DNA of 64,000 bases from Leptolyngbyaceae cyanobacterium (GTDB lineage: Bacteria > Cyanobacteriota > Cyanobacteriia > Cyanobacteriales > Aerosakkonemataceae): NCBI GenBank assembly GCA_036703985.1, contig DATNQN010000051.1, forward strand, positions 1 through 64,000, read 5' to 3'. Shown piece after piece: positions 1-64,000 of this stretch (the stretch's first letter is position 1; the number at the start of each line of letters is the position of its first letter). Below the pieces are notes generated by a model, which was not told the DNA's origin, made no database searches, and saw only the letters and a program-made list of their open reading frames with translations. Both the position numbers and the translations under genes were made by a program.

Positions 1-60
1 CATCCCCCCATCTCCCCATCTCCCCATCTCCCCATCTCCCCATCTCCCCATCTCCCCATC
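1..60. repeat. 9-bp short tandem repeat (CATCTCCCC)n
   Basis: About six head-to-tail copies of the 9-mer catctcccc fill the window edge; the first copy is degenerate. The array may continue outside the window. Such short tandem arrays are common between cyanobacterial genes. There is no sign that it is coding. Confidence 0.85.
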
Positions 61-219
61 AGTTATCTGTAGCAAACATTTGGGTATTCGATATTAGTCC
101 CTAGCCCCTTAAAATTTAATCCCGACTAAAAATGTCGGATATGTTTGACTCATTGAGCAGGTCGTGTTAGCATTCCGAACAGTTGACAGACATCGAGCAA
201 AGACCAGAGAGCAGAGATC

Positions 220-1524
220 ATGACCCAGGCGATCGAAACCCAAAACCAGCTAACAGCGGCTACCTTTAAGTCCCTGAAATGCAAAGAGTGCGGCGCGGAA
301 TACGAACCGAAAGCGACCCACGTTTGCGAGTTTTGTTTTGGCCCTCTAGAAGTGGCTTACGACTACGACCACCTTCGCCGCATCGTCACTCGCGAAACTA
401 TTCAAGCTGGGCCAAATTCTATTTGGCGTTATCGCCCATTTTTGCCAGTCGCTACCGACAACGTAATTGATGTAGGAACTGGCATGACTCCACTGGTACG
501 CGCCAACCGTTTAGCCCGTCGTCTGGGACTCAAAAAGCTCTATATCAAAAACGATGCTGTCAATATGCCTACCCTGAGCTTCAAGGATCGGGTAGTATCG
601 GTTGCCCTCTCTAGAGCCAGAGAACTGGGTTTCAGTACCGTATCTTGTGCCAGCACTGGGAACTTAGCTAATTCTACTGCTGCGATCGCCGCTCATGCCG
701 GACTCGATTGTTGCGTTTTTATACCTTCTGACCTAGAAGCTGGTAAAGTTTTGGGTACGTTAATCTATGGCCCCACCGTAATGGCGGTGCAAGGCAACTA
801 CGATCAAGTGAATCGCCTATGCTGCGAAGTGGCCAATACACATGGCTGGGGTTTTGTCAATATTAACCTGCGTCCCTACTATTCCGAAGGTTCCAAAACC
901 CTGGGCTATGAAGTGGCAGAACAGCTAGGCTGGGAATTGCCCGACCATATCGTGGCTCCCCTAGCGTCTGGTTCCCTCTTCACAAAAATTTATAAAGGTT
1001 TTCAAGAATTTATTAAAGTTGGCTTAATCGCTGACAAAAATGTTCGTTTCAGCGGCGCTCAAGCAGAAGGATGTTCTCCCATCGCCCAAGCTTTCCGCGA
1101 AAATCGCGACTTCGTGAAGCCAGTTAAACCCAGCACAATTGCCAAGTCGATCGCAATTGGTAACCCCGCCGATGGTGTCTACGCTTTAGAAGTAGCGCGG
1201 AAAACAGGCGGTAACATCGAATCCGTTAACGATGCCGAAATCGTAGAAGGCATCAAATTACTAGCGGAAACCGAAGGCATCTTCACCGAAACCGCTGGCG
1301 GTACCACCGTTGCCGTACTGAAGAAACTGGTAGAAGCTGGTAAAATCGACCCCGAAGAAACCACGGTTGTTTACATCACCGGCAACGGACTGAAGACTCA
1401 AGAAGCCGTCCAAGGTTACATCGGCGAACCCCTCACCATCGAGCCAAAATTAGAAAGTTTCGAGCGTGCTTTAGAACGCGCTCAAACACTCGATCGCTTG
1501 GAATGGCAACAAGTTCTTGTTTAA
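220..1524 (+). CDS. thrC: Threonine synthase
   Basis: Makes L-threonine and phosphate from O-phospho-L-homoserine with PLP, the last step of threonine synthesis, in the cytosol. The 434-residue protein begins with a zinc-ribbon-like region (CKECG at about residue 21 and CEFC at about residue 36), as in plant/cyanobacterial-type threonine synthases. The PLP lysine is K122 in the motif SFKDR, followed by an ASTGN motif that binds the substrate/cofactor. Length and motifs are those of an intact fold-type II enzyme. A MoaD/ThiS-like carrier gene follows about 100 bp downstream on the same strand. The ATG has a purine-rich stretch (gagcagaga) just before it. Confidence 0.95.
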   Translation: MTQAIETQNQLTAATFKSLKCKECGAEYEPKATHVCEFCFGPLEVAYDYDHLRRIVTRETIQAGPNSIWRYRPFLPVATDNVIDVGTGMTPLVRANRLARRLGLKKLYIKNDAVNMPTLSFKDRVVSVALSRARELGFSTVSCASTGNLANSTAAIAAHAGLDCCVFIPSDLEAGKVLGTLIYGPTVMAVQGNYDQVNRLCCEVANTHGWGFVNINLRPYYSEGSKTLGYEVAEQLGWELPDHIVAPLASGSLFTKIYKGFQEFIKVGLIADKNVRFSGAQAEGCSPIAQAFRENRDFVKPVKPSTIAKSIAIGNPADGVYALEVARKTGGNIESVNDAEIVEGIKLLAETEGIFTETAGGTTVAVLKKLVEAGKIDPEETTVVYITGNGLKTQEAVQGYIGEPLTIEPKLESFERALERAQTLDRLEWQQVLV

Positions 1525-1629
1525 TAAGTAATGGGCAGGGCTTATGGGTAGTAGGTAAAAAACTAATGCCCCATTCCCCATGCCCAATTTTTAATTCCCA
1601 ATACCCTATTCTCAATTCCCAACGAAATC

Positions 1630-1905
1630 ATGTCCGTCAAAGTTCTAGTTCCGACTGCTCTACAAAAATTCACTAACGACCAAGCTACTTTGGAGTGTAA
1701 AGCAAACAGTATCGGCGAGTTGCTCGACTCCTTAGAGCAAAGCTGTCCCGGTATCAAAGCGCGTCTTTGTGACGAACAAGGACAACCGCGCCGATTCCTG
1801 AATTTCTACGTCAATAGCGAAGATATCCGCTTTTTGGACGGCACTCAAACACCCCTGCAAGATGGGGACGAAGTGAGCATAGTTCCGGCTGTTGCTGGCG
1901 GTTGA
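1630..1905 (+). CDS. MoaD/ThiS-family ubiquitin-like sulfur carrier protein
   Basis: A 91-residue beta-grasp protein ending in AVAGG. The C-terminal diglycine is the site that is adenylated and thiocarboxylated in MoaD, ThiS and CysO. The motif [13 protein letters not shown] is typical of the MoaD end. It lies 105 bp after thrC on the same strand, away from visible molybdopterin or thiamine genes, so a CysO-like role in sulfur delivery to an amino-acid enzyme is possible; that is inference. It could also be an ordinary MoaD. Confidence 0.85.
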
Positions 1906-1944
1906 TCGGAGTGCGATCGCGGTATCATAATGCCAAGGTAAACT

Positions 1945-1969
1945 GATTTTAGATTTTAGATTTTGGATT
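1945..1969. repeat. Heptanucleotide-type repeat (GATTTTA)n
   Basis: Three near-identical copies of gattttag/gattttgg in a row in the 187-bp gap before the DUF2996 gene. A matching complementary stretch (ccaaaatcgccaatctaaaa) lies at about 2008-2027, so the pair could fold into a stem. A related motif appears beside the tRNA-Ala gene near 60966-60990. Confidence 0.6.
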
Positions 1970-2092
1970 ATTTCAAATGCCTGCCAATCCCTGGTAAGAG
2001 GAAACATCCAAAATCGCCAATCTAAAATTTTTCTGATAGACCCCATGCTCCTTGGGGGCAGTTAAATCCAAAACCAACATCCAATCGATGCA

Positions 2093-2752
2093 ATGGCAGA
2101 AGAAACCAATCACAATGAAGCGGGAGAAGTAGCTCCTAGCACTGTTGACAAACAAGCTCCCAGCGTCTCGGAAGAAAACGCTCCCAGCACTGACTCTCCT
2201 CAAGCGACAGATATTCCCTCTGCAAACGCGCCCGATCCCACAGCCGTCAGTTCGGAAGCTAACCCGAATGCAACTGGTGGAGAAACAGCCAAAAAACCTG
2301 CCGCCAAAAAACCTGCTGCTAAAGCCGCCGGTGAAGAAGCTCCAGCCAAAGCAGCTGGTAAAAAAGAAAAGGCTCCCGCAGTTGAAGATAAACCTTTTGC
2401 CGAGTTCGTTCAACAACATTACTTACCAGCTTTAAAAGAAGCCCTTGCCAAACAAGGGGTTCAGGATTTACAGCTATCTCTTGAAAAGCAGAAAATCCCC
2501 ATTATCGGTTATGCCCAAATGCCAGAATGTTGGCAAATTATTGGTGGCTGGAATCGAGGTTTGCGTCAGTTTCGAGTTTATTTCATGGATGAAGAAATTC
2601 AAGGGCAGAGGGCGTTTTCCTATGCTGAAAATGGTGGCAAACCAAGTACCCTCGAACCTTTCCTGATCGACGAACGGAAAATCACGTTAGACTTACTCGT
2701 GTTTGGAGTCGTTCAGCGATTAAACGCGCAAAAATGGTTGGTTAGAAATTAA
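2093..2752 (+). CDS. DUF2996 domain-containing protein
   Basis: A 219-residue protein in two parts. Residues 1-100 are low complexity: an acidic Ser/Pro/Ala-rich stretch, then Ala/Lys/Pro repeats of the type KKPAAK. Residues 105-219 form the conserved domain, starting FAEFVQQHYLP and ending QKWLVRN, that matches my memory of the cyanobacterial/plant DUF2996 family. A plant member may be the NDH-complex subunit NdhV, but I recall this only tentatively and no function is assigned here. The long disordered leader is unusual and may be a lineage-specific extension. There is no signal peptide or membrane segment. Confidence 0.8.
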   Translation: MAEETNHNEAGEVAPSTVDKQAPSVSEENAPSTDSPQATDIPSANAPDPTAVSSEANPNATGGETAKKPAAKKPAAKAAGEEAPAKAAGKKEKAPAVEDKPFAEFVQQHYLPALKEALAKQGVQDLQLSLEKQKIPIIGYAQMPECWQIIGGWNRGLRQFRVYFMDEEIQGQRAFSYAENGGKPSTLEPFLIDERKITLDLLVFGVVQRLNAQKWLVRN

Positions 2753-2766
2753 GGGTAAAAAGCAAA

Positions 2767-2792
2767 GCTAGGGATGAATAACAATCTCTAGC
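2767..2792 (-). terminator. Hairpin between convergent genes
   Basis: The arms gctagggat and atctctagc (one mismatch) enclose a 9-nt loop. Read on the minus strand, the stem is followed by the T-rich tract tttgcttttt, which suits termination of the TM2 gene. On the plus strand it could also serve the DUF2996 gene. Confidence 0.4.
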
Positions 2793-2850
2793 CGATCGCC
2801 TTAAATTTTCTCATCCCATTTGTAGTCTTTATCCAAATTAACCACACTTT

Positions 2851-3321
2851 TTACAACTCTATAAAGTCGTAGGTCACCGCCCCAGTAACCGGGTGGTTAT
2901 CGATATTAACATAGCCGGATTTCACCAATTCTTTTAAAGCTGTTTCTACCTGAGGAAAACCGATTCCCGTGTCCATAACCGCTTGGGTAACGGTGATTTT
3001 GCCCCCTCTAGCAGCGGCTGCTTTCACTAATTTAACCTTCAATCCATCTTGGGTAAGCGGTTCGACTTTTCTAGTCACCGCAGGTTGGTTAAGTGGTATC
3101 CCCGTGGGAGAATAGCCTAGTTTGGCTCTTTGTTTGGTGTTAAACTCTTCCACCATATCGGGAATCAGAACCAAATCTATAGTCTGTCCGATCCAAAACA
3201 AACCAAAAGTACACAGCCAAAGCAATCCCGTACCTATTTTGCCGTTATACAGGCGATGCAGCCCGTGCAGCTGAAATAAGCAGGCGAACCAAAGTAGATA
3301 ACTAGTGCCAACATCATTCAT
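2851..3321 (-). CDS. TM2-domain protein with C-terminal winged-helix-like domain
   Basis: About 156 residues from the ATG at 3321; a TTG 39 bases further upstream would add 13 residues, but the ATG lies right before the first hydrophobic segment. Residues about 6-65 have the TM2 pattern: two membrane segments around a short turn with GLHRLYNGK, then LLWLCTFGLFWIG and the polar QTIDLVLIPDMV. After a linker, about 65 residues look like a winged helix-turn-helix (KITVTQAVMDTGIGFPQVET...). The combination suggests a membrane-anchored sensor or regulator; the ligand is unknown. No Shine-Dalgarno sequence is visible. Confidence 0.75.
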   Translation of the reverse strand: MNDVGTSYLLWFACLFQLHGLHRLYNGKIGTGLLWLCTFGLFWIGQTIDLVLIPDMVEEFNTKQRAKLGYSPTGIPLNQPAVTRKVEPLTQDGLKVKLVKAAAARGGKITVTQAVMDTGIGFPQVETALKELVKSGYVNIDNHPVTGAVTYDFIEL

Positions 3322-3758
3322 GGAGAGGAGTGCGATCGAACTAACACTGTTCAGTTCCAATCATAGAGATTTTGCTTTTAATTTTTCTATATACCCGGTC
3401 GCAGTTGAAACTAATCTTTATGTATTTTTCTGCTACACCGTAAAGTAATCTTAAAATACGATGATTGAAAATTGTTTAGAGATTGAGCGATCGGTAAAAA
3501 ACAGCTAACCGTTACAAAACTTGACACTTTGTTGCAAGTCTTAATCAAATACCTTACTTTTCACCCCCTTTCCCTTGGTAAACTAAAACCCATCCCAATA
3601 AAACGGTCTGGGGAATGGGGAACCAGGAATGGGAAAAAATAAAAGCTGGGAATTATAAAATTTTACATATCCCCAACTCCCGCTCCCCAATCCCTAACCC
3701 CCTTAAGTAAAGCGCCTTAAGTGCAGCACTGATTCATCACAAGAGAGCAAAAGAACCT
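3322..3758. other. Intergenic region upstream of acsF
   Basis: A 437-bp divergent gap. It contains a TTGACA-like hexamer at 3521-3526 with no convincing -10 at normal spacing. From 3605 to 3700 there is a low-complexity patch of ggggaatgggg-type motifs followed by complementary ccccaactcccgctcccc motifs, which could pair. Near the acsF start are two cttaag palindromes. It probably holds the acsF promoter, but I cannot place it. Confidence 0.4.
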
Positions 3759-4835
3759 ATGGTAGATTCCCTCAAAAAGCCCAGCTTTGAAGAGTTAAGA
3801 CCTGGAGTTAAAGTCCCAGCCAAAGAAACCATCCTCACCCCTCGGTTCTACACCACCGACTTTGATGAAATGGCAAAGATGGACATCTCAGTCAACGAAG
3901 ACGAACTGAGAGCCATTCTGGAAGAATTCCGCACCGACTACAACCGCAACCACTTTGTCCGGGACGCCGAATTTGAAAAATCCTGGGATCACATTGACGG
4001 GGAAACTCGTAAGCTGTTCGTAGAATTCCTGGAACGTTCCTGCACCGCAGAATTTTCCGGCTTCCTGCTTTACAAAGAACTGGGACGCCGCCTCAAGGAC
4101 AAAAACCCCCTACTAGCAGAATGCTTCAACCTGATGTCCCGTGATGAAGCTCGTCACGCCGGCTTCCTGAACAAAGCATTATCAGATTTTCACTTATCCC
4201 TAGACTTGGGATTTTTGACCAAAACTCACAAATATACCTTCTTTAAACCCAAATTTATTTTCTACGCCACCTACCTTTCTGAAAAGATAGGTTACTGGCG
4301 CTATATCACAATTTATCGCCATTTGGAAGCCCATCCAGAAGATCGGATTTATCCCATTTTCCGCTTCTTTGAAAACTGGTGTCAGGATGAAAACCGCCAC
4401 GGCGATTTCTTCGACGCCGTGATGAAAGCCCAACCCCAGATTTTAAATGATTGGAAAGCAAAACTGTGGTGTCGCTTCTTCCTGCTGTCAGTGTTTGCTA
4501 CCATGTATCTAAACGATATCCAACGCGCTGATTTCTACGCCTCAATTGGTTTGAATGCACGGGATTATGATATTCACGTGATTGAAAAAACCAACGAAAA
4601 TGCCGGACGGGTATTCCCAGTAATTCTTGATGTGAACAAGCCAGAGTTTTATCAACGTCTGGATGTTTGTATCAAGAATAACGAAAAATTGACCGAAATT
4701 GTTAATTCCAAAACACCCAAATTCCTGCAATTCTTCCAAAAATTGCCTTACTACGTTTCTAACGGTTGGCAATTGTTGCGTTTGTATTTAATGAAGCCAA
4801 TTGATGTAACTCCTTTGGCAGGAACAGTCCGCTAG
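3759..4835 (+). CDS. acsF: Magnesium-protoporphyrin IX monomethyl ester (oxidative) cyclase
   Basis: The diiron subunit of the aerobic cyclase, which forms the isocyclic E ring of protochlorophyllide from Mg-protoporphyrin monomethyl ester using O2. Its 358 residues match the AcsF/CycI/ChlA family length. The carboxylate-bridged diiron motifs are visible: a Glu in SCTAEFSG, then DEARH in the first half, and DENRH in the second half. The protein acts at the thylakoid or plasma membrane surface in chlorophyll synthesis. A single gene here, followed by a strong terminator. The ATG has a purine-rich leader (aagagagcaaaagaacc). Confidence 0.97.
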
Positions 4836-4864
4836 TTTTGCATTAGTTGCTCCTTGATAAGTTC

Positions 4865-4894
4865 GGTTCTGCTAATCGCAGAGCCTTTTTTTTT
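4865..4894 (+). terminator. Rho-independent terminator of acsF
   Basis: An 8-bp stem, ggttctgc/gcagagcc, with one G-T pair and a 5-nt loop, followed directly by nine T residues. It lies 30 bp after the acsF stop codon. Confidence 0.85.
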
Positions 4895-5090
4895 AATAGT
4901 TTATTTGCTACCTACCTATCTTGTAGGGGTGGGTTTAGCAGAAAGCCTTGGTGTAAAACAGACACTCTTTCAACAAAACCCGCCCTTAGCAACTGCCATA
5001 AAAAATGTATTCTTGGAAAAATAATGATTAATCAATCATAATAATGATTAATTTTGCGAGATAAACTCCAGACACAAAGGAAGCACGGAA

Positions 5091-5816
5091 ATGAGAGTAA
5101 ACTTATCAAATGTAGTTTTTCAGACGGGTATCTGTTTCTTTCTGCTAGCTAACCCTGTCTGGAGTCAAAGCGAACCAGAAACCACTCCCAGTCCGGAAAC
5201 TACCCCCAGTTCCGATGCTAGTGATTTAGATTTAAGTCCGGAAATTATTGAAAACAGTCCGGTTTTGCAACGTTGGATCGAAAAAGTACCGAACGTTTTA
5301 GAAGAAATCAGAAAAGACCCTAGCTTTAAAACGCGAATCCGGTTAGGTTACACTCAATTTCCTTCTACCGATGATGGAAGTGGTGCAATGGTAGGCGTAG
5401 AAGATGTATTTCTAGGTAGAACTGGGTTAACGGTAAGTGGCGATTTTCAAACCACCTTTGATGGAAAAAGAATGAATTATGGTGGAGATTTGCGTTATTA
5501 CGTACTCCCCTTAGGCGGTTATCTTAACGTAGCGCCAGTCGTAGGTTATCGCCATTTAGAAACAGATGAATATACCGCAGATGGTCTTCATGTCGGTGTT
5601 AAATTACTATTAGTTTTATCCCGTGGTGGCGCGGCAGATATTTCTTTAACCCAGAGTTGGGTATCTCCCGGTACTAATGAAGAAGTCGGCTTAACAACGC
5701 TTTCGGCTGGATATGCACTAACTCAAAATTTCCGAGTATCTACCGATCTGCAAAGGCAAAATGCGCGGCAAGATAAAGATACTCGTGTCGGGATTGCATT
5801 AGAGTGGATGCCCTAA
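5091..5816 (+). CDS. Exported predicted outer-membrane beta-barrel protein
   Basis: A 241-residue protein with an N-terminal signal sequence (hydrophobic segment at residues about 8-24, probably cleaved after VWSQ). A Thr/Pro/Ser-rich linker of about 25 residues follows. The rest is built of alternating-hydrophobicity stretches rich in Gly and Tyr, such as IRLGYTQF, GGDLRYYVLP and VAPVVGYRHL, and ends in VGIALEWMP, which fits an 8-stranded beta-barrel. I do not recognise a named family; similar hypothetical proteins seem frequent in cyanobacteria. The ATG is preceded by aaaggaagcacgga, which gives a good ribosome site. Confidence 0.7.
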   Translation: MRVNLSNVVFQTGICFFLLANPVWSQSEPETTPSPETTPSSDASDLDLSPEIIENSPVLQRWIEKVPNVLEEIRKDPSFKTRIRLGYTQFPSTDDGSGAMVGVEDVFLGRTGLTVSGDFQTTFDGKRMNYGGDLRYYVLPLGGYLNVAPVVGYRHLETDEYTADGLHVGVKLLLVLSRGGAADISLTQSWVSPGTNEEVGLTTLSAGYALTQNFRVSTDLQRQNARQDKDTRVGIALEWMP

Positions 5817-5835
5817 ATCCCACATTCCGCACCCT

Positions 5836-6564
5836 GCTGAATTAACAAGGCTGAATAAAAAGCAATATAAGATGTTGTTAGTCGTGACAGAAGTCTATCG
5901 ACAACAGGGCACGTTATGGGAAAATAATCAACAGAGTATACAGAATAGAATCGTCAGTTTAAACCAACCCCATATCCGTCCCATTATCCGGGGAAAAGCG
6001 GGAAACCCGTAGAGTTTGGGGCAAAAATCTCTGCGAGTTACTTTGATGGGTATGTATTTTTAGAACGGATTAGCTGGGATAATTTTAATGAATCGGCAGA
6101 CTTAAAATTTCAAATCGAAGCTTATTATAACTTCACTGGATATTACCCCGAATCGGTTCATTTTGACCGGATTTATCGGACAAGAGAAAACCGCGCTTGG
6201 TGCTCTCGAAAGAGGAATTAGAATTAGTGGCCCACCTTTGGGAAGACCGCCAGCTTATGTCAGTCCACAAACAAAGAAGCAAGCGAAACAAGATGAGAAA
6301 CTTCGCAATTCCATTGAGGGAAAGTTTGGCCAAGTTAAACGTAGATTTTCTCTTTCTCGCGTGATGGCTAAACTAACTCATACTTCTGAAACTGCGATTG
6401 CGATTACTTTTTTAGTAATGAATCTTTCTACCTGGCTTCGACGGGTTTTTTGTGCTTTTTTGTATCAATTTTCCCACACTAATCTTTTTAGAGCCTCCCA
6501 GATTATTAAAAATTATCTTTGGGCGGGGATTAGCCCATATCAGGTTATATATCTGGTCGCTTGA
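5836..6564 (+). pseudogene. Decayed IS1182/IS5-type transposase
   Basis: C-terminal half of a DDE transposase broken by two frameshifts. Frame one reads MLLVVTEVYRQQ ... IIRGKAGNP and hits a stop near 6010. A one-base shift gives PVEFGAKISASYFDGY ... FTGYYPESVHFDRIYRTREN. A second shift near 6200 gives ERGIRISGPPLGRPP ... NSIEGKFGQVKRRFSLSRVM and TSETAIAITFLVMNLSTWL. These are the conserved blocks of IS1182-type transposases. The N-terminal half is missing, so the copy is truncated and inactive. I could not find clear terminal inverted repeats. Confidence 0.85.
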
Positions 6565-6572
6565 TTCCTTCT

Positions 6573-6710
6573 GTCATTTTGGCTCATACGATCGCAGACT
6601 CAATGAGGCAAGCCCTAAGTAAATATACTTTATTAAAAAGTGCCGCTCTTTTGCCCCAAAAGCAGAAAGATAAATTAGCGCATTCAAGCATTGTGGCTTT
6701 TGGTTTATAA
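6573..6710 (+). pseudogene. Possible short gene remnant
   Basis: A short open stretch downstream of the dead transposase reads like protein (HTIADSMRQALSKYTLL ... LAHSSIVAFGL, then a stop). It has no start codon in a sensible place and no recognised family. It may be the tail of a gene interrupted by the insertion element, or chance. Confidence 0.25.
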
Positions 6711-6825
6711 ATTTCCATAATTTTCAAATCAGAGCCTTACTTAATTGGCATTTACCTGTTAATTTAGCATAGTAAGTACGGAAGAAACGGTTAATATGAA
6801 AGCCGAATAATTATGCTTTTTTTAA

Positions 6826-9081
6826 TTACATCCTTTGATAAGCCTTATAAACTTTTGTCTTATAACCTTTAACACCGTTAGCAACTAAACCCAAAACATT
6901 TACACCTGAAATAGTTAATCTTTCCAGTGATTTGAACACCATAAAACGGTCTGTCTTTTCTAACCCTACAACCATTACTAATCCATCTGTGTAAGCAGCT
7001 ACCAAATTAGCATCTGCCAGCCCTACTAATGGTGGGGTATCATAAATAACTAAATCAAAAAATGCTTGGAACTGCTCCATTAAATGCTGCATTTTCTCAG
7101 AGGAAAGGTGCTTAATTGGATCTGGGGGCGTTGAACCAGCAGTAAGGACAAAAAGATTTTCCTCTGTGGGCGATCGCTGGATAACTTCGTTAAGACCTAC
7201 ATCTGTAGAAATAACCTCACTTAATCCTCTTACATTTGGTAAACCAACCTTTGTATGAATTTTAGGACGACGAAGATCGGCATCTACTAGTAATACCCGT
7301 TGGCCTATAGCAGCAGCTGTTTGAGCTAAATAAACAGCAACACTGGACTTACCATCGCCAGGTGTAGCGGAACCAATGGTTAACGATTGGAGGGATTTGT
7401 CAGGACTAATCAAGCGAATATTTGTGTATAAAGAGCGGAATGCTTCTACCACAGGAGAATCAACATACTGCCTCTCTTGACCGACCAAACTGCGGGTTTT
7501 ATTAACTGTCCAACCAGCTACTAAGACCACCGGAGCAAGTTTTTGGCTAAATAGGGTTGAAAAAGAAGCTAAATGCGCCAAAGGAAATCCTTGGCGTCCT
7601 TTAAGTTCTTTAGCAAAAGGAATTACAGCTAGGAGCGGCAAGTTTGTTTCCCCTTCAATATCATCAGGAGTGTGGAAAACATTGTTAATAATTTCAATGA
7701 GAATAGCTACTCCTATGCCCACTACTAAACTCATAATTAGCATTAAAATGTAGGTTCTCCTATCAATTTTTTGCCTTAAAGGTTTGCCATTTTTCCCTCG
7801 TGGTAATTCAGGAGGGCTAATTAGCTGCCAAAGTACTTCCGCTTGAGCAGCATCCACTCGTAATGTGTCTCGCTTCGATACGAGTTGATTTAGTGAAGCA
7901 GTAGCAACCTCTAATTCCCTCTGTAAATCTGTATACTGGCGTGCAGCAGCAGGAAATTGGCTAGCTCTTTGATTTAAAAGGCTTTCTGATTTAGTAATAA
8001 TTTGAGCGCTGTTTTCTAGACCCTGTAATTCTCCCTTAACCTTTTCTAAAACACTTAGAGCTTCTCTAATAGAACGTAGATGCAAAGACTGTTGCTGTTC
8101 TCGTAATTCTTGCATTATATCGCTATCTTCTTGAAGTTCGGAATAAGCTTGTGCCATTTTAGAGTTAAGTTCATGGATCTGTCTTAGTAAAACTCCATAA
8201 GCATCAACATCCTGACTGAGAACAGCAGGTATATTTCCTTGGTCAAATAGAGTTCTAAGCGTGAAATAAAGCGAACGTTTCTGGGCTATCTTTTGTTGAA
8301 TACTTACTTGTTCATTCTCGATTCTAGCAGCTTGTTCTGCTAATGTTTTTCCTACAATTGAGGGGTCTGTCAAATTGTATTGCTTCCGCAGATTTTGTAG
8401 TTGTCCTTGAATAGTATCAACTCTTTGTTGTAAAGATGGAATTTGCTCTTCGATAAAACTAATGCCTCGACGAATACTCGTCTGACGTTCTTCTAGGCTA
8501 TATTTTAGATAACCCTCTGCTATTTTATCCAATACAAACTCTATTTTGTCAGCTTCTTTATCTTGGTAAGTAATTTCAATAATTCTAGTTCCTTCCTTCT
8601 CCTTCATGATACGTTCAATAGTAAGCTTGCCGATTAATGAATTATAATCAACATCAGGATACTTAGCTTTTATTTTTTCAATAATCGGAGCCATTATTTT
8701 AGGACTTTGTAAAACCCTGATTTGAGATTCGTAATCCAAACCAGAATCAGTTTTTGAATTGGTTTCTCCTAATGTTTTAGTGAGAACGGAAAGCAATTTG
8801 TTTTCAGCTATTGTTACTGGTTCTACTAGAAGCTGAAATTTTCCTTGATAAGTTGGCGCACGTCTTGTACTTAAGAAGAGCAAACCACAATTTGTTAATA
8901 AGGCAACAGAAAAAATAACGATAGCTCTTCTACGTGCTGCTGCAAGAAGCTTACTCAACTCCTTAAGTACTTTTTCTTCATCATTCATTTCAGGCTGTGC
9001 GGCGTAACCTTTAGATAAAGATTGCGACTGTTTACCATTACGCTTGATTGAAAAGGAATGATAATTTTGGTTGGTATCCAT
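6826..9081 (-). CDS. Wzc-like polysaccharide co-polymerase / tyrosine autokinase (BY-kinase)
   Basis: Controls chain length and export of exopolysaccharide in the inner membrane. The 751 residues show: a cytosolic start; a membrane segment at about 52-71; a periplasmic Wzz-type region; long coiled coils at about 200-410; a second membrane segment at about 445-465 after the PPELPRG motif; then a cytosolic kinase with Walker A near 570 (ATPGDGKSS), Walker A' VLLVDADLRRP and Walker B VIYDTPP. The C-terminal tyrosine cluster is short, only Y740, Y745 and Y748. It lies 60 bp after the SLBB exporter gene on the same strand, as in wza-wzc operons. Confidence 0.93.
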   Translation of the reverse strand: MDTNQNYHSFSIKRNGKQSQSLSKGYAAQPEMNDEEKVLKELSKLLAAARRRAIVIFSVALLTNCGLLFLSTRRAPTYQGKFQLLVEPVTIAENKLLSVLTKTLGETNSKTDSGLDYESQIRVLQSPKIMAPIIEKIKAKYPDVDYNSLIGKLTIERIMKEKEGTRIIEITYQDKEADKIEFVLDKIAEGYLKYSLEERQTSIRRGISFIEEQIPSLQQRVDTIQGQLQNLRKQYNLTDPSIVGKTLAEQAARIENEQVSIQQKIAQKRSLYFTLRTLFDQGNIPAVLSQDVDAYGVLLRQIHELNSKMAQAYSELQEDSDIMQELREQQQSLHLRSIREALSVLEKVKGELQGLENSAQIITKSESLLNQRASQFPAAARQYTDLQRELEVATASLNQLVSKRDTLRVDAAQAEVLWQLISPPELPRGKNGKPLRQKIDRRTYILMLIMSLVVGIGVAILIEIINNVFHTPDDIEGETNLPLLAVIPFAKELKGRQGFPLAHLASFSTLFSQKLAPVVLVAGWTVNKTRSLVGQERQYVDSPVVEAFRSLYTNIRLISPDKSLQSLTIGSATPGDGKSSVAVYLAQTAAAIGQRVLLVDADLRRPKIHTKVGLPNVRGLSEVISTDVGLNEVIQRSPTEENLFVLTAGSTPPDPIKHLSSEKMQHLMEQFQAFFDLVIYDTPPLVGLADANLVAAYTDGLVMVVGLEKTDRFMVFKSLERLTISGVNVLGLVANGVKGYKTKVYKAYQRM

Positions 9082-9141
9082 TTCGATTCCTATATTTTTT
9101 TTGATTCACTTCAAATTAAAAAATTTAAGCTTCGCTCAGAT

Positions 9142-11319
9142 TCATGGGAGTCCTAAAATCTCTAAAATTCTGAAAATAGAGAACAAGCCTCCGCCACCTA
9201 CTACATTTTCCAAAGTGTCTCCCACTCTAGCTAGCCCGGAGCGACCTACTACAATAATGTCATTGTTCTGAAGCAAAGGATTGGTCTGCTCGTTAATCCC
9301 TTGGTTAAAGTCAATAGGTACTGTAAACCTGGAGATTGTACCGTTGAGGTTGAGGCGAATCAGTTCAACACTGCTCCTTTTAGCTCGACTTCTGTTAAAT
9401 CCTCCAGCAGCCAACAAAGCTTGATTCAAGGTTGTATCTGGTCTAACCTCTATTCTTCCTGGTCTTCCAACTTCTCCTACTACACTAACCTGAATAGTAT
9501 TAGGAGAAAGGCTAGATCCAGCTAATTGAGATACTTCTGCTGGCTCGATATCAGCAGCAGTGGGTATAAAAATCGTATCTCCTTCTTCTAGAATTAAATC
9601 TTGACTGAAATCACCAGCTTGCAAGAACTGCCAAAGGTTTACGTTAATAAATTTTTCTACGCCTGTTCTTGTGGGCCGTCTTACTTGGATATTGCGAATA
9701 TCAGCCTGTTGGGTAATCCCGCCAGCTATTTGGATAGCCCGCGATACAGTTGGCAATCCACCAACAGTTCTGCCATCAGTTTTTGTCTCGCCTCCAATAA
9801 GAACGTATGGGCCTGGACGATTAACTTCTCCTGCTACAGCTACCGTGCGAGCTGTGTTCGGATTTACTCCAAAGCTAACAGAAGATAACTGACGTGCTTC
9901 TGCCCGGTTAAAGTTAGAAATAGTAGGAATAAAAACAGTATCTCCCTCTTGCACTATTAGGTCTTGGCTGGTATCGCCTGCCTGCAAGAATTGCCATAAA
10001 TTTACGCTAAAGTTTTGCTGTACTCCTGTTTTAGTAATACGTCGTACTTGAATATTGCGAATATCAGCAGATGCGGTAATTCCGCCAGCTAACTCAATAG
10101 CTCGTGTTACTGATGGCAATCCACCAACAGTTCTACCCTCCGTTTTTGTCTCGCCTCCAATAAGAACGTATGGGCCAGGATTATTGACTTCGCCTATCAC
10201 TGTAACCGTGCGAGGCTTAGTTATATCTGTAGCTAAGCTAAGTGTTGCTAGCTGGTTTGCTTGTAGTAACGTAATGTTCTGAAGAGTCGGAACAAAAATC
10301 GTATCTCCATCTTGCAAAATTAAATCTTGATTGGTGTCCCCTGATTGCAAAAATTGCCAAAGATCCACATAAAATATTTGTTCTGTACCTGCTTTTGTAG
10401 ACCGACGAACCTGAATGCGTCGAAGGTCGGATGCTGATGTAATTCCTCCCGCGACTTGAATAGCCCGTGTTATTGTTGGTCGTCCACCAACATTTCGATC
10501 TGGTATTGTGTTGCCTCCGGTTAAAACATAAGAACCTGCATTAGCAACTTCTCCCAGAACTCTAACTGTCCGGGGTTTTGTTAGGTCTGTCGCTAAGCTG
10601 GTAGTAGCTACGTAGTTTGATTGTGACAGGCTGACATTAGTTGCTGTCGGGACAAAAATCGTATCTCCATCCAGCACATGAATGTCTTGGCTAGGATTAC
10701 CAGTCCGTAAAAATTCTTGTAAATTTAAATTAATGATCCGCTCGGAACCGTATCTTTGTCGTCGGCGTACTTGAACTCGACTTAAATCTGCTGTTTGTGT
10801 AACTCCTTCTGCCTGTTGGATTAGCTGGGTTACAGTTGGGTATCTCATTCCAGGGGTTCTAGTATCTAACACGGGTACTATATAAGAACCAGGACGATTT
10901 ACTTCACCTGAAACTACAATGTTTAAAGCACGAGGTTCGATCAACCTCACTCCAATCCTAGGACGTTTCAGGATTCGACTGTATGCAGTAGTAATTGCTT
11001 GAGTAGCCTCCTCCAGTGTTAAACCCTGAAGAGATAAAGTACCAACGAGGGGCAAAGATAGCACACCGCCTCTTGGAATAGTGTACTCACCACTATATTC
11101 GGGTAACTTCACGTTATCGATGCGGATGCGATCGCCTCCTCCCAAAGTATATGAATTTTCTAATGTTCCAATGCTAGGAGTCGTTCTAGACGGGCTGGCT
11201 CTACGCTGAGTCCGCTGGGCTTGGACCGGAACAGAACCAACAAGCATTATTAATGCCGATAGTACCATCATAATTACAATGGTTTGGCTTATTTTTCCAG
11301 AAATGGAGTTATTTAACAT
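9142..11319 (-). CDS. Wza-like polysaccharide export protein with five SLBB units
   Basis: Periplasmic/outer-membrane export component for exopolysaccharide. The 725 residues start with a signal peptide (about 1-35, ending VQAQ), then the Poly_export domain (GGGDRIRI ... PRIGVRLIEPR). Five SLBB-type units follow, starting GEVNRPGSY, GEVANAGSY, GEVNNPGPY, GEVNRPGPY and GEVGRPGRI. Each of the first four ends in a D(I/L)xVxEGDTxF(V/I)PT-type block. The classical Wza has fewer SLBB units and is about half as long. Two central units are almost identical in DNA over about 60 bp at a 363-bp period. I see no lipobox. Confidence 0.92.
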   Translation of the reverse strand: MLNNSISGKISQTIVIMMVLSALIMLVGSVPVQAQRTQRRASPSRTTPSIGTLENSYTLGGGDRIRIDNVKLPEYSGEYTIPRGGVLSLPLVGTLSLQGLTLEEATQAITTAYSRILKRPRIGVRLIEPRALNIVVSGEVNRPGSYIVPVLDTRTPGMRYPTVTQLIQQAEGVTQTADLSRVQVRRRQRYGSERIINLNLQEFLRTGNPSQDIHVLDGDTIFVPTATNVSLSQSNYVATTSLATDLTKPRTVRVLGEVANAGSYVLTGGNTIPDRNVGGRPTITRAIQVAGGITSASDLRRIQVRRSTKAGTEQIFYVDLWQFLQSGDTNQDLILQDGDTIFVPTLQNITLLQANQLATLSLATDITKPRTVTVIGEVNNPGPYVLIGGETKTEGRTVGGLPSVTRAIELAGGITASADIRNIQVRRITKTGVQQNFSVNLWQFLQAGDTSQDLIVQEGDTVFIPTISNFNRAEARQLSSVSFGVNPNTARTVAVAGEVNRPGPYVLIGGETKTDGRTVGGLPTVSRAIQIAGGITQQADIRNIQVRRPTRTGVEKFINVNLWQFLQAGDFSQDLILEEGDTIFIPTAADIEPAEVSQLAGSSLSPNTIQVSVVGEVGRPGRIEVRPDTTLNQALLAAGGFNRSRAKRSSVELIRLNLNGTISRFTVPIDFNQGINEQTNPLLQNNDIIVVGRSGLARVGDTLENVVGGGGLFSIFRILEILGLP

Positions 11320-11474
11320 ACAGCAACTTTTCTATCTTTTTTCTTCTTCCTTTAAAGTTATCTTAAAAAAATAGTTTCCCTTGAACCAGAATATAGCTTA
11401 GTTTGTCTACGACGGCAGTGGTAACTAGAGAGAAAGATCGTGTATAGTAAAATTGTAGATTATTTGACAACAAA

Positions 11475-12713
11475 ATGAAGTTTGATATCAATCGCCACAT
11501 AATGTTGTTTGATGTTGCTGTTGCAGGGCATCATGCAAACTACATAAGGCATTTGACTAAGTATTGGTGCGAACGAGACTTACAAGGATCTTTGTATATT
11601 GTTGTATCGCCAACTTTTATCCATCAACACTCTGATGTTTTAGATATACCTTTATTATACAGACAAAAAAACGTTTTTTTTATTTCTATTTCCCGAAAAG
11701 AAGAGAAGCTTTTTAGTGCTAACAAATCTAGACTTGAACGTTTAATGCGAGCTTTTCAAGAGTGGCAACTAATGTGTAAATATGCCAACTCTTTGACTGC
11801 AACTCACTGCTTAATTATGTATTTCGATATTTTGAAATTACCACTAGCCTTTAGAGCAAAACCTCCTTGCCCTGTCTCAGGAATTTATTTCCAACCTAAA
11901 TTTTATTACAGAGATTTTAAAACCTATTTACCATCTCAAAAAGAATTGATACAGCAGCAGATAGATAAATTTATATTGAGTTGTGTCCTCCAAAATCCTG
12001 AGCTTAATAAATTGTTTTGCCTAGACCCTTTTGCTATAGATAAGATTAATAAATGCAATAGTAATGTAAAAGCAATACACTTACCAGATCCAGTTTTTAT
12101 GATTAACCAACATGAAATTGACTCAGCTAAACAAAAAGAGATTTTAGGGATTCAAGCCGATAGACAAGTATTTATGTTATTTGGTTCTTTAACCAGACGC
12201 AAAGGAATTCAAAAATTACTAGAAGCTGTAACTATGTTACCCCAAGATTTAGGACAAAAACTTTGTTTGGTACTTTTAGGAGTACCTGAACCTATAGAAG
12301 AAAAACCTTTGATAGCATCTTGGCTCGAAAAAATATACCATCTTCAATCATCCCTTCAAATTATAACTAAATATGAATATATTCCCGAAACAGATGTGCA
12401 TAAATATTTTCATATGGCAGATGTTATACTTATACCTTACCAACGGCAAGCTGGAATGAGTGGTATCTTATTATTAGCAGCATCTACCTGTAAACCAGTA
12501 TTAAGTACAAATTATGGTTTGATTGGAGCGCTAGTACAACAATACAATCTTGGCTTAACCGTTGATACAAGCGTGGCAGGCGAAATAGCTAAAGGATTGA
12601 CTGCATTCCTTAGTAAAGCTCCTAGCTCGTTTTGCGATATTAGCCAAATGCAATCTTTTGTACAAAATCACACTCCTGAAAAATTCGCTAGTATAATATT
12701 TGAAAATATCTAA
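11475..12713 (+). CDS. Glycosyltransferase, GT4-like
   Basis: A 412-residue predicted GT-B fold enzyme. The C-terminal half has the usual nucleotide-sugar-binding pattern: FMLFGSLTRRKGIQKLL, LVLLGVPEP, a YIPETDVHKYFHMADVILIPY block, then GMSGILLLAASTCKPVLST. The EX7E catalytic signature of GT4 is not evident at that place. It starts the plus-strand glycosyltransferase run and shares a 155-bp divergent promoter region with the exporter operon. Sugar donor and acceptor are unknown. Confidence 0.75.
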   Translation: MKFDINRHIMLFDVAVAGHHANYIRHLTKYWCERDLQGSLYIVVSPTFIHQHSDVLDIPLLYRQKNVFFISISRKEEKLFSANKSRLERLMRAFQEWQLMCKYANSLTATHCLIMYFDILKLPLAFRAKPPCPVSGIYFQPKFYYRDFKTYLPSQKELIQQQIDKFILSCVLQNPELNKLFCLDPFAIDKINKCNSNVKAIHLPDPVFMINQHEIDSAKQKEILGIQADRQVFMLFGSLTRRKGIQKLLEAVTMLPQDLGQKLCLVLLGVPEPIEEKPLIASWLEKIYHLQSSLQIITKYEYIPETDVHKYFHMADVILIPYQRQAGMSGILLLAASTCKPVLSTNYGLIGALVQQYNLGLTVDTSVAGEIAKGLTAFLSKAPSSFCDISQMQSFVQNHTPEKFASIIFENI

Positions 12714-12872
12714 ACAAACATAAACAAATAACTTTATGCAATGAGTTTTTATTTGAAGAAGAGTAAAACGTGAAATGCAATGTATTTTTAGAAGCCAGTA
12801 CCTAAAATACTTACTTTTGGATATTTTTCCATCGCGCTAGTTAAATTATGATACTAAAATAATTAATTTCTG

Positions 12873-13862
12873 ATGAAGCAATTATTTATAGCATGGATCG
12901 CTTTTCAGCGACGACCTATCTCAATGCAGCCTTACTTTGGCTATCAACTAAAGTTCTTATCGTTGGCGTTTCATAGTCGCTACTTAAGACCTTTAGAATA
13001 CTTCTTTAAAAGCGTTATAACTTTATGGCTGCTACTTTGCGAACAGCCTCAAGTGGTTTGGGTACAACTTGCCCCAACGCCTCCTCTATATTTAGCTTAT
13101 TTATACAAAGTATTGTTTAATAGCCAAGTGGCTATTATTGCTGATTGTCACAATGTTATGTTCCGCTATCCTTGGATAAGCTTTCCAGGAGCGATAGCTT
13201 TGCTCAATCGTTGCGATGTGGTGCTAGTACATAACGATTATGTCAAAGAACAAGTTAAAGCAGCAGGTGTAAACCCTAAAACATTGCTAGTTTTGGAGGA
13301 TCGACCTTCTATAGTAAATTATAATATAGTTGCAAATCTAGATCGATTTGTTTTTTTGCATCCTTGGGTGTTATTTCCATGCTCGTTTAATGCTGACGAA
13401 CCTATAGAAGCTGTTTTGGCAGCGGCTCGTTTAATACCAAAAATTACTTTTGTGCTGACTGGCAATATTACCCGTGCCAAAGGCATTCATAACTTAAAAA
13501 ATATACCTCCCAACGTTAAACTACCTGGATACTTGCCTACAGTAGAATTTGATATCTTATTGCTTTCGACTGATGCTGTTTTAGGTTTAACAGTACTGGA
13601 TGGGGTGCAGTTATGCAGCGCTAATGAGGCTGTAGGAACAGGGAAGCCACTAATTCTATCTCAGACTAGACTTTTACAGAAAATGTTTTATAAAGGTGCA
13701 ATTTACGTCAATCCTCTTAATCCTCAGTCGATCGCCCAAGGCTGCCAAGAAGCAATATCTAGAAAAGAGGAACTAAGTCAGCAAATAAACGAATTGAAAG
13801 CCGAGCGACACAATCAATGGTTAGAGCAAGCCCGTGCAGTGGATGCTATTTTAAATTCTTAA
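12873..13862 (+). CDS. Glycosyltransferase, GT4-like
   Basis: A 329-residue GT-B-like protein. The N-terminal half contains VWVQLAPTPPLYLAYLY and IADCHNVMFRYPW, the pattern of the acceptor-binding domain, then NRCDVVLVHNDYVKEQ, typical of GT4 linker regions. The C-terminal half has ITFVLTGN and VLGLTVLDGVQLCSANEAVGTG, corresponding to the donor-binding loop. It stands in the EPS gene run, 18 bp before the next gene, so the two are probably co-transcribed. Specificity is unknown. Confidence 0.75.
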   Translation: MKQLFIAWIAFQRRPISMQPYFGYQLKFLSLAFHSRYLRPLEYFFKSVITLWLLLCEQPQVVWVQLAPTPPLYLAYLYKVLFNSQVAIIADCHNVMFRYPWISFPGAIALLNRCDVVLVHNDYVKEQVKAAGVNPKTLLVLEDRPSIVNYNIVANLDRFVFLHPWVLFPCSFNADEPIEAVLAAARLIPKITFVLTGNITRAKGIHNLKNIPPNVKLPGYLPTVEFDILLLSTDAVLGLTVLDGVQLCSANEAVGTGKPLILSQTRLLQKMFYKGAIYVNPLNPQSIAQGCQEAISRKEELSQQINELKAERHNQWLEQARAVDAILNS

Positions 13863-13880
13863 CAAGGAGGATATAAATAG

Positions 13881-14759
13881 ATGAAGATAGCTATTTTAAT
13901 GACTTGTCACAATAGGCGCGAGCACACTTTAAATTGTCTGGAGAAAGTTTATCAGCAAAATTTAGCTGTCGATTTATATCTAGTAGATGATGGTAGTACA
14001 GATGGAACTTGGGAGGCCGTAAAAAAACTCTTTCCAATAGTGAAACTGATTAAAGGAAATGGTAATCTATTTTGGGGAGGTGGAATGCAGTTGGCATTTC
14101 TAGAAGCCATGAAATTTGATTATGACTACTACATTTGGCTAAATGATGATATTCAGCTTGTTCCTAATGCGCTGAAAATACTTCTTGATACTCATATCTA
14201 TTTAGCAGAGCGAGGATACCATAAGTCTATAGTAACTGGCTCATTGCAAGACCCAATAACTGGAATGGTAACCTATGGAGGAAGAGTGCGGCTAAAGCCT
14301 TGGCATCCCCTAAAATTTGGGTGGGTAAAGCCTACAGAAAAACCCCTAGAATGCGAGACAATGAATGGAAATTGTGTGCTTATTCCTAATGCAGTGGCTA
14401 AGGAGGTAGGCAATATAGATCCGATTTTTACTCATCGTCGAGGAGACTTCGATTACGGACTAAGAGCGCGTAAACTGGGTTGTTCGATATGGGTAGCACC
14501 TGGGTATGTAGGTACTTGTGCGAGGAATTCTATTAGTGGAACTTATATGGATGTCAACTTATCGCTCAGAGAGCGACTGAAAAAGTTAGACCATCCCAAA
14601 GAGTTATCTTCTAAAGAATGGAAATTATACGTGAAAAGGCATGGTGGCAAATTTTGGTTTTTATTTTGGCTTAATCCTTATGTGAGTTTAATTATTAGTT
14701 CAGTATTGCATAAGATAAAAGTTAAAAAAACAGATAAAGATTCAGGGCAATCAAATTAA
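13881..14759 (+). CDS. Glycosyltransferase family 2
   Basis: A 292-residue GT-A fold enzyme. The start MKIAILMTCHNRREHTL is the nucleotide-sugar entry motif, VDDGSTDGT follows, and the metal-binding DxD-type motif is WLNDDIQL. The C-terminal part holds the RRGDFDYGLRARKLG block seen in rhamnosyltransferase-like GT2 proteins. The ATG has a strong ribosome site (aaggagg, 10 bases upstream). Donor sugar unknown; rhamnose is only one possibility. Confidence 0.87.
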   Translation: MKIAILMTCHNRREHTLNCLEKVYQQNLAVDLYLVDDGSTDGTWEAVKKLFPIVKLIKGNGNLFWGGGMQLAFLEAMKFDYDYYIWLNDDIQLVPNALKILLDTHIYLAERGYHKSIVTGSLQDPITGMVTYGGRVRLKPWHPLKFGWVKPTEKPLECETMNGNCVLIPNAVAKEVGNIDPIFTHRRGDFDYGLRARKLGCSIWVAPGYVGTCARNSISGTYMDVNLSLRERLKKLDHPKELSSKEWKLYVKRHGGKFWFLFWLNPYVSLIISSVLHKIKVKKTDKDSGQSN

Positions 14760-14844
14760 TGCTTGCAGAAACGATTAAATTGCAAGTTGTATTAAAAATA
14801 GTGGTAGTGTAGTAGCTTAATTAAAGTGTAGTACCTTAATTAAT

Positions 14845-15780
14845 ATGAATGAACTTAGCCTTCCTAAAGTATCCGTCATTCTTCCAGTATTCAACGACTC
14901 CCAATGCTTAGAACTTTGTTTGCAAGCTTTGGAAATTCAGACTTACTCAAAAAACTTATACGAAGTCATAGTGGTTGATAATGGTTCTAAAGAGAGCGTA
15001 GAGCCGATAGTTAAGAAATTCAAGCAAGCCCTAATCAGCCATGAAATTTATCCAGGATCTTATGCTGCTAGAAACAAAGGAATTGCTCTGGCTCAAGGAG
15101 AAGTATTAGCTTTTACCGATTCAGATTGTATTCCCATGCCTGATTGGATTGAAAAAGGTATAGCAAAACTGCTTAGTGTTCCTGATTGTGGATTAGTGGC
15201 TGGTAAAATAGAAGTTTTTTTTAAAGAGCCAAATTATCCAACATCGGTTGAACTTTATGATATTCTTTATGCTTTTCCTCAAAAGAAGTATGTGGAAGAG
15301 TATAAGTTTGGTGTTACAGCAAATCTTTTCACGTTTAAAAGCGTTTTAGAAAAAGTTGGGGGATTTAATCAAGCACTTAAATCTGGTGGCGATTATGAAT
15401 GGGGTTGGCGGGTATATTCATCCGGGCTCAAAGTGATTTATGCCGATGATGCTTGCGTGGCTCACCCAGCGAGACGTTCCTTTGACGAACTCTCTAAGAA
15501 AGTAACTAGGGTGATAGGTGGACATTACGAATTAACTAAAAATAAAATATATCCACAGACAAAATTTATTCTAGGTTCTTTAGGCGATTTATTATTGCCG
15601 TTTAGATGTATTCCCTCTGTGATTTTTGATAAAAGAGTGAAAGGAGGCAAACAGAAGTTAAAACTTATTGGTGTTATTGTAAAGATTAGATATATTAAGG
15701 GTTGGACGAAACTTCGTTTACAAATGGCAGGTATTTTAGCATATATTACCAACCATTTAATAGTAAAGCCATCTAAATGA
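14845..15780 (+). CDS. Glycosyltransferase family 2
   Basis: A 311-residue GT-A enzyme with the motifs VSVILPVFNDSQCL, VVDNGSKE, the donor/metal motif FTDSDCIP and the acceptor-side block SGGDYEWGWRVYSSG. The last 60 residues are basic and hydrophobic and could lie on the membrane. It sits between another GT2 gene and a GT4 gene in the EPS run. A direct repeat containing ttaattaa stands just upstream (about 14812-14843). Specificity unknown. Confidence 0.87.
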   Translation: MNELSLPKVSVILPVFNDSQCLELCLQALEIQTYSKNLYEVIVVDNGSKESVEPIVKKFKQALISHEIYPGSYAARNKGIALAQGEVLAFTDSDCIPMPDWIEKGIAKLLSVPDCGLVAGKIEVFFKEPNYPTSVELYDILYAFPQKKYVEEYKFGVTANLFTFKSVLEKVGGFNQALKSGGDYEWGWRVYSSGLKVIYADDACVAHPARRSFDELSKKVTRVIGGHYELTKNKIYPQTKFILGSLGDLLLPFRCIPSVIFDKRVKGGKQKLKLIGVIVKIRYIKGWTKLRLQMAGILAYITNHLIVKPSK

Positions 15781-15849
15781 CTTGAGGCCACTTAATCAGT
15801 TTTTGATAGACAAACCTAATATGTCGAATATTTAAGGAGTTAGAATTTC

Positions 15850-17046
15850 ATGGCTTCACTAGCTAAAGTACTGATTATTGTAGAAAACTTACCTGTACCA
15901 TTTGATAGGAGGGTGTGGCTAGAAGCTACTACTCTACAAAAGGCAGGATATCAAGTTTCGGTAATTTCACCCAAAAGTAAAGTATTTAATCAGGAATACG
16001 AGGTGATTGATGAAGTTCATATTTATCGCTACTCGCTTCCGCCAGAAGAGAGTTCGGTTACGGGATATTTTCGGGAGTACAGCTGGGCGATTGGTAGCAG
16101 TTTTCGCTTAGCTCAACGAGTGTGGCAGGAAAGAGGTTTTGATATAATTCACATTTGCAATCCCCCTGACTTACTTTTCCTAATTGCAGGCTGGTTTAAA
16201 TTGCGTCGAGGTGTGAAGGTAATTTTCGATCACCATGACTTGAATCCTGAAATGTACGAAGCTAAGTACAATCGCCACGATATTTTTTATTATGGATTGT
16301 ACTGGGCTGAGCGTTTGACTTTTGCGATCGCAGATTTCATCATTGCCACAAATGAGTCGCACAAAGGGGTGGCTCTTTCTCGTGGAAAGAAGAGAGAGGG
16401 CAAAATTTATGTAGTTCGCAGTGGCCCAGATCTGTCTCGCTTTCGTCCAATCAGTCCAAATGCTATTTATCGAAAAGGGCGCAGTTATTTAGTAGGTTAT
16501 GTTGGAGTAATAGGAGAACCTGAGGGAATTGATTATCTTTTGAGGTCAGTTCAATACATTGTCCGCGAAAAGCATCGTCAAGATATTCATTTTATGATAA
16601 TAGGAGATGGCCCAGCACTGGAAAAGATGAAAAATTTAACAGAAAAACTCCAGCTTACCGAGTTTGTAGAATTTACTGGGTTCAAGATGGGTGAGGAACT
16701 TTTAGAACGTCTTTCCAGTACAGATCTGTGTGTAGAACCATCTCCTAGAACCCGCTATAATGACTGCTGCACGATGAATAAAATTCTAGAATATATGGCA
16801 ATGGGAAAACCCGTTGTTCAATTTGATTTAGTAGAGGGAAGACGCTCTGCGGCTGGTGCATCTCTTTATGCTACGCCCAATGATGAAGTAGAATTTGCCG
16901 AAAAAATTATTCAACTTTTAGATAATTTAGAAATGAGGGAAAAAATGGGTTTAGAAGGGAAGCGTCGAATGGAAGAATTGTTAGAATGGCGGCATCAAGC
17001 TCCTAAGCTTTTAGACCTTTATAGCCGAGTTTTGTCAAAACCTTAA
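15850..17046 (+). CDS. Glycosyltransferase family 4
   Basis: A 398-residue GT-B retaining glycosyltransferase. Motifs are VENLPVPFDRRVWLEA at the N-terminus, IFDHHDLNPEMYEAKY in the acceptor domain, then GYVGVIGEPEGIDYLL, IGDGP and EPSPRTRYNDCCTMNKILEYMAMGKPVV in the donor domain, which resembles WbuB/colanic-acid-type GT4 enzymes. The ribosome site aaggag lies 10 bases before the ATG. Last gene of the first plus-strand block; the next gene converges on it only 5 bp away. Confidence 0.88.
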   Translation: MASLAKVLIIVENLPVPFDRRVWLEATTLQKAGYQVSVISPKSKVFNQEYEVIDEVHIYRYSLPPEESSVTGYFREYSWAIGSSFRLAQRVWQERGFDIIHICNPPDLLFLIAGWFKLRRGVKVIFDHHDLNPEMYEAKYNRHDIFYYGLYWAERLTFAIADFIIATNESHKGVALSRGKKREGKIYVVRSGPDLSRFRPISPNAIYRKGRSYLVGYVGVIGEPEGIDYLLRSVQYIVREKHRQDIHFMIIGDGPALEKMKNLTEKLQLTEFVEFTGFKMGEELLERLSSTDLCVEPSPRTRYNDCCTMNKILEYMAMGKPVVQFDLVEGRRSAAGASLYATPNDEVEFAEKIIQLLDNLEMREKMGLEGKRRMEELLEWRHQAPKLLDLYSRVLSKP

Positions 17047-17051
17047 ATATT

Positions 17052-17732
17052 TTATGTAGGGTTATCCCATCCTTCATATGCTATGAAAGATTTAGTTAAG
17101 CCAGCAAATTTTTCTTCAAAAATTTTGGCGTTAGGAAATAGATTAATAAATTCTTTTTTACTCAGTAATCTAACTTCATTTACAGTTTGTATGGCTTTTA
17201 TTTTATCTTTGATCGGGCCGCGCCATCCCAATCTAAAGTGACGGATCAGAAGTAATTTAAGCTGTAAGGGAAGAAACTGAAAAAAAGGAAAAACAAAATG
17301 AGGTTCAATAGGAAAATAAAGATTAGGTGTTTGAATAAAATACCTTTTACCGACTCTTTTTACTTCGCTAGCCATTTGCATTTGGGCATCGTAATTTCCT
17401 ACGTGTTCAATTACTGAATTTGAGAAAACTATATCGAATTCTCCATCCTTAAACTGGCTCATATTGGTTCCATTACCAACAGTGCTTTTTAGTTTTGGCA
17501 AACTTACTTCCATCGGTCGTATATTCATAATTGTAATTTCTATGTTTTCCAATTCAGACAAAAAACCCGACAGTTCCCAAAATTTTTGTGTACCTCCTAC
17601 ATCAAGGATTCTTACAAAACCAGATGTTTTAACAAGTAGAGATTTGAACAAGGCAAACCTCTTTCTTCTTAAGGATGCCGCTAAAGAATCAGAGCGGCGG
17701 TTGTCGTAAATTTTACCAAAAAAATTAATCAT
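17052..17732 (-). CDS. Class I SAM-dependent methyltransferase
   Basis: A 226-residue protein with the SAM-binding motif ILDVGGTQKFWEL (motif I), then EFDIVFSNSVIEHVGNY (motif II/III region, as in Methyltransf_11) and KRYFIQTPNLYFPIEPHF. It could methylate a sugar residue of the polymer or a lipid carrier intermediate; the substrate cannot be read from the sequence. It is antisense within the cluster: it ends 5 bp from the GT4 gene and starts 62 bp from the divergent GH10 gene. Confidence 0.82.
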   Translation of the reverse strand: MINFFGKIYDNRRSDSLAASLRRKRFALFKSLLVKTSGFVRILDVGGTQKFWELSGFLSELENIEITIMNIRPMEVSLPKLKSTVGNGTNMSQFKDGEFDIVFSNSVIEHVGNYDAQMQMASEVKRVGKRYFIQTPNLYFPIEPHFVFPFFQFLPLQLKLLLIRHFRLGWRGPIKDKIKAIQTVNEVRLLSKKEFINLFPNAKIFEEKFAGLTKSFIAYEGWDNPT

Positions 17733-17794
17733 TGTTTTTTATCAGTATATCAGGGAATAAATTTACAAGTTATTATATCCTGGATCTAATCTAT

Positions 17795-18967
17795 ATGACC
17801 AACAATCGAGTAATCAAAGGGCGACGTGCTTTTTTACTGGGTTTGGGTACTTTGGCTGGTATCGGAAGTGTTACTATTGCAGGCAGATTAAGGAATTCAA
17901 ACTACTTAACACAGGCCCTTGATGATGAGCATAGAGATTTTTCTATAACGGGGAATGCGACTTTAAGCCAGCGGGCTGCGGCAAAAGGACTAATTTATGG
18001 AGGGTGTGCTGGATATCGCGTTTTATCAAGCGATTCGGAATATGCAAATTTATTTGCTAAAGAGTGCGCCATTTTAGTGCCAGAAGTTGAGTTTAAATGG
18101 AGAAATTTACATCCTAAACCAAATGTTTTTGATTTTGAAAAAAGTGATTGGTTAGCTGAGTTTGCCCAATCCCACGGTATGCTTTTACGCGGTACTGCTC
18201 TAGTTTGGCATAATGCTTTGCCGAAATGGTTCACTAGGGAGGTAAACAAGCAAAATGCCGAACAGATATTGATTGACCATATTACAAAAGTAGCTGGACG
18301 TTATGCTGGGAGAATACACTCTTGGGATGTAATAAATGAAGTGATTCATCTACCCCATAAAAGATCTGATGGGTTACGAAAATCGCCTTGGTTGAATCTT
18401 TTAGGCCCAGATTATATCGACATTGCTTTTCACGCGGCGGCTAAGGCAGATCCACAAGCATTGTTAGTACACAATGAAAATAGGTTAGAGGATGTACCTA
18501 ATGTTGAAAAGAGGAGAACGGCTGTACTCAAACTACTAGAACGTATGAAGTCTAAGGGTACTCCCATACACGCTTTAGGTTTACAAGGACATTTGTTTAG
18601 GCTTGGAACTGAGACTAACTTTGAGCCTAAAAAGCTGCAAGCTTTTATACGTAATGTGGCAAGTTTGGGTCTGAAAATCCTGATTACTGAAATGGATGTC
18701 ACAGACGAAACTTTACCAACAGACATTACAGTTCGCGATCGCGTGGTTGCTAAAGCTTATGAAGATTACTTATCAGTTGTCCTAAACGAACCGGCAACAA
18801 TTTGTGTCATTACCTGGGGATTAAGCGATCGCTATACCTGGCTTTCCAAAAATCGCCCCAGAAAAGATGGTACTCCTGTAAGACCTTTGCCGCTTGATAC
18901 CAACCTAAGACCTAAGTTAGCTTGGAATGCAGTTGCTCGTGCATTCGATAAAACATACAAACGTTAA
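17795..18967 (+). CDS. Tat-exported GH10 family endo-1,4-beta-xylanase-like glycoside hydrolase
   Basis: A 390-residue protein from the ATG at 17795; the frame stays open 63 bases upstream, but this ATG gives a good Tat signal with the twin arginine in KGRRAFLLGLGTLAG. The GH10 barrel follows: WHNALPKWF, the acid/base E182 in WDVINEV and the nucleophile E299 in ITEMDV, ending in the conserved WGLSDRYTWL block. Family members cleave beta-1,4-xylan and related polymers. In this locus it may trim or release the home-made polysaccharide rather than digest plant xylan; that is inference. Confidence 0.93.
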   Translation: MTNNRVIKGRRAFLLGLGTLAGIGSVTIAGRLRNSNYLTQALDDEHRDFSITGNATLSQRAAAKGLIYGGCAGYRVLSSDSEYANLFAKECAILVPEVEFKWRNLHPKPNVFDFEKSDWLAEFAQSHGMLLRGTALVWHNALPKWFTREVNKQNAEQILIDHITKVAGRYAGRIHSWDVINEVIHLPHKRSDGLRKSPWLNLLGPDYIDIAFHAAAKADPQALLVHNENRLEDVPNVEKRRTAVLKLLERMKSKGTPIHALGLQGHLFRLGTETNFEPKKLQAFIRNVASLGLKILITEMDVTDETLPTDITVRDRVVAKAYEDYLSVVLNEPATICVITWGLSDRYTWLSKNRPRKDGTPVRPLPLDTNLRPKLAWNAVARAFDKTYKR

Positions 18968-19126
18968 GTAATATATGGTAAGAGTTAATGCTTATTTTAT
19001 TCTATTTATATCTTATATTTTTCAATACTTTTGTTAAAGCCGCCAAATTAGAGATATACAAATTAGATGTGCTTTAACTTATAACTTAAATGTGTAAGCC
19101 CAATATCGAGAGTGCAATTAAAATTT

Positions 19127-20080
19127 TTACTTATATTGGGTGATTTGTTTTAGTTTTTCTACAATCTTGAGAAGCATTTCTTCAACATGAATATTTGATG
19201 ATTTTTCTTGGTATATCCTGTTATAAACACCAATACAAAGATTCATGCGCCTCCTAAATTCTTCTACATCCATTTGATCTATATATTCATATAATTCTGC
19301 TGGATTTTTAAAATCGCAATAATCCAAAAAGCTGTTTTTAGGAAAATCTTCATATATTTTATTCTGGTTTCCATAATAGATAGGCAAACACCCACATCTA
19401 ATACTATCCCAAATTTTTTCAGTACAGTAATGAGGGTAGTTCGTGTTTTCAAAGCATAAATTAAAATGATAGTTGTTAAGGATTTCCCCTTTCCTGTCTG
19501 ACCATCCACTACCCCTAGAGTTTTCTATTGATATGCCAGATGGCCATCCTTTCCCATAAATATCTATTTTGTTTAGCTTATGTCCTTCTAGCGCTATGCG
19601 AGTTCTTAGGTAACATAAGTCTAATTCTTTCCCATCTTTTTGTAAACTCCATCTATACTTATTATTTCTGTATAACATGAGAGCAGCTACTTTTTTGTTC
19701 TTAAATTCTTTGAAGTTCTCTTGAGTTAACATTGGTAAATTTTGATTAATTTGCCAGTGATATATAGTATAATTTCTTAAATATATATCTCCCGTATAAA
19801 CATTCATTATATAGACTTTCTTTAGCCATAAAAACCCTTCATTTATATTTTTAAAATGGGTATCAAATCTTGGCTCATGCGTCCAAATTAAGTATTGTTT
19901 TTTTCCTAAGATATCTTGGATTCTGTAGGGCAGTAAAAATCTCATTCGACGGCTTACAATTATATCACACTCAGTTCGATCGTCGGTAATAAAAATTTGA
20001 TGTTGATTTAGAAATTTAACGTGTTGTTTATTAATGAATGGCGTATGTAACATTGGATCGGCAAGAAAGATTTTGATCAT
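19127..20080 (-). CDS. GT10 family alpha-fucosyltransferase-like protein
   Basis: A 317-residue protein. The C-terminal half has the GT10 signature NLCFENTNYPHYCTEKIWDS followed by GCLPIYYGN, equivalent to the FxFENSxxxDYxTEK donor-binding motif of alpha-1,3/1,4-fucosyltransferases. The start (FLADPMLHTPFINKQHVKF) is compact, with no membrane anchor. GDP-fucose is the family donor; whether this protein uses fucose or another deoxyhexose is not known. The ATG is preceded by gaggagggtta, a strong ribosome site. It runs against the surrounding genes. Confidence 0.85.
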   Translation of the reverse strand: MIKIFLADPMLHTPFINKQHVKFLNQHQIFITDDRTECDIIVSRRMRFLLPYRIQDILGKKQYLIWTHEPRFDTHFKNINEGFLWLKKVYIMNVYTGDIYLRNYTIYHWQINQNLPMLTQENFKEFKNKKVAALMLYRNNKYRWSLQKDGKELDLCYLRTRIALEGHKLNKIDIYGKGWPSGISIENSRGSGWSDRKGEILNNYHFNLCFENTNYPHYCTEKIWDSIRCGCLPIYYGNQNKIYEDFPKNSFLDYCDFKNPAELYEYIDQMDVEEFRRRMNLCIGVYNRIYQEKSSNIHVEEMLLKIVEKLKQITQYK

Positions 20081-20539
20081 TAACCCTCCTCTACTTTCTG
20101 TAATTACCTAAAATATTATTAGTATAACTATGACTTTCTTTCTTTACAACCAGAGTACTTAGCGTTTATCAAATGGCTAAGGTACATAAACTATGGAATT
20201 TAAAGAACAAGGAACAAGCAACAGATGTAAAAAAAGAGTATCCTTCTTTAATAGGAGAAGCATTATACAAATAAAAAAAGGTTACTTTAGATACAGAATG
20301 AATTATAACATAATAGCTTGTTTTGATAATACAAGAAAATATATTAATTTTCCCAACTAGGGAAATTGCTATGAAAATCTTTTAAGAAACGTATTTAGTT
20401 ATGTGTATGGTTGTAAAGTTTGTTATAATCTTACATCTATAGTAAAAGAAATACTTATTTTTCTGGTTCGTTCATTAGAATTAGATATGAAAACTTATGT
20501 TTGCCTTGAAAATCTGGTTAAGGCCAAAGGAGAAGTTTT
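20081..20539. other. AT-rich divergent intergenic region
   Basis: 459 bp between the GT10 gene and the sulfotransferase gene. It has a TATAAT-type -10 hexamer at 20424-20429 with no good -35. A 33-codon frame at 20173-20274 has no family resemblance. Promoters for both flanking genes should lie here. Confidence 0.35.
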
Positions 20540-21481
20540 GTGACAATGCCCAATTTTTTGATTATAGGCGCACCAAAAGCAGGAACAACCGCACTGTATC
20601 AATATCTCAAGCAGCATCCACAAATTTATATGAGTCCTGTAAAAGAGCCAGGTTTTTTTGCATTTGAGGGTATGAAACTAGATTCGGGAATGCCATTCGA
20701 TCGCAGCCTCAAAGAGCGCCCTACAGACTCCATCGAACGCTATCAATATCTTATAAGTAATGCAATTACCGATTTAGAAACATATCAAGATCTGTTTGCA
20801 TCAGTATCTAATCAAATAGCTATCGGTGAGGCATCACCTGGCTATTTATACCATCCAAAAGCCTGTGAGCGTATCCATCACTACATACCAGATGCTAAAC
20901 TAATTGCTATACTACGTCACCCAGTTGACAGAGCTTACTCTTCGTTCGTTCACCGAGTTCAACAAAACCTTGAACCAATTACTGACTTTAATCAAGTAAT
21001 ACAGAAAGAAGATTTTAGAGTAAAAGATGTTTGGTGGGGTACTCGGCATTACGTGCGGGTCGGATTTTACTGCGCTCAGATTAAACGATATTTAGATACT
21101 TTTGATAAACAACAGCTAAAAGTTTATCTATATGAAGATTTAGCAAGCAATCCTGTAAAATTAATCCAGGATATATTTCAATTTATTGGTGTAGATGAAA
21201 CAGTTGTGCCAGATGTCTCAACTAAACATTTAGTATCAGGTATTCCTAAAAGTAAGTTTTGGCATAACTTTTTGAATAGAAAAAGCCCAATCAAAGATAT
21301 TTTAAAGCAGCTGATTCCAGCTAAAATAGGCAAACAGATTACTAGCGATCTTAGAAAGCGGAATCTTACCAAGCCGCCTCTTTCACCTGATATTCGCAGA
21401 CAATTGATAGAGGTTTATAAAGAAGATATTTTGAACCTACAAGACCTGATTGATCGCGATCTTTCAATATGGCTAAAATAA
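20540..21481 (+). CDS. PAPS-dependent sulfotransferase
   Basis: A 313-residue cytosolic sulfotransferase. The 5'-phosphosulfate-binding loop is IGAPKAGTTALYQYL at the N-terminus, and the 3'-phosphate-binding motif is LRHPVDRAYSSF. KEPGFF is the usual start of the substrate pocket. It would transfer sulfate from PAPS to a hydroxyl, here most plausibly on a sugar of the EPS repeat unit. I take the GTG at 20540 as start because aaaggaga lies 7 bases before it; the ATG two codons later is the alternative. Confidence 0.9.
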   Translation: MTMPNFLIIGAPKAGTTALYQYLKQHPQIYMSPVKEPGFFAFEGMKLDSGMPFDRSLKERPTDSIERYQYLISNAITDLETYQDLFASVSNQIAIGEASPGYLYHPKACERIHHYIPDAKLIAILRHPVDRAYSSFVHRVQQNLEPITDFNQVIQKEDFRVKDVWWGTRHYVRVGFYCAQIKRYLDTFDKQQLKVYLYEDLASNPVKLIQDIFQFIGVDETVVPDVSTKHLVSGIPKSKFWHNFLNRKSPIKDILKQLIPAKIGKQITSDLRKRNLTKPPLSPDIRRQLIEVYKEDILNLQDLIDRDLSIWLK

Positions 21482-21588
21482 TTAATCATCTGTTGCGATC
21501 GGCAGACTGTTCATATATACATAACATAGTTATTCGAGGGTGTCGTAATGGGAATAATAAACTTATCCAGTCTCCATATAGGTGAAAC

Positions 21589-23124
21589 TTGTCCGAAATT
21601 CAGAACCACAATCCTTCTCCTAACGATCCCGATCGGTACTTTCGTACAGATCACATAGAAGCCGACCTAAAAAGGCGATCGCTTCGCGGTGGCTTCGTGA
21701 CAATGGTTGGGCAGGTGGGCAAATTTATATTGAGAACAGCCTCAACTATTATCCTTGCCCGCTTACTAACGCCTCAAGACTACGGTCTGATAGGTATGGT
21801 TACGGTGATTACTGGCTTTTTAGACCAATTTAAAGACCTGGGCTTGTCCTTGGCAACTATCCAAAGAGCTAACATCAACCACAAGCAAGTCAGTACTCTG
21901 TTCTGGCTGAATATAGGGCTTAGCTGTGGGTTAGTATTGTTGACTATCGCTCTAGCTCCAACGATCGCGCGTTTCTACGGGGAACCCCGCCTGATCTGGA
22001 TAACTATTGCGATCGCTGCTGGATTTTTAATTGGTGGGCTGGCTATCCAACACCAAGCCTTACTAAGAAGGCAAATGCGTTTTGCTGATTTGGCAGCGAT
22101 CGACCTTACTTCTATGTGTGTTGGGTTAATTGTCGGAACTATTTCAGCGTGGTATGGGCTGGGCTACTGGTCACTGGTGATACTACTACTGAGCCAAACT
22201 TTAACCACTACTATAGGAGTTTGGATTTTGTGCGGTTGGCGACCAACTTGGCCAGTTCGACACTCTGGCATTCGTTCTATGGTAACTTTCGGAGGCAACT
22301 TTACCGGTTTTAGCTTGGTTAACTACTTCTCCCGCAATATGGATAACGTAATCATTGGAGCCTATTTGGGGGCAGAACAATTAGGTTTATATGCGAAAGC
22401 TTACCAGCTGCTATTGTTGCCGATCGATCAAATCGCTTTGCCACTCAGAAGCGTAGCTATCCCTACTCTTTGCCGCTTACAAAATGACCCCAAACGTTAT
22501 TGCGCTTATTACCACAAGGCGATTCTTTTGATGGTTTCTCTGGGGATGCCACTAGTGGCATTTACGATGGTTACTGCTAATAATCTCATCCGCACCTTGT
22601 TGGGCCCCCAGTGGACGGACGCGGTTCAAATGTTTCAGGTGTTAGGAGTAGCAGCTTTTTTGGGTACTTTTAATATGGCAGCAGGATGGGTATTTATTTC
22701 TTTTGGTCGAACTGACCGTCAGTTTTATTGGAGTGCTATTTCGTCTGCATTAACGGTGATTAGTTTTATCATCGGGATTCGATGGGGTGCTATCGGTGTT
22801 GCCGCAGGCTATAGCATCTCTAGAGTGCTTCTACAAATACCTGGAATCGTTTACGCTTATCAAGATTCCCCCTTACGATTAAAGGATTTGGGTTCAACTA
22901 TATTTCAACCTGCTATCTCCTCCATTGGTGCAGCAATTGCTCTCATGGGCATCCACATCTGGCTTCTAAAGAGTAGCGAAGGAGCAATATACTTGTTAGT
23001 TGATTCTGTATTGTATATCTTACTATATTTTGGCATCTGGATAATTCTTCCTCACGGCAGGCAAGAAATTATGAGTATATTAGGATTGCTAAAAGACCTT
23101 CGCGGCAAGCAAAAATCAGTTTAA
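21589..23124 (+). CDS. Wzx-like polysaccharide flippase (PST family / MOP superfamily)
   Basis: A 511-residue membrane protein with about 12-14 hydrophobic segments starting at about residue 38 (GFVTMVGQVGKFILRTASTII). LLTPQDYGLIGMV and YFSRNMDNVIIGAYLGAEQLGLYAKAY are typical MviN/Polysacc_synt blocks. It should move the undecaprenyl-linked repeat unit across the inner membrane. The TTG at 21589 is the longest start, with aggtga before it; a later start is possible because the first 35 residues are polar. It lies between the sulfotransferase and pyruvyl transferase genes, which supports decoration before export. Confidence 0.92.
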   Translation: MSEIQNHNPSPNDPDRYFRTDHIEADLKRRSLRGGFVTMVGQVGKFILRTASTIILARLLTPQDYGLIGMVTVITGFLDQFKDLGLSLATIQRANINHKQVSTLFWLNIGLSCGLVLLTIALAPTIARFYGEPRLIWITIAIAAGFLIGGLAIQHQALLRRQMRFADLAAIDLTSMCVGLIVGTISAWYGLGYWSLVILLLSQTLTTTIGVWILCGWRPTWPVRHSGIRSMVTFGGNFTGFSLVNYFSRNMDNVIIGAYLGAEQLGLYAKAYQLLLLPIDQIALPLRSVAIPTLCRLQNDPKRYCAYYHKAILLMVSLGMPLVAFTMVTANNLIRTLLGPQWTDAVQMFQVLGVAAFLGTFNMAAGWVFISFGRTDRQFYWSAISSALTVISFIIGIRWGAIGVAAGYSISRVLLQIPGIVYAYQDSPLRLKDLGSTIFQPAISSIGAAIALMGIHIWLLKSSEGAIYLLVDSVLYILLYFGIWIILPHGRQEIMSILGLLKDLRGKQKSV

Positions 23125-23316
23125 AATACTGCTAATACCACTTCTTTGTAACAATGCGCTTAATACTTACTGTAGGACTACTATATATAGTAAGGATTTT
23201 AGAGCAAATAATTACGAAATATTAAGCACATCTTCATAGAGAATTGGTATAAGTAAATTTTAGCAAGATCATCAAACATATAATTCACAGCCGTCTAATC
23301 AGAAAGGATTTAAGTT

Positions 23317-24378
23317 ATGAGCTTTATAGCAAAAATTCGTCGCAAAGTATTAGAAGTGGCAAAAATACCAGGGCAAGCTTCACAAAACTTTTGGTTTGCC
23401 CATGAGCGCAGAAATATTAAAAATCAAAGAAAAATCATTTATGCCTTAACACCGCCACCCTACTGGCCAAATGTAGGAGATCAAGCTCAGGCAATTGCCA
23501 TTCATGCCTGGTTAAAAAACCATTTCCCCACGCTTCCTGTGATTGAAGTGCATAAGGATGAATGCCAAGATTTGTTACCAGCCTTAAAATCGCTTGTCGG
23601 GCCAACGGATATCTTTTTCTTACATAGCGGCGGAAATCTTGGCGATCGTGGAAAGTGGTCTGAGAGTCGGCGACGTTTACTCATCACTACATTCCCAAAC
23701 AATCAAATCGTTAGTTTACCACAGACTATTTATTTCAGCGACACCCCAATTGGAAGGCAGGAACAGGAAAATACACGCCGAATTTATGCAACTCATCCAA
23801 AACTAACCATCATGGGTCGAGATCCGCGTAGTGGCGAAATTGCTGCCCAAATGTTTCCAAATGCTCAAACCTTTTGTCGGCCTGATTTTGTCTTATCCAT
23901 GCCTCCGCGAGAGCCAAAAGAGCAGAACAATCCACCGAAAGCCCTTTTATGTTTGCGACTTGATGATGAATCTGCTTTAAAAGAAGAACAACGCCAAGAA
24001 ATAGGAAATCGATTGCCATATAAATGTCAGTACTATGACACAACACTAGATAAACCAATTGCAGCGGGCGAACGAGAAGCTGTTTTGGAAAATACTCTCG
24101 ATCTTTTTATGAGTTCAGACGTGGTTGTAACCGATCGCTATCACGGATTGATATTTTCAGTTCTATGTCGTAAGCCTTGCGTAGTAATAAGTACAGTCGA
24201 TCACAAGTTGACTTCTGCTATGGATTGGTTCAATGAAGTTCCCTTTGTTACTTTGGCACAAAGTATTGATGAGATTCCTGCATTAGTTGAACATTGCTTG
24301 GCAATTGAAAGTCGAGAAGTACCCGATTGGAATGCTAAGTATTTTGATAATATACCTGCAATTATCGGCTTGGTATAA
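23317..24378 (+). CDS. Polysaccharide pyruvyl transferase family protein
   Basis: A 353-residue member of the PF04230 family, whose members put ketal-linked pyruvate on sugars using phosphoenolpyruvate. Motifs are YWPNVGDQAQAIAIHAWL, FLHSGGNLGD and the C-terminal SSDVVVTDRYHGLIFSVL. Pyruvylation would add negative charge to the polymer. The ribosome site agaaagga lies before the ATG. It follows the flippase gene at 192 bp; the gap has no recognised element. Confidence 0.88.
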   Translation: MSFIAKIRRKVLEVAKIPGQASQNFWFAHERRNIKNQRKIIYALTPPPYWPNVGDQAQAIAIHAWLKNHFPTLPVIEVHKDECQDLLPALKSLVGPTDIFFLHSGGNLGDRGKWSESRRRLLITTFPNNQIVSLPQTIYFSDTPIGRQEQENTRRIYATHPKLTIMGRDPRSGEIAAQMFPNAQTFCRPDFVLSMPPREPKEQNNPPKALLCLRLDDESALKEEQRQEIGNRLPYKCQYYDTTLDKPIAAGEREAVLENTLDLFMSSDVVVTDRYHGLIFSVLCRKPCVVISTVDHKLTSAMDWFNEVPFVTLAQSIDEIPALVEHCLAIESREVPDWNAKYFDNIPAIIGLV

Positions 24379-24755
24379 AATTCCCGTCAAAGTCTAGATA
24401 CTATAGTCGGGCAGTGCTATCTACAAAAATGAATAAAACATTTTTTTAATAAATCATGTCAATAAGAGGTAGTTGCTAATAAATATAAACACCATTCATC
24501 AAGCACATAATAAACCGCTTATTTCCTACAATAGGATTTTATGTATCTCCAAATTGCCAATATAATACAATACTTTATTCCGGGCAGTAGGTAGAAGTTT
24601 TTTAATAATCGGGGCAAGGGGAAATTTAAAGCACAGTAACGAAGAAATTAAATCATTTTATTGATTAGCCCCTAACCCTTTCTTATCAAAACTAACTGTT
24701 TTTGATACGGAGAATTATAAAGAGGCAATACGTACTCAAAAAGAGGATAGCCACT
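24379..24755. other. AT-rich intergenic region
   Basis: About 377 bp before the chosen start of the next glycosyltransferase gene. It contains homopolymer runs and no hairpin with a T-tract. I see no gene, and no promoter that I can defend. Confidence 0.35.
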
Positions 24756-25997
24756 GTGAGAATAGCATTCCTTTTAGACCAGTTTCCGACTTTATCAGAA
24801 ACCTTTATTTTGAATCAAATCGTAGGCTTAATCGTTGACGGACATGAGGTAGATATTTATGCTGACCGACCAGGCGATACAGCTAAAGTTCATCATGAAG
24901 TAGAGAAGTATCGACTGCTCGATCGTACATACTATACCCGAATACCATCTAGTCGATTTGAGCGACTGGTCAAAGGAATTGAATTGCTACTAGCTAATTT
25001 CCATAAAAACCCCTCAGTTTTAATCAATTCTCTGAACATATTTAAATACAGTTTCTCCGAATATGGAGAACAAGCAAGAAAGCTTCGATTGTTTTATTCG
25101 GTAATTCCCTTTTTGGGTAAATTGCCTTACGACATTATCCATTGCCACTACGGGCGCAATGGAATCCGAGGTTTAATGCTGCGCGAACTCGGCATCCTTT
25201 CCGGAAAGTTACTGACGACATTTCATGGCTTTGATATTTCCAGTTATCTTCAGAAGTACGGAGATCGGATTTACGATCGTTTATTTGAGAAAGGAGATTT
25301 ATTTCTTCCTATTAGCGAACATTGGAAAGGTCGACTAATTGAATTAGGCTGCAATGAAAAAAAAATTATTGTCCACAGGATGGGAATTGATTGCACAAAA
25401 TTTTTATTTAATTCACCAGAATTGCTGCCTCAAGATAAAATAAAGATTGTAACTATTGCCCGCTTAGTAGGGAAAAAAGGTGTAGAGTATGGCATTCGTG
25501 CCATCGCTACCTTAGCCAAACTCAAACCAAATATCCAGTATGATATTGTTGGCGATGGCCCATTGAAAGAAAATTTGCAACAACTTATTTATGAACTAGA
25601 TGCTAGCCATGTAGTAAAGCTTTTAGGTTGGAAACAACAACAGGAGCTTTTAGAAATACTCAAACAAGCACATATCGTGCTGGCTCCTAGCATAACCAGC
25701 AAAGATGGCGATCAAGAAGGCATCCCTGTTATATTGATGGAGGCAATGGCTACAGGAAAACTAGTTGTCAGCACTAGATACAGTGGTATTCCCGAGCTAA
25801 TCGAAGATGGGACTTCGGGACTTCTAACTGAAGAAAGGGATGTAAAGTCTTTAGTTGAAAAATTGAATTACCTAATCGAAAATCCCGATATTTGGGCTAA
25901 TATGGCTCTTGCAGGCCGAGTATATGTAGAAAAGCACTACGATATTCATAAGTTAAACGAACGCCTAGTCGAAATATATAAGCAGCAATTATTATAA
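24756..25997 (+). CDS. Glycosyltransferase family 4 (colanic-acid WcaL-like)
   Basis: About 413 residues from the GTG at 24756, chosen because aaaagagga lies before it and the product starts with the conserved RIAFLLDQFPTLSETFILNQI. A TTG at 24702 would add 18 basic residues. Further motifs: IHCHYGRNGIRGLML, TTFHGFDIS, VTIARLVGKKGVEYGI, VGDGPLKENL and the catalytic block EGIPVILMEAMATGKLVV with the EX7E pattern. It is a retaining GT-B enzyme of the EPS pathway; the sugar is unknown. Confidence 0.9.
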   Translation: MRIAFLLDQFPTLSETFILNQIVGLIVDGHEVDIYADRPGDTAKVHHEVEKYRLLDRTYYTRIPSSRFERLVKGIELLLANFHKNPSVLINSLNIFKYSFSEYGEQARKLRLFYSVIPFLGKLPYDIIHCHYGRNGIRGLMLRELGILSGKLLTTFHGFDISSYLQKYGDRIYDRLFEKGDLFLPISEHWKGRLIELGCNEKKIIVHRMGIDCTKFLFNSPELLPQDKIKIVTIARLVGKKGVEYGIRAIATLAKLKPNIQYDIVGDGPLKENLQQLIYELDASHVVKLLGWKQQQELLEILKQAHIVLAPSITSKDGDQEGIPVILMEAMATGKLVVSTRYSGIPELIEDGTSGLLTEERDVKSLVEKLNYLIENPDIWANMALAGRVYVEKHYDIHKLNERLVEIYKQQLL

Positions 25998-26098
25998 TCT
26001 TTCAGTCCAGAAAGTTTACACTAAAAAAACTGGATTAATATTACCAAACAAAAGTGTTGAATAAAGCGGAACAAATTTCATAAAGGAGGGTATGTAGT

Positions 26099-27028
26099 GT
26101 GGGTCAGTTATTTGAATATTCACTTGTAAGCGTAATTATCCCAACTTATAATCGTGCCTACTTGATAGCATCTGCCATCGATAGTGCGATTAAACAAACA
26201 TATGAAAATTTAGAGATAATAGTTATTGATGATGCTTCTACTGACAATACAAAGGAAATTGTAACTTCTTTTGATGACCAGCGAATTCGCTATATTATTC
26301 ACCCAACTAACGCTGGTGGAGCAGCAGCCCGGAATACTGGTATTGATGCTGCCAAAGGAAAATATCTAGCCTTTTTAGATTCCGATGACGTTTGGTTACC
26401 CAATAAAATTGAGCTACAGTTAGCTGCGATTCAGAATCACCCTTACCCCGAAAAAGTAGTCAGTTACACTCAATTTAAAAATGATAACGGGCGAGAAGTA
26501 TGTATTATGCCAATTAGGGGGAAGAAAGATACTGAAAATTTGGCTGACTATTTGTTCGTAAATGACGGGCAAATTTTAACAAGCATTCTGATGTTTTCCC
26601 GTTCACTAGCTTTGACTACCAAGTTCAGAACTCAACTTAAAATACACCAGGATTGGGATTTATGTCTAAGGCTTGAAGCACAAGGAGCAATTTTTGAATT
26701 TTTAGAAGAGCCTTTAACCATTTGGTATAACGATCGTCAAAGTGAACGAATATCAAAATCATTAGATTACCAATTATCACTCAACTGGATTCAGGAATAC
26801 CAAAACCTAATTTCCAGTAAAGCAAATAAAGGATTTTTAGTAAAAGAGGTTGTGCCAAAACTGATTAAAAGCGAACAAAGAAAATTATATGCAACTGGAT
26901 TAACTTTAGATGCAGCAATATATCGAATAATATCTCCTTACAAGTTCGCCGTACTAATGGGAAGAATTTTAATATCTAAAAGATGGCGTGTGAAAATAAA
27001 AAGGATGTGGAAAAATAACAGTGGCTAA
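26099..27028 (+). CDS. Glycosyltransferase family 2
   Basis: A 309-residue GT-A enzyme. Motifs are SVIIPTYNRAYLIASAI, VIDDASTDNT, GGAAARNTGIDAAKG and the metal/donor motif FLDSDDVW. HQDWDLCLRLEAQGAIF is the acceptor-side block. The GTG start is supported by the strong ribosome site aaaggagg 9 bases upstream. It follows a GT4 gene at about 100 bp and precedes another GT4 gene by 57 bp. Confidence 0.9.
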   Translation: MGQLFEYSLVSVIIPTYNRAYLIASAIDSAIKQTYENLEIIVIDDASTDNTKEIVTSFDDQRIRYIIHPTNAGGAAARNTGIDAAKGKYLAFLDSDDVWLPNKIELQLAAIQNHPYPEKVVSYTQFKNDNGREVCIMPIRGKKDTENLADYLFVNDGQILTSILMFSRSLALTTKFRTQLKIHQDWDLCLRLEAQGAIFEFLEEPLTIWYNDRQSERISKSLDYQLSLNWIQEYQNLISSKANKGFLVKEVVPKLIKSEQRKLYATGLTLDAAIYRIISPYKFAVLMGRILISKRWRVKIKRMWKNNSG

Positions 27029-27085
27029 AATTATCATCGTCATCAGTTTGTTATTAATTTTGAATAAAACAAAGGTAATTAACTA

Positions 27086-28354
27086 ATGAAGCTTTTAATT
27101 GTTTCTAAGTCCGATATTAAAGGAGGCGCTAGCCGTGCTGCTTATAGGCTTTATCAAGGGTTAAATAGAATCGGAATAAATTCTCAGATGCTAGTGCAGA
27201 ATAAGCTGAGTGATGATCCCTCAGTCCTTAGCCCGAAAACTGAACTAGTGAAGAAGTTAATGGAATTTAGAGAAACTTTTGAAGCGTTGCCCGTAAAAAT
27301 TTATAAGCAGCGTAAAACTAATACTTTTTGGCCTCAGTGGGTTCCCGATCGAATCAAATCAAAAGTTAATCAAATCGCTCCAGATTTGATTAACCTACAT
27401 TGGATTAGTAGGGGGTATATACAAATAGAAACACTAGCAAATTTAAATAAACCTTTAGTATGGACTTTCCATGATATGTGGCCGTTTACAGGAGGATGCC
27501 ATTACAGCCAAGATTGTAATTTATATATGCAATCGTGTGGCAAGTGTCCTCAACTTCAAAGTCAAAATCACTGGGATTTATCTAGATGGGTGTGGCACAG
27601 GAAAGCTAGTGCTTGGGAAAAGCTTAATTTAACAATTGTTACACCTAGCAAATGGCTGGCTAAATGTGCTCAAGAAAGCTCTCTTTTTAAAGATGTTAGG
27701 ATCGAAGTAATTCCCTACGGTCTAGATATTCAGAAATATCAACCAATTGATCGAAACCTAGCAAGACAACTACTAAAGTTACCTCAAGATAAGCAACTAA
27801 TACTTTTTGGTGCTATGAGTGCAACTAGCGATCGTCGCAAAGGATTCCATTTACTTCAACCAGCTTTACAAAGCTTAAGCAAGTCAGGATGGCTCGATCG
27901 AGCAGAACTAGTTGTACTAGGTTCATCTGGGCCAAAAAATGAGGACAACTTAAGTTTTCCATGTCACTATTTAGGCCAACTTAGCGATGATATATCTTTA
28001 GCACTCGTCTATGCAGCAGCAGATGTCTTCGTAGCTCCTTCAGTTGAAGATAATTTGCCCAATACAATTATGGAAGCTCTCGCTTGTGGCACCCCTTGCG
28101 TCGCCTTCTATATCGGCGGAATGCCTGACATGATCGAACACCAGCAGAACGGTTATTTAGCCAAACCTTATCAAGTTGAAGATTTAGCGCAAGGAATTGC
28201 CTGGGTGCTAGAAGATACAGAGCGACATCAAAAACTTTCTCATAACGCTCGTCAGAAAGTAGAACAAGAATTCGCATTGGAAATGCAAGCACATCGTTAC
28301 TTATCTATTTTTACTGACATCTTGCAATTAAATCGTCAGGGACAATTACTCTAA
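27086..28354 (+). CDS. Glycosyltransferase family 4
   Basis: A 422-residue retaining GT-B enzyme. The start KLLIVSKSDIKGGASRAAYRLYQGL is typical of WcaC/WbpX-like proteins, then LINLHWISRGYIQIETL, WTFHDMWPFTGGCHYS, the Cys-rich QSCGKCPQL, VTPSKWLAKCA and the donor block SVEDNLPNTIMEALACGTPCVAF with the EX7E pattern. The CHYSQDC and CGKC cysteines are common in this subfamily. It lies 27 bp before the polymerase gene, probably in one transcript. Confidence 0.9.
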   Translation: MKLLIVSKSDIKGGASRAAYRLYQGLNRIGINSQMLVQNKLSDDPSVLSPKTELVKKLMEFRETFEALPVKIYKQRKTNTFWPQWVPDRIKSKVNQIAPDLINLHWISRGYIQIETLANLNKPLVWTFHDMWPFTGGCHYSQDCNLYMQSCGKCPQLQSQNHWDLSRWVWHRKASAWEKLNLTIVTPSKWLAKCAQESSLFKDVRIEVIPYGLDIQKYQPIDRNLARQLLKLPQDKQLILFGAMSATSDRRKGFHLLQPALQSLSKSGWLDRAELVVLGSSGPKNEDNLSFPCHYLGQLSDDISLALVYAAADVFVAPSVEDNLPNTIMEALACGTPCVAFYIGGMPDMIEHQQNGYLAKPYQVEDLAQGIAWVLEDTERHQKLSHNARQKVEQEFALEMQAHRYLSIFTDILQLNRQGQLL

Positions 28355-28381
28355 ACTCTATAATTTAGATTAATCATCAAA

Positions 28382-29671
28382 ATGGCGAAACCACAAATGG
28401 CTGTTCGTATAAATTATGTAAATCCCTTTTTAAGTTCAATTGTAAGGTTGAGTCTAGCTATTGAAAAGTGGTTTGCAGTTGCATTATATTTTTATTTTAC
28501 AGAGCCTTTTTTAGCCCTTTATGCTAAGGAAGGTTATAAATGGACTGATCGGGTGAGCTTTTACCTTGAAAAATTGTTATTACTAATAGTCATTTGTTTA
28601 CTTTTGGCACGTTGGAAACAATCTCTTCTTATCCTCAGTAAAGGAAAATTGCTCCTATTATTTGTCGGAATTACTATAATATCTACACTCTGGTCAGACT
28701 TTCCAAGTGACACACAAAAACAAGCTATGAGTTTGGCAGAGTCAACTTTATTCGGAGTTTATTTTGCTTCTCGTTATAGCTTTAAAGAGCAGACACGGAT
28801 GATAACGTTAGCCTTTGTAATAGCATCAATATTTAGTATATTATACGTTTTTGGACTACCAAAATTTGGCATCACTCAGGTTGGCGGAAATGCAGGAAAT
28901 TGGCGGGGTATTTTTGTACATAAAAATACATTAGGACGCATGATGGTTATAGCCGGACTGTTTTTTTTGACTACAGCTTTTAGTAACAAAAGAAATTGGA
29001 TGGTGTTGGTATGCCTTGGCATTGCGGTTCAACTGATTTTGGGTACAAACTCAAAATCTGCTTTAGTCAGCTTTATTTTTCTGATTGCTATCTTACCTCT
29101 ATACAGAATTTTTCGATGGAATTCTATCATTTCCATCCCTCTTTATATAATAGTAGTCTTAACAGGTGGGACTGCCGCCCAGATGCTTGCTGACAATTGG
29201 AATGCAGCTTTAGCTTCTATAGATAAAGACCCTAACCTTAATGGACGCATTCCAATTTGGCAAATAGTAATTGAGAGGATTCAAGAGCGTCCTTGGTTGG
29301 GCTATGGCTATGATGGATTCTGGCATGGCTGGGAAGGCAAGTGGTCTGCAAGTCTCTGGCGTACAATTACTTGGCTGCCCGATCAAGCTCATAACGGTTT
29401 TTTAGATGTAGTACTTGAATTGGGTTTAGTAGGAGGAATAATTTTTGCTATTTTATTTGGAAATGCGATTTTCAGATCTGTAGAATGGATTCGCTTAAAT
29501 AGAACATTAGAAACTTTTTGGCCTCTGGCATATATGACATACTACGTACTGATGAATATGACTCAATCCATATTAGTTACACCATACACTTTTGTGTGGT
29601 TAATATTTGTTATGATAAGCCTTACACCAGTAGTTGATATTTATAAAAACAACGAAAAATATGAAAAATAA
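28382..29671 (+). CDS. O-antigen polymerase/ligase-like membrane protein (Wzy/WaaL family)
   Basis: A 429-residue protein with about 10-11 hydrophobic segments and a large periplasmic loop between the later segments. The loop contains GRIPIWQIVIERIQERPWLGYGYDGFW and QAHNGFLDVVLELGLVGG, the hallmark of the PF04932 O-antigen ligase/polymerase family; its HN pair probably belongs to the active site. In a locus with WcaJ, Wzx and Wzc homologues, the polymerase role is more likely than ligase. The last gene of the plus-strand run. Confidence 0.88.
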   Translation: MAKPQMAVRINYVNPFLSSIVRLSLAIEKWFAVALYFYFTEPFLALYAKEGYKWTDRVSFYLEKLLLLIVICLLLARWKQSLLILSKGKLLLLFVGITIISTLWSDFPSDTQKQAMSLAESTLFGVYFASRYSFKEQTRMITLAFVIASIFSILYVFGLPKFGITQVGGNAGNWRGIFVHKNTLGRMMVIAGLFFLTTAFSNKRNWMVLVCLGIAVQLILGTNSKSALVSFIFLIAILPLYRIFRWNSIISIPLYIIVVLTGGTAAQMLADNWNAALASIDKDPNLNGRIPIWQIVIERIQERPWLGYGYDGFWHGWEGKWSASLWRTITWLPDQAHNGFLDVVLELGLVGGIIFAILFGNAIFRSVEWIRLNRTLETFWPLAYMTYYVLMNMTQSILVTPYTFVWLIFVMISLTPVVDIYKNNEKYEK

Positions 29672-29723
29672 ATTATTCGAATACAGCTAGTGTAAACCAA
29701 AAGAATCTAAATATAAATCAAAA

Positions 29724-31307
29724 CTAATTCTCTTTAACCAGTTGCCAAAGTTTCTCTTGATAACTGCCTAATTCTTTGTTTTGCTCAAATTTAAAATTGT
29801 ACTCGTTTTCAAGAATTTTGCGAAATTCATCCGAAGGTTTGTATAAAAATAAATCACTATATTTTTGAGAAATTTTAATTACTCTTGGTTTAACTACTGC
29901 CTGAAGCCTCACTTTCGGGTATAGCAGATAGCTCAAAGACAAAATATAAGCTGGATCGTCATCACTTAATAAAAGAGAGTTTGTACCTTGATTAATAATA
30001 TAGGATGCTTGCAAATTGTATTGAGTTAATTTTGGCCCTTTGTTCCACCAAATTTGTGCTTGAGAGCTAATTAAGCAGGACAAGAATCCACTTACGAACA
30101 ATAATACAGCAGCACATTTCCAAAATTTCTGTTGCTTTAAGTTAACATTAAACGAAAATAATTTATTGGCAAGCAAGTAAGCAACAGCTATCTGAATACC
30201 CAGATAACAGGGAATTAAGTACCGAGCAACTCCCGATCTGCGTCCCCCTATAATTAAATCAGCTAGGATTAAAGTTAAGGCTGTCACTGCTATCAATATG
30301 AAAATAAATAACCACACTTGTTTCAAAGTGTGGCGGTAAATGAAATAAAGTGAATATACTACTAAAATAGACAAAATTAAAATAAAGGGTATTAGGGGAA
30401 TAAAATATGGCAAAGGATCATCAGAGCCAACACCAAAATCAATAAAAAGACGGCTAATATTACCAGCCCACATGGTAGTTAAAGATATAAAGCTAGCTTT
30501 CTGAGACGCCCAGTTTGTACCACCTTGAGTTTTGGAAAAATTACTCATAATAGCTAAAGTCCAAGGTGTCAATGCTAGCAGACCTGCCAGCGATGACAGC
30601 ATAAAGGCTGTTACGATTTTAGTTAATCTAAAGCCTTCTCTAATAAATACATAAATTCCATGCCCTATAGTGACAAACCCAGAAAATAAAAATGAATAAA
30701 GCCCCAGTGTCATACAAACCGCATAAATACCCCAACTAAACTTAGTTTGGAGTCGTATCGCTCGCAGCAAAGCTGCGCTGGATAGTAAAATCGTGACTAT
30801 CCACAAACTATATGGCCGTGCTTCCTGAGCGTATAACAAATGAAATGGCGAAATTGCTATGAGTCCGATTGCCACCCATCCTACCAAAGGCGATTCAAAT
30901 AACTCTCGGCATAGCCAATACATACAAGGAAACGCAAACAAGCTGATAAAGGCAGAAAAGCTTCTAATCGCTGCTACAGAATCACCAAAAAATTGCACCC
31001 AAAATCTTAACACCACAAAATAAAGTGGCGGCAGTTGAGGTTCTTCAACCGCTAAACTCTTAATAGTATCTATTACAGTTTTATCTTGGTTAATACCCTT
31101 GAACTTAGCCAAATATTCAATGTTAATTTCATGGCCATTAAAAGCTTGTTGAACTAACTCTTTTCTCGTGTATCCCGAAATCCTTAAAGAAGTAACAGCT
31201 TCATCTGGCCAATAAATTTTTTTATCTAAATTGAAAAATCTAAAAAATATTCCCAGAAGCAGTAACAGAATAATTAAAAATTTTAACGAATTTTTATAAC
31301 TTTTCAT
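29724..31307 (-). CDS. GT39-like integral-membrane glycosyltransferase (ArnT/PMT superfamily)
   Basis: A 527-residue protein with about 11-12 hydrophobic segments. The first periplasmic loop carries YWPDEAVTSLRISG, holding the catalytic DE pair of the PMT/ArnT superfamily, and EEPQLPPLYFVVLRFW, the second acidic motif. A soluble C-terminal part of about 90 residues follows. Such enzymes use polyprenyl-phosphate sugars as donors on the outside of the inner membrane, so this one may modify the polymer, a lipid or a protein. It is on the opposite strand to the preceding run. Confidence 0.85.
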   Translation of the reverse strand: MKSYKNSLKFLIILLLLLGIFFRFFNLDKKIYWPDEAVTSLRISGYTRKELVQQAFNGHEINIEYLAKFKGINQDKTVIDTIKSLAVEEPQLPPLYFVVLRFWVQFFGDSVAAIRSFSAFISLFAFPCMYWLCRELFESPLVGWVAIGLIAISPFHLLYAQEARPYSLWIVTILLSSAALLRAIRLQTKFSWGIYAVCMTLGLYSFLFSGFVTIGHGIYVFIREGFRLTKIVTAFMLSSLAGLLALTPWTLAIMSNFSKTQGGTNWASQKASFISLTTMWAGNISRLFIDFGVGSDDPLPYFIPLIPFILILSILVVYSLYFIYRHTLKQVWLFIFILIAVTALTLILADLIIGGRRSGVARYLIPCYLGIQIAVAYLLANKLFSFNVNLKQQKFWKCAAVLLFVSGFLSCLISSQAQIWWNKGPKLTQYNLQASYIINQGTNSLLLSDDDPAYILSLSYLLYPKVRLQAVVKPRVIKISQKYSDLFLYKPSDEFRKILENEYNFKFEQNKELGSYQEKLWQLVKEN

Positions 31308-31333
31308 AACTGATTAGCCCTAAAAATTAATAC

Positions 31334-31371
31334 AGAGCCGGAACAATCTCTTTTTAGGAAATTCCGGCTCT
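31334..31371 (-). terminator. Terminator-like hairpin after the PEP-CTERM gene
   Basis: A perfect 10-bp inverted repeat, agagccggaa/ttccggctct, with an 18-base loop in the gap between the PEP-CTERM gene and the GT39-like gene, both on the minus strand. On that strand it is followed by gtattaattttt, a weak T-rich tract. Confidence 0.6.
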
Positions 31372-31422
31372 ATATTTGCTATATTAATTCAATCCTAAGC
31401 CAGGTTGAAAGGGCAAGTTAAA

Positions 31423-32151
31423 CTAACTAATGCTGCGGCGACGAGTCCGAGAAACAGCCAAAGCACCTGCTATTAATCCTAAACCAGCCAATGTAGTTGG
31501 CTCAGGAACTGAAGCTATTCTTGCTTTCGCTGTAATCATCATGTCATTGTAGTCTACATGATCGTCTGCAGTTCCTGGGAGACCGAAATCCTCGAAGCCG
31601 ATCAAGATAGTGTTAGTCAAGGGATTAGTAGAAGCAGAGCTAGGTGTTAGCGCTAATTTGCTGTTGGTGCTGTAAGTAGGAATCCGCCACTTTTGATTGC
31701 TGTTAGGATTAGCAGGATTAATTTTATCGTTTAGTACCCAAGCAGCATCAGCTTCGTTATAAAAGTGGGCATCGTAATCTGAGATGCTTGAGTAAGAACC
31801 ATTACTTAGTTTTCTATCCAGGAAGAAAGAGTAAGTTCCCGCAGCTAACGTTACGCTCTTAGTACAATTAATGACCGCTATACCACAAGTTCCTTGCCAG
31901 TCATTAGCATTGGAGTTATTATCAGACCTCATAACTTCGCCAAGGATGTTAGTTTTTACTCCACCTGGGCCAATCAGTCCAACATTTGACTGGAAATAAC
32001 CGTGAGATTCCTTGAATTCAAAGTCGAAAATGGTTTCCTTATCAAGGGTGAAAGTTTTGCCAAGGTTAAAAGCTTGTGCTGGAGCAGAGACCATACCAAC
32101 TAAAGCAGTGGCGGCAGCGGCGGTAGTGAGTAAGTATTTTTTGAAGTTCAT
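31423..32151 (-). CDS. PEP-CTERM-sorted exported protein with DUF4114-like domain
   Basis: About 242 residues. An N-terminal signal peptide (KKYLLTTAAAATALVGMVSAPAQA) leads a beta-rich domain with the DUF4114-type block DDHVDYNDMMITAKA. It ends with the sorting signal VPEPTTLAGLGLIAGALAVSRTRRRS: PEP motif, membrane helix and basic tail. Such proteins are processed by exosortase, and their genes tend to accompany EPS loci. I choose the ATG at 32151 because agga lies 8 bases upstream; an ATG three codons earlier is too close to it. No exosortase gene is in the window. Confidence 0.9.
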   Translation of the reverse strand: MNFKKYLLTTAAAATALVGMVSAPAQAFNLGKTFTLDKETIFDFEFKESHGYFQSNVGLIGPGGVKTNILGEVMRSDNNSNANDWQGTCGIAVINCTKSVTLAAGTYSFFLDRKLSNGSYSSISDYDAHFYNEADAAWVLNDKINPANPNSNQKWRIPTYSTNSKLALTPSSASTNPLTNTILIGFEDFGLPGTADDHVDYNDMMITAKARIASVPEPTTLAGLGLIAGALAVSRTRRRSIS

Positions 32152-32717
32152 GGTAACCATCCTAAAAGGTAGTGACAGGTATAACTTGGTAAAGATGATT
32201 TTGACTAAGGGAGTGGCCTAGATTACCTACAAGTCGTATTTGGCTTTTTCCGGTGCAACCTAGAAACACTTTTGCTTAGCAAATATATACAAACAAATGG
32301 TTCTTTTTTTACATAACCGGGCAGTTGGCAGTTAACTGGTGGTTTTTTTACATCACAATCAATTAGTAACTGATATAGTACCTTGGTGTCTATAGTTATG
32401 AGCTACCTTTACCTACTCTTTAAAAATCTTCGGCATTTTTGTGAATTATTGGCCTGTGTAACCTGAACGCTGCTTATCAATGGCTGAAAGCATCAGTATT
32501 TCTACGTAATTTAGCCGTAAGAGTTAAAGAAAAGCATATTGTATATATTTCTTTTTCTATCTTAAGAATGAGACGGTTTTTACGGAGTCTTTTTTTTAGC
32601 GACAGCACTAAGAAGAATTTTTACTAAAAAACAAATAAGTTCATGCCTAGTTATAGCCAAAAAATTAATTCTTAGATGAACTATGTTTCCTCTATAAGCT
32701 GAAAAACAAGGATTTCC
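32152..32717. other. Intergenic region between PEP-CTERM and WcaJ-type genes
   Basis: About 566 bp, AT-rich, with several runs of T. No gene, tRNA or convincing terminator was seen. It must contain the promoter of the PEP-CTERM gene. Confidence 0.35.
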
Positions 32718-34133
32718 TTAGTAAGCGCCCTCTTTTCTCAACACAGCCCTAACTGTCTGTAATAAAATTTGAAAGTCTAGGCGAAGAGACCAATTTTGGA
32801 TGTATGTTATGTCCAGTCGGAATACATCCTCGAAATCAACCACGTTAGAACGACCAGAAACTTGCCAAAGACCCGTGATACCTGGTAAAACTTCATGGCG
32901 AATAAAATGATGTTCTGACATTTTTTGTACATCTCGTAAGGGAAATGGGCGAGGCCCTACTAAACTCATTTCACCTACTAAGACATTAATGATTTGCGGT
33001 AGTTCATCAAGACTATAACGGCGTAAAAATTTGCCTACGCTGGTAATCCTGGGGTCGTCTTTCATTTTGAACATGACACCTCCTTTCATTTCATTTTTTG
33101 TTTCTAGTTCTTTTTGCAATTGCTCTGCATTTATTACCATTGTACGGAACTTCCAAACCTTGAATTGCTTGCCTTTCAGACCAATACGACTTTGCTTATA
33201 AAATATAGGACCGGGAGAATTTATTTTTATTAATAGTGCTATCAATAAAAACAGAGGGCTTGCTAGAATCAACACTAATAGAGCCACTAAAATATCAACA
33301 AAACGTTTAGTCCAAAAATCGCTACCAAGTATGGGAGGAGAGCGGAATCTAATTGTAGTTAACCCATCAATCATCTTTATTTCTGACCATTGACTGGGGA
33401 TCTTTAAACCTATAGGTAAAACTCGAAGGCTGATCCCAGAACTCATCAATTCCCAATAAAGAAAAATAGGCGCTCTAACAGCTTCCCAAGAACAAACAAA
33501 AACTTCGCTAACTTTAAGTTGGCGAACATCTGCCAGAATTTCATTCCAACTTTCTTGATTTGTTTCACATGGTAAAACTGATTGTCCTCTAATATCAAAT
33601 CTAGCTGTTTTATCAAGTAATTTACGAGCTTCTTCAATATCTCTTGGGTCGCCCAACAAAAAAATTCTCTGCCGGATTGCACCTTGACGACGGAGGTTTA
33701 CAATGGCTAACTGAATCAATAGTCTTTCTGTACAAACTAAAATTAATAATAGGAGCCAAGCTAACAAAAAAGTTGACCGAGAAACGATCAGCCCCGGCTT
33801 GTAAAGAAACGCGATAATTACCAAAATAAACTGAGCTAAAGTCAGGGATTTGATCATATTTAAGTAATCCCTTCGTTTATCATCAGTGCCGTAGTGTCCA
33901 GAAGCCGCTAAAATACCGATGGTAATCGCTAAAATAGGTAGCAAAAATCCTGGTTGTTCCGGAGACTTCCAAAAAAGCTCGAAATCATCAACCGGTTTTC
34001 CCCAAGAATCAGCAAAAATCCACGCTGAACATGACATAAGGCTGTCTAGCACGACTAAGGTAACGACCCTAAGCCAGCCGACACCTGTCCCTTGGCGAAG
34101 TCTAGTAATAATAGGGGCGCGTAGATCGGGCAT
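32718..34133 (-). CDS. WcaJ-type exopolysaccharide priming glycosylphosphotransferase
   Basis: Starts EPS repeat-unit synthesis by transferring a hexose-1-phosphate to undecaprenyl phosphate at the inner membrane. About 471 residues from the ATG at 34133; a TTG 33 bases earlier is possible. The N-terminal half has about four membrane segments, then a CoA-binding-like Rossmann region (RQRIFLLGDPRDIEEARKL). A fifth hydrophobic helix (LVALLVLILASPLFLLIALLI) leads the catalytic part, with FKVWKFRTM, SLDELPQIINVLVGEMSLVGPRP and GITGLWQVSGRS. This is the full PF02397 signature. Confidence 0.95.
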   Translation of the reverse strand: MPDLRAPIITRLRQGTGVGWLRVVTLVVLDSLMSCSAWIFADSWGKPVDDFELFWKSPEQPGFLLPILAITIGILAASGHYGTDDKRRDYLNMIKSLTLAQFILVIIAFLYKPGLIVSRSTFLLAWLLLLILVCTERLLIQLAIVNLRRQGAIRQRIFLLGDPRDIEEARKLLDKTARFDIRGQSVLPCETNQESWNEILADVRQLKVSEVFVCSWEAVRAPIFLYWELMSSGISLRVLPIGLKIPSQWSEIKMIDGLTTIRFRSPPILGSDFWTKRFVDILVALLVLILASPLFLLIALLIKINSPGPIFYKQSRIGLKGKQFKVWKFRTMVINAEQLQKELETKNEMKGGVMFKMKDDPRITSVGKFLRRYSLDELPQIINVLVGEMSLVGPRPFPLRDVQKMSEHHFIRHEVLPGITGLWQVSGRSNVVDFEDVFRLDITYIQNWSLRLDFQILLQTVRAVLRKEGAY

Positions 34134-34710
34134 AATTGAGCAATTGATATGGGGTAATGAAGACAACTAATACTTATACGTTACTTATTTTTTAGCACTA
34201 TCTTGTTTGACAAGGGCATTTTTTATTTTTTTCGATTATTGAGAAATCGGTAAAGCTTTTACCGTTTATGTAATTATTTAGCACCCTGTTCTAAATAGTA
34301 ATATAGTTTTACTGATAGTTAAGCGGTGCTTTTTGCTAGGTGCTTTTGCCTGATGAGCTTGATTCTCGAACAGTCTTCTCCAATTTCGATCGCATTCTCA
34401 GTGTTGGCCGTGCCATGATTTGAGAAATAAGTCGGCTGCACCCCAAAAGTTGTTTGCTCTTATGCCATCGCAAGGTTTGGACAAGTCTAGATGAGTGGTC
34501 TTTAGTTTAAATCTAACCCATCTACCTAAAAACAACTGTCCTGTAAAAAAATGTATCAAACACTACTGGTATTCTTATTCAATTAAAAGGGCAGGATTCT
34601 CAGAAACTCCAATGGCTTAAGATAAAATTTTACTCCAAAATAAGAATTGGCTAAAAACTATACTTGTGAAAATTGCCAAAAGTATAATACCTTGACATAA
34701 ACGAAAAGAG
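34134..34710. other. Divergent intergenic region
   Basis: 577 bp between the WcaJ-type gene and the M41-like gene. A TATAAT hexamer at 34683-34688 lies 22 bp before the plus-strand start codon and may be its -10; no standard -35 stands in place. No gene was recognised. Confidence 0.35.
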
Positions 34711-35433
34711 ATGTTTTCAGTTTACCCACAGATGAGTAAAACAGCCCTAAATTTAATTGCCATTTTAGTTTTTGTAATGACCCTTTCGGTTTTACTGGGG
34801 CCATTGTTTAATTTATCACCAGTAGTGCCAGCGATCGCCACTGCTAGCATATTAGGACTAGCAACTTTAGATACTTTTACTTGGCAGGGACAAGGAAGCA
34901 ACCTGCTTTTGGATTGGCTAGCTGGTTTTTCCCCCGAACACCGATCCCGTATAGTTAGGCATGAAGCAGGCCACTTTCTGGTTGCTCACCTGTTGGGAAT
35001 ACCCGTTACCAGCTACACTCTAAGTGCTTGGGAAGCTTACAAGCAAGGTCATTCCGGCCAAGGGGGGGTTACCTTTGACGATCGAGAATTAGCATTCCAA
35101 TTAGAGCAAGGTACTTTATCTGCTCATTTGTTAAACCGCTACGGTACAGTTTGGATGGCTGGGGTAGCAGCAGAAACCTTAGTTTATGGAAACGCAGAAG
35201 GAGGCGCAGAAGACCGAGAGAAACTGGCCACTGTTTTGATGAAACTAAAAGGTTCCTTTACCTCTTTCCCGCAGCAAGAACGTAGTTTTACTCTGCAAGC
35301 TCGCACTCTCTTACAAGCTAACTGGATGTGTTACGAAGCATTGGTAGCCGCAATGGAACAACGCTCTCCCGTTACGGAATGCTATCGGATTGTTGCTCAA
35401 CATTCTCCGATTGCTTCGGACGTACAGAAGTAA
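34711..35433 (+). CDS. Stand-alone FtsH/M41-like zinc peptidase
   Basis: A 240-residue protein with two hydrophobic segments at about 11-52, then a soluble domain carrying the zinc motif RHEAGHFLVAHLLG and a later GGAEDREKL block that may supply the third zinc ligand, as in FtsH. The AAA+ ATPase domain of FtsH is absent, so it is not a normal FtsH. Cyanobacterial and plastid relatives are known as FtsH-like or membrane metalloprotease proteins. The ATG at 34711 follows gaaaagag; an ATG seven codons later is the alternative. Target unknown. Confidence 0.8.
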   Translation: MFSVYPQMSKTALNLIAILVFVMTLSVLLGPLFNLSPVVPAIATASILGLATLDTFTWQGQGSNLLLDWLAGFSPEHRSRIVRHEAGHFLVAHLLGIPVTSYTLSAWEAYKQGHSGQGGVTFDDRELAFQLEQGTLSAHLLNRYGTVWMAGVAAETLVYGNAEGGAEDREKLATVLMKLKGSFTSFPQQERSFTLQARTLLQANWMCYEALVAAMEQRSPVTECYRIVAQHSPIASDVQK

Positions 35434-35620
35434 AATCATATCAAGTCCGGTTGCATTATTGCCCTTAGAGTGATTTCGGAATTCTCTGTGAGAATAACAG
35501 ATTAAAAAATCAAGACAAATGTAGGCGATAGCCTTGCCGTAGACTGCCCAGATAAAAGTATTTCATTTGTCAGCTTGTCCCTAATTTTGGGCCAGAAAAA
35601 AATTTGCCGATCTCGTTTGC

Positions 35621-36691
35621 TTATTCCGATGGTCGGTCTTCTTCCCAAATAACTTGATTACGCCCATTAGACTTCGCACGGAGCAAGTTTCGATCGGCCC
35701 GATTCAGTAAACCGATCCCATTAGCATCATCATTTGCTTGCAGGGAGCCAATACCAATGCTGACAGTAATACTTAACGCCAGATTATTATCGATCGTAAA
35801 ACACTGATTACCGATCAGACGATTTAAGCGAAGGGCCACTACTCTAGCTTCTTGAAGGCTCGTATTGCTGAGAATAATCACGAACTCTTCCCCTCCGTAG
35901 CGAAAAGGCGTATCTTGAAACCGAAGATTGTGTCGCAGGCGGGCAGATAATAATTGAAGAACTCGATCGCCCACTAAATGGCCGTGAGTATCGTTGATCG
36001 ACTTAAAATAATCGACATCTAATATCAGTAAGCTCAAAGGCGTAGAGCGAGAGCGAGCGTTTTGTATTTGTCGGGGTAGTTCCCAGTCCAGCGCACGACG
36101 ATTACTCAATTCAGTTAGAGGATCGGCTAAAGCGATCGCAGATAATACGTCATTAGTACGCATCAAATTGCGATATAGCTGCACTCGCTTAATTCCGGCC
36201 TGTATTTGCGCTTGTAGCAAGTGATTTTGCATAGTTAATCCAGCTTCCCAGGAAATATCCCCACTCCCGCGATCGGTTAACAACCACAAATAAGCGTCTG
36301 CTCCTCCTTCCAAAGCCGCTGCCCTAAATCCCAAGTCCCAATTCCATCCTGGTAGAATTTCCTCTATAGCATTCTGTGGTTGCTCGGCTATTAAAATGCA
36401 GTATATCCAAGCCAAACTAATCTGTTGTTTCAGCTGGCGGCACAGATCTAGGCTACCTACCTGATTAGCTTGTAGAATTACCACATCAGGCTGTCGTGCT
36501 TGGATTAGGGTTAATGCTTCGTTAGGAGAAGACGCCACCTCTAAAGTACAAGCAGCTAAATATTGAAGCCTCTCGAGAAGTGTTGTTTGAAATTCATCAC
36601 TTCCAACTATCAGAATGGAAGCATCCATCGGCGTAGGGAACTGGGTAGGAACATTTAATTCGTGAGTGCGGCGATGTAAAAAAAGTTTCAC
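35621..36691 (-). CDS. Diguanylate cyclase with degenerate receiver domain
   Basis: A 356-residue protein. Residues about 24-145 look like a response-regulator receiver (ILIVGSDEF ... PDVVILQAN), but the phosphoacceptor Asp is replaced by Gln (Q74). The C-terminal 170 residues are a GGDEF domain with an intact active site (FRYGGEEFVIIL) and an inhibitory I-site RFQD five residues before it. It should make c-di-GMP from two GTP. The GTG at 36691 gives the longest form; the ATG at 36628 starts right at the receiver and is equally possible. Confidence 0.9.
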   Translation of the reverse strand: MKLFLHRRTHELNVPTQFPTPMDASILIVGSDEFQTTLLERLQYLAACTLEVASSPNEALTLIQARQPDVVILQANQVGSLDLCRQLKQQISLAWIYCILIAEQPQNAIEEILPGWNWDLGFRAAALEGGADAYLWLLTDRGSGDISWEAGLTMQNHLLQAQIQAGIKRVQLYRNLMRTNDVLSAIALADPLTELSNRRALDWELPRQIQNARSRSTPLSLLILDVDYFKSINDTHGHLVGDRVLQLLSARLRHNLRFQDTPFRYGGEEFVIILSNTSLQEARVVALRLNRLIGNQCFTIDNNLALSITVSIGIGSLQANDDANGIGLLNRADRNLLRAKSNGRNQVIWEEDRPSE

Positions 36692-37107
36692 GTCAGAAGC
36701 ATCATAAAAAATGGAAATTTTACTTGAGAGGTGAGATCCCCTACCCCATGTTTTATGAGTATATCTGGGTTCAGGCTAGCCACTAACCACAAGTGCCACC
36801 CACTTTTTACATTTTCCTCTTTCTACAGGTTCCCAATAGTCTGATTCCGATAGTTTAGGTTAAACTTTACACAATCTTTAAGCAATTTATTTAATCGCAT
36901 ACAGCTTTTTTAAGTATCTAAGTTAGTAATTAATCGCTCTATGTTAATACGTATTTATACTTAACAAAAGTGCTTTGTCAAGTTATATAGGCAATCTAAG
37001 TCAAAATTTCGGCTCACCAATTTGGCGGTAATCACAATAGTGCAATACCAAATTATTTTTTAGGATCGTCATCTTGGCTGAGATAGCTAATTGGAGTTTG
37101 CCCTGCT
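36692..37107. other. Intergenic region, nothing recognised
   Basis: 416 bp between the cyclic-nucleotide-binding gene and the diguanylate cyclase gene, both on the minus strand. It is AT-rich with no clear hairpin, so the two genes may or may not share a transcript. Confidence 0.3.
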
Positions 37108-37587
37108 TTATCCCACTAACTTTTTTCCTCCCGTAGATTCCTGTGCCTGACGTTCGGCTATTTGAGCATTTAGCTTTTGGTTTAACTCGCGAATACGACG
37201 GGACAGCAACCGGATTATATTAACTGCGATACCAGGCGTTTCTTCGATCGCATCATATAATTGCTGCTGAGTCAGCACCAGACACTCGCAGTCTGTCAGT
37301 GTAGATACAGAAGCAGAGCGGGGTTCTGCATCAAACAAAGACATTTCACCAAAACAAGTGCCCGGGCCTAATTGAGCTAGTTCCTGACTCCCAATGTGAA
37401 CCCGCACTTGACCGAGTACAACGATGTAGAGCGATCGCCCCTCTTGTCCTTGGGTAAAAATTGCGTGCTTAGCCGGGAATGAAAGCTCATCCATTACCGA
37501 AGCCAACCGGACGAGAAAATCATCTCGTAGTTCTTGAAAAATGGGCACGCCCCTAACAAATAGTAGCCTATCAACACTGGTAAGCAT
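37108..37587 (-). CDS. Cyclic-nucleotide-binding domain protein
   Basis: A 159-residue single-domain protein. The CRP/PKA-type beta-roll covers residues about 10-125, with the phosphate-binding cassette CFGEMSLFDAEPRSASV, including the conserved Glu and Arg that bind the cyclic phosphate. A Gln/Glu-rich helix follows (about 130-155) without a DNA-binding domain, so it is probably a sensor or partner protein and not a transcription factor. It lies 326 bp downstream of the transporter/HEAT gene on the same strand. Confidence 0.88.
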   Translation of the reverse strand: MLTSVDRLLFVRGVPIFQELRDDFLVRLASVMDELSFPAKHAIFTQGQEGRSLYIVVLGQVRVHIGSQELAQLGPGTCFGEMSLFDAEPRSASVSTLTDCECLVLTQQQLYDAIEETPGIAVNIIRLLSRRIRELNQKLNAQIAERQAQESTGGKKLVG

Positions 37588-37913
37588 CTATCTATACTTT
37601 TATCTGATAACAATAATACCCCGGCCATGCTTAAACATCCCGGAGTTCTTAAGGAACATTGTACTGTTTTATAGCATTGAGAATATTTTTCATATTATAG
37701 AAGCGATCGTTTTCTACTAAAAATAAGGATAATTTATCGGAATCAGCATCAAAATAATCCCTAAGCTGAATATGAATTGAGTTTCATATAAAAATAAAAT
37801 TAAAAATTATAGCAATTAATTTAATCTTGCTTACTTTTAAGTAAAACATCGATTAACTAAATTTTGGTTTAATTTTCCAAAGTTTTTGGTGGGCTTTGCC
37901 CACCCACCAAAAC
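37588..37913. other. Intergenic region with hairpin at its end
   Basis: 326 bp; AT-rich. Apart from the inverted repeat at about 37884-37912, next to the stop codon of the transporter/HEAT gene, I see nothing in it. Confidence 0.35.
37884..37912 (-). terminator. Inverted repeat after the transporter/HEAT gene
   Basis: The arms ttttggtggg and cccaccaaaa pair perfectly around a 9-base loop immediately after the gene's stop codon. There is no long T-tract on the minus strand beyond the arm, so termination is plausible but not certain. Confidence 0.5.
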
Positions 37914-40898
37914 TTACCGAGAGTTGTTAGCATCTAACTCTACCATCATCTGCTTGACAAAAGACGCTACTAAGCGGTCTGGATCTTTTTTAAGTTTAGG
38001 AAGTAATTCCAACAAGGCACGTGGAGAAGCCACTCTTAAATAAGAAATCACTGCTTCTCTGACAAAACCAGTAGGATGACGCAAACAAGCTAAAGTTTGT
38101 TCGGCGGTTAAATTCCAACGCGCCGCTCTAGCTAAATGGAAACAACAAGCCAAAGACCAATCAGGCAAGAAATGGCGTAAAGATAATAATCGACGCACTC
38201 GATCTGGCTCGTCCATCGGTTGATAAACAACTAATGCCGATAAACTTTGCAATTTTTCTTGTTCGGAATTCCGATCTAAAACCGATAGTAATATCCGTTT
38301 AGTGGGAATATCAATAGTCTGATCTAAAATTTCCAATCCTCTTGCCATATCAGAGGGAGAACCCGATCGCAAATTAAAAGATGCAGCTTGAATAGCTCCT
38401 AAAGGATACAAAAATTTCATCAGGGATAAACACCGCTCCACCGCATCAGCCACCGAACTAGCTAGCGCTCTTTGCAGTAACTCTAATTCCTGATAATTTA
38501 ATTCTCGATTCAGGTCTACTCTAGCGGCATATATTTGAGCCATAAACAAAAGTTCCTGGTCAATTAAAGTTTCTACGCCACTGCGACCTAGCCGATCGAG
38601 TACGGTTTCGATCCCTATTTCCCCAGGCAGTTTTAGCAATATTTGTACGATATGGCGTCTGCTATTTCCCCAGGCAGTCATCAGGTGAGAAACTAAAACA
38701 TCCAAAGCTTCTTTGGTGCCAATCCTACCCATCACATCCCAGGCATAGCGTCTTACTAAATCCGGTTTGTGAATGTTGGTGGCTAAACTTAACAGCATGG
38801 GAATCGCTTCGTTGTCTAGCCGTTCTAAAGAATTCATCGCAGCATCGCGAGTAGATTTATACTCTAATCCTTTGAGCAAAGAAGGATAGTATTCCTCTAA
38901 TCTGGTAGCTGCGATCGCTTCTAGCAAAGCACATCTTACTCTTAAAGACTTATCCCGTAATAAATTAGGAATTTGCAGTCGCAGCGCTTGTAAATAAACT
39001 GCCTCACCCAGCGCTCGACAACCCATCACCCGTTCTTCTTCATCTTGATGGGTCAACATTCGCCGCAAAACAGAAGTAGCTTCCGCTTTTTGGGTAGAAC
39101 TTCCCAAGCGCATCAGCAGGGAAGCCGCCGTACCCCGCACTACCGGATCGACTTCTGGGTTCAGGTAGGGACGCAACTGACGCAAATCCGGTTCTGGTTC
39201 CGTTAGCCAGATGTAGCGTAAGGCAACTGCTAACACATCTGGCGTGGGATTGGAAACTGAGATCGCCCGCACTTGTGGCAAATAAATTGGATCGGGGTTA
39301 TTTAACATCACCTCCAAACTCTGACGCTGCAAAGAAGGAGAAAAGTGAGGGAGCCTGGGAGCTAAAATTTCTCCTACATCGTGAGAGTAAATTTGGCTGA
39401 GTAGTTCGATACAAGAACGCTTTTCTGCTTCTGCACCCGGTCTTTCCAATACTTCTACTACTGCTCGCTTGAGAACTCGCAGGTCTACATCAGCACCACC
39501 GAGTTGACCCCGTTGAGCGCTCAATACTAGCAAATCTACATAGCGCGATCGCAAAAGCCACACCGATATCAGCCATCCGAGGGCAAAAATCACGATGCCA
39601 CCCACGATAATCCAACCAACAATATCCTCGCGGACTTTATCCGGCAGATTTGGTAATATCCAACCCAAAAACCCAATAATCCCTAATATAGCTGCTCCCG
39701 TAAAACCAGTCGCTACAGGTTCGGCAATGCCGCGAGCTTTCGTTTCGATGTTACCGCGCAGGTTATCGGGAATTGGTTGAAACAGAACTGACCCAGTACT
39801 AGCAACAAATGTATAGCGCAATAATTCATCAACAAATTTAAGAACGATTAAACCGATAAATAATTCCAACCCTCTCAAGTGGATTAATTGCAACATCGCC
39901 AAGACTAAAATAGTCAAAGGGATTAAGCCGAGAATTGCCATTACTGCCGGAGGAATAATGGCTGTACTAAATACACCTAAGCGCTCGATCACCCGGCTGG
40001 AAACAAACCACTGAGTCATCAACTCAAAGATGCCGACGATGCCGCTAAATAGTCCCAAAAAGCTGGCAATATCTTTTCCTTGAAAGTGAACCTCTAACTG
40101 AGAAAGGTATTGGAAATCGATCAGTAACAGCAGTACTTGGGAGATGATAAAAAAAGCAAACAGCAGTATTGCGTAATACTTTAATGGGCCACCCAAACGA
40201 CGGGTGTTACTGTGTTCGGCAGACTCGCCCAAATGACTGAGGTGATAGTCTGGAAACGATTGCTGATAGCGGTTGCTCAGATAGTAGAGAATTACCGCTC
40301 CTAAAACCAGCATGATGGCAGCTACTAAAATGATGTTGTGCAGCCCAACTAATGATAGGAGCAATGGTAAGGAAAAACCGCTCAGTACGTCTGCCACTAA
40401 ACTGCCACTGCTAATCAATGGAAAAGTGCGCTTAATTTCTCGAATATTAAATAGTTGATTAGCCGTTAGTGAGGTATTGAGATAATTGAGGGCGTAGGCT
40501 CCATCTACCCATAAGGGTAGTAAAAACACCGTCAGCGTGCCTAAAGAGCCAAACTCTAAACCGACACGAAATAAAAGTAGCGGGATTGCCAGGAAAAATC
40601 CTACGGTGACTACGAACTGGCGCAGGGGTAGTATTTTTTGCATCCAGGTAGATAGAATGCCTAAACCGCCCCCCAGTCCTGCACTAGCAATATAAATCAA
40701 CGGCAACCATTTGGCTCCCAATTGGTCTAGAAACAAAGCTACCGTGCTAGCTTCTAACCAAACTAAGCCTATAGAGGTGGTGGTGTAGACGGCGAACATC
40801 AGGAAAGTCCGTTCGCTTTCTTCTCCACGCAAATTCAGCCATTGAAGCAAGATCCGTCCCAATGCACCCTTTAAGGGCGACGGATTGTTCAGTTTCAT
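37914..40898 (-). CDS. NTT/MFS-like membrane transporter fused to HEAT repeats
   Basis: A 994-residue protein. Residues about 30-445 contain about 11-12 hydrophobic segments in an arrangement like bacterial MFS or ATP/ADP-translocase-like proteins (FLMFAVYTTTSIGLVWLE, LPLWVDGAYALNYLNTSLTANQLF). From about 470 to the end, helical HEAT/PBS-lyase-like repeats follow, for example RGTAASLLMRLGS, RVMGCRALGEAVYLQA and VRCALLEAIAAT. I infer a transport or sensing role regulated by the repeats. Substrate unknown. Bacterial relatives often carry a cyclic-nucleotide-binding domain; here such a domain is encoded by the next gene. Confidence 0.75.
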   Translation of the reverse strand: MKLNNPSPLKGALGRILLQWLNLRGEESERTFLMFAVYTTTSIGLVWLEASTVALFLDQLGAKWLPLIYIASAGLGGGLGILSTWMQKILPLRQFVVTVGFFLAIPLLLFRVGLEFGSLGTLTVFLLPLWVDGAYALNYLNTSLTANQLFNIREIKRTFPLISSGSLVADVLSGFSLPLLLSLVGLHNIILVAAIMLVLGAVILYYLSNRYQQSFPDYHLSHLGESAEHSNTRRLGGPLKYYAILLFAFFIISQVLLLLIDFQYLSQLEVHFQGKDIASFLGLFSGIVGIFELMTQWFVSSRVIERLGVFSTAIIPPAVMAILGLIPLTILVLAMLQLIHLRGLELFIGLIVLKFVDELLRYTFVASTGSVLFQPIPDNLRGNIETKARGIAEPVATGFTGAAILGIIGFLGWILPNLPDKVREDIVGWIIVGGIVIFALGWLISVWLLRSRYVDLLVLSAQRGQLGGADVDLRVLKRAVVEVLERPGAEAEKRSCIELLSQIYSHDVGEILAPRLPHFSPSLQRQSLEVMLNNPDPIYLPQVRAISVSNPTPDVLAVALRYIWLTEPEPDLRQLRPYLNPEVDPVVRGTAASLLMRLGSSTQKAEATSVLRRMLTHQDEEERVMGCRALGEAVYLQALRLQIPNLLRDKSLRVRCALLEAIAATRLEEYYPSLLKGLEYKSTRDAAMNSLERLDNEAIPMLLSLATNIHKPDLVRRYAWDVMGRIGTKEALDVLVSHLMTAWGNSRRHIVQILLKLPGEIGIETVLDRLGRSGVETLIDQELLFMAQIYAARVDLNRELNYQELELLQRALASSVADAVERCLSLMKFLYPLGAIQAASFNLRSGSPSDMARGLEILDQTIDIPTKRILLSVLDRNSEQEKLQSLSALVVYQPMDEPDRVRRLLSLRHFLPDWSLACCFHLARAARWNLTAEQTLACLRHPTGFVREAVISYLRVASPRALLELLPKLKKDPDRLVASFVKQMMVELDANNSR

Positions 40899-41296
40899 CT
40901 GAACTCCTTATGAAAAAGTCTTGATGGTTATCCAAAACTTTGACATTTTGAACTTTAGTAGGAACGGAGACCATCAACTCCTGCCTTACCTAAAAGCTCG
41001 TCTAGTTGTGAGCCGCATTGCGATCGGCACGAGATGATACCCACAACGGACGCTTTTGAACCTATTAAGGCTAGCGTACAGACTTGGCTTTCTATGTTTA
41101 ACTTTACTAATAAGGATACCGTAAGATGCCAATCTCTTTTATTGTGATGAATTAACTCTAGGTGGGCAGACAACTATGCCTGCCCGATATTTGATAGATA
41201 GGGCCGATTGCCAGTCTGAAAATGCACTACAGTACGTTCGGGACACTGTATCTTTTTTCCATAGCGGGCAAACCTTTGGTAATCGGTAAAATTAGG
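40899..41296. other. Intergenic region between infC and the transporter/HEAT gene
   Basis: 398 bp. It has a small hairpin, gggcag/ctgccc, at about 41164-41190 without a T-tract, which may end infC transcription. The open frames here look like chance. Confidence 0.35.
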
Positions 41297-41830
41297 TTAT
41301 TTTTTGGGAGCTAGCAGCATCATCATATTGCGACCTTCTTTTTTAGGTGCTTGCTGCACTTCTGCTACCTCCTGTAAATCGTTTGCCATTCGCTTGAGCA
41401 ACTCTTCTGCCAAGTCGCTGTGCTGGATTTCCCGACCTCGGAACATTACGGTGGCTTTTACTTTATCTCCTTCTTGAATAAAGCGTTTGGCATGAGATAC
41501 GCGCACGTTATAGTCGTGTTCGTCAATCTTATAACGCATTTTCACTTCTTTGACTTCCGCAGTATGCTGTTTCTTGCGGGCTTCTCGCGCCTTTTTTTCC
41601 TGCTCGAACTTAAACTTGCCGTAGTCTATAATTCGGCAAACTGGTGGGTCAGCTTTGTCACTGACTAGGACGAGATCGAGTTCTTTTTCAATCGCTAGGG
41701 GCATCGCTTCTTCTGGCGTCATGATCCCCAATTGACCGCCATCGCTGTCAATTACGCGAATTTTGGGAAATCGAATACGTTCGTTGATTGCAGGTGCGTT
41801 AGTTGGGCGTCTTTTTTCGATCGCAGACAT
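41297..41830 (-). CDS. infC: Translation initiation factor IF-3
   Basis: Binds the 30S subunit, keeps subunits apart and checks start-codon pairing. The 177 residues have the two-domain layout: N-domain [23 protein letters not shown] ... [27 protein letters not shown], a lysine-rich linker, and C-domain [22 protein letters not shown] ... [13 protein letters not shown]. It begins with an ordinary ATG, so the classic AUU-start autoregulation of enterobacterial infC does not apply. It does not stand next to rpmI/rplT here, unlike in many bacteria. Confidence 0.97.
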
Positions 41831-42348
41831 TTTGTATATGTGGGCGAGAAGTTGATAAAAAGGTTAGTTTTAGCCTTTTTACTGCAACATCATCAGGAAG
41901 ATGATAGATCGGTGCAAGGCTAGATGAACGGCACTACCGTCCCAAGAGGGAGAAACCACTATAATTTTTGTTTGCTTGTATTTGTCATTTTACTCACTAC
42001 GATTGAGTTCCGGCTTGTTTGTTAATGTTATTTCTAATTTCTAGTTTTAGCTTGACGTAAGATATACCGGACAATAGCAAATAGTAACTGGGGGCTAAGG
42101 AAAGAAGAACGCCAATGAAGGGTTTAGGGAAGTAATAAATTCCTAGCTGACGAGTTCCGGCGCTTTGTAGAGAAAATCACCGTTTATAGTTTAAATCAAC
42201 CCTCTTAAGCATTACCGTCTCTAATTTCAGTCCAAAAATGGAAATCTTACCATATCTGCCTTTCCCCTTACCTCCTTTTCTTCTCTTGCTGACGTTAAAA
42301 TAAAAATCTAGACCACATTTTGTAAATCTTTTTGAAGCAGAGGTCAGC
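41831..42348. other. Divergent intergenic region upstream of infC
   Basis: 518 bp between infC and the alpha/beta hydrolase gene. No gene or riboswitch structure was recognised. The promoters of both genes should be here. A long leader for infC is possible but cannot be shown. Confidence 0.3.
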
Positions 42349-43305
42349 GTGACAACTTCCCTGCACTGGCAACAACGGGTTGGAAGTCAACGGGACTGGG
42401 TTTGGCGAGGCTGGCAGGTGCGTTACACTTATTTACGGCCTACTCGGACTACCAGTAATGCCACTCCGTTAATCCTGTTGCACGGATTTGGTGCTTCCAT
42501 CGGACATTGGCGGCATAATTTGACGGTGCTAAATCAGGTACACCCGGTTTATGCACTGGATATGCTGGGTTTTGGTGCTTCGGAAAAAGCATCCGCTAAA
42601 TATGATGTAAGTCTTTGGGTAGAGCAGGTTTACGACTTTTGGCGTACTTTTATCCAAGAACCTGTGGTTTTGGTGGGTAATTCGATCGGTTCTTTAGTTT
42701 GTCTGGCAGCGGCGGCTTCCCATCCGGATATGGTGCGGGGCGTGGTAATGATGAGTTTGCCCGATCCGACTTTGGAAGAGGAAATGATTCCGCCAGCTTT
42801 GCGATCGCTAGTCGCAGGAATCAAAAGCGCGATCCTCTCTCCATTGGTAGTAAAAAGCTTTTTCTATTGGGTGCGAGTTCCTCACCGAGTCCGCAGTTGG
42901 GCATCGATCGCTTATGCTAGCCGAGAAGCAATTACTGATGAATTGGTAGATATTTTGGTTGGACCGGCACAAGACCGGGGTTCCGCTCAAGCTTTTTGTG
43001 CCATCTTAAAAGCAATGACTAGTTCTAAGTTTGGCCCCAGCGTGAAATCATTGCTGCCGAGATTGGATATCCCCATGCTATTAATCTGGGGCGCAAAAGA
43101 TAAAATGATTCCTCGCGGCTTGGCCAATCAATTCACACAGTACAATCCGAATTTACAACTGATGGAGTTGGAAAATGCGGGTCACTGTCCCCATGATGAG
43201 TGTCCGGAGCAAATAAATCAAATAATCTTAGAGTGGATAGATGCTTGTTGTCAAATATCAACTAAGGCGATCGATCCGACAAAAGTGTTTATCACTCAAA
43301 AGTAA
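42349..43305 (+). CDS. Alpha/beta-fold hydrolase
   Basis: A 318-residue protein with the catalytic triad visible: nucleophile in the elbow VLVGNSIGSL, Asp in LLIWGAKDKMIPRG and His in LENAGHCPHDECPEQ. The oxyanion region is ILLHGFGASIGHWRHN. It resembles cyanobacterial and plastid hydrolases of the esterase/haloalkane-dehalogenase group; some relatives act on chlorophyll-related esters, but specificity is not visible here. The GTG start follows gaagcagagg, an acceptable ribosome site. Single gene ended by a strong terminator. Confidence 0.88.
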   Translation: MTTSLHWQQRVGSQRDWVWRGWQVRYTYLRPTRTTSNATPLILLHGFGASIGHWRHNLTVLNQVHPVYALDMLGFGASEKASAKYDVSLWVEQVYDFWRTFIQEPVVLVGNSIGSLVCLAAAASHPDMVRGVVMMSLPDPTLEEEMIPPALRSLVAGIKSAILSPLVVKSFFYWVRVPHRVRSWASIAYASREAITDELVDILVGPAQDRGSAQAFCAILKAMTSSKFGPSVKSLLPRLDIPMLLIWGAKDKMIPRGLANQFTQYNPNLQLMELENAGHCPHDECPEQINQIILEWIDACCQISTKAIDPTKVFITQK

Positions 43306-43356
43306 AAAGAAAGAGGAAAAGGCAAAAAATCTCTTTCTTTTATCGTTTTATTTTTT
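43305..43356 (+). terminator. Terminator between convergent genes
   Basis: A perfect 11-bp stem, aaaagaaagag/ctctttctttt (43305-43315 and 43331-43341), followed by atcgttttatttttt. It follows the hydrolase stop codon directly and could act for both converging genes. Confidence 0.75.
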
Positions 43357-43391
43357 ACACTGGATTTAGAAAAAGCAGCGAAAATACTTAG

Positions 43392-43733
43392 TTAGCCAAC
43401 AGAAACTTGGCTGCTGTCTACAGAGGTAGCGCCGCTCACGCCTCTGGCAACGGATACCATTTTAGAGAGAACTTGTTGATCGGGAACTTCTCCTTTTAAT
43501 ACAACGGTACCACCGGTTTGAGCTACCCAAAGGCGATCGTAATCGGTTAATTCAGGGTCTTCATCAAAAGCAAGTGCCACTCGCTTGGCTAGACCGCTTT
43601 GATCGTACTCTCCATTGAGTCCTACCCGCTCTGGAGGAATTTCTCCCCCATCCGGTGCTGTCCCTGTTGGTTGTGGTGCGACCGCTGCATTTTGGGGCTT
43701 TTCCATGCCAAATAAACGTTGTAACCAACCCAT
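43392..43733 (-). CDS. BON-domain protein
   Basis: A 113-residue protein. The N-terminal 40 residues are a variable Pro/Gly/Ala-rich stretch. The BON domain follows (GLAKRVALAFDEDPELTDYDRLWVAQ ... TVVLKGEVPDQQVLSKMV), with the typical VxLxGxV strand and AxxVxGV-like end. BON domains bind phospholipid or hydrophobic ligands in envelope proteins, but no signal peptide is seen here, so the location is open. No other function is recognised. Confidence 0.8.
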   Translation of the reverse strand: MGWLQRLFGMEKPQNAAVAPQPTGTAPDGGEIPPERVGLNGEYDQSGLAKRVALAFDEDPELTDYDRLWVAQTGGTVVLKGEVPDQQVLSKMVSVARGVSGATSVDSSQVSVG

Positions 43734-44124
43734 AAGGTTTTTACTCCTAAAATATAGTCACATCTATTAATTACAGCGTTTTGCGGCGATTTTTGATATC
43801 TATCTACATAAGGATTTTTTGGTTAAGAATCTTGGAACTTAGCGATCCTATTTAAGTAATCAACCCCACCCTAGCCCTGCCTTTACCAACGGGAGGGTTG
43901 GGAAGGGTTTAGTTGTTCGCAATTCATTTAGGATCGCTATATATTTAAAGAGAAGGTTATTCGCGCTTTTCCAAGCTATAAGTTAACGTTGCTTGACAAA
44001 GGTGAATGGTAGTAGTTTTACTACGGGGATTGATTGGAGTAGAATAAGAGTCAAGAGACTGGTGCTAGCGCTAGAAGCCACATATTATATATGATGCTTG
44101 CGCCAAAAGCATTTTTTTAGGAAA
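43734..44124. other. Intergenic region holding an inverted-repeat element
   Basis: 391 bp between the BON gene and ilvH. It holds the 100-bp inverted-repeat element described separately; the remainder is AT-rich and must include the ilvH promoter. Confidence 0.4.
43840..43939. repeat. 100-bp inverted-repeat element
   Basis: The ends tagcgatccta and taggatcgcta are perfect 11-bp inverted repeats. Inside, the segments aaccccaccctagccctgcc and gggagggttgggaagggtt are partly complementary. The whole could fold into one long hairpin, like a small non-coding mobile or interspersed repeat element. Confidence 0.55.
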
Positions 44125-44646
44125 ATGAAACACACCCTTTCGGTTTTAGTTGAAGATGAAGCTGGGGTACTTACCCGCATTGCTGGCTTGTTTGCCCGTA
44201 GAGGTTTTAACATCGAAAGCCTAGCAGTTGGCCCAGCGGAGCAAATGGGAATCTCTCGGATTACAATGGTCGTGCCTGGGGACGATCGCGTAATCGAGCA
44301 GTTAACCAAGCAATTGTACAAGTTGATCAATGTCCTGAAAGTACAGGATATCACCGAAACTCCCTGTGTAGAGCGGGAGTTGATGCTGATTAAAGTGAAT
44401 GCTACCAGCACTAATCGATCGGAAATTATTGAATTAGCGCAGATTTTCCGGGCGCGAGTGGTGGATGTATCAGAGGAATCTGTAACTATTGAAGTAGTGG
44501 GCGATCCCGGTAAAATGGTTGCGATCGTCCAAGTGCTACAAAAATTTGGTATCCGCGAAATCGCTCGCACTGGTAAAATTGCCCTGACTCGCGAATCAGG
44601 CGTTAATACAGAATTTCTTAAGTCTTTGGAAGCGAAGATTGCCTAA
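44125..44646 (+). CDS. ilvH: Acetolactate synthase small (regulatory) subunit
   Basis: Binds valine and activates/regulates the large subunit IlvB in branched-chain amino-acid synthesis. About 173 residues from the ATG at 44125; an upstream TTG would add nine residues, but [35 protein letters not shown] is the normal family start and ttaggaaa precedes it. The N-terminal ACT domain is followed by the C-terminal domain with ELMLIKV and [29 protein letters not shown]. Length and motifs are typical. ilvB is not in the window. Confidence 0.96.
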
Positions 44647-44653
44647 ATTATTG

Positions 44654-44728
44654 GGGTGGACTAGTGCGAGAAGGCTGAAGGCTATAGGCTAAAGCAAAGA
44701 AAGCTTATTTTTTCCTACTAGCCCACCC
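44654..44728. terminator. Long hairpin between convergent ilvH and dehydrogenase genes
   Basis: The arms gggtggactagt and actagcccaccc pair, with one bulged base, around a 50-nt loop that itself has ggctgaaggctataggcta repeats. It may end transcription in both directions, but there is no plain T-tract at the arm. Confidence 0.4.
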
Positions 44729-44740
44729 TGATTTAGTCAA

Positions 44741-45745
44741 TTAGTCGATGGTAAGGACAATTTTACCTGTCATAGACCCTGTTTCCAGTAAACGGTGAGC
44801 TTCTGCGGCTTCAGCGAGAGGAAAAGTTTTTTCCAGTTGAATTTTCAACTTACCTTGGTCGATTAAATTAGCACATTCGCTGAGAATTTTTCCTTGATGT
44901 TGTTGTGCTTCCACTAGTCCCAACCACATCGGTGTCAGCATTAATTCTAAGCTAATTCTGAGATTGCGATTTCTGGCAGCTTTTAAGTTACCCAAAGCGG
45001 GGTCTGGTTCTAAAATGGTAACGAGATCCCCGTATACTTGGACGGCGGGAACGGTTTTGTAAAAAGTTTCGCCGCCGATAGTATCGAAGGCAAGTTCTAC
45101 TCCTTCGCCGTTTGTCCAATCTAAGATATTTTGGACAAAATCAACTTGTTTGTAAAAGATTACTCGGTCTGCGCCTAGCTGACGCACGAATTCAGCTTTT
45201 TCTGCGGTGCTAACAGTTGTTGCAACTTCCGCACCTTGTAGTTTAGCTAATTGAATCGCGACATGACCGACTCCACCAGCGCCAGCGTGAATCAATACTT
45301 TTCTGCCAGCTTCTAAGCGTCCCCTGTCGTAAAGTGCTTCCCAAGCGGTGATTAAAACGAGAGGTGCTGCTGCTGCTTCTGCAAAAGAGAGAGTTTTTGG
45401 TTTGTGGGCGGTTAATCTTTCGCTGACTACAGTATATTCGGCATAGTTGCCATTGCGATCGCCCAATCCACCAGAACAGAAATACACTTCATCGCCAACG
45501 CGAAATTTTTCAACGCCAGCACCTACTGCTTCTACGATACCAGCGCCATCGCATCCCAAAATTGCTGGCATTTTATCTGGGTAGAAAGTACCGCGCTTCC
45601 GCAATTTGGTATCGATGGGGTTAATCCCTGCTGCTTTTAGCCTCACCAATAATTCTGTATCGCCTACGGGAACGGCGGGGTTGTCTACTTGCTGCAATTG
45701 TAGGACATCCGGTGCTCCGGGGGCTGTCATCAGGACTGCTTTCAC
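44741..45745 (-). CDS. Quinone oxidoreductase / alcohol dehydrogenase-like MDR enzyme
   Basis: A 334-residue medium-chain dehydrogenase/reductase. The N-terminal GroES-like domain has AAGINPIDTKLRKRG and LGCDGAGIVEAVGAGVEKFRVGDEVY; the Rossmann domain binds NADPH at VLIHAGAGGVGHVAIQLAKL. The cysteine cluster of structural-zinc alcohol dehydrogenases is missing, which suits the zinc-independent quinone reductase group. Substrate unknown. It converges on ilvH and stands 66 bp downstream of the Rpn-family gene on the same strand. Confidence 0.88.
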   Translation of the reverse strand: MKAVLMTAPGAPDVLQLQQVDNPAVPVGDTELLVRLKAAGINPIDTKLRKRGTFYPDKMPAILGCDGAGIVEAVGAGVEKFRVGDEVYFCSGGLGDRNGNYAEYTVVSERLTAHKPKTLSFAEAAAAPLVLITAWEALYDRGRLEAGRKVLIHAGAGGVGHVAIQLAKLQGAEVATTVSTAEKAEFVRQLGADRVIFYKQVDFVQNILDWTNGEGVELAFDTIGGETFYKTVPAVQVYGDLVTILEPDPALGNLKAARNRNLRISLELMLTPMWLGLVEAQQHQGKILSECANLIDQGKLKIQLEKTFPLAEAAEAHRLLETGSMTGKIVLTID

Positions 45746-45811
45746 AAGTTTCTCCTCAAAGCTGAAGCTGATTGTACTGAAACTTTATCGCAGTTGGGAG
45801 GAAAAGAGCGA

Positions 45812-46645
45812 TTACAGTTGTGGATATCCCAGCCACGCCACCAAATCCGATACTTCCGCAAAATCCAATAATTCTTCGCCTAAATCTTCTAATTGTTCGA
45901 TAGATAAAGTCTGAATCTTTGCTTCAAGGATAGGCTCGATTTCACCAAATTTGCACTTTAATAGGCGTGTAACAAATAACTGTGCTTCTTCTTTTTTTCC
46001 TTCCTGTCTTCCCTCTTGGAGAATGTCTTGGTAAATCACAGACTGGCGCATAAAATCTGACCTCAAAATTGAACGAATTAAATCTTTTTTAAAACGTAGT
46101 CCAGCTAAAATTCCTGTACAGGCAGCAACTCCTTGCCGTCGTTCTGTGTTTTCTATTCTATCCACTCTTTCGGCAACTTGTTCTAACAAAGCTTGCGGGG
46201 AATCACTCCTCGCTAATACCGCCAAAGGTAATAAGCCTGGATTATCTAAAAATATAGCAGGGTCTTGTTCCCACAAACGAATTACGTTATAACGGTGGGT
46301 TGTGGTTCTATCCCGATACTCGGTGGTAAAAACTATTTCATTAGAACTTTGCTGCAAAAATATCACAAACTGTTCTACATCCCGATTGTATTTGCGCTTT
46401 AACCTGACGGAATAATCTAACATTCGGAAAGGAATCGGAGGTTGAGAATAAGCATCTGTTTCAAATTCTAAATGCAAAATTCGATCGCCAACTCGTAAAA
46501 AGCTCACTGAATCTGCCCGAATAGGTTCTACATCTAGTTCCGTTTTCAATACTCGGATTCTCCGGGTTTCTATTCCTAAAAGCCACCGGGTAAAATCAGC
46601 GGGGAAACGTTCTGCCAAATATTTACAAGCATTATCGTAACTCAT
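45812..46645 (-). CDS. Rpn-family nuclease/putative transposase with DUF4351-like C-terminus
   Basis: A 277-residue protein. The N-terminal PD-(D/E)XK-like nuclease region includes ELDVEPIRADSVSFLR and ILHLEFETDAYSQPPIPFRMLDYSVRLKRKY, the core of the Rpn/PDDEXK_2 family. It ends with RLLKCKFGEIEPILEAKIQTLSIEQLEDLGEELLDF, a DUF4351-type helical tail, after an EGRQEGKKEE linker. Relatives of RpnA-E promote RecA-independent recombination in E. coli; this lineage is very common in cyanobacteria and of unknown role. Confidence 0.88.
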   Translation of the reverse strand: MSYDNACKYLAERFPADFTRWLLGIETRRIRVLKTELDVEPIRADSVSFLRVGDRILHLEFETDAYSQPPIPFRMLDYSVRLKRKYNRDVEQFVIFLQQSSNEIVFTTEYRDRTTTHRYNVIRLWEQDPAIFLDNPGLLPLAVLARSDSPQALLEQVAERVDRIENTERRQGVAACTGILAGLRFKKDLIRSILRSDFMRQSVIYQDILQEGRQEGKKEEAQLFVTRLLKCKFGEIEPILEAKIQTLSIEQLEDLGEELLDFAEVSDLVAWLGYPQL

Positions 46646-46706
46646 TGAATTGAAAGTTTATACTAAATAGTATCACCCTAAAACGAATTTTTAGCCCATC
46701 GTCATT

Positions 46707-46805
46707 TTAAATGATGATTTCACCATACAAAGTTGGCAGTAAATCTAACAAATTTAATTGGTAAAGATATTGAATTAGCGAAGTGTCAGAAATGACATTA
46801 AGCAC
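46707..46805 (-). pseudogene. Truncated DUF3368 (PIN-domain) toxin
   Basis: A 32-codon frame starting with GTG and overlapping the end of the UPF0175 gene, as toxin genes of this pair usually do. Its product LNVISDTSLIQYLYQLNLLDLL ends in LYGEIII and then a stop. SDTS is the first acidic motif of the PIN domain, and LYGEII is the block before the normal IP sequence. A complete DUF3368 protein is about 150-160 residues; the following 100 bp show no continuation in any frame. Confidence 0.7.
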
Positions 46806-47061
46806 GCGCCAAATCCTCCTTCAATTCCTCTTCGGTAAGGCGAAATGTGTCAGATCCGTAATCAGCTAGCTTGGTTAAAAATACTACTTTCGGTATACCA
46901 GCAAGTTTAGCCGCCGCACCAGCAGAAAGTTTCCCTAATTCATATAATTTGATGGCTGCTGCCAAACAGACTTCATCGCGCAATTGTTCAGGTGTTAGTT
47001 TTAAGGCTAATGCTGTTTCTTCTGGTAAAGATACAGCACTTTCGAGGTAAATGAGGTACAA
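46798..47061 (-). CDS. UPF0175 family protein (antitoxin-like)
   Basis: An 87-residue protein with the UPF0175 pattern: VSLPEETALALKLTPEQLRDEVCLAAAIKLYELGKLSAGAAAKLAGIPKVVFLTKLADYG, a helix-turn-helix-like region. It is usually paired with a DUF3368 PIN toxin; here the partner is cut short just downstream. The start is uncertain: the frame opens with a TTG at 47061 and has no ATG before the conserved part. If active, it would be an orphan antitoxin or a regulator. Confidence 0.85.
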   Translation of the reverse strand: MYLIYLESAVSLPEETALALKLTPEQLRDEVCLAAAIKLYELGKLSAGAAAKLAGIPKVVFLTKLADYGSDTFRLTEEELKEDLARA

Positions 47062-47344
47062 AGTGATGCCTAAAACCCTTGTGAAGCTAGCTTCTATTGT
47101 ACCTCATAAACCCCGAATCCGCTGTAAGGTTATTTCGTACATTTGGTAATTGGGGTGAATAATACTAATTTTTTAACAAAATTGATGAGATAAAATTTTT
47201 GTATTTAGTACGTTGTTGCTTTTTCAAGCGCAACAACGTACTAATAATGATTTATTTGCTAATTCCCTAACTTGAAAAAATTACGGCCTTTGATGGACTG
47301 AGTAAAGAAAAAAAGTCAGAAAAAAGTATAAATAACTACTAAGT

Positions 47345-49102
47345 CTAGACCGCAGCACACGTAACTCGAAAACTGATAGCGTTGAGACTATAGCTGGCAG
47401 CATCCCTACCACGATAAGCAGAACGGCAAAACCAGGGAACACTGCGCCACGAACCACCACGCAGAAGCCGAGTAGTACTTCCATTGCTAGTTAGCCATAT
47501 GATTCCTTCTATAGGCGCTCTTTCATAATTAGAGTGCCAATCATCACCACACCATTCCCAAACGTTGCCATGTAGGTCGTAAAGTCCAAACTTATTAGGG
47601 GGAAAGCTACCTACTGGGGTGGTTTCCTGGCGATATTTTCCTTTAGTACCCGAACCGTAAGTATAATTACCATCATAATTAGCTAATTCGGGAGTTATTG
47701 TTTCGCCAAAGTGAAAAGGGGTTGTTGTACCAGCACGACAGGCGTATTCCCATTCGGCTTCGCTGGGTAAGCGGTAGGTTTTACCAGTGTGTCGGGAAAG
47801 ACGATCGCAAAACTCAACCGCATCATACCACGAAACACATTCTACAGGTCGATTTGCTCCTTTAAAATAAGATGGGTCTGGTTGAAGGTCGCAGTTAACT
47901 TTTCGGAGATTAGCAACAGCTTTCCATTGAGCTTGAGTAACTGGAAATTTACCAATAAAGAATGGTTTTATTGCAACACGATGTTGGGGTCTTTCAGAAT
48001 CGCTACTTTCTTTTTCCGTTTTTGGCGCACCCATCGTAAATGAACCTCCTGGTATGTAAACCATATCCAGCTTTACACCATTACCCAAATCTTCAGTAAA
48101 AGATTGGGATTGAGATTTTATCTGAGGAGATGGGGGAACCGATATTTTAGTAGGTGGAACTTTATTTTTTGGCGGCGGAGGTTGTAAAACTGAAGTTTTA
48201 GGAGGTGAGACTGGCGAAGGATTCAGCGCTTTGAGAACTTCAGCAGCAGATTGATAGCGTTCTCCTACCGGAAACAACAACATTTTATCTAATAATTTTG
48301 CCAATTCATTACTAACAGAAACATTTTGCCTACGCCATACCCATTTCATTTGCATCGGATCGAAAAGTTTATCAATCCAAACACCATTTCTCTCTTCCAA
48401 TAAGCACCCAGTTAATAACCGAATACAAGTTACAGCTAAACTATAGAGGTCACTAGCTGGCGAAACATGACCGTGCATTTGTTCCGGTGCTGCATAACCT
48501 GGAGTACCAGTAATAGTACCCATTTTCGTAAGAACCGTAGCGCTTAATTGTTTGGAAACACCAAAATCAATTAGGACGAGAGAACCGTTATTACTTCTAA
48601 TAATATTATCTGGCTTAATATCTCTGTGAATTACATTTTGATTGTGAATAAATTCTAATACAGGCAGCAATTCAACCAGCAATTTTCTAACTTGTTGTTC
48701 GCTAAATTTTCCCCGTTGCTGTAATTCTTTTAACAAATCCTGACCATCAATAAATTCTTGTACCAAGTAAAACCGATTATCTTGTTCAAAAAATGCCAGC
48801 AAGTCAGGAATTTGGGGATGTTTGCCCAAATCGCGCAATCTCATCGCTTCCTGTTTGAATAATTCGGTAGCTTTCTGGAGTGCAGCGCTACCTTGCATTT
48901 GTGGCAAAAACTGTTTAATCACGCACTTGGTATCGAAACGGTGTTCGTCTACCGCTTCAAAAGTACGACCAAATCCACCTTCACCAATGTATCTAATTGC
49001 ACGGTAATGGTCAGCTAACAGTAATTTATTACCGCAGCGCTGGCAGAATTTAGTCAGAGATGGATTGGAGAATTGGCAATTAGGGTTAAGACATTGGCTC
49101 AT
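47345..49102 (-). CDS. Zinc-ribbon Ser/Thr protein kinase with formylglycine-enzyme-like (SUMF1) domain
   Basis: A 585-residue protein in three parts. A zinc ribbon at residues 4-23 (CLNPNC ... CQRC). A Hanks-type kinase at about 33-290 with IGEGGFGRTF, the Lys in CVIKQFLP, VIHRDIKPDN and LIDFGVSKQ; all catalytic residues are present. A Pro-rich linker leads to an FGE-sulfatase domain at about 345-585, with MVYIPGGSFTMG, RPVECVSWYDAVEFC, RLPSEAEWEYACRAG, NVWEWCGDDW and LLRGGSWRS. No membrane helix is seen. This layout is a known cyanobacterial kinase type. The SUMF1 domain probably works as a binding module; that is inference. Confidence 0.95.
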   Translation of the reverse strand: MSQCLNPNCQFSNPSLTKFCQRCGNKLLLADHYRAIRYIGEGGFGRTFEAVDEHRFDTKCVIKQFLPQMQGSAALQKATELFKQEAMRLRDLGKHPQIPDLLAFFEQDNRFYLVQEFIDGQDLLKELQQRGKFSEQQVRKLLVELLPVLEFIHNQNVIHRDIKPDNIIRSNNGSLVLIDFGVSKQLSATVLTKMGTITGTPGYAAPEQMHGHVSPASDLYSLAVTCIRLLTGCLLEERNGVWIDKLFDPMQMKWVWRRQNVSVSNELAKLLDKMLLFPVGERYQSAAEVLKALNPSPVSPPKTSVLQPPPPKNKVPPTKISVPPSPQIKSQSQSFTEDLGNGVKLDMVYIPGGSFTMGAPKTEKESSDSERPQHRVAIKPFFIGKFPVTQAQWKAVANLRKVNCDLQPDPSYFKGANRPVECVSWYDAVEFCDRLSRHTGKTYRLPSEAEWEYACRAGTTTPFHFGETITPELANYDGNYTYGSGTKGKYRQETTPVGSFPPNKFGLYDLHGNVWEWCGDDWHSNYERAPIEGIIWLTSNGSTTRLLRGGSWRSVPWFCRSAYRGRDAASYSLNAISFRVTCAAV

Positions 49103-49146
49103 AGTAATATAAGTTGCTAATAATTAATTTTGAGCTATTCTATAAA

Positions 49147-49635
49147 TTAACCGTTGCCGATTGCTGTAACTTTGTAATCAGACAATTGAGCGAGTACTGC
49201 CTGTAAAGATGTGATAAACTTACGCACGTTTTCAACTGTTACTGTTGATTCACCACCCACGTAAGTACGGCTAGCCTGTTCATGACTTCGCCCTACATTT
49301 ATCATAAACAAAAGACTAAATACTCCGTCGTTTGGCGAATCAACATCTCCTGATTGAGCTTGCAATTGAAAACCAAGTTCCCAGGTTACGAAGGTATATG
49401 ATTCACTGTTGGGGTTTTTTTGTAAATTAGCAATATGTTCTTCAAAATATGTTATAATTCTGTGTAAATCTTTAATAGCAATAAAGCTAGGAATAGACTT
49501 AATCGAAAATTCTAAAATGCGTGAATCTAGTTGAAAATCAACTATCAAATCAAAATATTCTTTAGTAGCATCTAAATTTTTTAAATCGAATAAAACTTGA
49601 TATCCGTCAGTTTCGAGAAGGCATTGATATAGCAT
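49147..49635 (-). CDS. Hypothetical protein, WapI-type immunity-like
   Basis: A 162-residue acidic cytosolic protein. It has a beta-rich core (DLIVDFQLDSRILEFSIKSIPSFIAIKDLHRIITYFEEHI) and FVTWELGFQLQAQSGDVDS, ending with a helix at ENVRKFITSLQAVLAQL. The overall pattern recalls WapI/Imm-type immunity proteins of contact-dependent toxins. It lies 51 bp after the gene for a small toxin-domain-like protein, as immunity genes do. This call is tentative; the fallback is a protein of unknown function. Confidence 0.5.
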   Translation of the reverse strand: MLYQCLLETDGYQVLFDLKNLDATKEYFDLIVDFQLDSRILEFSIKSIPSFIAIKDLHRIITYFEEHIANLQKNPNSESYTFVTWELGFQLQAQSGDVDSPNDGVFSLLFMINVGRSHEQASRTYVGGESTVTVENVRKFITSLQAVLAQLSDYKVTAIGNG

Positions 49636-49686
49636 TTTTTTGGCTAGTATCTTCTAGCGAATAAGATCGAGCGAAGGTTCTTCTAC

Positions 49687-50031
49687 TTATAAATGTGGGT
49701 TGAAACCGTAGTTCATGCCAAGTCTTTCCAGTTCTCTGCGTTCCAAGTGGCGCAAACCAGTGACAATTCCTTCGTCACCCACAATTACTACATTGTATAA
49801 TTTTCGCCTTTCTCCAGTTCGCTGGATGTACACCGTAGCTCCATCGCTCTGGACAGTTTTACGGGAATAATTGTCAATGATATCATCTACTAAATCAAAT
49901 GGCTCTGTAAAACCGTGACGAAGGAGGCTTTCGCGTGCGTGTGTTGTAAGTATTTTGCCTTTGGCAGTGGTGACAAAGCTACTGTATTCGTCGTTTTCCT
50001 CATTTCCTATTTCTCCATTGCTCGCACTCAT
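49687..50031 (-). CDS. Small protein resembling a toxin C-terminal domain (DUF4258-like)
   Basis: A 114-residue protein. After a charged N-terminus it reads TTHARESLLRHGFTEPFDLVDDIIDNYSRKTVQSDGATVYIQR ... YNVVIVGDEGIVTGLRHL. The ThxAxxRLxxRGhxxxdhxxhl start and the later strand pair resemble DUF4258/BECR-type RNase domains found at the ends of polymorphic toxins. No delivery domain is attached. With the next gene it may form an orphan toxin/immunity cassette; function untested. Confidence 0.5.
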   Translation of the reverse strand: MSASNGEIGNEENDEYSSFVTTAKGKILTTHARESLLRHGFTEPFDLVDDIIDNYSRKTVQSDGATVYIQRTGERRKLYNVVIVGDEGIVTGLRHLERRELERLGMNYGFNPHL

Positions 50032-50097
50032 TTAAGGTTTTATCGTTGAGTAGTCTGGGGTTTCAAAATTTTACGAATTTAGGAAGTAATCGCTGTT

Positions 50098-50129
50098 AAA
50101 AAAAACCCCCCTTAAAAAAAGGAGGGGGG
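50098..50129 (-). terminator. Rho-independent terminator of the E2 gene
   Basis: On the minus strand, a C/G-rich stem (plus-strand arms cccccct and agggggg) with an A/T loop is followed by eight or more T residues (plus-strand A run 50098-50105). It lies 17 bp after the stop codon of the E2 gene. Confidence 0.85.
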
Positions 50130-50146
50130 AAAAAAGCATCTTAATC

Positions 50147-51451
50147 TTACATTGTCAAAGATTGTGGATTAGTTTCGATCAACTTCGCCAAATCTTTCAG
50201 GAACGCTGCGGCATGAGCGCCGTAAATAATGCGATGATCGCAAGTAATATTTACTTGCATTTGCTGTTTCACACCAAACATTCCATCAGCAGTTGCTACT
50301 ACTTGGGGACGAGAAGCACCGATCGCTAAAATCGAACCTTGTCCAGGTGGTAAGATAGCATCAAATCTATCTACCCCAAACATCCCCAAATTCGACAAGG
50401 TGAAAGTGCCAGAATTATACTCTTGGGGTTGCAATTGCTTGCTTCTAGAACGGTCTACCAAATCCTTCCAAGTACGAGACAAGGAATAAATATCAATTTG
50501 GTCGGCATTTTGCAACACTGGGGTAATCAGTCCGCCATCATCCATCGCCACTGCAACGGCAATATTAATTCCACTGCGGTACTGGATACCTTGGTCGGTA
50601 TATCCTGCATTCAGTAGTGGGTGCTTTTGTAGCGTTACGGCAACTGCTTTTGCTAGCAACGCCGTCATGGTGACGCCTTTTGACTTAATTTGTTTGTAAA
50701 GCTTATCTAGGTTATCGGTGGTGATGGTGTAACCGACGTGGAAAATGGGTACTTGCAGGCTAGCTACCATGTTCCGTACTACTGCATTTTGCAAGGTAGT
50801 CAAAGGCACTACCTGACCGGGTGCAATGGCGGCAACGGGTGCGGGTGCAGGGGCAGTTTTGGCAGATGGGGCGGGTGGAGGAGGTGCAACGGATGCCATG
50901 ACAGCGGTTGCAGCAGGTGCCGCAGCAGGTTTAGCTTTACCTGCGGCAGCTTCCACATCTTCTGCTACGATGCGTCCGTGGGGGCCACTGCCTTGCAAGC
51001 TATTTAAGTCTACTTTTAATTCTTTAGCTAATTTCTTGGCGCGAGGCGAAGCAACTATTCTGCCATTGCTGCGACTGCTGCCATTACTAGCGCTTGCTGC
51101 GGTGGCGGCAACTGGCTGAGGTGCTGGGGCCGCAGCGGGCGCGGGGGCTGGTGTAGCCGTAGCGGGGGCTGATTTAGCGGCACCTTGTTGTTGGGCTGTC
51201 GCGATTTCTGCTTCTGTTTCTGCTAATAAGGCAATGGCTGCACCTACTGGGGCTACGTCGCCAGCTTCTACAATAATGGTAGCTAGATAGCCTTCGTAGA
51301 AGGACTCCACATCCATATCTGCTTTGTCGGACTCGACCACCACCACTGTTTCGCCTTTTTCAACCTTGTCTCCAGGGGATTTCGCCCAAGAGACAATTTT
51401 GCCTTCGGTCATTGTAGAACTAAGCGCGGGCATGAAAACTTCGTGAATCAT
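50147..51451 (-). CDS. Dihydrolipoamide acetyltransferase, E2 of pyruvate dehydrogenase
   Basis: Transfers the acetyl group from lipoyl-lysine to CoA in the pyruvate dehydrogenase complex (cytosol). The 434 residues contain one lipoyl domain with the target lysine in VVVESDKADMDVES, an Ala/Pro-rich linker, a peripheral-subunit-binding domain (ASPRAKKLAKELKVDLNSLQ ... RIVAEDV), a second Ala/Pro linker and the catalytic domain ending in NITCDHRIIYGAHAAAFL, with the catalytic His of DHRxxxG. The single lipoyl domain is typical of cyanobacteria. It has its own terminator. Confidence 0.94.
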   Translation of the reverse strand: MIHEVFMPALSSTMTEGKIVSWAKSPGDKVEKGETVVVVESDKADMDVESFYEGYLATIIVEAGDVAPVGAAIALLAETEAEIATAQQQGAAKSAPATATPAPAPAAAPAPQPVAATAASASNGSSRSNGRIVASPRAKKLAKELKVDLNSLQGSGPHGRIVAEDVEAAAGKAKPAAAPAATAVMASVAPPPPAPSAKTAPAPAPVAAIAPGQVVPLTTLQNAVVRNMVASLQVPIFHVGYTITTDNLDKLYKQIKSKGVTMTALLAKAVAVTLQKHPLLNAGYTDQGIQYRSGINIAVAVAMDDGGLITPVLQNADQIDIYSLSRTWKDLVDRSRSKQLQPQEYNSGTFTLSNLGMFGVDRFDAILPPGQGSILAIGASRPQVVATADGMFGVKQQMQVNITCDHRIIYGAHAAAFLKDLAKLIETNPQSLTM

Positions 51452-51502
51452 GGGGTGAGGTTCCGAATCGACAATTTAGACAATTTATTAGAATAACAGA
51501 TT

Positions 51503-51592
51503 TGGTCATTGCTCATTGGTCATTAGTCATTGGTCATTGGTGATGGTTTATCCATCAGTTGATATAAATGGCTAATGACGAATGACTAACGA
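51503..51592. repeat. Short tandem repeats (TCATTGG)n with complementary copies
   Basis: Several copies of tcattggtcattagtcattgg (51506-51540) are followed by the complementary aatgacgaatgactaacgac (51571-51592), so the region can form a hairpin. It lies between the ends of ylqD and the E2 gene. Typical cyanobacterial STRR-like intergenic filler. Confidence 0.6.
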
Positions 51593-51604
51593 CAAAAGAC
51601 AATA

Positions 51605-52060
51605 TTAAATATCGCCGCGAATTTCTTCTACTACGCCATCGCGTAATAGAATTTCTACTTGCATTTTTTCGACCAAGTTATCTCCGGGTTCAATTCTGAA
51701 GATACTTTCAATTTGACCTTGATTAACTTCTTGGTTCATTTCCAGCAGTTGTACTTGCTGAAGTTGTTGCAAAATTTGATTTTTTTGCTCTAACAGTTCG
51801 CTTTTTCTTTGATTTACTTGCATTTGAATGTTTTCAATCTGCTGCATGACTTGGGGGCCAGGGGGTTGCAGGCTTTGTTTTTGAATTTCCGTAATTGCAC
51901 GCTGGCCTTGGATTTCCAGTTGTTGTAATTGTTGATCGAGTTGGTTGATTTGAGTTTGCAATTGTTGCTGGGCTTCTTCCTTCCAACGGGAAGTAACGAT
52001 CGCTTTTACAACAACCGGGCGTTTTAACAGAAGGTGGTTTGTAGAGACATCCATAACCAT
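51605..52060 (-). CDS. YlqD family protein
   Basis: A 151-residue protein of which about 100 residues are a Gln/Leu-rich coiled coil (about 30-115). The N-terminal LLKRPVVVKAIVTSRWKEEAQQQL and the C-terminal IFRIEPGDNLVEKMQVEILLRDGVVEEIRGDI match the YlqD family, whose role is not known. It follows the acyl-CoA synthetase gene at about 120 bp. The ATG two codons later is an equally good start. Confidence 0.85.
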   Translation of the reverse strand: MVMDVSTNHLLLKRPVVVKAIVTSRWKEEAQQQLQTQINQLDQQLQQLEIQGQRAITEIQKQSLQPPGPQVMQQIENIQMQVNQRKSELLEQKNQILQQLQQVQLLEMNQEVNQGQIESIFRIEPGDNLVEKMQVEILLRDGVVEEIRGDI

Positions 52061-52109
52061 TTAACTTTCTATCTATTCAAGAGCGGGTTTATTTTAGTCC
52101 TCAGTGATG

Positions 52110-52152
52110 AGTCCTAAGCACTGAGTAGTTTTTTTACTCAGCACTCAGGACT
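52110..52152. terminator. Inverted repeat between the acyl-CoA synthetase and ylqD genes
   Basis: Two 18-base arms (agtcctaagcactgagta and tactcagcactcaggact) pair at 15 of 18 positions around a T-rich loop of 7 bases. It lies 30 bp after the acyl-CoA synthetase stop and may end its transcript or be an interspersed repeat. Confidence 0.5.
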
Positions 52153-52181
52153 CAGCGATCGCAAATAAATGACGATCGCTT

Positions 52182-54167
52182 TTAGTACATTCCGTCGATC
52201 ATATCGCGATAGCGTTCCATCACGACGTTGCGGCGGATTTTTAGAGTTTGGGTCATCAAACCGTTTTCAATGGAAAATGGTTCTAAAATCAGCTTAAAGG
52301 AACTGATGCGGTCATCGGGACGATAACCGGCACGGTTTTGGACTTCCCGATTTAATTCTTGTCGAAATAAATCCTGGACAATTTTACTATTGAGGTCAAT
52401 TTCTTTGCTTGATGTAGAGTCGAGTGAAATAGTTTCCTCCGGTAGACGCAAACGTAAATTTTCGTCAGCTGCCCATTGCTTGAGGGCTTCTATATTGGGG
52501 ACAATCAAAGCACCCAACGATTTTTGGTCTTGTCCTACTAGCATGATCTGATCGATATAAGGACTACGCAAGCAGGCATCTTCGATCGGTTGGGGTTCGA
52601 TATTTTCCCCGTTCGTCAGTACGATCGTATCCTTTGCTCGTCCGGTCAGCACTAAATCGTTATTTACCGTTACCCAACCCAAATCTCCCGTATCGAACCA
52701 ACCTTCCGGGTCAATTGCCTTGGCAGTAGCTTGAGGATTTTGGTAATATCCTTGCATGACCTGCGGCCCTCGGATCAGCACTAAACCTCGTTGACCGACA
52801 GGTAATGCTTGACGGGTTTCCGGGTCAACTATTTTGGTTTCGGTGGCGGGAATTGGTTGTCCGGCGGAACCTCTTAAATTATGCCAGTAACGACGGGCGT
52901 GGGTAACTGGAGAAGTTTCGGTTAAACCGTAACCAACCAGTACTTCAATACCGATTATTTCAAAGAAGTTTTCCAAGTGCATCGCCAGGGAACCGCCACC
53001 GCTGAGGACGTATTTCATTCTGCCGCCGGTGGCTTGGCGAATTTTTTGATAGACTATGCGATCGGCTAAGGCATGAATGGGAAACAGGTAAGCTATTTGA
53101 ATTCCGGCAATCACTTTTTCTGGTAAAGAAGGGGGTTGGGGTTGCAGGGTTAAACCTTGCATTACTCGCTTTGCCTGAATATACTTTTGGCTGATGCCCA
53201 AGAAAGTATTGACTAGTTTTTGTTTCTTAACTGGTTGTTCCCGAAATTGTTTTTGCACCCCCTCATAAATTGATTCCCAAAGACGGGGAACGCCTACCAT
53301 GTAGTGGGGTTTGAATTTTTTCAAGTCTTGTTTAACTTGTCGCAGGTTAGTGTAAACCTGAGTGATTCCTTGGGATAAAATAAAGTATTCTGCTGCTCTT
53401 TCGTAGGCGTGCCAAGTAGGAAGAATGCTGAGTGCGATATCGCCTACATGAGGTTGAATGATCGAACCTAATGTAGTGACTTGATGTAACAAGTTACCGT
53501 GAGACAACATTACCCCTTTTGGTTTGCCAGTTGTACCGGAAGTGTAGAGGAGAGTGGCTAAGGTGTTGAGGTCGTAAGAAACTGGCTTTAGTTGGTGAGA
53601 AGCACCAGCTTCCATTAATTGGTTGAAGTTAATCGTTTTAATTTGAGAAGATATGTCTGCTTCTTCGTCCGATAGCAAGACTATTAACTGAATGGGTAAG
53701 TTGCTAATGCGATCGCGTAATTTCTTCAGCGTCTTATAATCTTCGACAACTAAAGCCGTGCTGCCGCTATTCTCCAAAATATACAGCAGTTCTTCCCGCT
53801 CGGCTTGAGAACTGCGAACCACATCCGCCGCTCCTGCCATCATAATGCCTTGGTCGGCAATCATCCAACGGGGAGAGTTATCGGAAAATAAGGCAACGCG
53901 AGGAGGTTCTGCGGCTGGAAGTATGCCGAACGCCTGTAAACCAGCGGCGAATTGCTGGATTTGCTGGTAAAGTTGGCCGTAGGTGAGAGTTAATTCTGGT
54001 TTGGCGTGAGGGTCGTGCAGGGCAACGGCATTGGTGTATTTTTCCGCTAAGATAGGCCATATCCCCGGCAGCGATCGCGCTGCGGAGTAATCAACCATCC
54101 GTTTCAAGTTACTACGCTCTCGCTCGTTCGCTGTCAAGGTATAGGAGGCAGGGCGGTCTTTCAACAT
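52182..54167 (-). CDS. Long-chain acyl-CoA/acyl-ACP synthetase (AMP-binding enzyme)
   Basis: Activates free fatty acids with ATP for recycling to CoA or ACP; in cyanobacteria the single such enzyme is usually Aas-like. About 661 residues from the ATG at 54167 (a TTG further upstream would add 27 residues). Motifs: LLYTSGTTGKPKGVMLSHGN (AMP-binding), ILPTWHAYERAAEYF, VLVGYGLTETSPV, GWFDTGDLGWV and LTGRAKDTIVLTNGENIEPQPIE. All catalytic regions look intact. Which thioester partner is used cannot be told from sequence alone. Confidence 0.92.
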   Translation of the reverse strand: MLKDRPASYTLTANERERSNLKRMVDYSAARSLPGIWPILAEKYTNAVALHDPHAKPELTLTYGQLYQQIQQFAAGLQAFGILPAAEPPRVALFSDNSPRWMIADQGIMMAGAADVVRSSQAEREELLYILENSGSTALVVEDYKTLKKLRDRISNLPIQLIVLLSDEEADISSQIKTINFNQLMEAGASHQLKPVSYDLNTLATLLYTSGTTGKPKGVMLSHGNLLHQVTTLGSIIQPHVGDIALSILPTWHAYERAAEYFILSQGITQVYTNLRQVKQDLKKFKPHYMVGVPRLWESIYEGVQKQFREQPVKKQKLVNTFLGISQKYIQAKRVMQGLTLQPQPPSLPEKVIAGIQIAYLFPIHALADRIVYQKIRQATGGRMKYVLSGGGSLAMHLENFFEIIGIEVLVGYGLTETSPVTHARRYWHNLRGSAGQPIPATETKIVDPETRQALPVGQRGLVLIRGPQVMQGYYQNPQATAKAIDPEGWFDTGDLGWVTVNNDLVLTGRAKDTIVLTNGENIEPQPIEDACLRSPYIDQIMLVGQDQKSLGALIVPNIEALKQWAADENLRLRLPEETISLDSTSSKEIDLNSKIVQDLFRQELNREVQNRAGYRPDDRISSFKLILEPFSIENGLMTQTLKIRRNVVMERYRDMIDGMY

Positions 54168-54498
54168 AATTTTACAGTTGGAATGTCGATCGGTTCTTTT
54201 TTCTAAATTATCTTTAACATTATTTGTTCTTTCACTTCCGGTGGACAAAATAGATTCTGTCTATCTTTTCAGGATTAAGCTATTAGTAAAGTGAATTCCT
54301 AATCTATATACTTATGGTACTTTTTACCACAGATGTCCACAGATAAACACAGATGAACACAGATGTTTTTTGGATTTTTTTCAATTGATGCTGGTTTATT
54401 TATCCTTCACACTTCACCATTTATCCTGTTCATCCTCATAATCCATATTATAAATCCCGTTCTATCATTCACACTTCATCCTTCATCCTGTTCATCCT
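54168..54498. repeat. Intergenic short-repeat patch
   Basis: 331 bp upstream of the acyl-CoA synthetase gene. Two repeat families occur. An 11-mer of the type cacagatgaa repeats about four times at 54328-54365. A roughly 38-bp direct repeat (ttcacacttcacc... and ttcacacttcatcc..., both ending atcctgttcatcct + aatcc) is at about 54406-54444 and 54468-54505, the second reaching the end of recQ. No gene. Confidence 0.6.
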
Positions 54499-56685
54499 TT
54501 AATCCTTAAATCCTGATCCATTCTTAGTTTTTCTCCACCATGCCCTCACCAAGCGAATTTCTTCATAATTAAATTCTTCTTTTAAATGTTCGTAAATTGG
54601 TTTAAGTGAAATATCGCTACCAATATATTCCATAGCTTTTAAAATTACTTCTTGGCGTTCTGGCAAAACCAAATTATCTAAATCTCCTAACTTGCCCATT
54701 TCGATTAGTTCTGCCAAATGAGCCATAATAGTACTAGTTTTCAAATTACGTTTTTCGGCAATTTCTTCTACAGTTAACCCTTCTTGATATAAATCGAAAG
54801 TGATTAACTGGGTGATATTATTTGAGTTGGTTTTGGTAGCTGCTTTCGGAACATAGTTATTCGTTTCTGTTGACAATCCTTGTTCTTGCCGATAAGTTTT
54901 AATTTCCCAGATAAATCGTTCCCCATATTGCTCTAATTTGCGACTACCTACTCCAGACAGTTGACCGAATTCCACTAAAGTTTGGGGTTGCACCTGCGCC
55001 ATCAATTTGAGAGTAGAATCATGAAAAATTACATAAGGGGGAACAGATTGTTCGTCAGCGATTTTCTTGCGGAGTTGGCGCAAGCGATCGTATAACATTT
55101 CCATGCCAGCTTTTTTGAGATTTACCGCCTCCTCGATCGCTTTTTTATTAACGGGAACGACAATCTGCACCGAACGCTGACGCCTCATCACTTCCCAACT
55201 TAGGGCATTCAATTTGAGAACGGCATAACCATCTGTAGTTTGATCTAATAAGCCTTGATGTAATAGCGATCGCGCTAACATTTTCCATTCATCAGCCGTT
55301 TTATCTTTGCCAATTCCATAAGTAGAAAGTTCCTGATGCTTATTTTGTAAAACTTTCTGACTCCGCGAACCTCGTAGCACATCTATAATATAAGTCATCC
55401 CAAACCTTTCCTTACATCGCGCCACGCAGGAAAGAAACTTCATCGCTTCAACTGTCCAATCTTCTACAGGTTTAGCCTGACGACAATTATCGCAATTAGC
55501 ACAATTTCCAGCAAAATATTCGCCAAAATAACTTAACTGAATCGTGCGACGACAATCAGTTCCTTCCGCATAATCAATCACTCGTCTTAACTGTTGACGG
55601 GCAATCATTTGTTCTTGCGGATCGGGTTTTTGTTCGATTCCCCATTCAATTTTTTTCACATCGCCATAACTGAAAAAGAAAATACATTCAGCAGGTTCAC
55701 CATCTCTACCCGCCCGTCCCGCTTCTTGATAATAACCTTCTAAATTACGAGGCAAATCGAAATGAGCTACAAACCGAACATCTGGCTTATTAATTCCCAT
55801 GCCAAAAGCAATAGTTGCCACGATTACTTGCACGTCATCGCGAATAAATCGAGTTTGATTTTCCGATCGTTCTTCGTCAGTTAAACCCGCATGATATGGT
55901 AAAGCTTTTATGCCATCTTTTTGTAATTTAAAAGCCAGTTCATCAACAGCGCGACGACTGAGACAATAGACGATACCAGCACCTTTAGTTTGGCGAACTT
56001 TTAATAATAATTCCGTATAGCTACTTTTTTGTTTAGGACGAACTTCGTAATATAAATTTTGGCGATTAAAACTAGCAACGTGGATGCTAGGTTTCTGTAA
56101 TGCTAACTGTTCGATAATATCTTGACGTACTCGTTCGGTAGCGGTAGCAGTAAGCGCCATTACAGGTATGTTGGCATAACGCTGGCGCAGCATTCGCAAT
56201 TGACGATATTCTGGACGAAAATCGTGTCCCCATTCGGAAACGCAGTGTGCTTCATCAATCGCAAAACCAGAGATACCGATTTGATGATTTACTAAATCTA
56301 AAAATGGCAGAAATCTTTCACTTAATAAACGTTCCGGTGCAACATAAAGTAACTTAACTAGTTTGTTGAGAATAGCTTGTTCTCGGTTTCGCACTTGCCA
56401 ACTGTTCAGGCTACTATTAAGAAAAGTTGCCCCAATGCCGTTATCTCGCAGCGCATCAACTTGGTCTTGCATTAAGGCAATTAAAGGAGATACTACTACA
56501 GTTAAACCTGGTTTAAGTAAGGCTGGCAATTGAAAACAGAGAGATTTTCCACCGCCAGTAGGCATAACGATCAGTAAATCTCGGTTTTGCAGGGCTTCTT
56601 GTACTATTTGTCGCTGTCCCGGGCGGAAGCTATCATAGCCAAAATGATGTTTGAGTGCTTTTTCCAAGGTGGGAAATGGAGACAT
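54499..56685 (-). CDS. recQ: ATP-dependent DNA helicase RecQ
   Basis: A 3'-5' superfamily 2 helicase for repair and recombination. The 728 residues include Walker A (MPTGGGKSLCFQLP), DEAH box (IDEAHCVSEWGHDFRPEY), motif VI (YYQEAGRAGRDG), the RecQ zinc site (CRRTIQLSYFGEY ... CANCDNC), the RQC winged helix, an HRDC domain (about 530-610, FGQLSGVGSRKLEQYG) and a C-terminal helix-turn-helix-like region (YQEGLTVEEIAEKRNLKTSTIMAHLAEL). The last domain is found in a subset of bacterial RecQ proteins. The start ATG is clear. Confidence 0.96.
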   Translation of the reverse strand: MSPFPTLEKALKHHFGYDSFRPGQRQIVQEALQNRDLLIVMPTGGGKSLCFQLPALLKPGLTVVVSPLIALMQDQVDALRDNGIGATFLNSSLNSWQVRNREQAILNKLVKLLYVAPERLLSERFLPFLDLVNHQIGISGFAIDEAHCVSEWGHDFRPEYRQLRMLRQRYANIPVMALTATATERVRQDIIEQLALQKPSIHVASFNRQNLYYEVRPKQKSSYTELLLKVRQTKGAGIVYCLSRRAVDELAFKLQKDGIKALPYHAGLTDEERSENQTRFIRDDVQVIVATIAFGMGINKPDVRFVAHFDLPRNLEGYYQEAGRAGRDGEPAECIFFFSYGDVKKIEWGIEQKPDPQEQMIARQQLRRVIDYAEGTDCRRTIQLSYFGEYFAGNCANCDNCRQAKPVEDWTVEAMKFLSCVARCKERFGMTYIIDVLRGSRSQKVLQNKHQELSTYGIGKDKTADEWKMLARSLLHQGLLDQTTDGYAVLKLNALSWEVMRRQRSVQIVVPVNKKAIEEAVNLKKAGMEMLYDRLRQLRKKIADEQSVPPYVIFHDSTLKLMAQVQPQTLVEFGQLSGVGSRKLEQYGERFIWEIKTYRQEQGLSTETNNYVPKAATKTNSNNITQLITFDLYQEGLTVEEIAEKRNLKTSTIMAHLAELIEMGKLGDLDNLVLPERQEVILKAMEYIGSDISLKPIYEHLKEEFNYEEIRLVRAWWRKTKNGSGFKD

Positions 56686-56810
56686 GATCGAAATAATGCA
56701 CTGATGAAATTATTTTATAACTGCAAATGAACGCAGGTGAGGTTGTTGGCTTTGGTGCGGTTGGATTATCTTCAATAATGGTATTGGAAAGTTGGAAGAA
56801 AAATAAACCG

Positions 56811-57092
56811 ATGAAAAAAGCTGTTTGGAATGGGGCTATTTTAGCGGAAAGCGATCGCACTGTGGTTGTAGAAGGCAATCACTACTTCCCGGCTGACTCG
56901 ATTAAGAAGGAATATTTCCAGGAAAGCAACACCCACACGACTTGTCCTTGGAAAGGTGTAGCGAGTTACTACACCATCGAGGTAGACGGACAAGTAAACA
57001 AGGATGCTGCCTGGTACTATCCCCAAACTAAGGATGCGGCGAAGAATATCGAAGGGTATATCGCGTTTTGGCGTGGAGTGAAGGTGGAGTAA
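56811..57092 (+). CDS. DUF427 domain-containing protein
   Basis: About 93 residues from the ATG at 56811, where the conserved KKAVWNGAILAESDRTVVVEGNHYFPADS begins; the frame is open for 84 bases more, but that part looks unlike the family. Later blocks: TTCPWKGVASYYTIEVDG and DAAWYYPQTKDAAKNIEGYIAFWRGVKVE. DUF427 proteins are small single-domain proteins of unknown activity, common in cyanobacteria, actinobacteria and fungi. It is divergent from recQ. Confidence 0.92.
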   Translation: MKKAVWNGAILAESDRTVVVEGNHYFPADSIKKEYFQESNTHTTCPWKGVASYYTIEVDGQVNKDAAWYYPQTKDAAKNIEGYIAFWRGVKVE

Positions 57093-57106
57093 ACCTCTCC
57101 CCTAAT

Positions 57107-57129
57107 CCCCTCTCCTCGCAGGAGAGGGG
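57107..57129 (+). terminator. GC-rich hairpin after the DUF427 gene
   Basis: Perfect 10-bp stem cccctctcct/aggagagggg with a 3-base loop, 15 bp after the stop codon. There is no T-tract, so it may equally be one of the dispersed cyanobacterial palindromes. Confidence 0.45.
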
Positions 57130-57151
57130 GGACAAGAACCGTAGCGGGTAG

Positions 57152-57176
57152 GTTGGGTTGAGGAACGAAACCCAAC
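57152..57176. repeat. Dispersed palindromic repeat, copy 1
   Basis: A 25-mer starting gttgggttgaggaac and ending cccaac; the ends gttgggtt/aacccaac are inverted repeats. A second copy with one base change is at 63836-63860. The text next to it (gtagggtgcgtt...aacgcacc) is another palindrome of the same class. Confidence 0.8.
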
Positions 57177-57213
57177 ATTAGCCGTAGGGTGCGTTACGCT
57201 TAGGCTAACGCAC

Positions 57214-57849
57214 CTACTCTTTATCAATTTGACTCCTCACCCACTTGCGAAATGTTTTGATTAATTCTAAATAATCCATTTCCCCAACTTGTTCGAGAAA
57301 TCTAGTGATTTCTAAAAGAGGTAAGTTGGGAAAAATATCACTTTGGGGGGATGAAATATATTCTTGGTTTTGTAGTTGCTTAATTTGGAAGGTGTTACCA
57401 TCGTAAATCCATACTTCTGCTACGCCTAAATCTTTGTAAACAGCCAAGCGATCGCTAGAACTACTGGTAATATCAATTTCTATAACTAAATCTGGTGCTG
57501 GATCTTTTTCTGGATCGAGTCTTTTTTTCGATTTAATTATATTGATGTTGCGGATGTAAAAACATTTATCGGGTTCTGCACCGCTTAATTCCAAACGTTT
57601 AAAGGTTGTCGATCCAAATGGTTCGATCGAAATCTCTAATTCTTCAGCTAGAGTTTCCACAAATCGACCCATTACTTCTTTATAACGTTCGTGTTCGGGG
57701 GAAGGAACCATAATTTCTAAATTACCTCGATTATAGGTAAGACGCAAACGGCGATCGCGACTTAGTTCGGTTAGCAAAGCTTCGTAGGTTTGCCAACTGA
57801 TTCCCGAAAGCTGTACTCTTTCTATTGGTTGGGTAAGTGTGGCAGTCAT
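57214..57849 (-). CDS. Uma2 family restriction-endonuclease-like protein
   Basis: About 211 residues from the ATG at 57849; an ATG nine codons upstream is possible. The PD-(D/E)XK-like core reads APDLVIEIDITSSSSDRLAVYKDLGVAEVWIYD, with Asp, Glu and Lys in place. The N-terminal RRLRLTYNRGNLEIMVPSPEHERYKE is the usual Uma2 lead-in. Uma2 (DUF820) proteins are numerous in cyanobacteria, and their physiological role is not known. It is divergent from a second Uma2 gene. Confidence 0.9.
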   Translation of the reverse strand: MTATLTQPIERVQLSGISWQTYEALLTELSRDRRLRLTYNRGNLEIMVPSPEHERYKEVMGRFVETLAEELEISIEPFGSTTFKRLELSGAEPDKCFYIRNINIIKSKKRLDPEKDPAPDLVIEIDITSSSSDRLAVYKDLGVAEVWIYDGNTFQIKQLQNQEYISSPQSDIFPNLPLLEITRFLEQVGEMDYLELIKTFRKWVRSQIDKE

Positions 57850-58070
57850 GGCATTTTTTGGAAGTAATAATGGCAATTAATTTAATCGCTTAAGTTGCTA
57901 GTTAGATTTTTGAGGCCGATCGTGCTTAGTAGTTGAAGTAAATAATTTTACCCCTAGATCTTCACGCTAGTAACCAGCAATTTGAGTTAATATAATTTTA
58001 GACGATTTTGTAGCCATAAATATTATCGAGATATTGTATAAATATTTATATTAGGTAGGAAAATATTGCT

Positions 58071-58814
58071 ATGTCAGTCGAGACAACTATCGAACAAAAC
58101 CCCCAGATAGCAGAGGATGAGGACTGGTGGGAAGTTAATCAACCTCCTAGTGATTTAATTTTTGATGATGGTGAACCTTTGGAAAGCAACCGCCACCGTA
58201 TTGCGATGAATACCCTGATCCGATCGTTGCAGCAAGGTTGGGCCGATCGCAACGATTTTTTTGCAGGGGGTAATATGTTTATTTATTACAGCCGGGAACA
58301 AGTTCGCAACCGCGATTTTCGTGGCCCAGATTTTTTTGTGGTGCTGAATGTAGATGGTGCTAGAGAACGGCAAGGCTGGGTAGTATGGGATGAGAATGGA
58401 CGTTACCCGGATGTGATTGTGGAACTGTTATCTGCTAGTACCGCCCAAGCAGATAGGGGAACAAAGAGAGAGATTTACGAAAGAATTTTTAGAACGCCGG
58501 ATTATTTTATTTTCGATCCTTTCGATCCGAATTCTTTACGAGGTTGGCATTTAGATGCTTCCCAAAGATATCAGGAATTAGCGCCAAACGATCGAGGTTG
58601 GGTTTGGTGCGAGAGTTTGGGGTTTTGGTTAGGAAATTGGGAAGGAACTATCGAGAGAGAAACGGCAATTTGGTTGCGATTTTATGATGGTTCTGGGAAT
58701 CTGGTTTTGTTACCAGAGGAAGCAGAAAGACAAAATGCTCAAGTGGAAAGACAAAGGGCGGAACGACTCGCGGCGAAGTTGCGAGAGTTGGGTGTAGATC
58801 CGGATAATTTGTAG
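58071..58814 (+). CDS. Uma2 family restriction-endonuclease-like protein
   Basis: A 247-residue protein. The nuclease-like core is YPDVIVELLSASTAQADRGTKREIYERIFRTPDYFIFDPF; an earlier FRGPDFFVVLNVDG region supplies the first acidic strand. The C-terminal 30 residues are a charged helix (EEAERQNAQVERQRAERLAAKLRELG), the typical Uma2 coiled-coil tail. It lacks close similarity with the neighbouring Uma2 protein outside the core, so it is not a tandem duplicate. Role unknown. Confidence 0.9.
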   Translation: MSVETTIEQNPQIAEDEDWWEVNQPPSDLIFDDGEPLESNRHRIAMNTLIRSLQQGWADRNDFFAGGNMFIYYSREQVRNRDFRGPDFFVVLNVDGARERQGWVVWDENGRYPDVIVELLSASTAQADRGTKREIYERIFRTPDYFIFDPFDPNSLRGWHLDASQRYQELAPNDRGWVWCESLGFWLGNWEGTIERETAIWLRFYDGSGNLVLLPEEAERQNAQVERQRAERLAAKLRELGVDPDNL

Positions 58815-59060
58815 TTAGGGAATGCGATCGCACTTTTTGTAGTAAGGACTTGAGTCCTCATTGTATGGGTAAGAGAATTGAGCGTATTGGCGAAGAAAAT
58901 CATTGGTAGGGACAGGGAAAAAAATAAATTTTGCCTTGTCCCTAAAGTTATACACAAAACAATAAATGTGGTTTGGTTTCATTGCCCAACCAACATTTCG
59001 CACTATATTTTTAACGGAAATACCCACATTTTTTGCCAAACTGAATATCGCAATTTAATC

Positions 59061-60311
59061 TTAGACTACAGAAAGATTCAGGGTGTAATTACTGTTACTA
59101 AATGCGCCAGTATTTACAACAGCATAGTAAGTATCTGCACCTAAGCGACGATTGATCGATCCACTACTACCAGAAGAAGCAGCCGTGCCAGTCACATACT
59201 CGTTAGAATCGATTTGTCCGTTACGGTTGGTATCCACATAGAGATCCACCTCCACGCGAGCAGTCGTACCGTTTAAAGTCAGCTGGAAGTTGCTAGGAGT
59301 CCCCAAAACAAAACGATAAAAGTCTTCACGGTCATTCCTACCCACAAATTCAGTAAAACTGCGAGTACCATTCAACAAACCAGCATCGATCAGACCATCT
59401 CGCGTATTATTAGCAGTAAGTCCAAGAGAGTAATTAGTATTACGGCCTTCCGAGTCTGGTTCGAGGCGAACAAAATATGCACCAGGCCCTAGTCTGCGGT
59501 CAATTGATCCACTACTACCAGAAGAAGCAGCCGTGCCAGTCACATACTCGTTAGAATCAATTTGTCCATTAAGGTTGGTATCCACATAAAGATCCACCTC
59601 CACGCGAGCAGTCGTACTATCTAAAGATAAAATAAAATCGCTCGGAAGCTGCAAATCAAAGCGGTAGTAATCAAAACGGTCATTAAATCCAACAAAATCA
59701 TTAAAATTAACAGTTGAATTCAATATGCCGACATTAAGAGCAGCCGGAGGAGTGTTACCAGGTTCAGATGGCGGCGGTGGTGGGGGAGTCGAACCACCAG
59801 GAACAGCAGGGCGTCCTTCCCGAATGCCAAACCTGACATAATGCTGAAAAGCCTGTGCAAAATTGAAACCTACTGCTCTCAAATCCGGGTTAGCGTCCAG
59901 GTAGAAACGGACATTGAAATTTTCTGCTGATATCCTTCCCTCATTAACGCCAGAAGCTCGAAAATGCTCGAATAATTGTTCGTTATTGGTCAACCCCGCT
60001 GCTACCAAGTCGGGATTAGCGGCTCTATAAAATGATGGATTAAAACCATAGGAAAACCTCCGCCCCTCAGCGATGCCAGAGCCTTGCAGATGGTAAAAAA
60101 CTTGTAAGGGCGCTGTTATACCAGCCGCCGCCAAGTCGGGATTGCCAGCTTGATAAAAGTCGAGATTGACAAACGGTGAAAAGGCACGCCCCTCGTTAAC
60201 TCCAAACCTGACGAAGTGATCTACTAGCTGTGCATCCGTGGTAAGTCCCGCAGATGCTAAGTCTGGGTTAAGGTTCCGATAGTAGTTGACATCAAATACA
60301 TTAACTGTCAT
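59061..60311 (-). CDS. NPD-repeat protein with two PPC-like domains and EF-hand-type loops
   Basis: A 416-residue protein. Residues 1-170 are four repeats of about 35-40 residues of the type FDVNYYRNLNPDLASAGL ... HFVRFGVNEGR, seen in cyanobacterial surface and peptidase-associated proteins. After a Pro-rich linker come two pre-peptidase C-terminal-like domains, each with a D-x-N-x-N-G-x-I-D loop (DTNLNGQIDSNEY and DTNRNGQIDSNEY) that may bind calcium. The two domains share nearly identical DNA over about 130 bp with a 348-bp period. No N-terminal signal is visible, so export would need another route. Confidence 0.8.
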   Translation of the reverse strand: MTVNVFDVNYYRNLNPDLASAGLTTDAQLVDHFVRFGVNEGRAFSPFVNLDFYQAGNPDLAAAGITAPLQVFYHLQGSGIAEGRRFSYGFNPSFYRAANPDLVAAGLTNNEQLFEHFRASGVNEGRISAENFNVRFYLDANPDLRAVGFNFAQAFQHYVRFGIREGRPAVPGGSTPPPPPPSEPGNTPPAALNVGILNSTVNFNDFVGFNDRFDYYRFDLQLPSDFILSLDSTTARVEVDLYVDTNLNGQIDSNEYVTGTAASSGSSGSIDRRLGPGAYFVRLEPDSEGRNTNYSLGLTANNTRDGLIDAGLLNGTRSFTEFVGRNDREDFYRFVLGTPSNFQLTLNGTTARVEVDLYVDTNRNGQIDSNEYVTGTAASSGSSGSINRRLGADTYYAVVNTGAFSNSNYTLNLSVV

Positions 60312-60712
60312 CTGTCATCCACCGTTTTATATAAGTTTTTTTTATATAACAGTTTAGTAAAGCTTATATCAAGAGTAAAAATGCTGAATTCGGTGTCAGC
60401 TAAGATTCACAAGCTAACTTTTAGTAAAAGAATTAAATTATCTAGTTATGGCAACAAATCATCTCAGTTCTCGCTTTCCATACTGGTAGTTTAAGCCTTA
60501 CTTCAGGTAAAAAAAGTTAAGCATTCCCAAGTATTTGCACGCCAATACTAGTAGAAACACGGCTTAAAAACAAAATGACAAAAAATAAATACGTATTAAC
60601 ACTGATATTTCCGAATGCCCCCTTTCCTGGTAAGGAAGAAAGGACATCACAAGGGTTAGGTTCCGCCAACCTCTACCAATTTCAATAGGAGTTTGCTATT
60701 ATAGAAATTCGA
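60312..60712. other. Intergenic region upstream of tRNA-Leu
   Basis: 401 bp between the PPC-domain gene and tRNA-Leu. No open frame or stable hairpin was recognised. The tRNA promoter should be in its last part; tgctattatag at about 60693-60703 includes a possible -10. Confidence 0.35.
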
Positions 60713-60794
60713 GCGGATGTGGCGGAATTGGCAGACGCGCTAGATTTAGGTTCTAGTACCGCAAGGTGTGAAGGTTCAAGTCCTTTCATCCGCA
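60713..60794 (+). tRNA. tRNA-Leu (anticodon UAG)
   Basis: 82 bases with a perfect acceptor stem (gcggatg/catccgc) and discriminator A at 60794. Class II structure with a long variable arm (about taccgcaaggtgtg) and the TPsiC arm gaaggttcaagtccttt. The anticodon arm ctaga-tttaggt-tctag gives anticodon UAG, decoding CUA and, by wobble, other CUN codons. The CCA end is not encoded. Confidence 0.95.
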
Positions 60795-60889
60795 TTTAAA
60801 TTAAATGCTTTTACACTCAGTAATTTGTAAACTACTAAAAGCGATCGGTTGCTTACTTCTATCAGGTTTCTCTCAAACAAACTATTCTA

Positions 60890-60962
60890 TGGAGGATAGG
60901 GAACTCGAATCCCTGGCCTCTGCGGTGCGATCGCAGCGCTCTACCAACTGAGCTAATCCCCC
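60890..60962 (-). tRNA. tRNA-Ala (anticodon CGC)
   Basis: 73 bases, standard cloverleaf. On the minus strand the acceptor stem ggggggat-type pairs with atcctcc and has the G3-U70 wobble that marks tRNA-Ala for alanyl-tRNA synthetase. The anticodon arm is ctgcg-atcgcac-cgcag, giving anticodon CGC for codon GCG. T arm: aggga-ttcgagt-tccct. CCA is not encoded. It is oriented opposite to the tRNA-Leu 95 bp away. Confidence 0.94.
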
Positions 60963-61066
60963 GAATCGATTTTGGATTTTCGATTTTAGATTGACTAAAA
61001 TCAAACGATCCTAAAAGGTATTTTAGCACTGAAATCAAGCTTTCTAAGAACCTTCCCCCTGTCTTC

Positions 61067-61792
61067 TCAGCCACTCATCGTTGGCTGGGGTGATTTTTGG
61101 GAGAATACTTGCTGCACTCGTTCCACGTCAACATCGGTGAGATAATCAACTGACCAGTTGGCTTGGCGCTGAAGCATATGAAAAGGGTAGCTATTGGCGA
61201 CGCCAACTACTTGCATACCAGCGCTTTTGGCGGCTTGAATACCAGCTGGTGTATCTTCAATTGCCAGACACTCAGAAGGTTGGAGACTAAGATCGCGAAA
61301 TTGCTCGTTAAAGCGCTGTACTGCTAACAGATAGCCTTCTGGGTCTGGTTTACTGGCAGTTATATCATCTCCCGTCACGAAGATCGAAAAGTGTTGGCCA
61401 AAGTTAACGCGATTTAATACTAGTTCGACTTCCGATCGCAAAGCACCAGTCACCAATCCTATTTTTACTTTGGCGACCCGCAATTTATAAATCAAATCTT
61501 CTACGGCTGGAAAAATGGGTAATTTTTCCAAATTTTCCATTTCTTTCTGGTAAGCTTGCGCTTTGCGAGTCATTAGCTGCATTAAGTAGCTTTCTGTCAC
61601 TACTCGACCCCGACTAGTTAGTAACTCGCTAATGCAGGCGCGATCGCTTCTTCCCAGACAAATTTGCCGAAATTCTCCCGGTTTTGGCCGGAGATTTTCT
61701 TCAATCAGAATCTGGTTAATCAGTTTTTCGTGGATTGGCTCATCATTAATAATGACGCCGTTGAAATCGAACAGAACTGCCTTTAGTGTCAT
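61067..61792 (-). CDS. HAD-superfamily hydrolase, beta-phosphoglucomutase-like
   Basis: A 241-residue protein of HAD subfamily IA. Motif I is FDFNGVIINDEPIHE, where the usual DxD is D-x-N; motif II is GLVTGALRSEV; motif III/IV is SKPDPEGYLLAV with CLAIEDTPAGIQAAKSAGM. The cap is the small helical type of the phosphoglycolate phosphatase/beta-PGM group. Its ATG overlaps the stop codon of the upstream methyltransferase gene (ATGA), which predicts translational coupling. Substrate unknown. Confidence 0.9.
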   Translation of the reverse strand: MTLKAVLFDFNGVIINDEPIHEKLINQILIEENLRPKPGEFRQICLGRSDRACISELLTSRGRVVTESYLMQLMTRKAQAYQKEMENLEKLPIFPAVEDLIYKLRVAKVKIGLVTGALRSEVELVLNRVNFGQHFSIFVTGDDITASKPDPEGYLLAVQRFNEQFRDLSLQPSECLAIEDTPAGIQAAKSAGMQVVGVANSYPFHMLQRQANWSVDYLTDVDVERVQQVFSQKSPQPTMSG

Positions 61793-62670
61793 GTGCCAAA
61801 AGCTGGGGTAGGAAAACCCTGTGAATCATCACCTTCCAAAGTGCGATCGATCGCTACTTGAGGAGGCTTACCTGGGATGGGCTTGATGCCACTCGTCACC
61901 TGATTTACCCACCACAGATCGTTAGTTTCCACCGCTTCAAAACCCGCCGCTTCCATCCAGGCATCTAGATTTCCAGCAGCATAAGCTCTGATATACGGTT
62001 CCTCAAAAATATCATTCAACCACTCTGTCTGGTGCAAAGTTTTTTGGTTGCCATCCAAAATTAACACTTGTCCGCTGGCTTTGAGGAGTCGGAAGCTTTC
62101 TCTGAGAATAGCTTTGGTGACTTCTGGCGGGGTTTCGTGAAATAACAAAGAAGCGGTTACCAAATCGAAGGAACCATCGGAAAATCCCGTTTCTTCCGCA
62201 TTACCATGTCGCCATTCGATTTCTAGTCCGGTTTGTTGCGCTTTGCGATCGGCCATGAATAACATATAAGGGGACAAGTCCAAACCGATTACTTTCGCTT
62301 GGGGAAACGCCTGCTTTAACAGTAGGGTTGTCGAACCAGTTCCGCAACCTAAGTCTAAAATACGTTGCGGTTTTACTTTCACCGCTTCGATTAATCCTTG
62401 GCGTATCCAAGTTTCGTTGGGTAGCAATACATATTGAGTAACCGGATCGTAGGAAACAGAAGCGCTGGGATTAAGATACCCGCCTTCGCTACCGTGAAAA
62501 TTTTGGCTGCTGTAGTAGGAAGGATAAGTTAGATTAGGATTGCGAAAGCGATCGGCCTCTTTTTCCCAATCTACGCTTTCATAAAATTGCTTGAGTCCTT
62601 CTCCATCTATAAACAGACCAAAAAATGGCTTTAAAAACTGTTCCCAAATCGTGTCTTGACGAACTGCCAT
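61789..62670 (-). CDS. Class I SAM-dependent methyltransferase
   Basis: A 293-residue protein. A 95-residue N-terminal extension (QFLKPFFGLFIDGEGLKQFYE ...) leads the Rossmann methyltransferase domain with motif I ILDLGCGTGSTTLLLKQAFP, acidic VIGLDLSPYML, EWRHGNAEETGF and FDLVTASLLFHE. It resembles the Methyltransf_25/11 group. Its stop overlaps the start of the HAD gene, so the pair is likely one operon and one pathway. Substrate not visible. Confidence 0.87.
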   Translation of the reverse strand: MAVRQDTIWEQFLKPFFGLFIDGEGLKQFYESVDWEKEADRFRNPNLTYPSYYSSQNFHGSEGGYLNPSASVSYDPVTQYVLLPNETWIRQGLIEAVKVKPQRILDLGCGTGSTTLLLKQAFPQAKVIGLDLSPYMLFMADRKAQQTGLEIEWRHGNAEETGFSDGSFDLVTASLLFHETPPEVTKAILRESFRLLKASGQVLILDGNQKTLHQTEWLNDIFEEPYIRAYAAGNLDAWMEAAGFEAVETNDLWWVNQVTSGIKPIPGKPPQVAIDRTLEGDDSQGFPTPAFGT

Positions 62671-62973
62671 CGAAGTTTACCTCACAAGAAAGTTAATGCA
62701 ATTTGGGCTGGGACTTTCGATGATTTTGCCCTGCTTTACAAATTTTAATAGTATTTTTGGTTAAAAAGTAATCTACCTCTAGTTTATTGTTAAAATATCA
62801 AAATTAACTTTATTTGAGTAGATTATCAGATCTCTGGTCGTTAATATTATAAAATCTAATAGTTGGTGCGAGGTACGCTATATATTTAGCGTTAATTGGC
62901 AAAGTTTTCATATTTTTGAGAAAAGTTATTCCAGATTTGCCTTAAAAAAATCCAAATTAACGTCAGAAATGCA
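62671..62973. other. Divergent intergenic region
   Basis: 303 bp between two divergent methyltransferase genes. AT-rich; no element recognised beyond presumed promoters. Confidence 0.3.
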
Positions 62974-63792
62974 ATGGCACCAAAAATAAGTTCTGATGAA
63001 TATAAGCAGCGAGTAAAAGCAGAGTTTAACTCGCGTACTAATTATGACAATGACTTTCGCGATCGCCTTGGTAACCGTTTGGTTGAATTAGCGCAACTAA
63101 CAACAGGGCAAACTATATTAGATGTGGCAACTGGTACGGGAATAGTTGCGATCGCAGCAGCGCAGATAGTAGGTGATGAAGGTAAAGTAATTGGGGTAGA
63201 TATTTCTGAGGGAATGCTCGAGCAAGCTCAACAAAAAATCGCTGCCGCCAATCTGAAAAATATTGAACTACAAGAAGTAGATGCCGATTATCTTAATTTT
63301 AGCGATGAAAGCTTCGATCGCATTTTATGTTCTTCAGCGTTGGTATATTTAAGCAGTATTCCGGCTGCATTGCGATCGTGGTATCGCTTTCTCAAAAAAG
63401 GCGGAGTAGTGGGATTTTCTACTTTTGCAGATGGATCGTTTAATTTAGCGATGTTGTTTACCGAAATTGCACAAAATTATGGTGTTTTCATTCCCGATTT
63501 AAAAGCACCACTGAATACTCCAGAAAAATGCCAGAGCATATTAGAAGAGGTGGGTTTTAAAAATACGGAAATAAAAGTTGAGCAATTCGGTTACTATATG
63601 AGTGTCAGCGAGGTAGAAAACTTGTGGAATCATCTGGCAAATAACGGTTTGATTAAGCCAATATTAAATATTTCTTCAGCAGAGTTAGCCGAGTTTAAAG
63701 CCACATATTTAACAGCAGCTAAAAAATTAGAAACAAAGCAAGGCATTTGGAATGATGTAACGACTTTCTTTGTATTAGCGCAGAAAGTTTGA
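62974..63792 (+). CDS. Class I SAM-dependent methyltransferase (UbiE/COQ5-like)
   Basis: A 272-residue protein. Motif I is TILDVATGTGIVAIAAAQIVG, acidic VIGVDISEGMLEQAQQKIA, then VDADYLNFSDESFDRILCSSALVYL and LKKGGVVGFSTFADGSFN. This is the UbiE/Methyltransf_11 pattern, but the C-terminal half is divergent from true UbiE/MenG, so it is better treated as an unassigned small-molecule methyltransferase. Not closely similar to the divergent neighbour. Confidence 0.87.
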   Translation: MAPKISSDEYKQRVKAEFNSRTNYDNDFRDRLGNRLVELAQLTTGQTILDVATGTGIVAIAAAQIVGDEGKVIGVDISEGMLEQAQQKIAAANLKNIELQEVDADYLNFSDESFDRILCSSALVYLSSIPAALRSWYRFLKKGGVVGFSTFADGSFNLAMLFTEIAQNYGVFIPDLKAPLNTPEKCQSILEEVGFKNTEIKVEQFGYYMSVSEVENLWNHLANNGLIKPILNISSAELAEFKATYLTAAKKLETKQGIWNDVTTFFVLAQKV

Positions 63793-63835
63793 TTACAGAA
63801 ACCGGGTTTCTAAAGTGCCAGTTTCAAACAAAAAA

Positions 63836-63860
63836 GTTGGGTTGAGGAACAAAACCCAAC
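63836..63860. repeat. Dispersed palindromic repeat, copy 2
   Basis: The same 25-mer as at 57152-57176 with one base change (aggaaca instead of aggaacg). It follows another small palindrome-like motif (agaaaccgggtttct) near 63797-63811. Confidence 0.8.
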
Positions 63861-63877
63861 CGACAAGGATTAATGGT

Positions 63878-64000
63878 TTAAATTGTCATCGATAATTCAT
63901 TGTTAATTAAATCTTCTAAAACTATATTGCTTAACCAATTTTTTACGTGAAGTGTAGCGCGACAATCATCTTCATTGTAACGAAGAGTAAGGTCGAGAAA
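63878..64000 (-). CDS. 3' end of a TM0106-type RecB-like nuclease gene (partial)
   Basis: The last 40 codons of a minus-strand gene that enters from the right edge. The product fragment contains LRYNEDDCRATLHVKNWL, the final motif (YNxxDCxAT) of TM0106-family RecB-like nucleases, whose C-terminal domain resembles RNase H/exonuclease. The stop codon is at 63878-63880. Everything else of the gene is outside the window, so the family call rests on one motif. Confidence 0.55.
   Translation of the reverse strand, partial: FLDLTLRYNEDDCRATLHVKNWLSNIVLEDLINNELSMTI

Follow-up and report, generated by a model that had tools for sequence, protein, structure and literature searches.

The 27-kb block at nt 6826–34133 of the window (the whole 64,000-nt stretch of DNA analysed here) is a Wzx/Wzy-type exopolysaccharide (EPS) locus according to Pfam. 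It is probably a Wzx/Wzy-dependent locus of the cyanobacterial sulfated-EPS kind, in which a sulfotransferase (ST; nt 20540–21481, + strand) and a Pvg1p-like ketal-pyruvyltransferase (PPT; nt 23317–24378, +) would decorate the lipid-linked unit. The components that define a Wzx/Wzy-dependent EPS locus, i.e. a priming transferase, Wzx, Wzy, a PCP-2a co-polymerase and an OPX exporter, are all present (Pfam, NCBIfam), and the ST lies inside the polysaccharide cluster, as in the sulfated-EPS (xss-like) loci defined after passages of PMC8205485. The genes named in a previous, sequence-only reading of this DNA were found in place with Pfam scores above cut-off, and an EPS that is both sulfated and pyruvylated, as it proposed, is the best reading of the gene content.

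The Wzc-like PCP-2a/BY-kinase co-polymerase (nt 6826–9081, −) is above cut-off for AAA_31 and NCBIfam TIGR01007 and below it for Wzz, has a Tyr-containing C-terminal tail, and shares 50% identity with its reciprocal best hit in G130, a genome from the same order as the source. The OPX exporter (nt 9142–11319, −) carries Poly_export and repeated SLBB domains (Pfam), and its reciprocal best hit in G130 adjoins the PCP. Wzx (nt 21589–23124, +) matches Polysacc_synt_3 with 304.1 bits, and Wzy (nt 28382–29671, +), which has a reciprocal best hit in G130, matches Wzy_C with 60 bits. The priming polyprenyl glycosylphosphotransferase (nt 32718–34166, −; Bac_transf, 236.3 bits) shares 51% identity with XssP over 192 aa. 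It had been labelled WcaJ type, and while it is above cut-off for TIGR03025 it misses that of the WcaJ equivalog (328.4 of 410.75 bits), so the priming sugar cannot be assigned.

There are three GT2 glycosyltransferases (nt 13881–14759, 14845–15780 and, here termed GT2c, 26099–27028; all +, Pfam), the first and last of which have reciprocal best hits in G130. Of the five GT4-like enzymes, all on the + strand, four are recognised by Pfam: nt 11475–12713 (Glycos_transf_1), nt 15850–17046, GT4d (nt 24702–25997; reciprocal best hits, and also downstream of PPT in Hyella and Acaryochloris) and GT4e (nt 27086–28354; 64% identity to its G130 counterpart). The fifth (nt 12873–13862) is a probable member, as its Glycos_transf_1 score of 18.2 bits is under the cut-off of 26.4. 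With the GT10 protein described below these make up the nine glycosyltransferases counted previously, but a PMT_2 membrane glycosyltransferase (nt 29724–31307, −; 28.5 bits, cut-off 26.1), whose membership of the pathway is uncertain, is a tenth.

The GT10 protein (alpha-1,3-fucosyltransferase-like; nt 19127–20080, −) had been counted among the decoration enzymes. It is a glycosyltransferase and stands alone on the opposite strand, but a role as fucosyltransferase is plausible. Its C-terminal domain has the FEN...TEK motif, with E211, N212, E221 and K222 invariant in 12 sequences; the Helicobacter pylori FucT is matched with E 5.5e-13, and the nine best PDB matches of its model are fucosyltransferases. 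With gmd present in the same genome, GT10 may transfer fucose from GDP-fucose. That GT10 transfers another group or serves another pathway, and adds no deoxyhexose, is rather doubtful given that its best PDB matches by both sequence and fold are fucosyltransferases and that gmd is present. It would be in keeping, however, with the isolated position of the gene, its G+C content (the lowest in the locus), the restriction of the Glyco_transf_10 match (63.7 bits) to residues 167–274, the modest TM-scores of the fold matches (0.41–0.54), and the absence of GT10 from both reciprocal and profile hits on the related G130 contig.

Strand switches occur within the block at nt 11475, 17052, 17732, 19127, 20540 and 29724. 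The longest run on one strand is ST-Wzx-PPT-GT4-GT2-GT4-Wzy (nt 20540–29671), with gaps of 27–323 bp. Promoter-like and terminator-like sites between nt 17000 and 30000 show no excess over shuffled sequence (44 against a mean of 44.3, and 7 against a mean of 8.1). In view of the strand switches, the block is not a single operon, nor do the shuffle-level counts support one; the switches and gaps also speak against taking co-expression of the locus for granted.

The ST scores above cut-off for both Sulfotransfer_3 and Sulfotransfer_1 and matches PDB entry 3rnl with E 1.3e-65. It carries GAPKAGT at position 10 and RHPVDRAYS at position 126, which we take to be the PAPS-binding motifs of a carbohydrate sulfotransferase, and it presumably uses PAPS; for donor supply, apsK is present in the genome as an intact 176-aa frame. 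Identity to XssA is just 24%, and no match to XssE was found at E 0.001. The same genome has five further PF13469 matches above cut-off, a second ST locus of its own (L067), and two OPX genes beyond that of the locus.

In the proposed pathway, the priming transferase would transfer a sugar phosphate to undecaprenyl phosphate, and the glycosyltransferases would assemble the oligosaccharide at the cytoplasmic face. While still lipid-linked, the unit would receive sulfate through ST, with PAPS as donor, and a pyruvate ketal through PPT, with PEP as donor. Wzx would then flip the decorated unit, Wzy would polymerise it, and the BY-kinase PCP and SLBB-type OPX would export the polymer. The observations beneath this scheme are the genes present and the families they belong to, the conservation of PEP residues, a fold match and a gene order common to other genomes; the acceptor sugars, the order of steps, the placing of both groups on one polymer and the addition of fucose by GT10 are what we infer. 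Decoration before export had been suggested on the basis of the consecutive ST, flippase and PPT genes. Gene order alone does not show timing, but decoration at the cytoplasmic face fits PAPS and PEP as donors, as well as published work in which CsaB and WcfO act on lipid-linked precursors, a precedent for pyruvylation at that stage (passages of PMC6801904).

Contig C168 of G130 carries ST-Wzx-GT4d-GT2c-GT4e-Wzy in the gene order of the window, with 49–64% identity and with PCP/OPX likewise divergent. Only 206 bp separate Wzx from GT4d on that contig, so PPT is absent between them, and the contig gave no profile hit for PF04230, GT10 or GH10; it also differs in that one additional open frame separates GT2c from GT4e. 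In Hyella patelloides and two Acaryochloris loci (reciprocal hits), Wzx, PPT and GT4d are ordered as in the window, but other sequence intervenes between them. ST was not found in the flanks of these loci, nor on the whole 56.7-kb Hyella contig. The window locus joins both modules, ST-Wzx...Wzy as in G130 and Wzx-PPT-GT4d as in Hyella and Acaryochloris. It looks as if the slot between Wzx and GT4d is variable and is occupied by PPT in some genomes. A tentative and somewhat speculative extension is that the locus is a natural hybrid of the two modules with a common flippase, its repeat unit sulfated and pyruvylated at once; PPT would act on the sugar added by GT4d, and gain or loss of one gene would switch polymer charge between species.

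These arrangements also bear on whether the neighbourhood serves two polymers. In that case ST and/or PPT would modify a different product, either another EPS or an LPS chain, and would lie next to Wzx incidentally or through gene traffic. Because of the two additional OPX genes and the five further PF13469 matches, parts of the locus could serve other polymers, and the tie of ST and PPT to a single product rests mainly on this cluster, since genes of the two types are seldom co-located elsewhere. The three OPX genes and several sulfotransferases of the genome, the absence of PPT matches from all nine further genomes searched in the family, its patchy distribution across the order, and the spread of G+C content in the locus (Wzx highest, 0.447; GT10 lowest, 0.307) all lean towards such a division. 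It is nevertheless unlikely, as ST and Wzx are neighbours in G130 too, Hyella and Acaryochloris share the order Wzx, PPT, GT4d, and ST through Wzy all lie on one strand.

The assignment of PPT as a ketal-pyruvyltransferase is convincing, on the basis of a sequence match to Pvg1p, a fold match and invariant PEP residues. It scores 80.3 bits for PS_pyruv_trans, and its profile retrieves Schizosaccharomyces pombe Pvg1p with E 5.3e-19. In Foldseek the model has its top match in 5ax7 (E 1.4e-15; TM 0.64 and 0.68, 20% identity), and the fold is nearest to Pvg1p. The Pvg1p residues named in passages of PMC10435577 for PEP (R217, R337, H339, K361) and for the active site and acceptor (N103, D106) align with R168, R274, H276, K297, N52 and D55 of PPT, the register having been counted by hand on the profile alignment with a constant offset of 53. 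All six are invariant in 24 sequences, and PPT thus has the Arg, Arg-X-His and Lys of PEP binding. It is highly improbable that this PF04230 protein has the same fold but is glycosyltransferase-like in function, leaving the polymer sulfated and not pyruvylated: many GT-B enzymes are also in the Foldseek list, but with weaker scores, while Pvg1p is the best match by both sequence and fold and the PEP and active-site positions do not vary. To our knowledge most PF04230 proteins are untested. CsaB was rejected as an identity for PPT (TIGR03609, 37 bits against a cut-off of 213.1). PF04230 proteins of other kinds are near-universal in the order (190/195).

Among the nearest known systems is the synechan (xss) locus on pSYSM of Synechocystis PCC 6803, which like the window locus is of Wzx/Wzy type, is not a single operon, and has about eight glycosyltransferases in addition to sulfotransferase, flippase, polymerase, PCP and priming transferase. 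Passages of PMC8205485 report xss mutants and a rhamnose:mannose:galactose:glucose:sulfate ratio near 1:1:1:5:2. Unlike the window locus, xss comes with dedicated regulators and a pair of sulfotransferases, and its annotation is without OPX, pyruvyl transferase, GT10 and GH10, all four of which the window has. The window PCP is 27% identical to XssK. An XssQ homologue (38%) in the genome sits on contig C4, away from the locus, and is not a linked regulator; linked xss regulators were not taken as defining the wider sulfated-EPS kind. In Cobetia, capsule clusters have a sulfotransferase and a pyruvyltransferase in region 1 (passages of PMC11766843), as in the window, and the O-polysaccharide of Cobetia pacifica KMM 3878 contains sulfated and pyruvylated galactose (passages of PMC6801904). 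The Cobetia capsule, however, is non-cyanobacterial and follows an ABC-transporter dependent route.

The suggestion that sulfate and pyruvate in one locus may be new does not hold, as ST and PF04230 occur together in other cyanobacterial loci as well as in Cobetia. They are co-located in L086, L202, L203, L205 and an annotated Gloeothece plasmid (L225), a count that leaves out L067 and takes L202 and L203, homologous loci of one genus, as one. The sulfotransferases of L202 are partly in pieces, and that of L205 is under the profile-scan cut-off but was confirmed by Pfam. The scan covered 81 ST loci, a part of those listed, and the initial PF04230 profile picked up distant members poorly (6/20 known ones detected, at 14–30 bits). 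When the ST loci were rescanned with four cluster profiles built from 53 seeds, the only PF04230 hit, L086, belonged to the seeds, as did L090 and L195 among the three GT10 hits; all four loci had been found earlier by window-based profiles. A further 20-locus set was non-random: L202 and L203 were chosen for seemingly close ST and PF04230, L204, where ST was not found, is of the same genus, and L205 and L206 are from Hyella. Two short peptide patterns gave at least 27 loci, several of them short contigs. Gene-family co-occurrence, proposed earlier as a check, recurs for the ST/PF04230 pair, but the triple of ST, PF04230 and GT10 was seen only in the window among the loci scanned, which are part of those existing. 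In open-licence full texts, and for the exact wording searched, no cyanobacterial paper came up that names both a sulfotransferase and a pyruvyl transferase in one locus; all three groups (sulfate, pyruvate, deoxyhexose) have been described for cyanobacterial EPS.

Bacteria with this machinery, and with each of the two decorations, have been described before, and the locus is a normal representative of a known class, albeit one with an unusually full complement of genes. Most ST-bearing cyanobacterial clusters are described as partial in passages of PMC8205485, whereas here OPX, PCP, Wzx, Wzy and the priming enzyme occur together. When the locus is compared with those of G130, Hyella and Acaryochloris, the PPT slot stands out as a place where polymer charge may be set, and the sugar added by GT4d becomes a concrete candidate for the one that is pyruvylated. 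This is of use in picking loci to make sulfated or pyruvylated polymers, and leaves general ideas unchanged.

Besides the PMT_2 protein, three genes of the block were absent from the sequence-only reading. A SAM-dependent methyltransferase (nt 17052–17732, −; Methyltransf_11, 27.8 bits, cut-off 21.2) has a 41% identical reciprocal best hit in G130. A PEP-CTERM protein (nt 31423–32160, −), whose membership of the pathway is uncertain, is above cut-off for NCBIfam TIGR02595 and narrowly below it for Pfam PEP-CTERM. The third encodes a GH10 glycoside hydrolase (nt 17732–18967, +; Glyco_hydro_10, 268.8 bits) with the motifs WDVINE, ITEMD and RRAFL, and an RR motif near its N-terminus suggests export by Tat.

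The exopolysaccharide (EPS) locus spans nt 6826–34166 of the window, in a host genome of 7.68 Mb, and there are good grounds for predicting that its polymer is both sulfated and pyruvylated. Pfam recognizes a BY-kinase co-polymerase (PCP, 6826–9081), an exporter with SLBB domains (OPX, 9142–11319), a GT10 protein (19127–20080), a sulfotransferase (ST, 20540–21481), a flippase (Wzx, 21589–23124), a PS_pyruv_trans protein (PF04230) predicted to be a ketal-pyruvyltransferase (PPT, 23317–24378), a polymerase (Wzy, 28382–29671) and a priming transferase, together with five GT4-like (one below the cut-off) and three GT2 glycosyltransferases, while NCBIfam supplies the tyrosine-autokinase and EPS_sugtrans assignments. 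The gene inventory of the sequence-only reading is borne out, although that reading overlooked four genes: a methyltransferase, a GH10, a PMT_2 membrane protein and a PEP-CTERM protein. The last two lie at nt 29724–32160, with Wzy on one side and the priming transferase on the other. Immediately beside the left end of the locus, a short frame (6163–6564) encodes a transposase DDE domain. Cyanobacterial EPS are said to unite sulfated sugars, uronic acids, ketal-linked pyruvyl groups and deoxysugars (PMC6888056).

A profile built from four PPT relatives matched a single PDB sequence at E≤0.001, the Schizosaccharomyces pombe pyruvyltransferase Pvg1p (5.3e-19), and loosening the search to E 10 added just one more, at 0.042. 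The AlphaFold model of PPT (pLDDT 94.2) likewise has Pvg1p as its closest PDB structure (E 1.4e-15, TM 0.64/0.68, 20% identity). PPT residues R168, R274, H276 and K297 align with Pvg1p R217, R337, H339 and K361, the CsaB equivalents of which (R148, R306, H308, K328) are named as PEP sites (PMC10435577); N52 and D55 align with N103 and D106, and each of the six PPT residues is invariant across 24 sequences. Proteins of the wider PF04230 family occur in 190 of 195 genomes of the order, and PPT itself finds matches in 29 (E≤0.001); only four of these are close over a long stretch, one being the window itself and the others at 66%, 63% and 45%. At the same threshold, no match occurs in the other nine genomes of the taxonomic family to which the window belongs. 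A scan of 84,980 species with two peptide patterns recovered 27 loci, in cyanobacteria, Bacillota, Pseudomonadota and others.

ST carries the expected sulfotransferase motifs, matches PDB 3rnl (E 1.3e-65) and has matches in 143 of the 195 genomes. Most cyanobacterial sulfotransferase genes are reported to reside in polysaccharide clusters, and a sulfated EPS is the product of the Synechocystis xss cluster (PMC8205485), with whose sulfotransferase XssA ST shares 24% identity. GT10 matches were found in 81 genomes, mostly short pieces of the C-terminal half; those of 45–60% over most of the length come from nine genomes besides the window (11 places). The nine best PDB matches of its model (pLDDT 83.3) are fucosyltransferases, with modest TM-scores (0.41–0.54). 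Five other cyanobacterial loci (L229, L230, L231, L232, L236) have GT10 relatives in longer frames (467–813 aa), apparently fused to other domains.

The suggestion that this combination of decorations is new fails for sulfate and pyruvate. One region of the Cobetia capsule clusters is described as having both transferases (PMC11766843), the C. pacifica O-polysaccharide is both sulfated and pyruvylated (PMC6801904), and ST and PF04230 genes are co-located in four comparison loci. Among the matches listed, 81 ST loci (80 from other genomes and L067, the second ST locus of the window genome) were searched, with flanks of up to 10 kb, some shortened by contig ends; within the bounds of profile sensitivity, which apply to all census counts, PF04230 was detected in one (L086), GT10 in three (L090, L094, L195) and GH10 in six (L085, L087, L088, L089, L091, L144). 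Sulfotransferases occurred in three (L202, L203, L205) of 66 PF04230 loci (63 distinct), and in none of the 27 of these from the two-pattern scan. Pfam bore out both PF04230 and the sulfotransferases in L203 and L205, PF04230 in L086 and GT10 in L090 and L195; the L202 co-location is based on family, sequence and profile searches, and the L086 sulfotransferase on sequence and profile searches. The trio of ST, PF04230 and GT10 was absent from every scanned locus, a count limited by profile sensitivity. L086 is an ABC-transporter-like locus, in which the sulfotransferase adjoins a divergent PF04230 protein. Beyond the census sets, the annotated Gloeothece verrucosa plasmid Cy782202 (typed as conjugative) carries a gene annotated as 'sulfotransferase family protein' some 7.5 kb away from a PPT relative (43%), with unrelated-looking genes in the interval; the PPT relative has an extra C-terminal part and ABC transporter genes alongside.

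One contig of another genome of the order, G130, yields reciprocal best hits for eleven proteins of the window. As in the window, the order there is ST-Wzx-GT4d-GT2c-GT4e-Wzy (glycosyltransferases at 24702–25997, 26099–27028 and 27086–28354 in the window) with PCP/OPX divergent, but an extra open frame separates GT2c from GT4e. The gap between Wzx and GT4d is just 206 bp, and PPT is therefore absent. Near PCP in G130 lies a weak relative (31%) of the window PEP-CTERM protein. Hyella has the order Wzx, PPT, GT4d, GT2c, and two Acaryochloris loci (L117, L119) have PCP, Wzx, PPT, GT4d, in each case with other sequence between some of the genes; a third (L118) resembles the latter by profile only. 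Since G130 has ST-Wzx without PPT, while Hyella and Acaryochloris have Wzx, PPT and GT4d, the window combines the two arrangements, ST-Wzx and Wzx-PPT-GT4d.

The GH10 gene (17732–18967) lies within the EPS locus. All six ST loci with GH10 also match the Wzy profile, and five come from one family (f18). As a lead, GH10 may trim or release a sulfated EPS. In an Actinoplanes Wzx/Wzy cluster, two predicted sulfotransferases are reported to be paired with a GH26 (PMC13390465). Elsewhere in the window, one protein (47345–49102) joins a protein kinase domain to an FGE-sulfatase (sulfatase-modifying factor-like) domain.
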